Below are positions 1-64,000 of a stretch of DNA of 64,000 bases, piece after piece; the stretch's first letter is position 1, and each line of letters starts with the position of its first letter. The position numbers and the translations under genes are program-made. A model generated the notes under the pieces. The model did no database searches, was not told the DNA's origin, and saw only the letters and a list, made by a program, of their open reading frames with translations. This DNA comes from Dillenia suffruticosa. Lineage: Eukaryota > Streptophyta > Magnoliopsida > Dilleniales > Dilleniaceae. The stretch lies in assembly GCA_033439265.1 (NCBI GenBank), contig JAVTVX010000027.1:8633001-8697000 (forward strand), read 5' to 3'.

Positions 1-745
1 AACTCTTGAAAACAAAAAAACAATAAATAATTCAAGAGTAACAACAAAAATATCATCAAAACCAAAGAAATCAAGAGTAATAGAAAAAACAGTACAACTG
101 AAGAATTCAAGAGCAAAGAGGAAGCATGATCAAAAGATAAGTTGACATAAGGAGAACAAAATGGATCAGAACAAAAGTCAACATGGTCAGCTTAACAGAG
201 TATGAGAAATCGACCTCATGAACCAAAGCTCGAAACTGTAATTTCTAAACGAAGTTCAAGTTGACTTAAACAAGAGATGAGTCAACCAGAGGTAAAAGGA
301 AGTTAACATGCTTGATTTGCTCAACCTATATTCTGCTCTACTCAAAAAAGAATTGCTCAGTATTACTCATGATTGTTCAAGACAGCTTAAAATCAATATT
401 GCCCAGAATCAGATCAGCTACACAGAATTAGACCTACTCAGGATGGCTCAAAAACAAAAGACTTAGGAACTCTAAAGCTAATCGAATACAAGTCAACTTG
501 AGGCAAGGACAAATCGACTTGAAGTAAGTTCAAGTCGACCTGAAGAAGATTTGAAGAAGTCAACCTAACTGATAAGTCAAATACATTCAACTTGAATTGG
601 GAAATCAAGTTGTACATGAAGTCATGCTTGACCTATATAAATTTAGAGTTAAACTAGCTTGACCTATGCAAGACAAAGCAAGTTGACCTGTGAAGATAAA
701 AAGTCAACCTAAAGTAAGGATAAGTCGAATTGATAATCTCAAGTT
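1..745 (+). pseudogene. Decayed copia gag-pol spacer rich in AAGTCGACTT-like motifs (left copy)
   Basis: This is the mirror of 19880-20623, which on the - strand follows directly after the copia gag remnant. In frame with that gag, the translation is low-complexity, rich in N, K, Q and S, and broken by several stops. Motifs of the aagtcgacttg type (also gtcaac and gttgac forms) are dense at about 480-740. I infer that it is the poorly conserved part of copia gag or the gag-pol linker. No protease or integrase motif is visible. Confidence 0.5.
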
Positions 746-3274
746 CTAAAATTGAACTTTTGAAATGTTGATTTTTTTTCATTAATTATTTGTTGTGGAA
801 GTCGATATGTTTAGTTATAATGATTATATTATGTTGTAAAGTAGACGAGAGTAACAAAAATATCTAATTCTATATTTTAACAATTTTCAAACAACAAATA
901 TATATTAGAAAGTACAACAGTGTGGGTGTCGATAGTAAATCAAGTAGATTTAGACAACAAAAATATTCGATGCTATTTAATGAATGTTATACTCATAACA
1001 ACTAATAACAATTTATACAAATGCATATCGCAATCATCAAAATCGATCTTAAATTTGAGACAAAACTTGTGACTATGAAGTTACGGGTTGCAAAGAACAA
1101 GACTCCATTGACAAAATGAATGAATCTCCTCAAATTTTTACTATCTAGAGAACTTCTAAAAGACGATATAGGAGTTGATATTTATCTCTTTAGAATAATA
1201 GTTTACTTATTTTTGGAAAACTCTAACAAGCAAAGAGATGATTTTCCTATAGTATCATGTGACAATCCTATACTAGGGCTCATATCAACTTTGTATTAGA
1301 GACAGTCGTCCTAGAAAGGCCTAACCAAATAGAGAGGTTCATGAGGGATCTTGATATGAACTGTCTCTGTTGGAGGAGCGCCAACAATTTCGCGAGAAGT
1401 TGTTTTAGCAACAGCAAATAATGATGAACTCACAATTAGAAGGGATTCTATAAAAGTTGTAAGGGGTAGCAAAGATAATAAGATGGGAAGTAGCAGTTGC
1501 ACCCTCACATACCAAGGGGAAGAGCAAAGTACGTGACAAGAAAGAGGGATTGTCATCCCTAGGTTTTCTAAACTAGAATTTCCATCATATGATTGTACTA
1601 AAGATCTCCTGATTTGGATCCATAGGTGTAAGTAATTCTTTGAAAATTAGAGAATGCTTGAAAGCATGAAGGTGGGCTAGCAACATTCTATCTTAATGGA
1701 GTAGCGCAGTTGTAATTTTTCTAAAATGAAGCATGATGGGGCAAGCATGAACCAGGAGACATGAACCAGGAGACATGTACCGAGTAGTGCCACTTGAGAT
1801 TCAGCCCATTTCAATTCCATGGCAAGTTGGCCAACTTAAAACAAATACGGATAGTAGAGGAGTATCAAAGGGAGTTTTAGTCCTTACTAGCTTTTATTTC
1901 AAAACTCTCCACAAAATAACAAGTTTGCTTATTCATTGTTGGACTCATGGAGAGTTTGCAACTAGAGGTAGTACTGTAGCAATCCAATAGCTTTGGAACT
2001 ACTATGAATTTGGCCTCCACATATAAGTAACCAAGTTGCGTTGGGGGGAACCATAAAGCAACACCTACTTTGAACGGTCTAAAAACAACCATTAGAGGGA
2101 TAACTACATGAAAGGGAAATTTTGAAGTATTTTGAGAGAACAAACATGCCTTTTTTAAGATGTTAACTAAAATAGAGATAGAGGAACGAAGATGAAGGGG
2201 CTTCATATCAATTGTGATGAAACATTCTTTCGGGAACATAGATACAAGAAGTTGTTTTGGGTAGAATTGACTAAGTCTAAAGAAGATGATGAGGGATGTG
2301 GCTTCTTAAAAGTTTCTTGACAACTTTGAGAAGACTTATCCTAAATTCAAGTTTGAGGACAAGCTCTTTATCCAAGAGAAGAGTAATGATGTGCACAATG
2401 CATTCATACGAAAGAAATATTTTAGGAGAATATTTAGGAATTGATAGACATTCATAAGAAGGAAAGTTTCTATGAAAATACTTAGAATTGATAGTTATTT
2501 TTGTAGAATAGTAGTTTTCTTATTTTTGGAATTATTAATTTTAGGAGTTTGATTTAGTTAAAAACCTATTTTATTGTAGATCCTAATTTTTCTTTATTTA
2601 AATAAGGTACAATGAATAAGAAATAAATCTAATTCTCCTAAAAGAACTGTGGTAGGAAGTTTGTTGGAGAATAGGTTTCCAATATGCAATCATGTGGTCC
2701 CAAAGAGGGAAAAACTCTTGGAAAAGAAGAGAGAATTTTCATATAAAGCATCTTATGACTAGGGCTTATATCATCATCTTGCTATATTCGACATCATTAC
2801 GATCACGATCATAGCAAATCTCATCTTCCTCCTCTTACTCTACTATATAGACTCCCTTGCTTGGGGGAAATCATTGGATTATCACCAAGTTAATTGCACT
2901 TGAACACTTAGTTAATGTTAGCCTAACATAAGGGTTTGTCAACTTAGGTATTTCTATGGCTTCCACCACCTTCTGTTTCCTAGCCAATTTATTCTCTTTT
3001 TGTCGATCACTATGTGTACAAATACCCTAAATTGCTTTACTTCTATCGATAAAAGTTTTATAATTATCCCTACTAAAATTTTTGCAAGATTAATCTGATT
3101 GACTTTACTTCTATCAATATTAAGAATTCTATTAAAATAAGAAATACCTACATTTAGTTTGAATTTGTTGGCCTCCTTTTGACTAAACAAACCTTTTAAA
3201 CTAGCCATTTCTTTTAGGTTTGACAAATAAATTATCTTCTTTGCTCAAGTTCTTCAATATAGACATGGTGTCTA
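746..3274. other. Mosaic retroelement debris with one gypsy gag remnant
   Basis: AT-rich sequence containing the gypsy gag remnant annotated separately. The rest shows only short ORFs without a recognisable domain. A stretch near 2330-2400 reads like a retroelement polyprotein tail on the + strand (DNFEKTYPKFKFEDKLF) but I cannot place it. The mirror copy is at about 17343-19878. The boundaries of the individual insertions cannot be fixed by eye. Confidence 0.4.
1548..1745 (+). pseudogene. Ty3/gypsy gag remnant
   Basis: The + strand frame reads PRFSKLEFPSYD, then DLLIWIHRC, FFEN, RMLESMKVG and KMKHDGA. This matches the N-terminal part of the Retrotrans_gag region of Ty3/gypsy polyproteins, where a KLEFPxFDGxDPLxWIxRCEQFFE-like block is followed by KVxLAxFHLxGxAQ. 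Several in-frame stops and at least one frame change show it is dead. The downstream gag, protease and RT are not recognisable. The mirrored copy lies at about 18874-19071 on the - strand. Confidence 0.55.
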
Positions 3275-5729
3275 CAATGATGTTGATGATAGTTCTACAA
3301 TTGAAATAGCAATGAACAATCTAAAGGGGATGAATAGGTTATTTTTTGCTCTTTTTGATTTTTTTTTTTTGTGGTTTGAATGAAGATTGTGGAGAAAGCA
3401 AAAAAGATCAACACTAAGGATTTATAGTGGTTCCATCTTTCCCGATATACGTCTAATCTCATACTTCATTTAAATTTTCTAATTCATTATTTTCTTCCAA
3501 AATAATACAACCAATTAGTTTGTACAAGAGCTATTCAAACCTTAACCAACTTGCTCACATAAGTGTTGTGGGAACTTACAAGTGTTTCTCTCAAACACTC
3601 CCTAATAACTTTGTACTGGAGTTATCAATCTAAATCGTATTTCACTCAAACACCTTTTAAGGCCAGATTTAAAAAAAAAAATTCTTTTCATTTTTCACAA
3701 AGATTTGGAGGTGATACAAAAATATAAGTATGGATCTTTTAACTTCTTATGTTTTGTTTAAGTCTAAAATGATAATACAACATAAAGAGAATTAAGCTTG
3801 CATAAGATCGTTGTTCAACAATGTTCCTGAGTTGTAAAAGTTATTGAATCTTCTGTTGGAGTGTTGTATTTAAGCTTGTGAAATCAAAAGAGCCATTGGG
3901 CTTCATTTAATGATATAGAAATAACCGTTGTAGGAAGTTGGTTTTATTTAATACTCGAACAGCTTTTCTAAACAATGAACTATTGTTCATATCGAGTTGA
4001 CTTCTTCTTTCTTAAGGTTGACTGAGTTTTGAATTCTATAATATCTATAGCTAGAGTGAGTTGACTTCATATTTGTGTCAAGTTGACTTGTGTTGTGTTC
4101 TGCTTGAATATTTTTGTCTTGTTGCACATGTAAGTCAGCTTGTACTCTCTGCAGGTCAACTTTTGCCTATTAGTACTTTTCATAATGTGGCTCGTGCAAG
4201 TCGCTCTCTTCAGGTTGACTTGGACATCATTTTGCTTAAGTGTTTTTTACTATGTTGTTTTTGCAAGTCGACTTCTTTATACTTCAAGTCAACTTGGGCT
4301 TTGATGGTACTTAAATATCTTTACTTCTTGGCTCATGTACGTCAACTTGGTATTATTTTCTAGTTGGCTTGTGCTTGACACTATTTAAGTATTTTTGCAT
4401 TAAGACTTATGCAAGTTGACTTCTATTTGTAATAGGTCGATTTAGTACAACTTGACTTAATATATTTTTTATTTTGGCTCATGTAAGTTGACTTACTATT
4501 TCAAGTAGTCAACTAGTGGAGTGTCCCGTGAGGTCTACGGTATGTGCAGGTCGACTTATGCTCTCTACAGGTCAACTTGGATATCATTTTGCTTAAGTAT
4601 TTTTCACTGTGTTGTTTTTGCAAGTCGACTTCTCTATACTTCAAGTTGACTTGGGCTCTGATGGTACGTAAGCATCTTTACTTCTGAGCTCATGCAGGTC
4701 GACTTGGTATTGGTTTCTAGTCGATTTGTGCTTAACACTATTTAAGTATTTTTGTATTGAGACTGATGCAAGTCAACTTCTATTTGTAACAAGTCAACTT
4801 AATGCAACTTGACTTAGGATATTTTTCATTTTGGCTCATGTAAGTTGACTTACTAGTTCTTGTAGTCGACTAGTGGAGTGTTCAATGAAGTTTATGATAT
4901 ATGCAGATTGACTTAAACACGGGTTAAGTCAACTTGTTCATAATGGCCTTTGGGTTTTTCAATGTACTGCATATGTATAGGTTGACTTAAGTTTGAGATC
5001 ATTTAAAATGTTAGAAATAGGATAAATTATTCAATAATTATAAAATGTTCTAAGTCCAAGTGTACAAGTCGACTTGTACAATGTGTAAATAAACTTGGTC
5101 TTGAATTTTACTTCAGCTTTAGGTCCTGGCCTGTGACTATCTTTAGGCGGGTCATGTCGTAACATGTGTTCTAACTTGTGGCTGATGTGCTAATTCCTTG
5201 TGACCTATGGCTAATGAGTTAGTTTTGCTTCCACAAATTTTTCTAAGTGTTAAAGTGGCAGGTTGACTCATGATTATACCAGGTCAACTTGACCTTAATA
5301 TAGATTACGTAATTTTGTTTTTGGCCATTTCATATTAAAATTTTTGACCATTAGGAGTTTAAATTTGTGACTTATCTAATGTTTAAATAGGATAGGTTGA
5401 CTTATGCTTTTAGACAGATCGATTTGTTTTCAGACTCACATTTAGTTATTTCATTGCTTTCATGGTCTGTCTTTGGAGTCGACTTGGTTTCATAGGCGAG
5501 TCGACTTAGCTAATCTATTATCTCAATTCAGATGTTGATCTTTACTTAACAAGTAGACTTGTTTTATGAATGCTTCAACTTGTTCAGGTTTGTAATTAAG
5601 TAAATGACTTATATATTCTTAAATTTGATCCAATTCTTTTCAAAATAATCTTTCATCATTCTAACCTATTTTACTATCACTTAACTTAGTTTTGCTAAGT
5701 TTTACTCATCAAAATGCATTTTTCCAACA
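3275..5729 (-). mobile_element. Long copia-type LTR, - orientation, packed with GTCGAC-core motifs
   Basis: On the - strand it begins TGTTGGAAAAATGC at 5729 and runs to a typical copia LTR end near 3300 (accactataaatcc, then cctattcatcccctttaga), matching in style the LTRs at 11277-12991 and 29038-30902. Between about 4020 and 5560 there is a caagtcgacttg-type motif every 40-60 bp, including a perfect one at 5065-5076. The inner boundary is approximate. No partner LTR with the same orientation was found in the window, so it may be a solo LTR or part of a broken element. Confidence 0.6.
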
Positions 5730-6779
5730 ACAATTGTCTACAACCCAAATCATCTCAGGCTCGAAACCAATCATCTTCCATATTTATTTAACATTGATAC
5801 TTTGATTATCCAACTGATTTGCAATTTCTTCAAAACGTCATTTCATACATTCGAATATTAGATCCATCTACTATCCAAAACCCTTAATTCCACCTCTTAA
5901 TCTTGTGACTGAGAGGTATTAGTACTCTGATCTTTGTCATCATTGACTATAACTTGGTTAATTAACATATTGAAATGGGCAAATTCTTCCTGTTGTGATA
6001 CAAATGAACGTAACAAGTAGGCATTAACAAAGGACTAACATTGGACTACGCCTAAAAATAAACAACTTTCAATCTAGCATCTTATAAAGGTTTTGAACAA
6101 ATATTAAGATGTCTAAACACAAGCATAAAAACATTGAGCATAGAAACATCATGTTTCTAAAGAAGAAGTCATGACATTATAGAATTTGGATAGTTTTTGA
6201 AGCAAATGCATTTTTATCTCAAATCAAGACATAACTCAGTAGATTAAGTATAGATTGGGTGCTACACTTAGTCTAAAATCATGTCTAAATACATCATCAA
6301 AGGTTCTGGTGATTGAACATTCAAATTCAAATTATTTACTGATGTAAAAGCAAGTTTCTGGGAACATGAAACTGATTTTTAAGGGAGATTTTGTCACATA
6401 TAACTTCTCCAATAGTCTACCATTTTCAAACTTGAAAATATCAAATTAAAGAAGGATTGTCGATGTCTAGATTCAAACATTTATAGAGGTAAAAATAAGA
6501 AGATATGGTGGAGATTCAACTTTGCAACCTTATATCTTCATGATAGTGACCAGTCTTGCAAGCAGACTTCCTGGAATTTAAAGTGTAATATACTGAGAAT
6601 ATTTAGAATTTTTTACAGAGTCATTTCGATACCTTCGGAGTAAAATATTAGATCTGGAAGTTGGATACTTGAATAGTCTAGTAAAGTGTCTATCATATAG
6701 AATTATTTTGCAGAGATTGTTTTTGTATTTGTTTTGTATTATTTAGCTATTGTATAGTCTTACAAATTTGAGATAGTGT
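5730..6779. other. No recognisable gene; retroelement-like AT-rich sequence
   Basis: Between two LTR-like blocks in the left arm (mirrored at about 13840-14887). Short ORFs only. No conserved retroelement motif was recognised on either strand. Confidence 0.4.
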
Positions 6780-7079
6780 GAGAAACATTTGGTGTGAGGA
6801 TGGACTAGTTGAGTGAGAGTTAAAATTGAGTCTTGTTAGACTAAGTTATCCTTAAGATTGGAGGTGCGGATTGTCAATAAGTGGTTGTACTTAAGTTTGT
6901 AACTCTTGTGGAATTTTTCGCTGGACCCTAACTTTCTGAGCTGGAAGATTAAACGTACACAAGTTCGAATCACTATAAATTGGGTTTAATCTCTCTATTC
7001 CAACTCTTTAATTTTTGCACTTATATTAGTATATTTCATATAGTTTGTCCATAAATTTAATTGAGATTTTAAGTGGAGT
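6780..7079 (+). mobile_element. 3' end of a copia-type LTR at the inner edge of the left arm
   Basis: This stretch has the layout of a Sirevirus-like LTR 3' part: a GT-rich leader, a segment ending gtaactcttgtggaattt, then aatcactataaattgggttt followed by an AT-rich tail. The same aatcactataaatt signature occurs in the LTR at 11277-12991. The arm breakpoint (7079) falls in or just after its tail. The mirror is at 13538-13838. Confidence 0.45.
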
Positions 7080-7086
7080 CACTAAT

Positions 7087-7356
7087 CTTGAGTCACTAAT
7101 CTTGCATTATTCCTAGTAATCGTGCCATGCTCATCAAGTTTGCTCCTAAACACTTATTTAGTTCCTATTACATATTGATCTTTTGGTCTTGGAACTAACT
7201 CTCACACTTCATTTCTCATCAAGTTTGCTCATGAAGTGTGAGAGTTAGTTCCAAGACCAAAAGATCAATATGTAATAGGAACTAAATAGGTGTTTAGGAG
7301 CAAACTTGATGAGCATGGCACGATTACTAGGAATAATGCAAGATTAGTGACTCAAG
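7087..7356. repeat. Hairpin: 125-bp arms, 20-bp loop
   Basis: 7087-7211 is the reverse complement of 7232-7356 with one mismatch seen (acttattta against the complement of taaataggt). The loop is 7212-7231. The right arm is the start of the copia RT remnant, so the left arm is an inverted duplicate of pol coding sequence. It lies 8 bp inside the inner end of the 7-kb left arm and so sits exactly at the breakpoint zone of the larger rearrangement. Confidence 0.95.
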
Positions 7357-8577
7357 AGTATATCCAAGAAGATGGTATTGACTATGATGAAACTTATGCC
7401 TCTGTAGCTTGGATAAAAGCCATTAGAATGTTGCTTACTTTTGCTTATTTCAAGAATTTTAAATTATACCAAATGGATGTCAAGAGTACATTCTTGAATG
7501 GTATAATAAATAAAACAGTCTACATAGAGCAACCACTAGGATTTGCACATCCAAAACACCCGAACCATTTGTATAACTTGTCCAAAACTCTATATGGTCT
7601 AAAAAACCTCCAAGAGTTTGGTATGAAAGATTTAGTAGTTTTTAATTGAAAATGACTTTGAAAAAGGAAATGTTGAGACAACCTTATTTATTGAAAGAAA
7701 TGTCAAAGAAATTCTAATAGTATAAATCTATATGGATGACACAATGTTTGAAGTGACAAATGAGAAATTTTGTCAAAATTTTGCTAAGTCTACATATGTT
7801 AAATTTGAGATTAGTATGATGGGTAAATTGAACTATTTCTTAGGCTTGCAAATCAAATACCAGAGGGAATATTCATAAATCAATCCAAATTCACTAAGGA
7901 ATCGATCAAGAAATTTGGATTTAGTGAGACCAATGGGTATGCCACTCCTATGACCATGTTAGTTAAACTAGATAAAGATGAGAAAGGAAAAAAAGTATGC
8001 CAAAAGTTATATAAAAGTATAATTGGTTCCTTATTATACTTGATTGCATCTAAATCAAATATTTTATATAATATTTGCTTGTGTGCTGTATTTCGATCTA
8101 ATTCTAAAAAGTCACATTTAGTAGTAGTTAAAAGAATTTTAAAATATTTAAAAGATACTTGTAATCTAGAATTATGGTTTGATAGGAACTCATCATTTGA
8201 CTTGCATGGATACCCAAATGCAAACTTTGCAGGTTGTAAATTAGATAGAAAGAGTACAAGTGGTACTTGTCTGTAGGATAATGTTGTGCTCAAATCTTAT
8301 AGATCAAATATCAGCTTGAGGATTATGGACTAAATTTAGAAAGTATATCAATTAAAATAGATAATACTAATACTATAAACTTAACCAAAAATCCAGTTTA
8401 TCTTTTTATAACTAAACACATTGAGGTTAAAAACTATTTTATTAGAGGTCAGGTACTTAAAAATAATATAATTCTAGAATATATTGAAACTAAAAAGCAA
8501 ATTATAGATATTTTTACTAAACCATTAGATAAAGAGAGATTTTACAATTTAAGAAAAGAATTGGGTATGATAGAATA
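7233..8577 (+). pseudogene. Ty1/copia RT and RNase H remnant
   Basis: The frame from 7233 reads ELVPRPKDQYVIGTK, then VFRSKLDEHGTITRNNARLV, FKLYQMDVKSTFLNG and LYNLSKTLYGLK: the N-terminal half of a copia reverse transcriptase. A frame change near 7630 follows, then the catalytic box as IYMDDTMF (about 7726-7749; the family has YVDD), then LNYFLGLQIKY. The connection and RNase H part reads SLLYLIASKSNI, FAGCKLDRKSTSGTC and TKHIEVKNYFIRG, and ends DIFTKPLDKERFYNLRKEL. Stops and frameshifts are scattered throughout, so it is inactive. Integrase and gag are not upstream; the sequence instead abuts the hairpin and the inverted-repeat arm. Confidence 0.9.
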
Positions 8578-8659
8578 AATTCTCATATTTGAAATGCCTA
8601 AAATTAAATAAAATATGTGTTTGAAACACTTGAGAGAATTGTGACCGAAATTCAAAAAT

Positions 8660-9245
8660 TTGATACAAAGTTTGTCAACTCATTAAGGAAATGAGTTGAC
8701 TTATAAAAAAGACAAGTCAACGTACAGGTTAAATTTTAGGAAAATCTAAATGTGTAAGTCGACTTATAAGATATGTAAGTCAACCTGATGAGTTAAGGGT
8801 TAACTCCTGTATGGGATAAGTCGACCACGTTTGTTGAAATTTATAAAAGACAAGTCAACTTATATGATATACAAATTGACCTGTCAACATTAGGACTCAT
8901 AACTGAATTCTGAAAAATTTAGCAAGTTGACCTATTGATACAACAAGTTGACTTATGAATTCCATGGCTCAGAAATTTTTCTAACAAATAATCGAGTTGA
9001 CTTATAGGAAACATAAGTTGACCTATGGAAAATGCTTGCATAATACAAGTCGACTTATTCAAAGTATAAGTTGACTTGCAAAATCCAAGACAAAGAAAAT
9101 GTTTCTAAAAATACAATCAAGTCAACTTGGCTCTTCAGAAAGTTGACTTAGTTAATTTCAGAATAAGGTTTTACTCTTACAAGTCAACCTGCAATCAATG
9201 GGAGTCGACCTTCTCAAACAGATAAGTTGACCTGTGCCTCCTCAA
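8660..9245 (+). repeat. GTCGAC-core motif array downstream of copia pol
   Basis: About a dozen copies of aagtcgactt-type 10-12-mers occur 30-60 bp apart (for example 8756-8765), in GTCGAC, GTTGAC and GTCAAC forms, with unrelated sequence between them. It lies between the RNase H end and the extra ORF, so the motif is not confined to LTRs. Confidence 0.8.
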
Positions 9246-9645
9246 ATCAATTTGAGTAGCTAATGAATCAAAAGAAGAACCCTAAAATTGAATCCAATAC
9301 CCAAATTGTCTCTTATGCTAACCTAAAATCGATCGAAAATAGAATATATGTTTAACTTAGGGTCAACCTTTCACATTCCCTCTCAAAATTTCAAAGCCTA
9401 AAATTCTCTCTCCTCTCTCCTCCTACACAAATGAGAAAAACCTCTCCTCTTCATCCCTCTCTCTCACGATCGAAGGAAACCCTAGACAAACTCTAACTTC
9501 TCTCCATCGTGTTCTTGGCAGTTCTCTCCCTCAAATCTTTTCACTTCCAAATGCTCTCTCTCTCATTCCCATATACAAGAACCGGAAAGTTCTTTCACAA
9601 ATCACTTGTGATTCTAGCAAATCTCACTTCAAGCAATAAAATCAC

Positions 9646-10673
9646 ATGGCTCCTAAAGTAAAAGTATTGGCATAATTCGATGATAGTTAGTTCGCTTCCA
9701 TTAACCAAAGTAAGTCTTTCTCCTCAAACTTCTCTAAAAGGAAATTGAATCTAGGAAAGCTAATTGATTGAGAATTTTTTAAGAAAATTAAATTCCCCTA
9801 TAAAGAGTATCTTGGTCATATTTTACTAAGTTCTTTATTCTACTCGAATGACCAAGTATATGAAAACCCAGTTAGAAAATTCTATAAAAATCTTCTCCAT
9901 GAGTTTGGAATCCTACACATTTAAAACTTTTATCAAAGGCAAATAAATAATGGTTACCCCTAGAATGTTATATATGACATGTAACATGAAGTGGATGCCA
10001 ATAATTGCTTGTGAGGAATACATGAAAAGGGATCAAGTTGAGTGTGCTAGAGTAGTTTTCAAGAATAAAGATTTAAAGGAATTAGAGGAGATTAGCACAA
10101 ATGCTAAGGATTTGGGTGTCATGAGCTTATCCTTCACATCATCATCACACATGTTCTTAGACCAAGAGGAGGAAACCATACAACCATTGTCGAGGGAGAT
10201 CTTTGGTTAATGGCATGTATCATGGATGGAAAGAATAGATTTCACACATTTTGGTGGATAATAGAATAGATTTAAAGAAGGAAGACATCACTAAATTAAT
10301 ATTGAAGAATGACACCGGTGAATCCTCCCTGAAAAAGGCCAAGTAGAATTGCAAGGATGGAGTCTAGGAAAGGAAAGATGAGGAAGAGCAAATAGGAGAA
10401 TCAAAGAAAAGAAAAAGAGATGAATCTGGTCCTAGTGAGACCTCTAGGAAAGAACCAAGAGAAGAAAATTTCCAAATTATCCCTACCAAAGATAGCTCAT
10501 CCATTCCCTCATCCTCCTCCGGAGTTACTATGGATACGATTTAGGGAGTTTTGGTCTATATACAATCTCAATTTCTCATAATTGAAGATCAACATTCTCA
10601 AATTCAGGACAAACTGCATCAACTTGAATCTATGATAAAGGAGAATCAACCCGAACCTCCAAGCACCTCTTAA
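9646..10673 (+). pseudogene. Extra ORF downstream of copia pol (plant transposon-protein-like)
   Basis: From ATG 9646 the frame reads MAPKVKVLA, and with a few frame changes continues FPYKEYLGHILLSSLFYSND, ENPVRKFYKNLLHEFGI, CEEYMKRDQVECARVVFKN and then THVLRPRGGNHTTIVEGD. The order (KFYxNL, a short variable part, LLHHxxTxxLxPRGG, a D-rich acidic tail) resembles the putative plant transposon protein domain found in the third ORF of some retrotransposons; I recognise it by pattern only. The C-terminal part is hydrophilic, K/E-rich, then S/T-rich, and ends in a short coiled-coil-like stretch (DKLHQLESMIKEN). Frameshifts and stops are present. It follows RNase H by about 1.1 kb and precedes the 3' LTR, the place where Sireviruses carry an env-like ORF. 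Confidence 0.55.
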
Positions 10674-10989
10674 ATCCATCATCATCACACTTTCATGAGC
10701 TATTACGTCTGAAGAATATTTTTGTTATTTTCTTTCTTTAATTAATGAAGTAAAATGACTTTTATATAATCAAACTTGTCTAGATGATTGTCTATGTTTA
10801 AACTTGGTTATGTTTGCCTATATATTTGAACTTTACTGTGATCATATGTTTATTTGTGACTCTATGACTCATATATGTTTACGTTTAATCCATATTTGAA
10901 TGATCTTATAAGGCGATGCTTGAATGATCTATGTTTGATCTACATAGTTGTCTGTCTATGTGCATCTGCATGTTTGTTTGCTTGATACC

Positions 10990-11276
10990 CCATTTTCTTG
11001 ATGACAGAAGGGGGGAGAATGGTTGTCTATGCAGTTGTATATGCATAGGAAGAATGGGCATTGGATTAAGGGGGAGAGAGCTATGAATATGAATTGATGT
11101 GCATATGCTTTAGAGAAATGCACTACATTATATGTATTTTAGATATAAGGCCATTTACATAAGCTTTTGAAAGATTAGAAGAACATAGTATTGGTTAAGG
11201 GAGAATGTTTTCAAATTTTTAAACAATTTTGATCAATTTTTAAATAAGATTTTGTCATCATCAAAAAGGAAAAGAT
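10990..11276 (+). promoter_or_regulatory. Multiple polypurine-tract-like boxes before the 3' LTR
   Basis: gatgacagaaggggggaga at about 10999-11017, aagggggagaga near 11069, taagggagaatg near 11196, and finally gtcatcatcaaaaaggaaaa directly before the LTR. Repeated PPT-like boxes of the gatgacaaaaggggga type upstream of the 3' LTR are a known Sirevirus hallmark. The last one, adjoining the LTR, would be the functional PPT. Confidence 0.6.
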
Positions 11277-12991
11277 TGTTAAGTAAAAAAAAAAATTTGA
11301 TGATTATTAGGGGTAATTACAATCGATTTGAGTTAATTAACTAAAGTTTTAATAAAATAAGAAAATTGTTCAAATTGAATTCTGCATAGACAAGTCAACC
11401 TACACCAGAAACAAATCAACCTGTACATTCAAGACACTTAGTTCGAACGTAAGGTGTCGACCATTTATTGCCTTTGTCGCCTATTGAATGATCAAGTCAA
11501 CCTCACCATAACTCCAAGACAACTTGGAATTCAAAATTTTGAAATTTGGCTATGTTTAGAACACTTCAACATGACCTGAGTTGAATATGAGACGATATGA
11601 AAAATATGAGTTTCAGAACCCTAACTCTACATACAACCAAGTCGACTTGCCCAAGTGACAAGTCTATTTAAGCCTTAAATTGTAAGATCATAAGTCGACC
11701 TACACTTAGAGTAAGTCAACTTGTTAAATATAAATCTTAGAAACCAATTCTATAATATAAATAAGTCAACTTACTAGGAATACAAGTCAACTTGAGTTAT
11801 GCTCAGATAGAAAATGAGTTGACCCAAATATAAACCATATCGACCTAACTTCAAACATTAGCCCAAGACTAGTTAACCTAACTTTTACGTAGACAAGTCA
11901 ACCCAATATAATGATAAATCAACCTGAATATTAGTGTTGAAAATTTATCTAAGTATAGGAAATTACGAGTTGACCTGAGAAAACCAATGAGTCAACCTAT
12001 TAATTCATAGTCACATTAGTTTACAATCTAAATAAGTCAACCTAATCATTTTTCAAGTAGACATGAACCAATGATGAACTAATACTAAGTCGACTTGATA
12101 AATCAATAATTGACCCAGAGGTAAATAAGCATACAAGTCGACTCAATTATAATCCAAGTCGACTTGAGAAGTCAGGATAAGAGAAACTAATGTTTGTAAC
12201 TTTAGTTAGTTGACCCAAGTCTAGAATAGTTCAACTTGAGACTAGAATATGTCAACTCAACAAATATGTAAGTTGAGCAACATCTCTTACAAATCGACCC
12301 ATGAGTAATACAAGCAAACCTACCCTTCACATAGAAACATATGTAAGTTGACAAGTGCATCCATTGAGTCAACCTAAGCAATTTGAAAATTACAAAAGAA
12401 AGTCTACCTCACTGTTTGTCAAATTGACTTGAGCATTTCAAAATTCAAAAGTAAGTCGAGTTTCAACAGCTTGATTGCATATGAGGAACGTCTATATGCT
12501 CAGAAAAGCTATTACGAATTAAATGAAAAGCTCACCAACCTCGCCAAGCTCTGTGACACCTTTGACAACATTCAAGCATACTTTAACAGCACAAAAGCAT
12601 CCTATATTTCTTTTGTATTCTAAGTGTCCTTCACAAACACATTAGAAGAAAAAGCTTCAAGTTGTGTTTTTATTGTTTGTAACAAGTGAGATTTGAACTT
12701 AGAATTTACTTGCTTCGGGAAAGGGAAAGTAAGAGTGTTTGAGAAAAAACTTGTAAAGTTGGCTAGCACTTTGTAAAGTTAATGTGAAAACTAGGATTCA
12801 AAAATCCAGATAAAGTTTGGGAGTTAATTTATACCAAGAAGATAAATCACTATAAATTGTGTATCTATCATCTCTTACCTTTTTCTTTTCAATTTTTTTG
12901 TTCACATATTAATTTTATTTTAAAATCTTAGAAAAGATCAAAATTATTAAATAATCTATTCACCCTCTCTAAATTATCATATTTAGTGTCA
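11277..12991 (+). mobile_element. Copia 3' LTR (+ orientation)
   Basis: It starts TGTTAAGT directly after the PPT-like tract and ends ...ttatcatatttagtgtca. It is related to the LTR at 29038-30902 (opposite strand) from end to end, including aagttgtgtttttattg, the caccatataaatt-type box (here atcactataaattgtg) and the terminal attatca-atttagtgtca. About 11380-12430 is filled with GTCGAC-core motifs, including a perfect CAAGTCGACTTG at 12155-12166. By eye the two LTRs differ far more than the two 7-kb arms do, so the element is old. No target duplication could be confirmed. Confidence 0.8.
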
Positions 12992-13537
12992 ATGGAGTTC
13001 AGTTGAGAATTTTTCTTCCAAATTTTGTAATTCATTATCTCACATTCTCAAAAAAGTATCGAACTCTACGGCTAAAAAGAAGAAAATGAGAGAAAAAAAA
13101 CCTAAAAGTGTCACCTTAGATAAGTCTAAAAAAAAATCAAGGTTATGCTAAAATAGACCTAACCTAATAGGTCGAACCCTTAAAACAAAAAATAATTTTC
13201 AAGAATCCCAAAACAAAAATTTCGCTAATTTTCAATACTATAATTAAGAGTCCTCCTACTCCAAAAGTGATATGGGGTGTATTACTGATAGGGATGAAGA
13301 TAATTAATTCAGAAATGAGTCTTAATAATTATAGTTCTTGCTTTTCAAGAATTCTTGTTAATTTGGGAAGGCATCTTATTAATCGAGAAATTCTTGTTTC
13401 TCAAGAATTTATTATGAAATATTTTGGTTGTAGAAATTGTTTATTTAAAAGGTCCTTTTTTTTAAAGAATTATATCTATTGGTCCTTATGTAACCAAGAA
13501 GGGGAGTTGAATTAGTTGGTTCCAAGTTCTACATTTT
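12992..13537. other. AT-rich segment between copia 3' LTR and right arm; no gene seen
   Basis: Flanking sequence between the 3' end of the copia LTR and the breakpoint at 13538. It contains A-rich runs and a short ORF (13267-13515) with no recognisable domain. A short palindrome-like stretch occurs near 13338-13402 (ttcttg ... caagaatt). Confidence 0.5.
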
Positions 13538-14887
13538 ACTCCACTTAAAATCTCAATTAAATTTATGGACAAACTATATGAAATATACTAATATAAGTGC
13601 AAAAATTAAAGAGTTGGAATAGAGAGATTAAACCCAATTTATAGTGATTCGGACTTGTGTACGTTTAATCTTCCAGCTCAGAAAGTTAGGGTCCAGCGAA
13701 AAATTCCACAAGAGTTACAAACTTAAGTACAACCACTTATTGACAATCCGCACCTCCAATATTAAGGATAACTTAGTCTAACAAGACTCAATTTTAACTC
13801 TCACTCAACTAGTCCATCCTCACACCAAATGTTTCTCACACTATCTCAAATTTGTAAGACTATACAATAGCTAAATAATACAAAACAAATACAAAAACAA
13901 TCTCTGCAAAATAATTCTATATGATAGACACTTTACTAGACTATTCAAGTATCCAACTTCCAGATCTAATATTTTACTCCGAAGGTATCGAAATGACTCT
14001 GTAAAAAATTCTAAATATTCTCAGTATATTACACTTTAAATTCCAGGAAGTCTGCTTGCAAGACTGGTCACTATCATGAAGATATAAGGTTGCAAAGTTG
14101 AATCTCCACCATATCTTCTTATTTTTACCTCTATAAATGTTTGAATCTAGACATCGACAATCCTTCTTTAATTTGATATTTTCAAGTTTGAAAATGGTAG
14201 ACTATTGGAGAAGTTATATGTGACAAAATCTCCCTTAAAAATCAGTTTCATGTTCCCAGAAACTTGCTTTTACATCAGTAAATAATTTGAATTTGAATGT
14301 TCAATCACCAGAACCTTTGATGATGTATTTAGACATGATTTTAGACTAAGTGTAGCACCCAATCTATACTTAATCTACTGAGTTATGTCTTGATTTGAGA
14401 TAAAAATGCATTTGCTTCAAAAACTATCCAAATTCTATAATGTCATGACTTCTTCTTTAGAAACATGATGTTTCTATGCTCAATGTTTTTATGCTTGTGT
14501 TTAGACATCTTAATATTTGTTCAAAACCTTTATAAGATGCTAGATTGAAAGTTGTTTATTTTTAGGCGTAGTCCAATGTTAGTCCTTTGTTAATGCCTAC
14601 TTGTTACGTTCATTTGTATCACAACAGGAAGAATTTGCCCATTTCAATATGTTAATTAACCAAGTTATAGTCAATGATGACAAAGATCAGAGTACTAATA
14701 CCTCTCAGTCACAAGATTAAGAGGTGGAATTAAGGGTTTTGGATAGTAGATGGATCTAATATTCGAATGTATGGAATGACGTTTTGAAGAAATTGCAAAT
14801 CAGTTGGATAATCAAAGTATCAATGTTAAATAAATATGGAAGATGATTGGTTTCGAGCCTGAGATGATTTGGGTTGTAGACAATTGT

Positions 14888-17343
14888 TGTTGGAAAAATG
14901 CATTTTGATGAGTAAAACTTAGCAAAACTAAGTTAAGTGATAGTAAAATAGGTTAGAATGATGAAAGATTATTTTGAAAAGAATTGGATCAAATTTAAGA
15001 ATATATAAGTCATTTACTTAATTACAAACCTGAACAAGTTGAAGCATTCATAAAACAAGTCTACTTGTTAAGTAAAGATCAACATTTGAATTGAGATAAT
15101 AGATTAGCTAAGTCGACTCGCCTATGAAACCAAGTCGACTCCAAAGACAGACCATGAAAGCAATGAAATGACTAAATGTGAGTCTGAAAACAAATCGATC
15201 TGTCTAAAAGCATAAGTCAACCTGTCCTATTTAAACATTAGATAAGTCACAAATTTAAACTCCTAATGGTCAAAAATTTTAATATGAAATGGCCAAAAAC
15301 AAAATTACGTAATCTATATTAAGGTCAAGTTGACCTGGTATAATCATGAGTCAACCTGCCACTTTAACACTTAGAAAAATTTGTGGAAGCAAAACTAACT
15401 CATTAGCCATAGGTCACAAGGAATTAGCACATCAGCCACAAGTTAGAACACATGTTACGACATGACCCGCCTAAAGATAGTCACAGGCCAGGACCTAAAG
15501 CTGAAGTAAAATTCAAGACCAAGTTTATTTACACATTGTACAAGTCGACTTGTACACTTGGACTTAGAACATTTTATAATTATTGAATAATTTTTCCTAT
15601 TTCTAACATTTTAAATGATCTCAAACTTAAGTCAACCTATACATATGCAGTACATTGAAAAACCCAAAGGCCATTATGAACAAGTTGACTTAACCCGTGT
15701 TTAAGTCAATCTGCATATATCATAAACTTTATTGAACACTCCGCTAGTCGACTACAAGAACTAGTAAGTCAACTTACATGAGCCAAAATGAAAAATATCC
15801 TAAGTCAAGTTGCACTAAGTTGACTTGTTACAAATAGAAGTTGACTTGCATCAGTCTCAATACAAAAATACTTAAATAGTGTTAAGCACAAATCGACTAG
15901 AAACCAATACCAAGTCGACCTGCATGAGCTCAGAAGTAAAGATGCTTAAGTACCATCAGAGCCCAAGTCAACTTGAAGTATAGAGAAGTCGACTTGCAAA
16001 AACAACACAGTGAAAAATACTTAAGCAAAATGATATCCAAGTTGACCTGTAGAGAGCATAAGTCGACCTGCACATACCGTAGACCTCACGGGACACTCCA
16101 CTAGTTGACTACTTGAAATAGTAAGTCAACTTACATGAGCCAAAATAAAAAATATATTAAGTCAAGTTGTACTAAATCGACCTATTACAAATAGAAGTCA
16201 ACTTGCATAAGTCTTAATGCAAAAATACTTAAATAGTGTCAAGCACAAGCCAACTAGAAAATAATACCAAGTTGACGTACATGAGCCAAGAAGTAAAGAT
16301 ATTTAAGTACCATCAAAGCCCAAGTTGACTTGAAGTATAAAGAAGTCGACTTGCAAAAACAACATAGTAAAAAACACTTAAGCAAAATGATGTCCAAGTC
16401 AACCTGAAGAGAGCGACTTGCACGAGCCACATTATGAAAAGTACTAATAGGCAAAAGTTGACCTGCAGAGAGTACAAGCTGACTTACATGTGCAACAAGA
16501 CAAAAATATTCAAGCAGCACACAACACAAGTCAACTTGACACAAATATGAAGTCAACTCACTCTAGCTATAGATATTATAGAATTCAAAACTCAGTCAAC
16601 CTTAAGAAAGAAGAAGTCAACTCGATATGAACAATAGTTCATTGTTTAGAAAAGCTGTTCGAGTATTAAATAAAACCAACTTCCTACAACGGTTATTTCT
16701 ATATCATTAAATGAAGCCCAATGGCTCTTTTGATTTCACAAGCTTAAATACAACACTCCAACAGAAGATTCAACAACTTTTACAACTCAGGAACATTGTT
16801 GAACAACGATCTTATGCAAGCTTAATTCTCTTTATGTTGTATTATCATTTTAGACTTAAACAAAACATAAGAAGTTAAAAGATCCATACTTATATTTTTG
16901 TATCACCTCCAAATCTTTGTGAAAAATGAAAAGAATTTTTTTTTTTAAATCTGGCCTTAAAAGGTGTTTGAGTGAAATACGATTTAGATTGATAACTCCA
17001 GTACAAAGTTATTAGGGAGTGTTTGAGAGAAACACTTGTAAGTTCCCACAACACTTATGTGAGCAAGTTGGTTAAGGTTTGAATAGCTCTTGTACAAACT
17101 AATTGGTTGTATTATTTTGGAAGAAAATAATGAATTAGAAAATTTAAATGAAGTATGAGATTAGACGTATATCGGGAAAGATGGAACCACTATAAATCCT
17201 TAGTGTTGATCTTTTTTGCTTTCTCCACAATCTTCATTCAAACCACAAAAAAAAAAAAAATCAAAAAGAGCAAAAAATAACCTATTCATCCCCTTTAGAT
17301 TGTTCATTGCTATTTCAATTGTAGAACTATCATCAACATCATT
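14888..17343 (+). mobile_element. Long copia-type LTR (mirror copy), + orientation
   Basis: Mirror of the LTR-like sequence at 3275-5729. It starts TGTTGGAAAAATGC at 14888 and ends near tattcatcccctttagattg. It carries the same motif array, with a perfect CAAGTCGACTTG at 15541-15552. Confidence 0.6.
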
Positions 17344-18873
17344 GTAGACACCATGTCTATATTGAAGAACTTGAGCAAAGAAGATAATTTATTTGTCCAA
17401 CCTAAAAGAAATGGCTAGTTTAAAAGGTTTGTTTAGTCAAAAGGAGACCAACAAATTCAAACTAAATGTAGGTATTTCTTATTTTAATAGAATTCTTAAT
17501 ATTGATAGAAGTAAAGTCAATCAGATTAATCTTGCAAAAATTTTAGTAGGGATAATTATAAAACTTTTATCGATAGAAGTAAAGCAATTTAGGGCATTTG
17601 TACACATAGTGATCGACAAAAAGAGAATAAATTGGCTAGGAAACAGAAGGTGGTGGAAGCCATAGAAATACCTAAGTTGACAAACCCTTATGTTAGGCTA
17701 ACATTAACTAAGTGTTCAAGTGCAATTAACTTGGTGATAATCCAATGATTTCCCCCAAGCGAGGGAGTCTATATAGTAGAGTAAGAGGAGGAAGATGAGA
17801 TTTGCTATGATCGTGATCGTAATGATGTCGAATATAGAAAGATGATGATATAAGCCCTAGTCATAAGATGCTTTATATGAAAATTCTCTCTTCTTTTCCA
17901 AGAGTTTTTCCCTCTTTGGGACCACATGATTGCATATTGGAAACCTGTTCTCCAACAAACTTCCTACCACAGTTCTTTTAGGAGAATTAGATTTATTTCT
18001 TATTCATTGTACCATATTTAAATAAAGAAAAATTAGGATCTACAATAAAATAGGTTTTTAACTAAAACAAACTCCTAAAATTAATAATTCCAAAAATAAG
18101 AAAACTACTATTCTACAAAAATAACTATCAATTCTAAGTATTTTCATAGAAACTTTCCTTCTTATGAATGTCTATCAATTCCTAAATATTCTCCTAGAAT
18201 ATTTCTTTCGTATGAATGCATTGTGCACATCATTACTCTTCTCTTGGATAAAGAGCTTGTCCTCAAGCTTGAATTTAGGATAAGTCTTCTCAAAGTTGTC
18301 AAGAAACTTTTAAGAAGCCACATCCCTCATCATCTTCTTTAGACTTAGTCAATTCTACCCAAAACAACTTCTTGTATCTATGTTCCCGAAAGAATGTTTC
18401 ATCACAATTGATATGAAGCCCCTTCATCTTCGTTCCTCTATCTCTATCTTAGTTAACATCTTAAAAAAGGCATGTTTGTTCTCTCAAAATACTTCAAAAT
18501 TTCCCTTTCATGTAGTTATCCCTCTAATGGTTGTTTTTAGACCGTTCAAAGTAGGTGTTGCTTTATGGTTCCCCCCAACGCAACTTGGTTACTTATATGT
18601 GGAGGCCAAATTCATAGTAGTTCCAAAGCTATTGGATTGCTACAGTACTACCTCTAGTTGCAAACTCTCCATGAGTCCAACAATGAATAAGCAAACTTGT
18701 TATTTTGTGGAGAGTTTTGAAATAAAAGCTAGTAAGGACTAAAACTCCCTTTGATACTCCTCTACTATCCGTATTTGTTTTAAGTTGGCCAACTTGCCAT
18801 GGGATTGAAATGGGCTGAATCTCAAGTGGCACTACTCGGTACATGTCTCCTGGTTCATGTCTCCTGGTTCATG

Positions 18874-19071
18874 CTTGCCCCATCATGCTTCATTTTAGAA
18901 AAACTACAACTGCGCTACTCCATTAAGATAGAATGTTGCTAGCCCACCTTCATGCTTTCAAGCATTCTCTAATTTTCAAAGAATTACTTACACCTATGGA
19001 TCCAAATCAGGAGATCCTTAGTACAATCATATGATGGAAATTCTAGTTTAGAAAACCTAGGGATGACAATC
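18874..19071 (-). pseudogene. Ty3/gypsy gag remnant (mirror copy)
   Basis: Reverse-complement copy of the gag remnant at 1548-1745, inside the right arm of the inverted repeat, with the same in-frame stops. The shared stops show that the gag was already dead when the arm was duplicated. Confidence 0.55.
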
Positions 19072-20623
19072 CCTCTTTCTTGTCACGTACTTTGCTCTTC
19101 CCCTTGGTATGTGAGGGTGCAACTGCTACTTCCCATCTTATTATCTTTGCTACCCCTTACAACTTTTATAGAATCCCTTCTAATTGTGAGTTCATCATTA
19201 TTTGCTGTTGCTAAAACAACTTCTCGCGAAATTGTTGGCGCTCCTCCAACAGAGACAGTTCATATCAAGATCCCTCATGAACCTCTCTATTTGGTTAGGC
19301 GTTTTTAGGACGATTGTCTCTAATACAAAGTTGATATGAGCCCTAGTATAGGATTGTCACATGATACTATAGGAAAATCATCTCTTTGCTTGTTAGAGTT
19401 TTCCAAAAATAAGTAAACTATTATTCTAAAGAGATAAATATCAACTCCTATATCGTCTTTTAGAAGTTCTCTAGATAGTTTAAATTGGAGGAGATTCATT
19501 CATTTTGTCAATGGAGTCTTGGTTCTCTGCAACCCGTAACTTCATAGTCACAAGTTTTGTCTCAAATTTAAGATCGATTTTGATGATTGCGATATGCATT
19601 TGTATAAATTGTTATTAGTTGTTATGAGTATAACATTCATTAAATAGCATCGAATATTTTTGTTGTCTAAATCTACTTGATTTACTATCGACACCCACAC
19701 TGTTGTACTTTCTAATATATATTTGTTGTTTGAAAATTGTCAAAATATAGAATTAGATATTTTTGTTACTCTCGTCTACTTTACAACATAATATAATCAT
19801 TATAACTAAACATATCGACTTCCACAACAAATAATTAATGAAAAAAAATCAACATTTCAAAAGTTCAATTTTAGAACTTGAGATTATCAGTTCGACTTAT
19901 CCTTACTTTAGGTTGACTTTTTATCTTCACAGGTCAACTTGCTTTGTCTTGCATAGGTCAAGCTAGTTTAACTCTAAATTTATATAGGTCAAGCATGATT
20001 TCATGTACAACTTGATTTCCCAATTCAGGTTGAATGTATTTGACTTATCAGTTAGGTTGACTTCTTCAGATCTTCTTCAGGTCGACTTGAACTTACTTCA
20101 AGTCGATTTGCCCTTGCCTCAAGTTGACTTGTATTCGATTAGCTTTAGAGTTCCTCAAGTCTTTTGTTTTTGAGCCATCCTGAGTAGGTCTAATTCTGTG
20201 TAGCTGATCTGATTCTGGGCAATATTGATTTTAAGCTGTCTTGAACAATCATGAGTAATACTGAGCAATTCTTTTTTGAGTAGAGCAGGTCTAATATAGG
20301 TTGAGCAAATCAAGCATGTTAACTTCCTTTTACCTCTGGTTGACTCATCTTTTGTTTAAGTCAACTTGAACTTCGTTTAGAAATTACAGTTTCGAGCTTT
20401 GGTTCATGAGGTCGATTTCTCATACTCTGTTAAGCTGACCATGTTGACTTTTGTTCTGATCCATTTTGTTCTCCTTATGTCAACTTATCTTTTGATCATG
20501 CTTCCTCTTTGCTCTTGAATTCTTCAGTTGTACTGCTTTTCTGTTACTCTTGATTTCTTTGGTTTTGATGATATTTTTGTTGTTACTCTTGAATTATTTA
20601 TTGTTTTTTTGTTTTCAAGAGTT

Positions 20624-22107
20624 TTGAACTTAGGGAAATTCATGTTTTGTGTTTAGGTCGACTAGTGTACTTGTTCTATGAAGTGTATCTTTGAGCACGT
20701 CAACTCATGCATACAATAAGTCGACCGTGCACTATGTAACTTAAGCATTTTCATGTAACTTGACTTATTTTTTCCCTAGATCAACTTGAGCTCAAGGTCT
20801 CTCAAGCTTATAAGTGTTCAAAATTTGTGTAGGTCGACTTAAAATTGAGTTTACTTAAAATTTTCTAAGTCAAGCATTTTCAAGAAAATTTCTTCTTTTG
20901 AGTTCCTCATGCAAGTCAATTTTCTCTTGCTTTAACATGTTATTTTATGTTCTAAGTTTTTCATTTTCAAACATCAATTTGTTCTTATCTTTCTCTAGTT
21001 TGGTCATTTCCTTCTTTCATGCACCATTTTTCTTGCTCATATTTTTCAAGTCTATTATGGATTCTAATAATGTATCATGCAGTTCATTCAAAGAAAGTTC
21101 ATTGTTGAAATATGAATCAGAAAAGTAAGAAGTTGAAGAGATTACCTCATCACTAGGATCGTCCTCTAATGTCATGAAGCACAAATTTTCTTGCCCCTGT
21201 TCATGTCCTTCTCACTTGAGCTGTTATCACTCCGTGCTGTTGAGCCTTTTTCTTTTCCCCTTTCTCATTCTTCTCTGCCTTCTTTAACATAGGACAATCA
21301 ACCTTGACATAACCAAACTTCTTGTACTCATAGCACCTTATTTCATCCTCGCTTTCTAGTTTCTTAAATTCTTTCCTTCCTCTATTTTTCTTCAACATCA
21401 TAAATTTCTTGAATTTTCTGGTTAAAAGTGCCATGTCTTCATCTTCATCATTACTTAAACTGCTTTCATCACTTTCCGCCTTCAAGGCTATAGATTTTTC
21501 TCTTTCTTCATTGCTATTTCTATTGGAGTTCATATTCATTTCATGGATTGTTAAAGAACCCACCAATTGATCCATTATAAGAGTTTCCGAGTTCTTTGAT
21601 TCTTTAATCACAGTAACCTTGGCTTCCTATGAATTAGGAATGCATCGGAATACCTTATCAACCATAACTTCTTGACTTATTCCTTTGCCCAACAATCTTA
21701 ACTCATTTATGATGGTATTGAATCTTGTTATTATGTCTCTCACTATTTCACCATCCTTTATCTTAAAAGCTTTATTTTGAGCATTCTTATCTTATTCTTC
21801 CTTACTTGATTTGTTCCATCATAGGTAGCCTCCAACATTTCCCATATCTCCTTTGACATAATGCATAAAGGGATTCGATTATATTCATCTAGATTTAATG
21901 CTAAATGAGTCAAATTGACTGCCTTGCAAATTGATCTATATGATCTCTAATATTCCAGAGTCAGATTCTTCATTTTCATCGAAACTTTTACTACATCGAT
22001 TTCTTCGGTTGGAAATTCAATTCCTTCTTTTATAATCTCCCAACCTGTCTCATCTTGAGCAATGATGAAGTTTCTTATCCTTTGCTTCCAATAGCTATAA
22101 TTATTGT
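20624..22107 (-). pseudogene. Ty1/copia gag remnant, main part
   Basis: On the - strand from 22107 the frame reads NNYSYWKQRIRNFIIAQDE, WEIIKEGIEFP and later EKSIALKAESDES, ALLTRKFKKFMMLKKNRGRK. A zinc-knuckle relic follows as CYEYKKFGYVKVDCP (about 21295-21340), in which the second Cys and the His of CX2CX4HX4C are lost. Further on come ENLCFMTLEDDPSDEVI and an acidic, coiled-coil-rich linker (SLNELHDTLLESIIDLKN, MTKLEKDKNKLMFENEKLR). These match the UBN2-type gag of Sirevirus-like copia elements. The first 25 codons are displaced to 28912-28986 by a gypsy insertion. Stops and frameshifts make it non-functional. Confidence 0.8.
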
Positions 22108-22812
22108 TGTTAGAGATGGATTTAGCTCCACTGATGAAGAGTTTGCTGACTCGAATGGGTTGATTAATCATCTGTTGATCATGGAGAATAAGACTTGCAA
22201 AAAACTACCAGAGGTTGCGCTGGCTAGGAAGACTCCGATACTCAAGTCAAAAAGTGGTTTTTGAAAAGAGAGAAACAGACTGAAAGAAAGAGCTTTGTGT
22301 CATGCGTATGGTGTAAGTTCAAAGAGAAGAGAGGACTTACAATGAGATATATATAGTCTACCTACATGAGTTTCATATGCTTTCGGGGTATTAAAACCCT
22401 AATTTTCAAGTAGAGAAGTCCCGAGATTATGAGGATCGCGGTGAGAGTATCTCAAAGATTTGAAATACTATTATATGAAGAGGGCCAAATCATAAAAGAT
22501 TCCTATACTTATCAGCAGCAATCAAAGGTTTCTTTTCCTTTTACGGGAGGTTAACTCCGTGCTTTGAGGGAGGACGTATGCTATCCCTAGCTAAGTATGG
22601 TCATGGAACACCTAGCAGATTTAGGGGCCAATCAAGCAGTTACCAAGAAGAAGCGGGTCAACATATACCAAGAGAGTGGGATGTGGCTACCCGTATAGGG
22701 GATGAATCCCGTATGGATGACAAGCTTTCGGTCGTGTTGTGTTCATTGGGCCATGAATTCAAAAAAAAAAAGCTTTAAGTCCCATGGTAATGGGCCTTTA
22801 GATTATGTTCCA
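22108..22812 (-). repeat. Element 1 3' LTR
   Basis: Related along its whole length to 28226-28911 (shared blocks include agtctacctacatgagttt, aaatactattat, cttatcagcagca and ggttaactcc). On the - strand it starts TGGAACATAATC and ends ...ctctaaca. It is preceded on the - strand by a purine-rich tract (aggagtcagaggcatgta). Confidence 0.85.
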
Positions 22813-23099
22813 TTACATGCCTCTGACTCCTAGTGTCGTTCCATAGGAAAGACCTCAGTAGTAGTATTAAACGGATGGGAATTTGAAAAGATGTTTGTAT
22901 GTCGCATTAAATGCAATACATTCCATTTTGGTCTTCATGAAGCGTCTTCAACGTGCTTTATAAGATGCAGCATTTAATTGGTTCATGCATTATTGTGTTT
23001 GCTTTTTTACGGTTTTTACTTTCAATCGGAATGGCACTTTGTAGACCGCTTTCTGTGAAATCCCTAGGCAATACTCAAGAAAAGAAAATTGAGTCAAAA

Positions 23100-25400
23100 A
23101 TGGCAAAGAGTAAATCGTCTCATGCTTATCTGAGCATTAAAGACATCTGGAATCTCATGATAAACGAGGAAATTTAGAAAGTCCAGAATAACATGCTGTT
23201 AGGGGGCAATTATGCCATATGGTCGGCTACTGATGAAGATAGGGTCAACAAGTCATTGGAGACACGTGTTCTGATGTATAAACAGCTGTTAAATACGAGT
23301 TGAAGGTGCCATACCCGAGCGATACAAATCAAGTTTTGTTCGGTTGGAACATATTTTCAACAATGTTGATTCCTAGTACTTGATGCTTGGTGATCATAGT
23401 GATATCGCTACTGTATTACTAATGTCTTCACTTCAACTTTGAAATCTTGGCAGTGGTGTTCTCTCTTAATAGGTATGCTCGCGAGGGATCTACTGAAGGA
23501 TGGTTCTTTTTGCAAACTGGACCAAAATCCAACTGGGAGTTTCTTTATAAATAGACCATCAACAAGAGTTAGATGTACAAATATTGTTTCATCAAGTTAT
23601 TGAATAAGGACTTGATGTCCGTACTACTAGAGCCCAATGGGGAACCACTCCATGGTTTAAAGGCCCCCCAGTATTTTCATCATTCGCTTAACCGGTGGTT
23701 TTCGCAAAGCCAAGGACCGACGTATTTAGATGGAAACCCTCTTAGACAATGAGATGTTGGTGTTGGCAAGCTTGCTGTTGGGAGAGAAGAGAAAAATCGA
23801 CAAACCTCTTCTAATAGAAAAGGAAAAGAAAGATCTCGTGGATGTTCTTGCTTCTCATGAGGAGAAAGATTTCAATGAGATTACTTCAAGTAGACAAATG
23901 AGGCCCGAGTCGAAGAGAGGGGCTGTCAAAGCGAAGAGCACATCTGACGCTGGGGTTGATACCACTCCTATCTTAACCTTGTGAGGAAGATAAGAAGAGT
24001 TCGATGGTCAAGTTCGTCATGTGAGGCCATGAGGGGCAATGAAGATCAGGAACCCTCAGATGTCATGATGGCTACCAGGGCCATAGGTTTTGAACCCGAT
24101 GTCCAAAAGAATGTAAAGGTTCAAGTGGAGTACCCAACATGCATTAAGGTTATCGGTAAAGATGATAAGGAGAGAGAGAAGTTAAGAGTATTGATGAGGA
24201 TGTTGTGGAGGGAGAGGAAGGAAAGGACGAGGAGTCGAGTGCCATCTCCCTGAGAGTTTTAAGGAAGGAGAAGGAGTAAAGAGAGAAGGTACTGAGAAGT
24301 CGAAGAGTGCTGAGCCATAATTGGCTAAAGGGCCCATCATGGGGCCTTCTTCGGTTATTCCCTTGGTCTTGGACACGCAGAAAGTGTCTGAGAAAGTCAC
24401 TCTTGAGCCTCTTATTCCCATTTCGTCCTTCGACGGTCAACATAGGCTACGGGAATATGGGACCATAACTATCAGTGCTGGCAATTATCGTCATAGTTAT
24501 GCTGATGGCAACAAAGTGAGAAAGATAGTAGAACGGGTAAACTTTCATCGTTCTAATTTGGAGCTAAACAAACTGTCTCTAGAGCAGGACAATTAGGCCA
24601 TTATGTCTTCGGATCTTACGGTAAGATGGCATTAAGATGTACTTTGTTTATATCTATGGTCTCAGTATATGACCCTTTCTCATTTCATGTAGACCATTAT
24701 CGTGGCAGAGTTTCAGAGGTTGAAGAGAGAGCAAACGATGGAGCATCTGAAGCACCGAGCTGACAAGATGGGCACAGAAGTGTCTCAGTTGCGGGATGTT
24801 CTATTGCAAAAGGAGAAAGAGATCAAGAAGGAAAGAATGTCCTTGGCTGCCCTAAACGCTTGAGACGAAAAGGTGGAGCGGCCAAGAGTCGAGTAGGATA
24901 TGACACTTCAACCATGTGAGTCTATTTCCAAGAGGTGTTAGGAGCTGGAGGTAGAGTCTAGGACGTGTGCGATATGCATGCATACCACACAGAAGCTGGC
25001 CGAGATACGTGATCGAGCCTTGAAAGGTGTCGAGTGAAAGATAGAAGAACTAGGGGAGTCCCTCATAGAGACCATCAATCAACATACTCGCTCTCGGCGT
25101 TGGTGGGATGAGAAACTTCAATGTGCTAAGGAAATCATTGAATGTGTGGTACTTTCCGACGCCATGCCCCCAGACATGGCAAAGGCAGTCCTAAAATCCC
25201 TAACGACGAGCTTGCAGTCATTCCTTTGAGTAGCGAGCCTTTGGAAGTTGTGGATGAGAATGTCACAGTCGGTGCTTCTCAAACGCCTTTAGGCTGTTTT
25301 AGGGTTCCCAAATCTCCCATCTTCTTCCCTTCCTTAGTTGTGTCTTTTGCACTCTTCAAATTTAGCTTTTCTTTTGTACTTCCGCAGGGCAATTTATAAG
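23100..25400 (+). pseudogene. Element 1 antisense extra ORF with coiled coil and putative intron
   Basis: It runs opposite to gag and protease. Start ATG 23100, MAKSKSSHAYLSIKDIWNL. Later blocks: ATDEDRVNKSLE.RVLMYKQ, GWFFLQTGPKSNWEFLYK, METLLDNEMLVLASLLLGEK, then an E/K-rich middle. Next is a stretch interrupted at 24621-24692 by a 72-bp GT...TGTAG segment with intron features, after which comes EFQRLKREQTMEHLKHRADK, QLRDVLLQKEKEIKKERM and EELGESLIETINQH. The segment from EFQRLK onwards is heptad-like. Element 2 carries a homologue of every block in the same antisense position, with a GT...TGTAG segment in front of the same EFQRLKR. Extra ORFs in antisense orientation are known in Tat-lineage elements. 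Function unknown. Stops and frameshifts show decay. Confidence 0.7.
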
Positions 25401-25489
25401 AGAATTTCATTGTTTTTCCCATGATCAATAGTTTAGAAGCTTGTGTTCTTAATGTATTTCATAATGTATAATGAGTAGGACTTTGTCGA

Positions 25490-25910
25490 GGGGACGCGCC
25501 CTTGGTTTATAATTCATTCGTTCAAGAGAGAGTATGGGCTGTACCTACCCAATAGGAAAATGCGTCCTTTATTGCCAGTACGTTCATTCGATAAAGAGGG
25601 TCATACCTACCTGGCAAGGAGACGTGTTCCTTGTTGTCAATACATTTGTTTGATAGAGAGGATCGTACTTGCCTGGTTAGGAAACTCGTCTGTTATTGTC
25701 GGTATATTCGTTCGATGCAGAGGGCCATACATACTCGACAGCGATATGCGTCCCTTATTGTCTGTACATTCATTCAATAGAGAGGGCTGTATCTGTCTTG
25801 TAGGGAAACTCGTCCCTTATTGTTGGTATGTTCATTCGATAAAGAGGGCTTTACCTGCCCGGTAGGTAGACTCATCCTTTGTTGTAGTACGTTTATTCAG
25901 TGTGATCAAT
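25490..25910. repeat. Minisatellite of about 61-62 bp in element 1
   Basis: About seven imperfect units. The recurring block (t/g)cgtcccttattgt...gtacattcattcgatagagag starts near 25562, 25623, 25686, 25748, 25809 and 25871, which gives the 61-62 bp period. It sits between the protease and the antisense ORF, exactly where pol is missing. Confidence 0.85.
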
Positions 25911-26149
25911 AAATACATCACAAGAGGTTAACAAAGCAAATCGTTATGAGTAGAGCAATCATAATGTAATCAATAGGACGAATGGTAGGATACTAGACCA
26001 ACAATTCTATGAGAGTAATCATGAGAGAGAGAGAGAGGTTCAGAATTACTTGAGGGAGTTCACTAGGGATTTTGGGTCACAGAGTAGTGTTCCGATATCT
26101 ATGGAGGTCCTGAACTTGACTTTCATATGTCTCATGCTTGGCAGTGCTT

Positions 26150-26420
26150 TAAGGGTATTTAGGACAAGCTAGCCTAGGATAACATTATAGAGTGAGAGCA
26201 GCTTAACCATATTGAACATTATCATACCAATTGCATGATCAAGGGGAGTCCTGAGAGTTATAGGAAGCGAAATTGTACCTTCGGGGTATATCCACTTGCC
26301 CGAGAGTCCTTTGATGGAACCAGCATGAGGCTGTAGGCGCGTTTGAGTAAAGCCCATCTACCGGAAAGCATTCCAATAGAGAAAGTTATAGTCGGCCCCT
26401 TGTTTACAAAGATTCTCCTC
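26150..26420 (-). pseudogene. Element 1 aspartic protease (C-terminal half)
   Basis: - strand: YNFLYWNAFR, MGFTQTRLQPH, GLSGKWIYPEGTISLPITL and FNMVKLLSLYNVILG. These match the C-terminal part of the retropepsin domain of Tat-like gypsy elements (GFxGxxxxPEGxIxLPxT, then LPSxYNxILGR). The catalytic D(T/S)G triad expected upstream was not found, so the N-terminal half is lost or too decayed. Directly after it, where RT should start, lies unrelated sequence and then a minisatellite. Confidence 0.75.
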
Positions 26421-26869
26421 ACTTCGTATTGTGCGATTTTGGTGGTTATGATAAGGAAATTGTGTCGGTCCAGATCAGACTAGGTCATCATCACTGAAGC
26501 CGATCATTGGCCTTTTCTTCATGGGCCACTTCTTGACAAGTGTCGTGAGGACTTCCTTAGATGTGGAGCTTAATGGATCAGCCTTGTGAAAAATTAGGAC
26601 TACTATCTACCCGATCACATTAAGTCGTGCGTACTCTCGTTCATGCAATGCTAGTAAGATGTGGGGGTAAGGATCTGAGGGATCATACTCATGCTGCACT
26701 GGGAGTATCACTCCATCTGCTTAATTACAGCGGCTACTCCCCTGGTCAGTTTTGCGCCTCGCTGCATGTAGGCCTTCAGGAGGGAGGCCTTCCCTCTTTA
26801 CACTTATAAATCTTTAGAGTCGAACACTTCAAATGAGGAACTCGAGTTCATCTTTGAGCTTCTTGCACT

Positions 26870-27660
26870 CATCTATCAAATGACCATTGTCTTAATGGAA
26901 GTGATTGTACCATATTTTGTTCTTCTTTGAATCATCCTTCGTGGAGCGAGGAGACCACTTGAGTAGGGCTTGTTTCAGATTTAAAGCAAAACTTGGCTTG
27001 ACATCTCATTTAGAGGGGTATGACTTGTGAACCTTCGTTGTTGAGAAGGCCCTTTTTGGGCTCTCTTAAGTAAGGACTATCGGGGTGATCAACTACATTC
27101 ATTCCAAGCTAGTCAATTTCGATGCTTGTCGAATGCTTCAGCATCCTCAGCAACAATATACTTCTCTACATGGGCATAAAACTCCTAGATGGTAAATGAT
27201 GGATTCTTTGTTATGGATGTTTTCATCCTCGATAGCTGTAGCCCAGTAAGCAATGTAGCCAGAGCGATAGAATGGTCCAAGTTAGAGACTTTTATTATCT
27301 CAATTTTGAATTTATTGAGATAGTCCCTTAATGGCTCATTGTCCCTCTGTCTCAACAAGAGGAGAGATGTGGATTTCCTCTTAGCATCTCTATTGATCAC
27401 AAAGTGCATCACAAACTATTGTCGCAGTTGAGAGAAACTCTTGATACTAAATAAGGGAAGCGAGTTGAAGCATGCCAACGCATTTCCTTTCAGAGTCATG
27501 GGAAAGTGTTGTTTTGCACATGACTACGTCAGTCATGCTTCTCGAGATCATCATGGTCACAAAGTGGGCTATGTGATCCTAGGGATCAGTAGTACCATCA
27601 TATCTCTCCATAGGAGGAAGAAGCACATCACGAGGCATCGGTTCTATAGAAACCTTGGAG
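26870..27660 (-). pseudogene. Element 1 gag (Retrotrans_gag) remnant
   Basis: - strand fragments in order: MERYDGTTDP, DHIAHFVTMMISR, then after a frameshift GNALACFNSLPLFSIKSFSQL, FVINRDAKRKSTSLLLLRQ, EPLRDYLNKFKIEIIKV and ALATLLTGL. This is the core of the gypsy gag domain. Near 26880-26935 comes a knuckle-like box, YNHFH.DNGHLIDECKKLKD, the form (CRFHxDxGHxTEEC) used by Tat-lineage gag. The same sequence is seen in element 2 at 34990-35820, so the two belong to one lineage. Stops and frameshifts are present. Confidence 0.85.
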
Positions 27661-28203
27661 TCGAATGGCAAGAGACCAATGACATGTTGAGTCGGTTCGT
27701 CTCTTCTCACGTTAGCATGTCCAAGTTCGTTTACAACGGGTTCTTTGACCTATTTCTTTAAGTTATCCGGATTGTGTCGGCAAGTCACTGAATGTTCAAG
27801 ATATTCTCGAGGCTCGAGTCTTTATTGGTACATATGACCTGCCCCGTGTGAGGAAGATTCCACTCCCAGTTTGATGACACGACTGAGTTCCTCCAATTGT
27901 TTGCTCATGCCTTGCAATATTGATTCGAGTCTTGCTATCTTGGGTCAAGTAACCTTTTCAAGAGAGGCTAGAGTAGGGGTGTGATCGTTTAATCCTGCCA
28001 CGCGACTAGTAGTTAAGTTTCTAATTGATCAACAGTGACAAAAACCTAGGCAGGGTTGTTCTGTGCTACAGGCTGAATGGTATCTGTCAGGGTGGTAATG
28101 TGTCCTTCCATTATGGCTTTGGCTTTAGATGTAGTTCTAGTCCTTCTCTTAAGAGGCATGATCTTCGGGAGAATAAAACACGGAGCGAGTTTCTTTTGAG
28201 TCT

Positions 28204-28225
28204 GTTCTTACAGATGGCAACAATT
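28204..28225 (-). promoter_or_regulatory. Primer-binding-site-like leader of element 1
   Basis: On the - strand the bases after the LTR read aattgttgccatctgtaag. This resembles the TTGGYGCCRTYTGTGGGAAC leader found next to the 5' LTR in Tat-type gypsy elements. Its position fixes the orientation of the element. Confidence 0.65.
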
Positions 28226-28911
28226 TATTGGAAATAGGTTTGGCTCCACTGATAATGGCTCTACTGACTCAAATGAGTTAATTAGTCGTTTGTTGATCTT
28301 AGAGAATAAGACCTACAAAAGACCGTCAGAGATTGCTTTGGTGAGAGAGACTCCAACATTCAAGTCAAAGAGCAATTTTGAAAAAAAAAGAGAAACAAAC
28401 TTAAAGAAAGAGCTCTATGTCGTTCACAGAGTGTAAGTTTAGATAGAAGAGAGGACTTACCTAGCCGGTAATGTAGTCTACCTACATGAGTTTTGTATGC
28501 TTTTAGGGTGTTAAAACTCCAGTTCCTTGTAGATCCTGAGATTACAAGGATCGCAGTAAGAGATTTTCAAAGATTTGAAATACTATTATTTGAAGAGGGC
28601 TAAATCATAAAAGATTTCTTTGCTTATCAGCAGCAGTCAAAGGTTTCCTTTCTTATTACGAGAGGTTAACTCCATACTTGGGAGGACATATGCTATCCCT
28701 AGTTGAGTAGGGTATAGGATACCCAGCGGATTTAAGGACCGATCAGGCAGTTACCGAGAAGAAGTAGGTTGGCGTACATTGAGAAAGTGGGCTGTACCTA
28801 ATCCGTCTAGGGCATGAATCCCGTATTGATGACATGCTTCTAGTCGGGTTGTATTCACTAGGCTATGAATTCAAAAGGCTCTAAATCCTGTGGTAATGGG
28901 ATGATGTTCCA
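28226..28911 (-). repeat. Element 1 5' LTR
   Basis: Partner of 22108-22812. On the - strand it starts TGGAACATCATCCC and ends at tttccaata, directly before the PBS-like sequence. Many substitutions separate the two LTRs, so the insertion is not recent. Confidence 0.85.
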
Positions 28912-28986
28912 TCGATTGCCATTTAAGAAAGGTCCTCTATTTGTTGAACATGTTTCAAATGGAACACTCTCTCCATTTAGAGCCAT
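28912..28986 (-). pseudogene. Copia gag N-terminus, severed by the gypsy insertion
   Basis: ATG at 28986 (reverse) opens 25 codons, MALNGESVPFETC then NRGPFLNGN. When joined across the gypsy element it continues into NYSYWKQR at 22107, giving the canonical (F/L)NGxNYxYWK motif of copia gag. The leader between the LTR end (29038) and this ATG is about 50 bp. I could not recognise an intact initiator-Met-tRNA primer site there. Confidence 0.75.
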
Positions 28987-29037
28987 TTTTGACCTTTACT
29001 TCTAACATTGTTGAACCCTTCTAGAAGACATGCTTGT

Positions 29038-30902
29038 TGACACTAAATGTGATAATCTAGAAGGGGTAATAGGTTATCTAATAATTTTATCCTCCCCTAA
29101 GATTTTAAAATAAAATTAAATTATGAAAAGAAAATTTGAAGAGAAAAATGTAAGAGACAACGGGAACACAATTTATAGTGGTTTTATCTTCTTGGATCCA
29201 CTCTCAGGTTTCACTTGAATTTTTTGATTCACTATTGTAAAATAGTTTACACACTAGTTTCACAGGTGTCAACCAACTTTACAAGTGTTTTCTCAAACAT
29301 TCTTACTTCCCCTTTCCTAGAGTAAGTAAATCCTAAGTTCAAATTTCACTCGTTACAACTCAAACCCTAGATCAAGAATTTCAATTCTCTGATCTCATAC
29401 AATAGATTGAAAGTAAAAATAAAAACACAAGTTGAAGCCTTTTCTTCTAATATGTTCGAGAAGGACACTTAGAATGCAAAAGAAACAAAGTATGCTTTTG
29501 AGCTCTTGAGATATGCTTGAATATTGTCAAGGTGTTTCTTCTACATTCTTCCATCCTTTTTATACTTAGAGAAGATAAATTAGCCTTTGAAGTTCATTGA
29601 ATGCATCGCAGAGTTTGGTGAGATTGGTGAGCTTTTCATTTAACTTGTAACAACTTTTCTGAGTATATAGACAAAACTCACATGCAGTCTACCTGTTGAA
29701 ACTCTGAGTTGACTTACTTTTGAATTTTGAAATGCTCAAGTAGATTTGACAAATGGTAAGATCGACTTTCTTCTATAATTTTCAAACTGCTTAAGTCGAC
29801 TCAATGGGTGCACGAGTGAACTTACATATGTTTGTATGTGAGGGGTAGGTCCACTTGTATTGCTCATGGGACAATTTGTAAGAGATGTAGGTCGACTTAC
29901 ACATTTGTTGAGTCAATATATCCTAGTCTCAAGTTGACCTATTCTTGGTTTGGGTCAACTCACTAAAGTTATAGACATTAGTTTTTATAACCCTGACTTC
30001 TCAAGTCAACTTGGCTTATAACTAAGTCAACTTATATACTTATTTACCTCTAGGTCAGGTCAACTTATTGTTTTATCATGTCAACTTAGTATTAGTTCAT
30101 CGTAGGTTTATTTCGACTTAAATAATGATTAGGTTGACTTAATTAGATTGTAGAGTAAATTTCTGTAATCCTGAATTAACAGGTCGACTAGTTGGTTTTC
30201 TCATATCGACTCGTGATTTCCTATACTTAAATTTTCAACACCAATGTTCAGGTCGACTCATCATTATATTAGATCAACTTCTCTACATAGAAGTTAGGTT
30301 GACTGGTCTTAGGCTTATGTTTGAAGTAAGGTCAACTTGGTTTATATTTGAGTCGACACAATTTACATTTGGGTCAACTCATTTTCTGCTAAGCATAACT
30401 CAGGTCAACTTGTATTCCAAGTGAGTTGACTTACTTATATTACAGACTTGGTTCTAAGACTTATATTTGACAACTCATGATGAGTGTGGGTCAATGTATG
30501 ATCTTACAATCTTAGGCTCACTTGGACAGGTCGACTTGGTTGTGTGTAGAGTTAGGGTTCTGAGACTTGTATTTCTCAAGTCGACTCATATTCAACTCAA
30601 GTCGACTTGATGTGTTTTATACTTAGCCAAATTTCAAAATTTTGAATTCCAAATCGACTTGGAGTTATGGTGAGATTGACTTAATCATTCAATAGGTTGA
30701 CAGAGGCAATAAGTGGATCAACACCTTAGGTTCAAACTAAGTGTCTTGAATGTGCAGATTGACTTGTTTCTAGTGCAAGTCGACTTACTTATGCAGAATT
30801 CAATTTTAACAATTCTTCTATTTTATTAGAACTTCATTTAATTAACTCAAAATAATTTTAATTACCTCTAATCATCATTCAAAACATTTTCTTCATTTGT
30901 CA
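29038..30902 (-). mobile_element. Copia 5' LTR (- orientation)
   Basis: On the - strand it starts TGACAAATGAAG at 30902 and ends atttagtgtca at 29038. It is homologous throughout to the + strand LTR at 11277-12991. About 29690-30790 carries the densest run of GTCGAC-core motifs in this part, with a perfect CAAGTCGACTTG at 30598-30609. The copia gag follows on the - strand, so this is the 5' LTR of the right-hand copy. Confidence 0.8.
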
Positions 30903-32945
30903 AATTCAATTCTCTTACTCTTTGGTCTTTTCTACAATACAACTCAATGTAAAGCAACTATTCATCTTATTTACCTTCCTTCTTCTCCCTTTTACTTTCT
31001 TGTTCTACATCACCAACATTCATGCCCCATTCCTATCCCATCGTAAACTCTTTGAAATCTCATAATTTCAAGCCCTAAATATACTAACAATACACAATCT
31101 CTCTCTCTCTCTCCCTTGTTGGAATATGATCATAATTATCCACAAAAAAAAAATAACTGATTAGTCTTTCTACTTGTAGGAATTATTTTTTTTCAAAAAA
31201 ATAAGAAATCCTCATGATAACCATTCAAGCCAACGAAATAAGTAATATTATCCGAGAACGTAAAGCTATAAATTGACTTTTGTATGTTAGGATAATGTTT
31301 ATTTTAGTTATTCAAGTAGCATATTATTTATGCATGTATAATGTCAAATGGTTTGATATGTATGATTTACATTTGCGAACAAGTAGACGGTACATACAAT
31401 ATGTATAAGTTATGGTTATATCAATTTAAATTAAATAGTTCATTTCTGATTGATGAAGGTAGATAATTTATTAAGGTTTAAATTATAATTTGTGAATTTT
31501 TTAATTGTCAAAAATGATTTACTTTGATTTTTAGACAATCCAAATTTTGACCGGGAAATATCAATAGTAGCTAGTGCAGATGACTAGCATTGAACATAAT
31601 CTATGAAATTATGTCCTAAAATATAGAAGTCTACTCTATAACTATATGTAGTTTATTTACTCTTAATTTTGAATGTATATGGATGAATATATGAAAACAG
31701 TGTTATATACTATAACGTATTATAAGTGAAATTTTATATGGGTCAAGGATTTCATATGTATACTTGGTGTTAGTTAAGACATACGTACACAATAAAGAAT
31801 CTATACCGACTGTATCGAAATACCCTATTAAGTCATCCTAATCGACTATCTAGAAACTGAATTTAGTGTTACGATTTTATATCATATCAGATATACTTAA
31901 AATTTGTCAAGTTTCAATCGCTAATAAAAAAATTGAACATACATATCAACTGCTTTAGACAAGAAATTCAAAATATTAAATAATTGAAAAGTAATAATAT
32001 ATTTATTTATATATTTTTTCCGACCTCAATTGTGGATGTTACATTATGGGCAACGTATAAAAATATATACAAGTCAAAGGCAAAGTGATAGTGTTTATCT
32101 ATTGAGTTCGATAAAATATACACTACTTATTTTAGAGTGCAACTCTAGTTATTTAGTAGAATTAATTAGATTTAAAATAATTTTATCATTTTGACGTCAA
32201 AATAAATATATTCTAAATCTCTTCTCTACTATAAAAGCTCAACTAGTATTTATTAAATACTCGTATGAAATTATATTGATGTTAGGACAATTTAAAATAA
32301 AGAATAATATAAAGAGATTAATTTAGGGCTAGTTTATTATTTCAAAAAATTATCATGATAAGTTAGAAATTAAGGAAATTTGTTATAATCAATTTTAATT
32401 TTGAAATTATATATTATGTTTTCAAAATTTGAAAATGTTTTGTCTTTTTTTTTTATATATAATTTCAAAGTTTTTTAGTTGAAAGTTTCAAATGTGTTTT
32501 ATCTTTTGAAATTATTATACCCTAACTAAGTAATTACTTTTGATGATTAATTATTTAATTTTTTTACTTCACCCTCTAGAATAATTATGATTCTTTTAAT
32601 TTCAATTTTAAAATCAGTTTGTTAAAGTAGAACAAAGAGCTCTAAGCACACAGGTTTCTTGAATCATTTTTTGATTCTTTGACTGAGTCTCTACCTACCG
32701 AGAGAAACATTCGAGAGTTTTGAGTCTAGCGATTAGAGAAGAAAATCTAAATTTGATGTATTTTTTACAAGTTTGTATATCACTAAAATTTTATCACAAA
32801 TTTGAGATTAACAATTTTTGTTTTATTTTAATGTAATTTTCTTTCAATATTATGTTTTAAATGCGTTATTTTTATTTAGTCATTATTATTTTGCTGCTTA
32901 CTTTGATCATAAATAAAATGGATATAACCTCTTGATTCAATTTCC

Positions 32946-32982
<37 letters not shown>

Positions 32983-33530
32983 CGAACTTGAGTTCTAAAC
33001 TATGGTGGATAAGGATGAAGGTTCTATTCTAAAGGATTTTACCATTGAAAAGTTTGATTACTTTGAGTTTATGACACAAAGTTTAAGTGTGCTAAATTCA
33101 CCGAGAGAGCTTGCATATGAGAGAGAGAGAGAGAGAGAGAGAGGTAGTTTGATAAAAGACTCTTACATGCACCTAAGTGAAGGATAGAGGAAGAAGATAG
33201 ATGAACAAAAAAGGGGTTATCCAAAAATACACATTTTGCAATTCCATAATTGGTTAATTTGAAAGAAAAAAAATAAAGGAGAAGTACTTAGATAGGCACC
33301 GACACTTTAGGGGATGTCCCTAAAACTCTAGTCCACAAAAGAGGCTCATTGCTGCACAACCATAGAGATGAGATCGGTATACAAGAGATCAATAACTCTA
33401 GGGAGAGAAAATAACGAAACAATTTTTGGAATGGTAATATTGAGTCTAGTACTGATGTTTCTTTCTCATGTACAATCCTAAGATGAAATTTTGGAGTATA
33501 AGGATAATGGAAGTGGCAATCTTGGGTTTC
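30903..33530. other. AT-rich intergenic stretch; no gene seen
   Basis: No convincing ORF. It has (CT)n tracts near 31089-31113 and 32951-32977 and a (GA)n tract near 33119-33143. The sequence from about 31115 (tgttggaatatgatc) to about 32850, including gagagaaacattcgagag near 32700, has the feel of a degraded copia LTR, but no second copy or target duplication supports that here. Confidence 0.45.
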
Positions 33531-34388
33531 TGATAGTATATGATCCAATTGTCCATTACCACAAATTGGAACTAGTCGAGCCCTTTAGGCCATACCATTC
33601 AAAAGCGATGGAACATGCTTGCAGTCTCGGTCAAGTGCTCTGTTGGTCAACACTCCTTTCGATCCTCTCGGTCTTACCCTCTCAAGAAGCCAGCTACTCC
33701 TGACCCTTTGGTCATCTCAACTCTCGGCACCTGAGCTTTTTAGTTATCCCTCTTCTCAGCAAATACATTCCCTTACCACAAGTAGAATTCATTATGCAAT
33801 AAGCACCGCAATAAGCACCATTTGAAACCATCCATTAAGGAAGTGAATCACTAACAAATTTAAATCTTCCTTAATTAGATATGAATCTTCTTTCTTCCCG
33901 GGAAAATCTCTCCAACGAGGAAACATATCTCGGTAGTCACTCCTGATACGAGAGAAAACCTCTATGACAACTTAAACTTTCCTTAATTGACAGGATATTA
34001 AATCTCTGAGATGTCTTTGACTATAGTTCGTACAATTTCGGAATATTAACAACAATCTCTCCATAAGAAAACTAAATTTTTACACACCTAATCTCATACG
34101 GGACTTGCTATACACACATGCTATATATACTCAGCACCGTATGTTCTCAGGAACTCTACACTTATCACATAGAGACAATATACAGCTATCACATGGCTTC
34201 TCTCACTCGGTTTCTTATTTTCTAAAGCCGCTCTTTCTAACTTAAGCGTTAGAATCTCCCCCGTTGGAGCATCCTCTGGTGATATTTGCAGGTCTCACCA
34301 CTTTCGAAAGCCCTGAAGACTCCTCATCATTTTAGTTCCACACTTAAATTACTAGAGCAAGAATTTGTAAAGCAATCTACTTCCATCA
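33531..34388 (+). repeat. Element 2 5' LTR
   Basis: Starts TGATAGTATATGATCC, ends ...cttccatca. Collinear with 39631-40473 (shared blocks aggccatacc, agctactcctgaccc, aagcaccatttgaaaccat, ctatatatactc, aaaactcctcatcatt-like end). 858 bp against 843 bp. Confidence 0.9.
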
Positions 34389-34410
34389 AATTGGTACCAT
34401 TTGTGGGAAC
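34389..34410 (+). promoter_or_regulatory. Primer-binding-site-like leader of element 2
   Basis: aattggtaccatttgtggga directly follows the 5' LTR. It is a decayed form of the TTGGCGCCRTTTGTGGGAAC sequence that follows the 5' LTR in Tat-type gypsy elements. Confidence 0.7.
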
Positions 34411-34985
34411 AGACTAATCTCTTAGCCAGTGTATTTCACATCCTGTTTTACTGTTTTTTCAATCACCATACCACCAAGAAAAAAAAAATGGTAATGCCCA
34501 AAAGGCCATGTCCGCATTGGGGGGATAGACGTCCAACCCCACGAACACTCCACCAATGCCTCTTGAAAATGAACCAAACACCTTAGCAGATCGACACCAA
34601 CATCCAATAGAAGCGTTTCCCCATGAGGAGTCCCATGCACATGCCACACAACCCTAGGACCATCCAACTCCACCTGCTGCTCAAGCCTTTCCCAATAAAC
34701 TCCAACACTCTAAAATGGAAAGACTCAAATCCAATATATAAAGGATAAATAAGTAATTGGAAGAACTTAGTCGCCCCCGCTAACCAGAAGGATCATCCTC
34801 TCATCAGAGGTCACAACAATCATGTTGGCATAGACTCCAACCTCGAAAACACCAAAAGCCCTCGGTCAGCTCCCAACATGATCCAGATGATTTAAGACAG
34901 TAAGTCAAGGATCATGTAGCCACCAAATTAAATCATGCCAGTGCATGCAAAGAAGGTGCTACTCGAAATGCCCCGATCTCTCTCC
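34411..34985 (+). other. Element 2 leader between PBS and gag
   Basis: Low-conservation leader. Short ORFs on both strands but no recognisable domain. An A-run lies near 34480-34488. Confidence 0.5.
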
Positions 34986-35820
34986 TTTCGATCCCAAAGT
35001 CTCTACCTAACCTATGCCTCGAAATGTACTCCTCACTCTTATAGAGAGGTATGATGGTACTACTGATCCCTGAGACCACATAGTCCATTTCGTGACGATC
35101 ATGATCTCGAGGGACATGCTAAAAGCCACCATGTGCAAGCACTTCCCTATGACCTTGTAGGGTAACGCCCTGACCTAGTTTAATTCACTCCCTTCATTCA
35201 GTATCTAGAACTTCTCCCAACTCTAGCAACAGTTCAAATCTCATTTTGTGATTAGCCGGGGAGCCAAGAGGAAGTCAACCTCCGTCTTATCTCTGCGACA
35301 AAGGGATGAGAACCCTAAGAGACTTTTTGGACAAGTTCAAGGACGAGATGATGAAGGTCTCCAGATTAGACCACTCCATCGCTCTAGCAGCATTACTTAC
35401 TGGTTTATGGCCCTCAAGGATGAAAACTTCTATAAAGAAGAACTCTCGGTCCACCATCCAATAATTCTATACTCGAGTAGAAAAATACATCACAGTCGAA
35501 GAGACTAAGGCATTTGATAAATGTCGAAATAGAGTAGGAAAAAATGAACTAAGTTACTCGCCTCGTCAATCATCACCCAAAAGGAGCCGACTGGGACCTT
35601 CTCCTCACCACAAGTTTGCCAACTATATCCCTTTAAATGACACTCATAGCAAAATCCTGTTGCAAATCAAGAGCAAACCCTACATTAGATAGCCCCTACA
35701 CCCTTAAGGAGACGACACAAAGAAAGACATGACTCGATACTATCACTTCCATAGAGATTATGGCTATCTAACAGACGAATACAAAGAGCCAAAAGACAAT
35801 TGAGGTCATAGTGCTAGACA
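34986..35820 (+). pseudogene. Element 2 gag remnant
   Basis: + strand frames read RYDGTTDP, DHIVHFVTIMISRDM, MCKHFPMTL, GNALT, FNSLPSFSI, QQFKSHFVISRGAKRKSTS and LSLRQRDE, and further YHFHRDYGYLTDEYKEPKD (about 35739-35796), the knuckle-like box with its Cys residues lost. Every block has a counterpart in element 1. Frameshifts (for instance after RQRDE) and stops show it is inactive. Confidence 0.85.
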
Positions 35821-36239
35821 ACAGTCTTTAGAGATTCATCAGCATGGAACGAGAGAACAACCTCCTCGAAGTCCTCGTGTGGTAACATGAGCAAATGAAC
35901 CTAGTAAACCACCACTCTTAGAAGCCGCCAACAACTAAACCAATGGATAATCCATCAGATATAGGGTAGACACCCCTCTTTAGCATTTTCTCCCTCAAGC
36001 AAAGTTTTTCCCATCTCAAGATTAACAGCTCAAACAGACATCCAATAGGACCCCGCAGGGTAATTCTCACCCCAATTTTCTAAAGGGTCGAGAGTTATCA
36101 CAGCCCGTGTTGAGAAAGGACCGAGAAAGAAAAGACCTATGATAGGCTTTGACGATGACGATCTAATAGGGGTCAATCCAAATCGCCATGACCCGTTAGT
36201 CATTACAGCTAAGATAGGCCCGTAGACAGTAAGGAGGAT

Positions 36240-36480
36240 CTTTGATGACCAAGGGGTAGGCTGCAATCTCCTCTACTGGGACGCATTCCAATGGATGGGT
36301 TTCAATCATACGCACCTTCAATCACATGTTGGACCTGTAAAAGAACTCTTGGGTGAATGGCTTTATCTCGAGAGTACTATCCCTCTTCCTGTTACTCTTC
36401 TCGTTAGTCATTATAAACATTTTCACCTCATATATTTCACTATCTTCTCATAACATCATGATCACACCAGCACACGCAAT
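36240..36480 (+). pseudogene. Element 2 aspartic protease remnant
   Basis: + strand reads CNLLYWDAFQWMGF, LQSHVGPVKELLGEWLY and TIPLPVTLL. It aligns with element 1 (YNFLYWNAFR.MGF, LQPHAGSIKGLSGKWIY, TISLPITL) and with the copy at 63210-63420. A frameshift near 36400 removes the YNxILGR end. No RT follows. Confidence 0.7.
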
Positions 36481-36559
36481 TGATAATAGCTCACTGGCAT
36501 TAAACGCCCTCAAACATGTTGCTAATATGAGTTGAATTCCTAACCGAGTATACATGGTC

Positions 36560-36922
36560 CACTCTCTCAGCGCAATGCCTCTAAACTTTCTCTTGGCATA
36601 ACACCAATGAGCACTCTCTCGGTACAATACCTCTAAGCTCTCTTTTGGTGCAATGCTAATAGTCACTCTCTCTGTGCAATGCCTTTAAACTGTCTCTTAG
36701 TGCAACACCATCAAGCACTCTCTCGACGCAATGCCTTTAAGCTCTCTCTTAGCGCAATGCCAATGAGCACTCTCTCAACACAATGCCGTTAACTCTCTCT
36801 TGGCACAACATCAACGAGCACTTTCTCAATGTTAGGTCTCTAAACTGTCTCTTGGAGTAATGCCAGCGAACACTCTCTCATCCCAACACCTCTAAACTCT
36901 ATCTTGATGTAACTCCAACAAA
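36560..36922. repeat. 52-bp minisatellite in element 2
   Basis: Seven units. The block cactctctc starts at 36560, 36612, 36664, 36716, 36768, 36819 (one base short) and 36871, followed each time by a variant of gcgcaatgcctctaag and ctctctcttggcgcaa. It takes the place of pol, as the unrelated 61-62-bp array does in element 1. Confidence 0.9.
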
Positions 36923-37139
36923 TATGATGTCATGCAAACTATGTTGATCCTTGCTCTAGCTACCCAAGCATCCTAAGGGAGTTCTAATACTCCTAGCATA
37001 TAGTCAACCGAAAACAAAAACATAATCAAAACAAGTGCACACCAAGTAATCTAATCCATTCATCTGATTATGAGATGTACAACAAGAAAAAAATAGCAAA
37101 TTTCACAGTTTACAATGGAGGATGAGGAGGAAGAAGAGC

Positions 37140-39310
37140 CCTTTGACATCAAAACTCAAAACTAGCCCCAAGGGTTGCAAGATCAACACCTTCGTCGACT
37201 ACTTCACAAGGGACACTACCCGAATAAGTATCGACGGGACTTGAACTTTGTACCCCAAGATCAGCACTATCCATACTCATAGTCTTAGCCCCTGCTAATC
37301 TAGCCTGGTGGATGACCTCCTCTGTACACTACAATTTCTTAAACATCCTACACTGAGTATGCTTGTGGCTATCGATTGTCTCCACGACAGTATTACCCAG
37401 CTCGACAATCTTCAGTTCTCCAATAACAAGCGATTGCTCTCGCCTTTGAGCTAACTTCTTGACAGCTTGCAGCTTTGCCTCACATACCTTGGATTTAGCC
37501 TCTAATTTCTTACACTTCATCAAAATCGTGTCAAATGGATGAAACACCAATCCTAGGTCAGTCATAAGATGCTCAATCTACTCAATCTTATTGTCTTGAG
37601 CAGCCCTAATTGCTCTCTCCTCCATTTCCTTCTCCCTTTGAGTCAGAACGCCATGTAACCAGGAGACCTCCTTATTGAACTGTTCTACCCAATGTTCTAA
37701 TTGCTTGATTAGCTGCTTCCTCTTCAACCTCTGAAACTCGGTTAAAGCAATAGTCTACATAATGCACATTAGTCAGACTTAACCAAATGAGAAATGCAGA
37801 TAATATATATCTAAGAAAAATAATTCATACCCTAAGTCCAAAAGATGTAAGGGCATCCTTGCCCTACTCCAATGACAGATCGTTAAGCTCCAGCTCAGTG
37901 TGATGGTAATTCATCTGCTCAGCTACCCTCTTTGCCTCTATAATATTTAGATTAAAGTAATGGTGTTTTCCAGTGCTGACTGCCACCATGCCTCACTCCC
38001 CAAGGTCCTTTCTATCGTCATAGGACCTAACGTAGATAGAAGGAATGGGAGCGGTCCTCTCTAGCATCTTTCTCTTGCCCTTCTATAGGGCCTTGGTAAA
38101 TGATGACACGGCCTAGCCCCAACCTCCCAATCAACGCGCCCCGGGGGTGCCCCCTTGGCTTCACCCAAATACCCCTCTCGGTGTCCACTTCTAAATTCTC
38201 AACGCCATTTCTAATGCAACCCTCATCAATTTCTCCTTCCCTAGCCCCCTCAAAGGCTAACACCTGGGACGAAGGAAAAGTTACCTTTAATTCAAAACCT
38301 CCGATGACTTCTTGAAAGGGAGCCTTAGCCATAACCGGCAAACCTTGCCCCTCGATTTCACTGGCCCCCTTGATTGGGCTTAGAAGTATAAAAACTTTTC
38401 TTTTCCTCCTCCCTAATGCTGAAATGTTAAGGGCATCACTTGACTAAGCACTTTACACCGATGTGCTCCCTGCCTGCCTCACATCCTCTTTGGCCTTTGG
38501 TCTCATATGTTTATCAGTGGTCACTTCGGCTAGATCCTCCCCCTGAGCATAGGAGATAACAACAACAATGTTCATACCTATTTTCCTAACCAAAAGAGGT
38601 CTTTCTATCTTCCTCCTTTCTTCGAGCAACAAACTGACTAAAGACAACATTTGCACATCCAAAAGAAACTCAACACAAATGCACCTATCCTTTGCAGAAC
38701 AAAAATCAGCGATTGAACGCACAAATCTAGAATGATGGGAAGGACCGAGGGTCTTTAACAAGGCTTCTCCCTAATGTTGGGCAATATTAGCATCAACTCC
38801 CTTTTCAAAAATTCAATGAAGAAAAACTTTCGCATCAAATTTTTATCAATTGTTTCCTTATAAAAGGATTTCCACCCCAACTCTAGTCTAGTTTGCAGGA
38901 AAAACCCGTCATTAGTACAAGACCCTGTGAGGCACCTTTTCAAGATAAAAATAGAAGACAAAATCTCAAAATCAAACTTCAATTGGAAAAACCTTAATAG
39001 ACTTGCTACCGCAATAATAAGTTGCCAATCTGAGAATTAACATTGTTGGAAAAATATTCTAATATGTCAAAACCCAAGCAAAAGGGCCCATATACGATAG
39101 ACGGAGACAATACTTCATGCATTGCTTATACATTGGCATACTTCCTACAAGTGATCTATTCACCCTATCCTCCGTCGGTGTCTCAAAACATAATCATCCC
39201 CCAAATTGATAACATTAACAACTCAGCCAACTCGTCTTGGGATATCGTGCTCTTGAAATTGTCAATACCAGGATGAACATGAGACTTAGAACCCTTTGCT
39301 ATTGCAATTT
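37140..39310 (-). pseudogene. Element 2 antisense extra ORF with coiled coil and putative intron
   Basis: - strand, opposite to gag. Near 39310: AKGSKSHVHPGIDNF; then, across frame changes, DGFFLQTRLELGWKSFYKET, KFFFIEFLKRELM and VQMLSLVSLLLEERRKI. Near 37830 the coding frame meets a GT...TGTAG segment (37755-37830, 76 bp), after which comes EFQRLKRKQLIKQLEHWVEQ, VLTQREKEMEER, KKLEAKSKVCEAKLQAVKK and VELGNTVVETIDSH. This C-terminal part is heptad-like and E/K/Q-rich. The homologue in element 1 has the same order and a GT...TGTAG segment at the same place. No known catalytic domain recognised. Confidence 0.7.
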
Positions 39311-39605
39311 CTCTTGTGAGTCTCTCTCTCTCTCTACTCCAATCAGTGAAAGCAAATAACAAAAAGCAGAAGTCGCAGTGGCTCAAACCAATCTTCGGCC
39401 AACGTAAAAGTGGCGTGTACCGAAAGATTCATGAATACCAATCGACACATATCGCATTTGATGCTCCACTCCCATGCCGGTTCAACTTTCCCACCGGTTC
39501 AACTTTCACGCCCATTCCAATTATCCAAAACTGTTTTCGTTCCACATCTTTTTGAGTTACACAGTTCTCATTATCTCAACTCAGCTCTGATCGTTACTCC
39601 TTCGA

Positions 39606-39630
39606 ACTAGCCTTAGGAGTGGGGGGTAAA
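39606..39630 (+). promoter_or_regulatory. Element 2 polypurine tract
   Basis: aggagtggggggtaaa lies directly before the 3' LTR start TGATGG at 39631. Element 1 has aggagtcagaggcatgta in the same place. Confidence 0.7.
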
Positions 39631-40473
39631 TGATGGTATGCTCTCCAATGGGCCATTACCACAAAACTAGAACTATCCAAGCCCATTAGGCCATACCGCC
39701 CATAAACGTCCGAATATGCTTGTAGTCTCTCGATTGAGTGCTTTTTTGGTCGAACACTCCTTTTGATCCGCTCGGTCTTACCTGCTCGAGAAGTCAGCTA
39801 CTCCTGACCCCTTGGTCATCTTAGCTCTCAGCACCCAAACTTCTTGGTATCTCGCTCCTCGGCAGATACTTCCCTTACCACAAGTGAAATTCATTACGCG
39901 ATAAGCACCATTTGAAACCATCTATTAAGAAAGTAAATCTATAATAAATTTAAACATTCCTTAATCGAATATGAATCATCCTTATTCTCGAGAAAACCTT
40001 TCCCAACAAAGAAACATATTTCAGTAGTCACTCTCGATAAGGTAGGAAACCTCTACGATAATTTGAACTTTCCTTAATCGATAGAATACTAAATCTCTTA
40101 GATATTTTTTACTACAATTCCTATAATTTCATAAAATTATCAATAATCTCTCCCCAAATAAACTAGGGTTTCTATACCGCTAAGTTTATACAGGATTTAC
40201 CATATATATATGCTATGTATACTCGGCACCTGCAGCTAGTCAGGTATGTTCTCAGGAACTCCACACTTATCATACAAAGACAACACAGGACTATCATACA
40301 ACTCCTTTGCTTCTTATTCTCTAAAACCGTTCTTTTTAATTTAAGCATCGGAGACTATTTCGGTGGTATTTGTAGGTCTCATCATTTTCGAAGGCCCCGA
40401 AAACTCCTCATCATTTAAGTTCTACACTTGAGTCAACAGAGCATGTATCTATGGAGAAAACCCACCTCCATCA
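39631..40473 (+). repeat. Element 2 3' LTR
   Basis: Starts TGATGGTATGCTCTCC, ends ...cacctccatca, followed by the target duplication GTTTC. Clearly diverged from the 5' LTR by many substitutions, so the insertion is old. Confidence 0.9.
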
Positions 40474-40478
40474 GTTTC

Positions 40479-40777
40479 AAAGAGTTTGATTATTGATGTC
40501 TCTCCTTCTTTCTCTCACATTTTGGAAGTAGTAAGGAGGCAAGAAGGAAGAAAGCAAAGAAAATAAAAAATGAAATCGTGGATGACCAGCTTTAAAAAGT
40601 TTTCTTGATTAACAATTTTTTGTTGAAAAAGATAAAAAAAAATAAAAAAATAAAATAAGGAAGAGATCAAGCGTGGTGATCAAACTTCTAACATGAAAAA
40701 TAGTTTTCATGATATCAAAAATAAAGATTTTTTTAGCATCATTAATTAAGCTTTTTTAGTTTTAGCATAACTTTGTT

Positions 40778-40808
<31 letters not shown>

Positions 40809-41112
40809 TATATTAAACACGTGGTGTGCATCACTTTAGGAATACAAGTAACAACAACAAAAAAGTGAAAGGAAGACTTTATGTGGATGAGAGAAGTGAG
40901 GCCTTACAATTTGTGGCGTCTGAAATGCGAACCTCTTGTTGGCTCAACACCCTGTGTGTGTGTGTGTGTGGATATGATAGCAGAGAGAAAAGAGATGAAA
41001 AAAGCAGAAAGGAAGAGAGGGATGTTAATGTCAAGTTGATGAAATGTTGAACCTCTGACCAGCACGGCAAGAAGAAGAAAGAGAGAGAGAGAGAGAGAGA
41101 AGGATTGAGAAA
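40479..41112. other. Upstream region of ndhV with several microsatellites
   Basis: About 630 bp from the gypsy insertion to the ndhV start. Contains (TTTA)n near 40776-40808, (GT)n near 40952-40969 and (GA)n at about 41079-41100, the last only about 12 bp before the start codon and so probably in the 5' UTR. No sure TATA box can be assigned. Confidence 0.5.
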
Positions 41113-41853
41113 ATGGCTTGTGTTACTGCCTCTACTTGTCGTTATTCATACAATGCATATCCAAATTATAAGGCTCGAGTTCTATTGCATTCATCCAATT
41201 CCTTCCGCCCTTGTACACAGTGGGTTACTCCACGCCAGGACCTTTCCTGTTCTTCTCTGCCTGAATCATCAGCAGTTGCAGCACCACCACCACCAGCAGA
41301 AAAACCAAAACCGAAGCCCAAACCTGCAGCTAAGCCTTTGCCAGAGCTGATGGAGGAGGAAGTTATCCCTTCTTTGAAATCAATACTTGAAGCTCCTCAC
41401 AATCAACTCTCCCAGGTTGAAATCTCTTTCCAAGACAACAGGGTGAGACTGAGAGACTGCCATTTTTACGTACTTTATTTTTTTTAATTATTTGTTTTAA
41501 TTTTTTTTTTTTAATGAACTGGAAAAAGTTGGAAGGGTCATTTCTGAAGAAGGGCAAACCTTACTCCTTTTGGGCTTTCTTCCCTGATGGAGTTCTCACT
41601 GGTTGGTATCCTCTACTCCTTATCTCACTAACTATTTGTAACTTGTTTTTCAATTTCATTATCCCTTAATATCACAAAAAAGCAATTGGGGTTATCAGGT
41701 CCCAAAGGATTCTCTCTGTCATCCTATGCCTCAGAAGTAAGCACAGTTGAGCCTTTCCTCGTTGATGAAAAGAAGATCACAGCAAGACATGTTGTGTTTT
41801 GGGTGGAGAAGCGTCTTGCTGCTCAAGGCATCATTCCTGTCTGGACACAATGA
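41113..41853 (+). CDS. ndhV: NDH-complex subunit V (DUF2996), chloroplast
   Basis: Three exons: 41113-41442, 41529-41601, 41699-41853; both introns have GT/AG ends and the phases join (0, then 1), giving 185 residues. Residues 1-50 are S/T/R-rich with few acidic residues, like a chloroplast transit peptide. Residues 53-75 form a P/K-rich linker (APPPP, KPKPKPK). From LPELMEEEVIPSLK onwards comes the DUF2996 domain: VEISFQDNRLEG, SFWAFFPDGVLTGPKGFSLS, STVEPFLVDEKKITARHVVF and a C-terminal WVEKRLAAQGIIPVW. I recognise this as the NdhV family (Arabidopsis At2g04039 and its cyanobacterial homologue), which stabilises the NDH-1-like complex used in cyclic electron flow around photosystem I. The gene looks intact. 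It is convergent with MUTYH. Recognition is from memory of the family pattern, not a search. Confidence 0.85.
41443..41528 (+). other. ndhV intron 1
   Basis: 86 bp, GTGAGA...AAAAAG, with a long T-run before the acceptor. Phase 0. Intron 2 is 41602-41698 (GTTGGT...TATCAG), phase 1. Confidence 0.8.
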
Positions 41854-42055
41854 CCACTCATTTCCAATACCCTATGCAAGTGTCCATTGACCCCCTTTGT
41901 TTGTCTCATCACTTTAATAACAAAAATGGAAATGATAGAATAGACCATAGAGATCTCAATGTAACCAAAAAGAAAAAAAAGAATAGACTATAGAGACCAT
42001 TGGAGTAAACTTGTCCAGGATCTGATTGGGCTTTACATTTAAGTTTTGATGTGAT

Positions 42056-42093
42056 GATCACTCGATCTTAGCCGAAAGGCCAAGAAAGATATA
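42056..42093 (-). pseudogene. U2 snRNA 5'-end fragment
   Basis: On the - strand it reads atatctttcttggcctttcg, then gctaagatcgagtg. This is the first 35 or so bases of plant U2 snRNA (ATACCTTTCTYGGCCTTTTG, GCTAAGATCAAGTG) with a few changes. The match stops there: the branch-site-pairing region, Sm site and 3' stem-loops are absent, and no plant snRNA upstream element or correctly spaced TATA box is seen on its 5' side. So it is a 3'-truncated pseudogene rather than a working gene. Exact 11-bp repeats GTGATGATCAC at 42051-42061 and 42228-42238 flank the 166 bp that contain most of it, which looks like a target duplication. Confidence 0.75.
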
Positions 42094-42447
42094 TATTTTT
42101 TTTTGGGTATCTTGACCATCCGATATCCGAAAATTTATCCCGACTAATCCGGACCAAGAAACTGATTAAAAAACGAAAGTATACTTCCCACCTACCCCAA
42201 CATATGTCGATAGGTTGAGAAAGATACGTGATGATCACATAGACACACAAGAATGGGAGCTGGTACGCTGAACATTATTCATATTCAACATACACTGAGC
42301 TAATTTGCCAGTTGGGAGAGAGGCAGGCTCCGAGCTCCTCTTTTGCTCAACTAATATCTACACCATGTAATCAATCTAATTTTTGTAGCTCTCTCTCTCT
42401 CTCTCTCTCTCATGATGTTCATATCCTTTCTTCCTCATCAACAGCCA

Positions 42448-42699
42448 ATTCTGTCTTTGTAATTCTCTAAAATGAAACCCAAATATTTCTTTGGAGAAAC
42501 ACAAGCTGGATACAACTCTAATACATGAAGCCACTGGCCAATGAAGGCTATGGATGCCGCTCGCCGCTGCCTCATTCTGTCTTGCAATTCTCTGAAATGA
42601 AACCCATATATTTCTTTGGAGAAACACAAGCTGGAGACAGCTCTAATACATGAAGCCACTGGCCAATGAAGTCTATGGATGCTGCTCACCGCTGCCTGA
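42448..42699. repeat. Tandem duplication, 126-bp unit
   Basis: 42448-42573 and 42574-42699 are near-identical direct copies, both starting attctgtctt and containing tttctttggagaaacacaag and ctaatacatgaagccactgg. Lies about 0.5 kb past the MUTYH stop codon; could fall in an extended 3' UTR. Confidence 0.9.
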
Positions 42700-43181
42700 T
42701 TCACCTGTTCCTTTGGCTTAGAATACAGGACACATCGCGAATAACTGCACACCCAAAACTTAAACCTACTGTCTTTAAGCAATTTGTGAACTTTCAGACT
42801 GACATTGGGGATCGAGCATATACATATATATATGACATGGGCACTGCAAACAAGAAAATCCCATATTTGCACAATCAAAACTGCAATAATTTCATATAGC
42901 AGGACAGAGGGAAGATCGAGAAGAACATGGCATGTAGTTTTCAAAGTGGATCATATTCATGTTGCCAAAACACCATAAGTTATACATCAACTAGGCTACA
43001 ACATTGATTCTTCTCAGAGAATTTCTGATGGTATAATTTTAGATCAAGCCAAGTATAGAGTTAATGCAGCCATAGGATCAAGGACTGGACAATCAACCTT
43101 TGGTGAAGCAGGCACTGCCAAAAACGGATAAGGATTCATGCCTTTTCACCTTGCTTGAGAAGGAATGTTTCAGGAACACAT

Positions 43182-46100
43182 TCATTTTTTTGGATTTACT
43201 GTATTTCTGGCCTTTGAGGATGAACTCTTCTGCTTGAACTTTTGAATCATGGTATAAACCTACACCAGTGAACATAATATGAAGGCAAGCAGCCATGGCA
43301 TGAAGATGAGGAAGCAGTACCACTGTGTTGGACAAACTTAGTACTATTAACATAAAACCATGAAGAATGGACATGGAACTGGCCGCTAAAACAGGCACAA
43401 CACCACACAAACAGTAATCTGAAAAGGCTAAAAATAGAGTTACAGGAAAACAATAATTTAACTAATATATTCAAATAAATCAAATATCATGGTATTTCAT
43501 ATGATTTAACACTTATATTTAGAAACCGTATTTATCTCTGTATAATGCACAGAAAACCCATACTTTGGAATTTATATCACCCTTTCTTGAGTTAATCTTT
43601 GGAAATTGTTATGGTCATTGAGCGAATTTTAACTGCAAGTGTCTAGTTGAAATAAATATTTAAAAACATGGACATGGCTAAGACATGTCCATGCAAGTTT
43701 TCCATCTGAAAATGTGTTCAATACAAACACTGCTCATTTATAATCTAGAAGTACCAGTTCACTGAATCCCCCGCTAACTGTGTTGAAATATGTAATGTTT
43801 CATTTTTACTTGTTTACCGCAAGATAAATGCTATATAGGCTTATAATGTAAGGTAAAAATGTTTAGTGGTTGCAGTAGTGCCAAGTGCAAGGGTGAGATT
43901 AGTTTGTAAGGAGTGTGGAAAGACACAATGAAATAGTGACTAATCTCTGTACCAAAACATTAACAGATGTTCATTCCTCTCTTCAAAGTAATACCTAAGT
44001 CTCACAAAATTTTCATTCCAAACCCCAAAACATTCAAATTTTTAACAAACACAAGTGGCATTAGAGGCAATGGTTCTGTTGAGTGTGATGTGAGAGCAAC
44101 CGGTGCTCAGGTGGTCTTTGGGAAATTATGCTGAGATCGCAGTGCTACAAACAAAGTAGCTCTGAAATAAAATGACGGGATTTGTGAAAAAAATGGTGTT
44201 GAATTGAAACAAAAATGGGATGAAAATAAAAAGGAAAAAATGGGACTCACCCATGAGGGGAGAATGTTCAGAGTCGCATGCGAGTGAGGTAAAAAGTATC
44301 ACACATTACGAAAATGAAAAGGAAAATAGCTTGTATTACACATGTATTGCCATTGACCCAATACCTATGAGTTTATGCTTTTAGGTAAGCTGGTGCTAAT
44401 GCATGTGGGCTCATTTTGAAACTCCATAAAAGTCAAATTCAACAAATTGTTTATTATTTATGCACACTAAACATAGATTAATATTGCAGACTCAAACACC
44501 GAACGGTTATTATGGTCCCCATGTCACACCAACAGGTCAATATTAAACTCTATGTTGTCTTATATCTTACTGAACTACTACTAAATGTTAACTATTAACA
44601 GGCAACTACAATACTCAAAAGTATGCAAGAGTAAGCACTAGTCAGAATGACAAGGATTTTTTATGACTTCTAATCACATATTATCAAGTTACCTTCCTTA
44701 CTCCAGATGTCAATCCCATGCTTGGAAGGGCCTCCCCATCGACCAGCTTCCAAGCCATAGAGTCCTCATTCTGCTTTCTATACAAAACATCAATACCACC
44801 TAAATACCAAGAGAAGAATATTAAAGAAGAACCCATTAATAAAAATGTTATACTAACTCATATATTGTTCAGGAAAAAGGTTTAAGAAAATGGCAAAATT
44901 ATTTCTATGTAACCTAAAATTGTTGGTTAGTTACACATTAGTATTCAGTGACAATAACTGGTGTGGTCAATCTATGAATTACTGGCAGCATTCGGCACAA
45001 GGAGGGAAGGATAGACAGTAAACGCCCCCATGTGCTAACATGTTAAATGCATCCGGATTAAAAGCCAAGGAGGACATAAATTGGGTATAAATGGGTAAAT
45101 GTTAATCTTGTGGTAGATCAACCTAGCATCCCTAGTTTTCATTTTATTTTTTTTCACTTGTATCAAACATCTCTTACGAACTTCGTTCACAAACTTCTGG
45201 AGCTTAATGAGAGATATGAAGTTATCATGTCATCAACAATCATGTATTCTATAAATTTGAATTTTATGTTCCCTGAGTGAGACATATTTAGAAGGTTTAA
45301 GAATGATTAACTTTTAACAGCGATATTTACATAGCGGTTTTCCTTGTCCTCTTTAGTTCTGCAAGCATAGTACCTGTTTTTTTGCTAAATGTTTGCTGTT
45401 CATGTTTCTAAGTCCTTTAAGGGCGTAAAAATCAGCTGCTTCATGCTAAGGAAATCAAAAACCTTCAAGCAGTAATATTTCAAGCTATTTGGCTGCTTAT
45501 AACCCTTTGAAACGCTTTCCTTTCTCATCCCCTTTTTGCCCTTTCTTTTGGCTTCTGATTTTGTGTGAAGACAGCACAAAGAGGTATACTAGAAGACCTA
45601 ATATCCTTCATATTCCATCTTTTTCCTCCCAATCCTCTTTGACTGTTGCCTTAAAAGTGTACACAACTAGTGTTAATTAATTTTTATTGATACCCTGTAA
45701 CAGTGTGGTGTCTGAAACTAGCATCTAATAAATGTTCATGATCTATCAACTGCAACCTGTGTAGAGTATATACAGCTGCACTCAAAAATGCTCAAATGCC
45801 TTCAAATGTGAATGTTTCAAGCATATTTACGTGTGCCTGAGAGAGAGAGAGAGACAGAGAGATCAAACAAACCTTTGATGTGCAAAACCATTAACTCAAC
45901 ATACATCCTTAAACGGATGTGAGTAAAGATGTGTATATACTCCCCGATATCTTCCCTCAAAACAGCACTGCATGTGCTTTTCAGATCAATCTTCAGTAAT
46001 CTTTTTAAATACTGGTCAATTGCTTTTTTCCTTATTGGCAAATCAGTTTCTCCCTCCAGCAGGACAGATGGGAACTCCCAGAGACCAGCTAGTAAACCTT

Positions 46101-49100
46101 CATCTGGCCGTTTTATAAGCAAGAATCTGCTCTGCTGGGAAGCCGTTGATGTATCTTGATCTTCTAGTATCTCCACAACACAAACAGCAGAAAAGTCAAG
46201 TCTTTGCTTGGCCTTTGTTACCTTTACAGGATAATCTGTAACTGATATTGACTCATGACTCCTGGAGTTTGACAAGGCACAACATTGACTCGACAAAGGG
46301 CATCTAGAGCAGCTTGGGTTTGATGGTGTGCATATGGTTGCACCAAGTTCCATGAGACCCTGGTTGAAATCTCCAGGCTGACTTGGGTCAACCAATTGCC
46401 CAGCTAGTTTCCTAAGAAAAATGTTTTAAGTTACATTACATTGTACAAATAAAAATTTTTCTTTAAAAATAGAAACCAAATTAAGAGTATTATCATTTAC
46501 AAGATAGCATTACCTTTCTAGAATCACAAACATAGAAAATAAATTTGAAATATACAAAGCTCGATCTGTGCATCTTATTTTTTTCTCGATCTGTGCATCT
46601 TATTTTTTTCTTTCTTTTTTTCTATTATTTTAGAGAAAAGAAAGATTGAAGAGATGAATATTACAAACAAGAGTAAAGAGGATAAAAATACTCGGAGAGC
46701 ACATAAAAACTAAAAGAGGATTGCTTTCCGGTGTGTTTTCAAGGCCCCTAAATAATCTTTAAAAAATGGTTGACTTGTGAACTTAAAGAGAAACATATAA
46801 AATAATTCTCTCCCATAAAACAGTTTGTATTGATAAAAAAAATTCACAAGAATTAGCTTTTTCTAACAACTTATTCAATTAACAAAGCTATGATGATCAC
46901 TATCTCAACTAATCAAGCAAATTCGCTCGAGAATTCAATCACTGGGGCTTCTTCAGAAACCACATCTTTCCATTCATAGAACTTGATCAAACAAATCCAT
47001 AGTAGTTAAAAGTGCGTTGAAGCGCGCTTGAAGCGTAGCTTTTGGGCTTTTTCCATGTGAAGTGCTGCGCATATGAAAAACCGCAATTAAAGCGCACTGA
47101 AGCGCCAAAAAGTGCATAAAGTGCAAAGCGCATAAAGTGACGCTTTATCATTTGGAACTTAAGCAAAGCAAATTTTATCTCTCACTCGTACCAGGTACGC
47201 GTATCTCTCTTCTTCCTCTTCTTCTTCTTCCTCCTCTTTCTCTGTTATGTTCTTCTCCATCTTTCTTCTTCTACTCCATCATTCTACTGCTTCTTTCTGT
47301 AATCTGTCCTCTTTTCTTCAACTATAATCTGATGCGGCTCATCCTTTTTTTTTTCAGTTGCTGCTGCTCCTTTCTGTTCTTTTTTTTTTTCCCAGCTGCT
47401 GCAACCTTCAACAATTTGTCTCTGTTCTAGGTTTCTTTTCTTCTCTTTTTTCTGTGATATAATGCTATTGTTTCTTTCTATAATCTGCCCTCTTTTCTTC
47501 AACTATAATTTGATACTGCTCCTCTGTTTTTTTCTTCTTTTTTTTTTTTCAGTTGCTGCTACTTCTCTGTCCTTGTTTCTAAAATGAGCTTATTTGCTAA
47601 GTTTTCTAGTCTTTAGCGCACTCTGTTGTCATTAAAAGCTTTGGCTCGTATGTATGTTGATGTTCTAGTATTATAATAGATTCCATATGCTATTATTGTA
47701 TATCTAAATCTATTAGTTAAGGGTTTAGACGAGAAGATAATTTTGGATAGAAATAAGTGACGTAAAAGAATCCGCACAAATTAAACTATTGTATTTTAAA
47801 TCTATATATCTATATATTTATTCATTTTTATTTTTACTTATTTATTTATTTTTATTTTTATTTTTATTTATTTATGTATTTATTTTCTCATTTATATTTG
47901 TACTTATTTATTTATTTTGATTATCTTTATATTTGTCTCTCAAATGGCCGACCCAAAAGTATTGGGATTAAAGCTCAGTTTGTTTTTGTTGTTGTTGTTG
48001 TATTATTGTATATCTAAATATATATTTTGATTTTATATCTTAAGTGCACTTTATATGAAAAAGCTTGCGCTTCGCTTTGCGCTTAAGCCCCAGGAGGACC
48101 TGTTGTTTTTTTGGCGCTTTTCGCTTTTAACTACCATGAACACATCACTGGTTTCAACAGTTGAACCCTAATAACATAGTCATTAAAATCAGAACAAACC
48201 AACAGATTGAAATAGTGAATTGGCGAAACCAACCCCCGCCAAGATCGGATATGTATCCAAGCCCATCATTAGCAACCGATCAAACATGCTGATTCTAAAA
48301 CAAACAGTTCAAAATATAGGAGAGGTGAGTTGCACAAAGCATAGTAGTTTAGAATGTTTTCTTACCATTGCTTTTCTTCTTCAAATATCTTGACCTAGGT
48401 GATGGCTCAAGTATGAACATTTGATTGATCTCAGCTAGGAAACAAATGGATGGAATGGAAGTGTAGTCATAAGCAGGCCACAAAAGGGGCATGAATGGTA
48501 CGATCCAGGGCACGAAGGAAGAAGGCTGAATTTTATCAGTTGATTTCTCTCTGTCTTTGAAAGAAAGTGTGGTCGTAAATGGACCAAAAAAGGGGCATGA
48601 TCAATATGCACCATGGCACAAAGGAAGCAGGCTACTGTTTTTTTCATCAGTTCACTCTCCCTCCTCTCTGTCACTCTCTATGTCTGTCTCTCTCTCTTAA
48701 ATTATTTCCTCTTTAATAGTAATAGCAAAATTATTATCAGTTGAATCCTCTCTCTCTCTCTCTATCTCTCTCTCTCTATCAAATTATTTCCACCCTAATA
48801 GCAATAGTAATAGTAATAATATAGTAATAGTCATTGTAATAAATGGTCCCACTAATTCAAGAAAAGATTATATAATAATTTTTCTTGCTTTCTTGCATGT
48901 GGGCTTTGATGGGAGCTTCCCAATAAGAATTATGAAATAAGTTGCATTAAGAATAATTATTTCCCTTTTCTTATAGAAAAGAATAATTATTCCTAATCTG
49001 CAATTAACTTGACGTAAATGTCCTAAGCCAACCAGAAGATAGAAAGGAATAATTATTCCTAATCTGCAATAACTTGACTTAAAGGTCCTAAGCCAACTAG

Positions 49101-52100
49101 AAGACGATTTGCATATTTATCAATTTATTTGTTTCTTATTTTGCTTCATAAGAATAACACTATGCCTTACATATTCTTTACTCAAAAGTAACTCAATATT
49201 GCATTTGTTGAATCATTTAAATGTTCACTTTGCTTTTTTTCAACTTTATTTAATTTTACATTTCTATTTCTGGTTTTATATTTTAAATCAATTTTTATTA
49301 CCTAGCAGGATCCACTAGTTAAACCAATGATCCAGTTTCTTCACTGGATCAATTATATGAGTCTACATTTAAGAATTATGCCTGGTGATCTAGCACATAT
49401 ACGTGGGATGAAATTATTTAGTCACTATGTACGCTCTCTTAGCTCCCATTTTTGAAGAGTCACACTAATTGTTGCATAAGAGAATGCAATGAACTTCCCA
49501 ATTTATTAAATTGATACACTAGTTTCTCATACATATTCATCAGTCTGCGTGACCAGGCCATAAAATTCTACAGGCAGCTAGAACAATAAGCACAATACTT
49601 TACTTCAAATGCAAAGAAGCTAATCAGCAACATGAAGCAAGTTATAAAGAAATAAAATGCAACAAAAAAGTAACGTTCTTTTTCTTCCCGAATTTAACAA
49701 ATGATCATGCAAGAGCTAATTTCACATACAAAAATACTCAAAAATAGATCTTTGAGTAATCTTGGAAGCTTACCAGAAGCCTTTCATTGTCATTGACTCT
49801 TTTGGATTTGCAGAAACAGCCCTAAGTCTGGCTAGTACCCGAACTACATTTCCATCAACTGCTGGCACCACCTAGATCAAGCATCATTAGTACCAAAAGA
49901 CAACAGATGATCCATACTCGAAATGAAGTGTTGCAGATACTACCAACCTCCTTGAATACAATAGAGGCAACTGCACCTGCAGTGTAGTCTCCTATTCCTG
50001 GAACTTTCCTAAGAGCAGAGGCATTTTTAGGAAATCCATTTCCTTCTTTGACAATAAACTTCGCACCCTAAGAGGAGAGATGAGAACAAAAAACAAAGGC
50101 AACGCTTTAATGACAAGATTAAAAATTATCTCAATATTATCTTTTTCAAAAGATACATGAACTTCCACAAGTTTCAATAAAATTGCATAAAACTGTTTGC
50201 TGAGCCTACCATTCAAAAAATAAAATAAAATTTCTCAAATTGTTGCAGGACTAATCACAACCTGTGTCACTTAGAATCTCTGCCCATAGTTTTGTGCATT
50301 ATTGTGGTCGAACATGGATGTTAGAACATTATAAAACAGATTGTTCTGCTCGTCTGGTTGGGCTTTCAAATCAACTCCAGTAGAATAAGTGAAGGTCAAC
50401 ATGTTATCTATGGATAGTGAGTAGTTCGTTCCCATACATAGGATTCCTAGTCTATATGGCAGAACTGATTTATCTTGTGATACACAACCAAAAAATGGTG
50501 GCTTTTAAACCCATAAAAGTTAGAACCTCCCCATTAGTGAGCCATTTAATCATCTCAAAATAATAGCAAGTATTTTTCCCCAAAACATTGATTCCCTCAT
50601 TTCTTAAGTTTTTCTATAGTACTTTTGACACCTTCAAACTAAATGCAAGCACTCCTTGTCTAATCATTCTCTAGTTTCTCGGCTTATGAGATTCATATTT
50701 GATTTGTTTCCATTATCTACATTGGACATTTACCATATAGAATGATGATAAAAGAACCAAGTCAATGTGGTTTTTGTCTGCAAATTGGTTCTTATGTCTC
50801 CAAGAATGCACTTGTGAGTTCACTCATTTGTTTACCATTTGGGAAAAGAACAAAGGTGCTTAATATAGTATTGGAAAAGTAACATATCACTTTTTTTCTC
50901 TTAGCTTGCTTGAAACATAAACAATTGACCTCATGGTGCATAGAGCACAAAACCTACCATTAGAGGGGAAAATGACTTGCTAGATGTTTTAGGTACTCAG
51001 ATAGCACATAGCACTGGCTGGATATAGGTCAACAGAACCTGTTAAAACATTTGTATACATATCCCTCTTATCCTCATCATGGAATTTATAATTGAGAGAG
51101 AAGCACCTCCGAACAGTAAAAAAACCTTCTTTAATCCTACCTACAAACCAACCAATGGAAGAATGATATGTAACATGCTTCCCCATTTACAAGTCACAAA
51201 CCCACAATCTAGGGTTCACCAAATTACAGGAGCAGTCCAACTTTTTAACCCACTCAGCCTGCAATGTTTCACAATCTTCAAATTTGTTCTAGAATTGCAG
51301 TGGAGAATCTTTAAACCAAGGTAGTTTTCCCTGCTTTGGCATATTCAACAGCAAAAATTCTTCCCAACTTCAGCAGATTATCAGTCTACACAACTAAACG
51401 TAATTAACCACATTTTTGCATTAACTAAAAATCTCCATAAAAATCTAACAATATCTAAAAAAATTCATTACACTTCTTCAATTTGAGCAAGTCACGTGAG
51501 GTACATGCCAAATTCAGATATAGAGATTAAATTTTGGATATTTTCTGCTTCATAAGCAATCCATGTGCTTCTAATGAAAACAATCCTTCAATATTCCAGC
51601 TTCATATCAAAGAAGAAGGATGGTAGATACTATCTGAACACAGACCTCGAGTCCAAAAACCACATTATGCCCAAAAGGAAAAAAAGAAATGAATGGATGC
51701 AAAAATGACCAATCATATAACAACTTGTACCTCTAGGAGAAAGCGTGCGCGCCTATAATACCCCAATCCAGCCCACATCTCATTTACCTCCTACACAATG
51801 AAACAAAATTTCCATCAGAATAATTATAGGTAATGAACTCAATTCAAAACTAAAATTCTGAGAGACATTATCGAGATCTGGGAAGCAGTATGAGATGCCC
51901 ATCCACTATGGAGTAACAGATCAAAGCTCTAGCAACAAATGATAGTATCCATTATTTATGACTCTGAAAAGCATATATGTTCAGAATTGAAGAAGGACAA
52001 CAAAGACTGCTGCAGAGAAAACGAGATATGTGACCACATTATACCTAGTGTTACAGAACTGACTTTTTCAATTCCTAAAAGCATCTTAGAAGTACTCTTT

Positions 52101-52786
52101 ATATCTAATTATTTCAATAAGTTCCACCAAAATGGCTTCCTTTTTTAAGGTTTTTAATAGGGCATCACAGCATTACCATAAGGAGGAGGGTCCTTTGGTT
52201 AGTCAACAGCGATACTAGAAAGTGAGTATAGGAAAGAAAGCAGTCCAAATGTTTCAATGGCCAAACTACATGGTGCCCATTTGGCATTTCAGTGAGAAGA
52301 ATCCTAAGTTACATGAGGTTATGTGCATTATATTCAAGTCAGGGCGGATTGAAAAGCAAGCCAAGAAGAAAGATGGGCACGTTTGGAAACCTCCCCTCCC
52401 GTATTCGAGTCATATTCTGAGAGAGAGAGAGAGAGAGAGACCTCGAGAGAAGCAGAGGAGAGATGAAGAATGGTTGGCCATTTAAGGATCCAGCGATTGT
52501 AGTAATCAATGACAGTAGCAACCCTAGTCTGTTGGAGCATGACTTCAGAGACCCAAACCTCATATGCTCTCCTATCAACATCGTCATGATCTTCTTCTTG
52601 GTCTCTCCTCCATGGAAGGTCCCTCTTGTTGTGATGGTACCAATGAAGAATAGATGCCCTAATTTCCGGCTTTTCACTTTGCTTGAGCAAATGCAAATCC
52701 TCAATGTCATTGCTATTCCGACTGCTGTCGATTGTGAGTGTGAGGCTTTGTCGTCGTCGTCTCTTGTTGCTTCCCGTAGTGGCCAT
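43182..52786 (-). CDS. MUTYH: Adenine DNA glycosylase (MutY homologue)
   Basis: Base-excision-repair enzyme that removes adenine mispaired with 8-oxoguanine. Seven exons on the - strand: 52786-52442, 51790-51731, 50067-49948, 49871-49774, 46411-45873, 44799-44693, 43259-43182. All introns are GT/AG and the phases fit, giving 1347 bp and 448 residues. Residues 1-35 are basic (KRRRRR), a possible nuclear signal. The catalytic Glu is E81 in [26 protein letters not shown] follows; the helix-hairpin-helix is [13 protein letters not shown] (156-168) and the catalytic Asp D181 in [11 protein letters not shown]. The [4Fe-4S] loop is C235-X6-C242-X2-C245-X5-C251. A NUDIX-like 8-oxoG-sensing domain ([20 protein letters not shown]) makes up the C-terminal part, ending NPKK. 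The start chosen is the first ATG; an in-frame TGA lies upstream. The gene looks intact. Confidence 0.93.
43260..44692 (-). other. MUTYH intron 6
   Basis: 1433 bp between exons 6 and 7. AT-rich; short ORFs only. I see no gene or clear mobile element in it. Confidence 0.7.
44800..45872 (-). other. MUTYH intron 5
   Basis: 1073 bp. The donor is AAAG|GTTTGTTTG followed within about 10 bp by a CT microsatellite (45838-45863 on the + strand as GA repeats). No gene inside. Confidence 0.75.
45838..45863. repeat. GA/CT microsatellite next to MUTYH exon 5 donor
   Basis: (GA)n broken once by a C (gagacagaga). Its near end is about 10 bp from the intron 5 donor GT at 45872-45871. Confidence 0.9.
47002..48134. 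mobile_element. Repeat element with GCGCTT-rich ends and 11-bp inverted termini
   Basis: 11-bp perfect terminal inverted repeat GTAGTTAAAAG (47002-47012) and CTTTTAACTAC (48124-48134). Next to each end is a run of GCGC/GCTT words (gtgcgttgaagcgcgcttga on the left, gcgcttcgctttgcgcttaa on the right). The centre is CT-rich and AT-rich filler with no transposase. This looks like a non-autonomous DNA-type element, but I cannot assign a superfamily and no clean target duplication is visible. Confidence 0.55.
47940..48003 (+). mobile_element. 3' tail of a plant SINE
   Basis: ggccgacccaaaagtattgg, then gattaaagctcagtttg and a (TTG)n tail. This matches the conserved 3' end (GGGATTAAGGCTTxGTTGTTG, the Angio-domain) of Au-type plant SINEs. 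The 5' tRNA-related part is not seen, so it is a fragment nested in the GCGCTT element. Confidence 0.6.
48440..49105. repeat. Two local direct duplications in MUTYH intron 4
   Basis: A roughly 120-bp imperfect pair (around 48475-48550 and 48585-48670, sharing caaaaaggggcatga and cacaaaggaagcaggct-like blocks) and a roughly 67-bp pair (48969-49035 and 49040-49105, both gaataattattcctaatctg). CT microsatellites lie near 48745-48778. Confidence 0.7.
49872..49947 (-). other. MUTYH intron 3
   Basis: 76 bp, GTTGGTAG...ATCTAG, phase 0. Confidence 0.85.
50068..51730 (-). other. MUTYH intron 2
   Basis: 1663 bp, GTACAAG...TCTTAG. No gene or recognisable mobile element; short ORFs only. Confidence 0.75.
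51791..52441 (-). other. MUTYH intron 1
   Basis: 651 bp. The donor is GAG|GTCTCTCT, the microsatellite starting at the third intron base. Acceptor TGTGTAG|GAGGTAAATG. The exons on both sides match the MutY family (SASLE joined to [12 protein letters not shown]), so the splice is needed. Confidence 0.8.
52419..52441. repeat. GA/CT microsatellite forming the intron 1 donor of MUTYH
   Basis: Ten GA units on the + strand ending at the C of the donor, so on the gene strand the intron begins GT then CTCTCT. Confidence 0.9.
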
Positions 52787-52959
52787 CCTGATCGCCTTGC
52801 TTTTGGTATTGCTCACTTTCAACCTCTCACATCTCAGTCATGGTGCGGCCCTGGTGCTGATGCTGACGCAAACCACCATTCTCCCCTTTTCATTTTCAAA
52901 CATACCTCTCCGTCCAAAATATCCCATTCCCACCAAAATGCCTTGTTTAATACTAGGAG

Positions 52960-53031
52960 TATATCGCGGTATGCACGGTGTGAAGTTCGAATTTGGTTAT
53001 GAAATATTAGGTAATGAACCTTATTGTAAAA

Positions 53032-53070
<39 letters not shown>

Positions 53071-53540
53071 TGATTAATTGAATTTTGAATTTATGAAATT
53101 GAAAGATAGAAAGGAATTGAAACATTAAAATCTTTTAAAAAAATTACAGTTTTAAAAAAATATATATGCTTTGAGTTGTAATGCCACGTGTTTAAATTGA
53201 AATATTGGATGATATATCCATTTTTTTAAATTTTATTAAAATATAAGTTAATTTTGAATTTATGAATAAAAAATTACGATTGCTTGTAATAAATAAATGT
53301 TTGATTGGTAATGTGATGTCGATGAAACATACTATATTGAATGGTATTTTATGAAATATTTATTATATTTATCAAACACTTCAATTTATGTTTTGTTAGA
53401 AACTATCTGTATTTGTATTAATATATTTAGGAAGAGATAAATAGAAAAATAAAATAATTTAAAAATTGTAAATTTATGACTTCCAAAAACAAAAGGAAAA
53501 TTTTTTATTAAATAAGCACATGTATTATGATAATGTACAC
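52960..53540 (+). repeat. Dispersed repeat A, copy 1 (just upstream of MUTYH)
   Basis: Homologous to 55733-56110 (shared blocks: ggtatgcac-gtgtgaa-tt, tatgaaatatt, tcaaacac-tcaattta, aatttttatta-like, taagcacatgtattat). Begins about 175 bp from the MUTYH start codon. Contains (TA)n at about 53035-53063. Family unknown. Confidence 0.7.
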
Positions 53541-53758
53541 CATTAATGAAGGATAAATAATAATGTAAAATTTTTAAATTTTTTATTTCTACCTCCCTTC
53601 TTGATACACATTTAAATTTTTAAATCACCCAAAAAAACAAAAAAAAAATAAGTCACTTTGAAAAAGAAAAAAAATTCAAAGGACACCGTACTTTTTCATG
53701 CATAAAGCCGACACATTTAATATACACCATTCTTTTCTAATAACTCCCCTTTCTATAT

Positions 53759-53842
53759 AAAAAAAAAAAAAAAAAAAAAAAACACGAGGAGGAGGAGAAG
53801 AAGAAGAAGAAGAAGAAGAAGAAGAAGAAGAAGAAGAAGAAG
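53759..53842. repeat. Poly-A run followed by (GGA)n(GAA)n microsatellite
   Basis: About 23 A residues (53759-53781), then cacga, (GGA)n, and about 17 GAA units. The order poly-A then trinucleotide array resembles a retroposon tail, but no body was recognised. Confidence 0.85.
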
Positions 53843-53874
53843 ATCAAAGACAAAAGTAAGCAAAATGGGAACTT

Positions 53875-53945
53875 GGTCAACTGAGCCCACTCGTTGGTCG
53901 ACAAATCTTTGACCTTGGTTGACCAAGGCCGTGACCCGGTGGATC
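53875..53945. repeat. TTGGTCGACCAA-type motif cluster 1
   Basis: gttggtcgacaaatc, ttggttgaccaagg and ggtcaactgag: three motif variants in 70 bp, next to repeat B copy 1. Confidence 0.7.
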
Positions 53946-53959
53946 AAGATTTTTGGGAC

Positions 53960-54270
53960 CTCAGTCGATAGACTCCAAATTTTTAAGTTTTCAATTACTG
54001 GAATTCTCTATTTACTAGAGTGTTTAGTGTTTGATAGTTCTCATTTATTGGATATTTGATACTTAAAAGAATTTGATTTATTTATAACAATTTATTTGCT
54101 TATTGAATTTTAGGGTTTGGTGGACTATTTCTTTGTATTTTTTTGCATTTACCTTTTGGGTCTCTCGGTGCATCACTATTTTCTCTTAGTGATTCCTACC
54201 TCTCTTCTCAGTACATTATTATTTCTCTTGGTACATTACCCTAAAATTCTAACTTTTTTATTTGCTTATT
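53960..54270 (+). repeat. Dispersed repeat B, copy 1
   Basis: Shares with the copies below the words cattta/ccttttgggtctctcgg, attactggaattctc, gtttggtggacta and ctcttggtacatta. Unknown family; possibly LTR fragments. Confidence 0.6.
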
Positions 54271-54820
54271 ATTTCTCTTAGTGAATAAATTAGAATCGTC
54301 TCTAAAATTCTAACTTTTTTTAAATAAAATTATCAAATATATTAATCATTAAATTATGGGTTTTTTATACTCTTATAAAACATTATTATGGATTATAATA
54401 TTTCCACATTTAGATAATGGGCCATCAATTGTTTCTCATTTCTTCTCCCCTTAATAAAAATGAAAACTCTTATTCTCTGCATCTCACATTAAATTACAAT
54501 TGTTTTTTCACCTCTTTCCCCAAATAAGTCTTAACAAAAATTTAAGACATTTCATTAATTGTTGAAAGTAAAATTGAATTTTTTTAATTAACAAATACAA
54601 TGTATAAATCTTGTTTGATATTTAACTTTTTTTATACATATTACTATTTTATGATATTTGGCGATATGAACTCATTAAATAAAATTCCGTTATTATCATT
54701 TTTTAAAAATATATATATATATATATTTCCAAAATTTATATTTTTAAATCAGATGAAAATTTTCTAGATTATTATATTTTTTTTATCATTGGGTTACTTA
54801 TAAAAGAGTTTCAATATACA

Positions 54821-54856
<36 letters not shown>

Positions 54857-55139
54857 TTTTACATTAATTAACTCGTTTGTAATGAATATATTTAATTTCC
54901 AATTTGGTGTTTAAATTTTAAAATTAGATGAAAGTATGCTATTCTTACTTTATAGAGAATGACTTTCATACACCATGATCATCAAGATCATGGCACACCA
55001 CTTTTCTCAACTAACATGTACAACACATAAAATAGTTTTTATAGTATCATATTATAATAACAAACACCGACCGACTCAAAAAATTCATTCGAGATTTTTA
55101 TAATAATAATTAATTTAAATATAAAAGTGGATTTTGTTT

Positions 55140-55560
55140 TTGGGACTATACGGGAACTTTCTTAAACTCTCTGTTGATAAATTCTCGATTTTTAAATTCT
55201 CGATTACTGGAGTTATCATTTATTAGAGTATTCGGTACTTGGTAAAATTTGATTTCTCCAAGAGAATTTATTTGCTTGGTAGACTTTTGGCATTTGGTAT
55301 GTCGTTTCTTCAATTTTGATTTCTTGTTAGTGGTGACTATCTAAATTTATTTTTCATCTCTCTCGGTACATTTTTTTATTTACTTATTGGTAAACTACCT
55401 TTCGGCATATCCATTGTATTGAAATTCTCTCGATACATTTCTTTCCATTTACCTTTTGGGTCTCTCGGTGCATTAGTCTATTTCTCTTGGTGATTTCTAC
55501 CTCTCAATACATTACCCTATTTCTTCTCGGTTTTCTCATTTACTCATCAATATACTATTG
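55140..55560 (+). repeat. Dispersed repeat B, copy 2
   Basis: Contains ttctcgattactggagtt, atttaccttttgggtctctc, ggtgcattagtctatttctc and cattaccctatttcttctcg. Collinear with copies 1 and 3. Confidence 0.65.
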
Positions 55561-55732
55561 CAACACCAAGAGATTCGAGAGTCGAGAGGTACACAAGAAA
55601 GCAGAGAGACATGTGAAAAATTTAACGAGAGGCAGTAATCTATATTTGCAATTGTGTAAGTGCTGAGAGCGTCGAGAATCGATATAAATGCAAGTGTGTC
55701 ATTCAAAAAAAAAAGTAGGAGGTGTACACCAC

Positions 55733-56110
55733 AGGTATGCACAGTGTGAAATTTGAATTTTGTTATGAAATATTGGGTGATATACCCATTTGTGTAAAAA
55801 AACTTATTAAAACGTTAATTTAAATTTGAATTTATAGATTAAGAGATTGAAATTTGTTAAAAAAATTATGATTATTTACAATAAATAATCATAAAGGTTA
55901 GACTTGTACTGAATGTTATTTTTTGAAATATTTTTTTATTCATCAAACACCTCAATTTATATTTGAGTAGAAACTATGTGCGCACTTATATTAATTTATT
56001 TGTCAAGTGATAAATTGAAAACTAAAAAAATAAAAATTCAAAATTATGGCTTGGAAAAGCAAAGGAAAAAATTTTTCATCAAATAAACACATGTATTATA
56101 TTTTTTATAT
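55733..56110 (+). repeat. Dispersed repeat A, copy 2
   Basis: Direct-repeat partner of 52960-53540, with a shorter centre. The order A-motif cluster-B and B-A-motif cluster suggests duplication of a composite block. Confidence 0.7.
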
Positions 56111-56329
56111 GATATAAGTTAATGAAATGTTAAAACATTTTTAGTATAATACAGATTATAGAGAGAACAAGAATAGAGATGTCATTTTTATTTCGTATCG
56201 AATGGATATAGACTATAGAGAGAACAATAAAAAAAATATAGTATTTTTATCCCACATTGGATGGATATAAAAATAAAACAAAGAGAGAAGTATATAAATG
56301 AAGAGAAAAGATAAATGAATGTTTAAAGT

Positions 56330-56475
56330 CATACGGGCAAAAGCTCAGCCTTGGGTTGACCCAACGCCTAACGCCCAGCCTTGGTTGACCAAACGCTTGG
56401 CCTGGTCGACCAAGTCCCAAGCTTTGATGGTCGACCCAAGGCCTAGCTTTGGTCGACCAAAGGCCACTTGATCAC
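56330..56475. repeat. TTGGTCGACCAA-type motif cluster 2
   Basis: Five motif copies in about 140 bp, including the perfect 12-bp palindrome at 56449-56460, with GC-rich linkers (aacgcctaacgcccagcc) unlike the AT-rich surroundings. Confidence 0.85.
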
Positions 56476-56489
56476 TTTTTTTAATATAA

Positions 56490-57330
56490 ATACATGTTTA
56501 CAATATTTTTTTATTTAATATTTTTATAATTATAATTTTTACAACAGTATAATATCATAGTATTTTTGTTATTGCAAAAATATTTTGCATATAATAAAAT
56601 CATCTATATAAAATATTTTTACTATTTTTACTTTAACTGTAAAATTTTATAATGAAATTATCATTTGATACGTTATTAATCATATAATAAGGCATGACCT
56701 AACGTTTGTAAATACTTTTTTTAATATAAAAATATTTTTAAATATTTTTGTTCTTAATATTTTTATAATTATAATTTTTACAGTATATAGTATTTTTACT
56801 ATACATCATTTATTTTAAATATTTTTAATAATTTTTAGTATAATCATAAAATTTTTGAATAAAATTATCATTTGTTTTGCGTACATTATTTAGTATTAGA
56901 AAAAAATTGTTGTATTACAATATTATAGTATTTTTACACCATGATACTATAATATTATTTTTATAAAATTATTAAGAGGAGTACACCGGGTTGATCAAGG
57001 AGGCCTCGGGTTGACTTTGATATATATTATAGAATATTATCACATGATACTTTTAAATATTTTTTTATTCAGTATTTTTATAATTATAATTTTTCTAATA
57101 TTATAATATTAATGTATTTTTGTATATGCACAAATATTTTACATATAATAAAATTATAGTATTTTTAACATCATATATTTAAAATATTTTTAATATTTTT
57201 AGTATAATTGTAAAATTTTATAATAAAATTATCATCTATATTCATTACTTAGTATTTTTAAAAATATTTTTATAATACCATATTATAAAAAATTACCATA
57301 TTATAATATTTTAAAAATATTTGAGATTTC
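56490..57330. repeat. Three tandem AT-rich units of about 250-320 bp
   Basis: The series atatttttataattataatt, ...agtatttttactat/gtta..., aaaattatcat recurs from about 56510, 56750 and 57070. No ORF. Confidence 0.6.
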
Positions 57331-57384
57331 TATATTTTGTAAAATATATGATAATAATCAATATAGATATAAATGTATACAAGA

Positions 57385-57695
57385 TCTTTTTTAGACTCTC
57401 GATCGATAGACTCTCAATTTTTTAGTCCTCTATTACTAGAGTTCTCATTTAGTTTGGTGTACTGTTTCTTTAATTTTGATTTCGATCAGTGGTGACAGTG
57501 TAAAATTGTTTTTCATCTCTCGGTACATTTTTCCATCATTGGCATATCCATTCTAGGCAAATGGAAAATTTGAAATTCCCTCGATACATTTTTTTTCCAT
57601 TTACCTTTTGGGTGTTGATACATTATTTTATTTCTCTCGATAACTTCTACATAACTCTATTTCTTCTCCTCGGTATATTTTTTCCATGGACCAAG
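57385..57695 (+). repeat. Dispersed repeat B, copy 3
   Basis: Shares tctattactagagttctcat, ttgattt...agtggtgac, tttcatctctcggtacatt and ccatttaccttttgggt with copy 2. Confidence 0.65.
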
Positions 57696-57699
57696 ACCA

Positions 57700-57800
57700 A
57701 GAAGTGGCTTTGGTTGACCAAGACCACGACTTGCTCAACCAAAGGCGTGGCCTTGGTCGACCCAAACCTGTGCCTTCATCCACCCAAGGCGATGATCCTA
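57700..57800. repeat. TTGGTCGACCAA-type motif cluster 3
   Basis: tttggttgaccaagacc, ctcaaccaaagg and ccttggtcgacccaaacc in 100 bp, adjoining repeat B copy 3. Confidence 0.75.
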
Positions 57801-58059
57801 GGGAATTGTTAAAGGTAGATATATCTATCAATAGCTAGGAACAATACGATACATATAACTCCACATCGCGCACACCAACATGCAATATACATGTCAAAAC
57901 AGAGCTTCTAAACGTGTATTTATATTAATTTATTGTTATTAAAGGTAGATATAACTAACAGAACTCATCTAGAACCTTTCAGCAACCAAAGTCGTGGCTC
58001 CTCTCAACTACCTCTCTTTTTTGATGCCTTCATCCACCCAAATATCCAGTTAGAGGTGA

Positions 58060-58390
58060 CTGTCTAAATATGAGTCTCTCGGCTCAGTTGACCTCCCTCG
58101 ATTATCAAGTTACTTGGCTACCGAGAGACCCCCAAAAGGTAAATGCAGAGAAATGTACCGATAGAGCATATATACCAAGAGGTAGTGTACCGGAAGGAAT
58201 ATGGAAAAATATACCAAGATAGATGAAAAACAAATACTCGAAATCAAAATTGAAGAAACAATCCACCAAACGCTAAAACTCATCCGAGCAAATAAATTCT
58301 CATAAAGAAACCAAATTTTACCGACCACCAAACACTCTAGTAAACAAAAATTCCAGTAACTAACGACTTAAAAATTGGGAGTTGAACCAA
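58060..58390 (-). repeat. Dispersed repeat B, copy 4 (inverted)
   Basis: Reverse-complement copy: ccgagagacccccaaaaggt, aatgcagagaaatgtaccga, caaaattgaagaaacaatcc and ttccagtaac. Forms an inverted pair with copy 3 about 0.4 kb away. Confidence 0.65.
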
Positions 58391-58499
58391 GAATCCAAGA
58401 AATTACCATACAGTCCAAAAAACAAAATCCACATTCATATTTAAATTAATTATTCTCATAAATTTTATAAAATACAGAAATTTTAAATGGTTCTTTAGA

Positions 58500-59115
58500 G
58501 TTAACACCACAACTAGAGTTTCTCGGTCATATATACTTAGAAGCTGAAAAGATAAACACAAACTTTTATAGCAGAGGAATAGCTTTCATACATCGTGATC
58601 ATCATCAACCACACCGCTCTATTTAATAGGAACTGAAAAAATAAACTTTTTAGAATTAGCAATAAATATGAAAAGCAGCAAAACAAATGTAGTGCAAAAC
58701 AAATGTTCAGAAACACAAACCTTCATAATAAAGGAATCGCCTCCATACACTTGATCATCATTAGGCAGATTATTCTTCTCAACCGAATATGAAAAAGAAC
58801 ATTTTTTGGAACTAGTAGCAAATATGAAAAGTAACAAAACAAATGTCAAACAAAGTAAATGTTTAGAAACGGAAAGACAAACATAAACCTTCACAATAGA
58901 GGAATGGCTTCCATAATGAGCACCTAATTGTCTCAATTTACCCCATTTAGAGAGAGAGAGAGAGCATAATTTGCTTAATAAACACCTTCCGATGTTTGTT
59001 TGTCCCGTCTATATAGAGGAAGAAAAAGAAAGAGACAAGGAGTATAGAGGAATGACTTCCATACACCATGTCATCAAGATCATGGTACACTACTCTCTTC
59101 AATTAATCTATACGA
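58500..59115. repeat. Tandem repeat D, about 150-170-bp units
   Basis: agaggaat.gctt.cataca..gatcatca recurs near 58573, 58732 (aaaggaatcgcctccat), 58901 and 59046, with aataaatatgaaaagcagca and aacaaatgt between the first units. A single related unit is at about 54955-55030. Confidence 0.65.
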
Positions 59116-59609
59116 TGCATTGAAATTGTGTCCATTTACCCCGTTTAGAATGAGAGATACAAATCCCCAATTTTAATGATTCTCATAATAGAGAGAGAGA
59201 GAGAGAGAGAAAGATCATCTAAGTGTTATGGTCCCACACAACTCACCAAATGACAAAAAGGGTAAATAATAAGAGAGGATAGTGAGAATGTTGTGAGAAG
59301 TTAGAGAGAAAGTTTCACACGGGTGCTTTAGAATGAAAAGTTTTTTATAAAGAGAGTGTACTAACAATATTAGAAAATATAAGTTGAGAGGTGGCGGTGG
59401 AGAGAGAGAGAGAGAGAAGTAGGACACATGGTGACAGAATTGTGAAATCATTCCTTTGTTTAACCTACTCCAACCCACACACAAAAAAAAAAAAAAAAAT
59501 TAACACATCATGCATTCAATTCACCAATGATAAATCACCTCTCGCCAACCAGAGGATGATGAAATCAAGGTGATAAAAGGTTGTTCACATTTATATTTAT
59601 ATGGTTAAA
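59116..59609. other. Microsatellite-rich intergenic stretch; no gene seen
   Basis: (GA)n near 59189-59211 and 59399-59416, poly-A near 59481-59498. Short ORFs are low complexity. Confidence 0.6.
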
Positions 59610-60646
59610 TGGACTTTCAGCGACGGAAAATTATCGACGGATTTTTTTCATCAGTAATAGCGACGGAATTGCGACGGATTACCGATGAAAATTTTACCGA
59701 TAGATTTTTTTATAAAATTTTATTAATTTATTAATTTTAAGTTTTTTCAATTTTTTTGTAAAACTATTAGCGACTGATTACCGACTGAAATTTTAGCGAT
59801 AGATTACTGACGGAAATTTTACCGATGGATTAACAACGGATTTTAAAATTTTTTTTAAATTTTAATTTTTTGAATTTTTGTAAATCTATTACCGACGGAT
59901 TAGTGACGAAGAAATTAATTACAGATTACCGACGGAAAAATTAACGACGGATTACCGACAAAAAAATTAGCGACGGATTACACATGGATTAGCGACGAAT
60001 TTTTTTATTTTTTATTTTTTTAATTTTATTTAATATAATTATTTTTATTTTATTTTGTAGAAGGATAATATTATTTTATTTTTTTAGTTTTTTATTTTAA
60101 GCTAAAATAAAATTATTTTATTATTTTATAATAAATTGTAATTTTATATTATTTTTTTATTATAAAAATATATATTTTTATATTATTTTATTATTATTAA
60201 AAAATATGATATAAAGATAATAAGTAAAAAAAATAATATAAATAGATATAAAGTTTGGTTTGGTGGTTATGTTGTTTATAAAAGTCATCTTCTTGCCCGG
60301 GTTCGAAGGTGATCGTAGGCATTTTTCCACAAATTAAAGGAGTTAGGTTGGTCAGTCGAGCGATGAGTCAGCGGGGGCTGACTGGAGCACAATTTTTTTT
60401 TTGAGAAGTTTAAAATCAGCAACGGACTCAGTCCGTCGCTCCTTTTTTTATTTTCTTATTTTTTTTAGCAACGGATTTTTTTTCCGTCATTGATATTAGA
60501 GACAGAAAAAAATTCGTCGCTGATATTTAGCGGGATCACTATCAGCGATGGATTTAGTGACGGAAAAAATATCGCAATACCCTTCAACAACGGAAAATGG
60601 ACTTTCAGCGATGGATTTTTAGTTCATTTTCTAGTAGTATGACTTA
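59610..60646. mobile_element. CACTA-like element fragment with GCGACGGA motifs
   Basis: Both ends are full of agcgacgga / accgacgga words (59616-60000) and their complements (tccgtcgctga near 60510). The right edge ends ttttctagtagta, the complement of the CACTACTAGAAAA terminus of plant CACTA elements with one change at the last base. The left edge shows the motif array but no CACTA terminus. The centre is AT-rich with no transposase, so it is non-autonomous and probably 5'-truncated. Confidence 0.6.
60253..60345 (+). mobile_element. Possible tRNA-derived SINE fragment
   Basis: tttggtggttatg could be a Pol III A box, and gggttcgaagg about 40 bp later a B box (GGTTCGANNCC with a mismatch). 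No body or tail was recognised. Lies inside the CACTA-like fragment. Confidence 0.35.
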
Positions 60647-60654
60647 GGCTTGAA

Positions 60655-61560
60655 CATTCATTAGATTTTTCTAAGTGTAGATAATACAAGTCAGCTTGTG
60701 AACTAGAGTGAGTCGACTTGAGCTTAAGCACTTGTGCCGTGAGTCACACTTATGTCCAATATTCTTAAATATTTCTAAGTGTCAAAGCTGTAGATTGACT
60801 TAGAATATATATAGGTTGATTTATACTTAAGCTTACTTGAGATTTTCCCAAGTTAATTTTATGTTTTATTTTCACAAATAATGCTAAGTATTAACATGGC
60901 AAGTCGACTTGTTGTTCTATTTAGTCGATTTGAAGTTATGCAATTTCACTGATTGTCTAAGTCTCACCAATGCAAGTTGACCTATGGAAGGCATAGGTCG
61001 ACTTGTCTGTTTGTTTACTTATTTTCTTTCCTTAAGTCAACTCATGTTTTTAGTAGGCTGACTTGTTCTGTCTTAGTCTAATTTTCAATCATAAAATTTT
61101 CAAATTTTTGGTTGTCATATTTAAAATTTTGACTATTAGAAGTTCAAGATTTTTAATTCTCAAATTGCTTTGTTGTTCAAGTCGAGTTATGCTATATGTA
61201 GGTTGACTTGTTCTTTAAACTCAACTTTAGTCTTTTTCACAAAATATTTATCTAGTTGACTTGACTAACCCACTATCTAAATTAAGAAGATTTATGCTTC
61301 TCGATGAATTGACTTATTCCTACTAGAGTCGATTTGAGTAACTTTCTATCTAAATTTAAATGTTGATCTTTACTTAGCAAGACAACTTGTTATTTTTGTG
61401 AGTCAACTTGTTCAAGTCTGCAACTTAGACAATGACTTTACACATTCTTAGACTTGTTTTAATTTCTTCCAAGTTAATCTTTTATAAATTTAATTATTTT
61501 TACTTCAGTATTGAGTATATTAGCTATTGATGATGATAAAAGAATTTGAATTAAAAAAAC
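60655..61560 (-). mobile_element. Fragment of the motif-rich LTR family
   Basis: Collinear with the part of 3275-5729 that starts near 5100: shared blocks include ttctaagtgt, atttaaaattttgac-attag-agttt, ttgatctttacttagcaag, tgagtcaacttgttcaagtc and acaatgactt...cattctta. Carries caagtcgacttg-type motifs such as 60900-60911. Ends are ragged. Confidence 0.65.
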
Positions 61561-61599
61561 ATAAGAAAAATAGAAAGAATAGAATTTGAAAATTCACAG

Positions 61600-62640
61600 A
61601 CCTACAGAAGTATGTCAAGCTGACTATATCTAAATGCATATATGTCCACCTATTTTAAGTCTCATGTCGATCAATTGAGCAAAATTTGAATCGATTAGAA
61701 AACATGTTGCCCTATCCAAATCTCATGTCGCCATGAATGAAACCAAAACACAAATTTTTCTAAGTGACACTATGTCGACATACCTAAAAAAATGTCAACC
61801 CAAATAAGACTTAATGCTTTCTTGTTGTCTTAACCAAAAACCTATCGCAAAACCTACAAATTGGTCAACATATTCAATAAAATTGATCGACATGTGACTC
61901 ATGTCAAATTGATCACTTTAAATGTCGACATGTCCATGTGCAAGTCTACCAATTTTAGTCCACAGGTCACCAATTTAAAACATGTCAACCTAATTACTTT
62001 TACATGTCAACCTATCCTCTTCATGTCAACCTATTTGAGTTCTCAAGTCTACCAATTTAAATCCTGAGTCGACTCATTAATCCATATATTGACAAGAAGC
62101 TTAATAAAAAAATAAAGAAGGTCGACACACCTGACAACTTGTCGACCTGTTTCATTTTTCCTTAAGAATCACACGACGATCTCTATCCAAAATATGTCGA
62201 CCCACCTTCATATGTCATTCAATACAAATATATCATGTCCACCAATTTTATCTTTAAACAGGATAATGTCGAGTTGAAAACTTAATGTGTTGACAAAGTC
62301 TTTTAGTTCTTAACATAAGCGATGTCGATGCCCCAATATAATTATGTCAACACACTAAACAATGTTGACCAATATCAGTACACTATGTCCACCGATTAAT
62401 ATTGGAACAGAACCATGTCGACTTAAAATTTTAAATATTTCGACATCACCTTTAATAGAAAAGCATAAGAAGTTCAATACAATATTGTTCAATTCGATTG
62501 GGAATATAAAATTGGTCGATATGCTCATATAAATTTGTCGACAAGTCAAACTTGTCGACCTGATATATTAATATATCGATCTGACCAGTAAATTTGCAAC
62601 ACAAAAAATTTGAATCCTAGACGATGTGCTCTTTAAACTT
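61600..62640. repeat. TATGTCGACATA-type motif array
   Basis: More than twenty words of the atgtcgac / atgtcaac / ttgtcgac type at about 30-50-bp spacing, with perfect palindromes at 61771-61782 and 61922-61931. The linkers are AT-rich and unrelated to the arrays with aagtcgactt flanks. Probably non-coding LTR or leader of another retroelement, since gypsy pol follows. Confidence 0.75.
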
Positions 62641-63165
62641 ATCAACATAAAAAATGTCAGAAACTAGATTTCAAAAATGGTATGAACAGAACGGTGACTT
62701 TCTCCTGATTTATTTGTTTATCTTTTTTTTTTTTTATCAAAGACCAGTGTTTAAGTGCAACAAGAACTTCTTTTAATTGGTAGAAGAAAAGTGCTGTCAG
62801 TAGAAAAATGAAAAATTCAGTACGAAATGAGGAACGGCTGTAAAACATTTAGTAACAAACATTAATAGGTAGTGTTCGAACTCAACCACACAATGGCTCT
62901 CTTTAACACCGCAGTAAATATCAGAGAGATGGAAGATGAAAGTGTGAATGCTCTATTGAAGATTTGAACTACCACGAACTTATTACATGTTTTACACTCA
63001 TTTTTATTACAATTTCCTATAAGCAGCAAATTTGTCTAATATGAGGACTCAAGTCTTATATCTTAGACCTTTTACTCTTACTTGTATTGAGATTTTAAAA
63101 GACTAGTGAGTGTGTCACAGTCTTGGGTTTAGAGAGAGAAAGAGTGAGTCAACCTATGTTGGGTT
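62641..63165. other. AT-rich stretch before gypsy pol; no gene seen
   Basis: No domain recognised. Could be the leader or a lost part of the gypsy element that follows. Confidence 0.5.
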
Positions 63166-63169
63166 AGGA

Positions 63170-64000
63170 AATAAGTGTTTGAGAGTAACATTGTAAAGGT
63201 CCAACTTGAACCTGGAGAAACTGCAATCTCCTCTATTGGGATACCTTCCGTCAAACAAGATTCCACCGAATGCATCTCTAATCTTCTGCTAGCCCTTTGA
63301 AAGGACTCTCGACAAGTAGCTGTACCCCGAGGGCACTCTTTTACTCCCTGTAACTTTGGGGATACCACCCAACCATGCTACCACCATGACCGACTTCAGT
63401 ATGGTTAAACTGCCATCTCTATATAATACTATCTTGGGTTGTCTTGGTTTAAAGGATTTAGAAGCCTTCTGAGTATAAAACATATGAATATCAAGTTCAG
63501 AATGCCTTTAGGCATTGCAATGCTTACTTGCGATCTTGATCCCCTAGGCACCTTCGCACTGGAGAAGGAAAGAAATAATCTCACTATTGATACTATGGAA
63601 TTTAGAGATAACATTGAGCAGTTTGCTAAACTTAAACCTAGTGAGAAAGTGATTGAGATTCAGATCATAGATGTTCCTAGCTAGATTGTTCAAATCAGAA
63701 CCCATTTGTTAACTTTTCTTCAAGATACTATAACTGAGTGCTTGCGACGACACTCTAACTTCTTATCATGATCTCTTATAGACATGTCAGGAATACACCT
63801 CTTAGTAATCATACACAAATTGATAGTAGATCCCAGCCGCAAGCTTGTAAAACAGAAGAAGAGAGTGTTCATGCAAGAACGACAATGAGCGATACAAAAG
63901 GAAGTATAACAATTACTGGCGGCAAATTTCATCAAAGATGTGAAATACCCCAAATAGATAGAAAATGTGATCATGGTGAAAAAAGCTAACGGCAAGTAGG
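63170..64000 (+). pseudogene. Ty3/gypsy (Tat-like) protease-to-RT remnant, cut by the window
   Basis: + strand: LQSPLLGYLPSN, LYPEGTLLLPVTLGIPPNHA, MVKLPSLYNTILG and HMNIKFRMPLGIA cover the end of the protease. Then come KPSEKVIEIQIIDVPS and, from 63780, DMSGIHLLVIIHKL, VDPSRKLVKQKKRVFMQER, NFIKDVKYPK and VIMVKKANGK, the linker and the first part of reverse transcriptase (family: DMPGIxPxxxxHxLxxxPxxxPVxQKRRxF). Several stops break it. Its protease is clearly related to those of elements 1 and 2, but unlike them it does run on into RT. The rest of pol lies beyond the window. Confidence 0.85.

Follow-up and report, generated by a model that had tools for sequence, protein, structure and literature searches.

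The palindromic boxes of 10-12 bases that recur in arrays along the window (the 64,000-nucleotide stretch of Dillenia suffruticosa DNA analysed here) probably served as cis-regulatory palindromes in Sirevirus-like copia LTR retrotransposons that are now old and broken. The boxes are mostly phased to one side of the helix, and most of them appear to have decayed later, at their central CpG, to W-box forms. By sequence, the arrays are similar to the palindromic "repeated motif" (RM) of Sirevirus copia elements (Bousios 2010), with AAGTCGACTT as the core. Their strongest feature is helical phasing, which was missed in the preliminary description of this DNA.

That description had reported arrays of GTCGAC palindromes and of the two forms that arise by transition at the central CpG, and all three are far above expectation. 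Across six non-mirrored arrays (5,301 bp), 31 GTCGAC cores were counted where 1.07 were expected from the rate in window positions 30901-60600, and GTTGAC and GTCAAC together numbered 71 against 2.9 expected. In the same arrays the double product GTTAAC occurs only twice, and the most frequent other one-base variants of the core are ATCGAC/GTCGAT (10) and then GTAGAC/GTCTAC (5). The full palindrome CAAGTCGACTTG lies at 5065, 12155, 15541 and 30598, all previously listed, and at 11638 and 60900, which were not. On the + strand of the whole window, CAAGTTGACTTG occurs four times, CAAGTCAACTTG seven times and CAAGTTAACTTG not at all. The motif is enriched, but the wording that the arrays "consist of" it is too strong, since the flanks vary (AAGT, AGGT, GAGT) and most sites are less than full 12-mers. 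Where no more than one of the 8 flank bases departs from AAGT..ACTT (102 sites), the centres are CA (35), CG (28), TG (28), TA (1) and other (10). Genome-wide, CAAGTCGACTTG has 714 sites against 22 for the reversed pattern, and CAAGTYRACTTG has 2,108 against 120. The motif states in 22 further loci, with both of the twins L035 and L037 included, were CG 161, TG 222, CA 179, TA 61 and other 73; up to 41 sites were scored in a single locus, L027 (3.1 kb).

Six arrays, A1 to A6, were distinguished in the window. A1 (480..740, no strand given) has 7 sites, several in 21-bp steps, with a mirror at about 19884-20144. A2 (4020..5560, - strand) has 27 sites and contains a 357-bp tandem duplication of 85% identity (4203-4915). 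A3 (8660..9245, + strand; 15 sites) occupies a linker/3' region directly after pol-like coding. A4 (11380-12430, + strand; 13 sites) and A5 (29690-30790, - strand; 17 sites) lie within LTRs, and A6 (60680..61440, - strand) has 13 sites including one TA. Positions 5498-5672 of the A2 region and 61326-61500 are 73% alike across 176 bp. The window also holds a 7-kb inverted repeat with arms 99.3% identical. Two stretches listed earlier as arrays, 15060..16600 (+ strand) and 20000-20623, are present but not independent, because they are the inverted-repeat copies of 4020-5560 and 1-624; the remainder of the array once given as 20000..20860 (no strand) lies beyond the repeat.

The placing of the arrays in LTRs holds for A4 and A5, whereas A3 is in no demonstrated LTR and A1 has no LTR assignment. 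The LTR of A4 (11277..12991, + strand) was delimited by means of a TG, a CA and the point at which it ceases to resemble A5. It carries TATA-like sites at 12493 and 12851 and a C-rich stretch at 12956-12974 (all + strand), about 15 bp ahead of the LTR end. The LTR of A5 (29037..30883, - strand) is 80% identical to that of A4, with a weaker C-rich stretch at the homologous place (29073). In Sireviruses, a C-rich integrase signal precedes the LTR end by about 21 bp. A pattern for this signal, composed from the window itself and from recall, matched with 2 mismatches each at 12956 (+) and 3337 (-; mirror 17282) and with 5 at 29073 (-), a score equalled at two unrelated places (58934, 59132). The signal at 3337-3319 (- strand) belongs to an LTR-like region around A2 (3303..5730, - strand), which matches pieces of the LTR-like region of locus L020 at 68-76%. 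About 18 bp on, the sequence reads CA/ATTG without the 9-mer TATCAGAGC; the Sirevirus LTR end is CA/ATTGG. The primer binding site TATCAGAGC was not found at any LTR end in the window, where the copies are old and none of those seen forms a complete element.

Other Sirevirus-like features accompany the arrays. Upstream of A3 lies a piece of copia reverse transcriptase (RVT_2, 7290..7646, + strand; Pfam E 1.6e-25), and copia proteins of plants occur among the named ones of the 120 relatives listed. Two open stretches (7827-8273, 8303-8575) appear pol-like by eye and have no Pfam match. The exact Sirevirus polypurine octamer AGGGGGAG is found at 11069..11076 (+ strand), about 0.2 kb ahead of the LTR of A4, with variants at about 11006 and 11198 and a terminal copy reading AGGAAAAG; an unrelated exact octamer at 38544 (-) means that chance is possible. 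In Sireviruses, several copies of the octamer lie near the 3'LTR, the last one 10 bp ahead of it. The internal-domain/3'LTR junction was placed by eye at 11251..11276 (+ strand), where AGGAAAAG (not the exact octamer) is followed by AT/TG; the string used to search for it had been taken from the window itself, which leaves the exact match at 11251 without test value. An inverted repeat around this junction, ATCATCAAA before it and TTTGATGAT inside the LTR, was also recognised by eye and follows the Sirevirus layout (PMC2829016).

Published Sirevirus RM boxes are multi-copy palindromes that precede the TATA box and occur both in LTRs and in the linker that follows pol (PMC2829016), and the Dillenia boxes share this arrangement. 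A palindrome in at least 8 copies within an LTR and upstream of a TATA box, as RM boxes are recognised, is present in A4 (13 sites) and A5 (17 sites). In the LTR alignment, 11 of the 22 rows have TATA[AT]A at column 3930, after the last box column (3801), and 11 have it at column 4448. The Vitis RM CGGTCGACCG has the GTCGAC core in common with the Dillenia boxes and the Tnd-1 RM ACAATCGATTGT has TCGA (PMC2829016). The CGG-CCG core is absent here, the core being AAGTCGACTT; it is not universal for RM boxes, because Tnd-1 is also listed as lacking it (PMC2829016). The Dillenia boxes further differ from the published ones in their higher copy number, in beginning about 115 bp into the LTR of A4 rather than at 200-400 bp, and in not forming CpG islands (PMC2829016). 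The CpG observed/expected ratio of the arrays is 0.44-0.51, compared with 0.54 in the background, a low value that is expected if CpGs have decayed but does not establish decay as its cause.

The boxes are phased at 10.5 bp, with pairs 21-22 bp apart, recurring distances of 52-53, 73-74 and 147 bp, and mostly unrelated spacers. Of the 97 spacings between successive boxes in the window, 28 measure 21 bp, whereas the null gave a mean of 1.35 and a maximum of 6 in 2,000 runs. Over 978 pairs, a count that pools homologous copies and leaves out L037, R was 0.575 at 10.5 bp, and each of 21 loci was phased at P <=0.007 (300 shuffles each); control words (7 pentamers with enough pairs and 83 tetramers) gave R <=0.19. 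Genome-wide there are 94 intact pairs; among the first 50 in the list, 33 have a spacing of 20-22 bp, where chance would give 4.8. Array A3 is strongly phased by itself, and phasing was not significant in A1, A4 and A6 when these were tested singly. A search of IMG/VR returned 18 contigs that match the 21-bp pair pattern, many via TA centres; none of these has a dense array, the cores numbering 0-13 per contig, and they were rejected as chance or unrelated.

Such spacing could be left over from a unit of 21 bp or 73-74 bp that multiplied in tandem and whose spacers then diverged, with no selected geometry, as the recurring 73-74 and 147 bp distances, one 21-bp run with identical spacers (C17:12161158-12161209) and the 357-bp tandem of A2 might suggest. 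This origin is unlikely, given the spacers themselves. Across a non-redundant set of 17 pairs at 21 bp, the nine positions in the middle of the spacer hold 0.15-0.55 bits against 0.8-1.7 at the AA/TT flanks, which the search pattern left free (the GT..AC core was fixed by it and proves nothing). The 53-bp spacers are unrelated (median identity 0.36) except in three pairs of known homologues. Odd half-multiples of 21 bp (53, 74, 95) are present, and R at 21 bp is 0.27 against 0.575 at 10.5. Locus L062 is also phased, yet BLAST gave it no match in either the window (E 1e-10) or the 22 LTR loci (E 1e-20). A 10.5-bp register held over mostly unrelated spacers points to an array of proteins on one DNA face.

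The arrays might alternatively act mainly as RNA, with complementary boxes folding, yielding small RNAs and attracting methylation, a role proposed for the Sirevirus palindromes of maize (summarised in PMC10760457). Transcripts of the arrays do fold better than shuffled sequences, with z-scores of -6.9 for A3 (100 shuffles) and -5.2, -5.0 and -6.2 for A4, A2 and A5 (20 shuffles each). The maize LTR palindromes (Bousios et al., 2016, as summarised in PMC10760457 and PMC5311732) likewise form a palindrome-rich regulatory region with strong RNA folding, although motif and host differ. A 10.5-bp DNA helical period is unneeded for RNA pairing, and a mainly RNA-level function is considered possible but not favoured. 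An RNA role could run in parallel with DNA binding and would account for the presumed methylation.

Decay of the central CpG, the origin proposed earlier for the variant boxes, is well supported by sequence comparison as a mutation pattern. Thirty aligned homologous motif sites comprised 2 CG/CG, 16 CG/decayed and 12 decayed/decayed pairs, which fits independent decay from CG (P 0.27), and opposite products (TG vs CA) were as frequent as identical ones (6:6). Between the LTRs of A4 and A5, CG was kept at 3 of 35 places, compared with 64 of 142 for GG, GC and CC together (P 3e-5). In the duplication of L035 and L037 (2.9% diverged), CG was kept at 14 of 24 and the 15 other dinucleotides at 85-94%; CpG was the fastest-changing dinucleotide in both of these larger comparisons. 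The A2 tandem kept CG at 1 of 10 places, but also CC at 0 of 2. CG, TG and CA are all found in 45 of 57 aligned LTR columns, as counted by eye from the printed columns of 21 of 23 loci (L038, with a span of 5.2 kb, and L037, the twin of L035, were dropped). Partners 20-22 bp apart were both CG in 15 cases, one CG in 51 and neither in 67, where independence predicts 12.3, 56.3 and 64.3. No link was found between flank perfection and CG state (11/31 vs 17/60, P 0.48). The inverted-repeat arms were rejected as a decay test for being too similar: at 0.6% divergence none of the 39 motif sites tallied has changed, there are 2 CpG transitions outside them, and the comparison has little power.

The core of the W-box, the type of site recognised by the WRKY proteins (regulators of stress responses in plants), is TTGACY. 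It occurs 83 times in the 5,301 bp of arrays (15.7/kb, against a background of 1.45/kb). The claim that the decay products create this core stands at the sequence level for 64 of the 71 decayed cores; the remaining ones do not read TTGACY. That the intact site is silent was an assumption only, because Sirevirus palindromes have been proposed as promoter-proximal regulatory boxes (PMC2829016).

Not every variant needs to have arisen by decay. Since 9 of the 57 columns (same count by eye) have no CG and the TG:CA ratio is heterogeneous between columns (P 1.5e-4), the source element itself probably carried TG or CA at a minority of its sites. On a rival view, the TG and CA forms would be selected, functional W-boxes of the living element. 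Some columns are almost fixed (column 2767 has CA 14, CG 1 and TA 1; column 1619 has TG 10, CA 1 and TA 1), and a WRKY factor activates the copia element EVADE/ATCOPIA93 through W-boxes in its LTR (PMC12786077). The CG fraction also does not track age proxies: it showed no fall with terminal branch length (rho +0.22, P 0.33; 22 rows) and no relation to non-motif CpG observed/expected (rho 0.00, P 0.99; 27 rows). Such selection is nevertheless very doubtful as the general explanation, considering the coexistence of the three states in most columns, the 6:6 ratio of opposite and same products, and the genome-wide persistence of 714 intact palindromes. CpGs outside the motif, moreover, are lost as fast as those within it (2/18 vs 1/13 kept, P 1.0). 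CG and TA fractions were negatively related (rho -0.42, P 0.03), a link that is partly built in because both are shares of one total.

Two genome DNA searches, scoring 40 out of 848 candidates and 40 out of 166, found no young transposed copies; apart from the query itself they returned relatives 64-86% identical to it, and the flanks of 10 LTR loci (20 stretches) held no high-identity partner LTR. The loci L035 and L037 (95-97% alike) were rejected as young copies and are taken as a recent duplication, because their similarity continues beyond the LTR on both sides.

Phased regulatory palindromes that later decayed thus remain the preferred reading. In the living element, the box would mostly have been CAAGTCGACTTG (half-sites AAGT/AGGT/GAGT), repeated tens of times ahead of a TATA-like site. 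Set at whole helical turns, the dyads would share one side of the DNA, and their most likely use is cooperative one-face binding by a dimeric host factor. Inserted copies would then have been silenced and methylated, and the central CpG lost by deamination on either strand, separately per site and per copy, to give GTTGAC or GTCAAC. This pattern is seen in the sequence, as is the presence of TTGACY in nearly all of the predicted decay products.

CpG deamination is described as creating transcription factor sites in transposons (Zemojtel et al., 2011, via PMC7913837 and PMC6060477), with a methylated repeat CpG becoming TpG and then part of a binding motif. The Dillenia case shares this route and differs in that it concerns a plant element, in which a single palindrome decays on either strand to a predicted W-box-like site in arrays that are already phased. 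ATCOPIA93/EVADE is likewise a copia LTR with W-boxes, used depending on weakened DNA methylation, but there the W-boxes serve an activatable element, whereas the Dillenia TTGACY sites mostly appear to have been born during element decay (PMC12786077). It is improbable, if conceivable, that CpG deamination driven by silencing made the phased one-faced platform into phased arrays of W-box half-sites with the geometry kept, so that dead LTRs became ready-made WRKY enhancers near host genes.

Helical phasing of such boxes was not found described in the literature searched; in the available text of Bousios 2010 (PMC2829016) it is not described, and "helical" and "spacing" are confined to the reference list. 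The function of the Sirevirus palindromes was left open by the authors who described them (PMC2829016), and the 10.5-bp register makes it directly testable. The decay route offers one sequence that shows how methylation could turn the control boxes of a transposon into a host-type motif, via either strand.

The window (C27:8633001-8697000, part of a 596-Mb genome) holds the GTCGAC palindrome and both of its CpG products (GTTGAC and GTCAAC) far above chance in six non-mirrored arrays: A1 (480-740), A2 (4020-5560, with an internal 357-bp tandem duplication), A3 (8660-9245), A4 (11380-12430), A5 (29690-30790) and A6 (60680-61440). Arrays at 15060-16600 and 20000-20623, also listed in the preliminary description, are copies of others because both lie inside a 7-kb inverted repeat of 99.3% identity (1-7079/20623-13538). 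This repeat flanks a 6.4-kb centre (1-7079, 13538-20623) and represents either two haplotypes joined during assembly or a palindrome of recent origin. At its edge, a self-inverted repeat of about 280 bp (7083-7360, 93.6%) overlaps the start of a copia pol piece. The window also carries a minus-strand MutY-type DNA glycosylase gene (45820-52837; HhH-GPD below and NUDIX_4 above cut-off), pieces of which share 93% and 97% identity with a protein of Dillenia turbinata, the next plants among the matches listed being far behind, which makes the host close kin of that species. Two minisatellites have units of 62 bp (25536-25899) and 104 bp (36560-36906).

The boxes recur in helical register. Of the 97 spacings between successive cores in the window, 28 measure exactly 21 bp (17 of 67 without the tandem copy and A5), against a mean of 1.35 and a maximum of 6 in 2,000 random placements; the remaining spacings cluster at 42, 53, 63 and 72-74 bp. 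Across 21 genome loci, the vector strength (R) of pair distances of 23-140 bp (n = 978) was 0.575 at a period of 10.5 bp, 0.16 at 11.5 bp and 0.14 at 9.5 bp, and control words reached up to 0.11 (7 pentamers) and 0.19 (83 tetramers). In these loci, in-phase bins exceeded the next out-of-phase bin in 29 of 29 cases from 21 to 315 bp, some by thin margins (4 vs 3 at 31.5 bp; 16 vs 15 at 252 bp). Regularity was highest for pairs of two intact CG boxes (R 0.76, n = 71) and lower for decayed pairs (0.55, n = 428). Single arrays matter here because homologous copies are not independent. R was 0.67 in A3, and 0.65 and 0.61 in the genome loci L061 and L062 (each P ≤ 0.0015); it was 0.56 in L063 (P 0.08). 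Taken one by one, window arrays were significantly phased in A2, A3 and A5 and weakly in A4 (P 0.07) and A6 (P 0.06), and A1 showed no phasing as a single array. Scanning the genome for pairs of intact boxes at a distance of 12-42 bp gave 94 cases, and 0 for the backward pattern. Among the first 50 of these 94 pairs, 33 had a box distance of 20-22 bp (4.8 by chance) and only three spacers, counted by eye, occurred twice. In 17 non-redundant 21-bp pairs, central spacer positions held 0.15-0.55 bits and unfixed flank positions 0.8-1.7 bits. In contrast to most of the 50 pairs listed, the three intact palindromes at G000:C15:8992136-8992197 follow one another every 26 bp, which is out of helical phase.

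Core centres in the window were CG in 31 cases, TG or CA in 71 and TA in 2, where about 21 TA would follow from independent change of both bases. Such sparing of the second base is as expected of CpG-dependent mutation. Selection for TTGAC would look alike, but aligned homologues tell the two apart. Were the W-boxes inherited, opposite-product pairs should be almost absent, but the sites aligned between A4 and A5 (21) and within the 357-bp tandem (9) comprised 6 opposite-product and 6 same-product pairs, besides 2 CG/CG and 16 CG/decayed. CG was the least conserved dinucleotide between A4 and A5 (3 of 35 kept), with CpGs inside and outside the motif decaying alike, and in the L035/L037 duplication elsewhere in the genome (2.9% diverged; 14 of 24 kept), whose two ungapped motif sites with differing centres read TG vs CG and CA vs CG. 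The tandem kept CG in 1 of 10 cases and CC in 0 of 2. In 22 further loci, the centres were CG 161, TG 222, CA 179, TA 61 and others 73. An alignment of 21 loci, including A2, had CG, TG and CA together in 45 of 57 columns and no CG in 9 (counted by eye). Judged from these alignments, the proposed CpG-decay origin holds for most of the TG and CA forms, of which decay is the main but not the sole source, given the nine columns without CG. The relatives found among the candidates scored were old, and with these the age proxies gave no signal on decay.

A4 sits within an LTR-like unit (11277-12991, plus strand) that follows the Sirevirus arrangement described in PMC2829016 at its junction, inverted repeat and C-rich end; only layout counts as junction evidence, since the string searched was copied from the window itself. 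One exact copy of the polypurine octamer occurs 0.2 kb upstream of the unit, and the terminal octamer at the junction is degenerate. A3 is preceded by a piece of copia reverse transcriptase; no PBS was found. That source gives the repeated motif (RM) boxes CGGTCGACCG for Vitis and ACAATCGATTGT for Tnd-1 (its Table 3). Two RM features that it describes, a CGG-CCG core and CpG islands, are absent from the arrays here. The element is very probably a Sirevirus; it is worded as Sirevirus-like because of the missing PBS and these two RM differences. Two copies of another sequence (22107-22794 and 28225-28900, 77%) were also seen, the first overlapping a minus-strand match to copia gag (21950-22204) that is weak and falls below cut-off, and the second adjoining the LTR of A5. 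A palindrome array as such is of a known kind. Searches of the open-licence literature yielded no AAGTCGACTT version of it, no match for CpG decay of that palindrome to W-box forms and, above all, nothing on helical register; among the 20 of 80 matches listed for AAGTCGACTT, none was on transposons by title.

The suggestion that decay creates the W-box core was borne out at the level of sequence match, by 64 of 71 decay products, and TTGACY density in the arrays is about eleven-fold background. A copia LTR (ATCOPIA93) is described as one that WRKY can drive at W-boxes (PMC12786077), and transposon CpG decay as a source of factor sites in human repeats (PMC7913837) and primate enhancers (PMC6060477). 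A symmetric box repeated on one face of the helix would be what a cooperatively binding dimeric protein requires. Array RNA also shows unusually strong folding (z -5.0 to -6.9). This is in keeping with the small-RNA route that has been proposed for maize Sireviruses, as summarised in passages of PMC10760457 and PMC5311732, and such a route would explain methylation.
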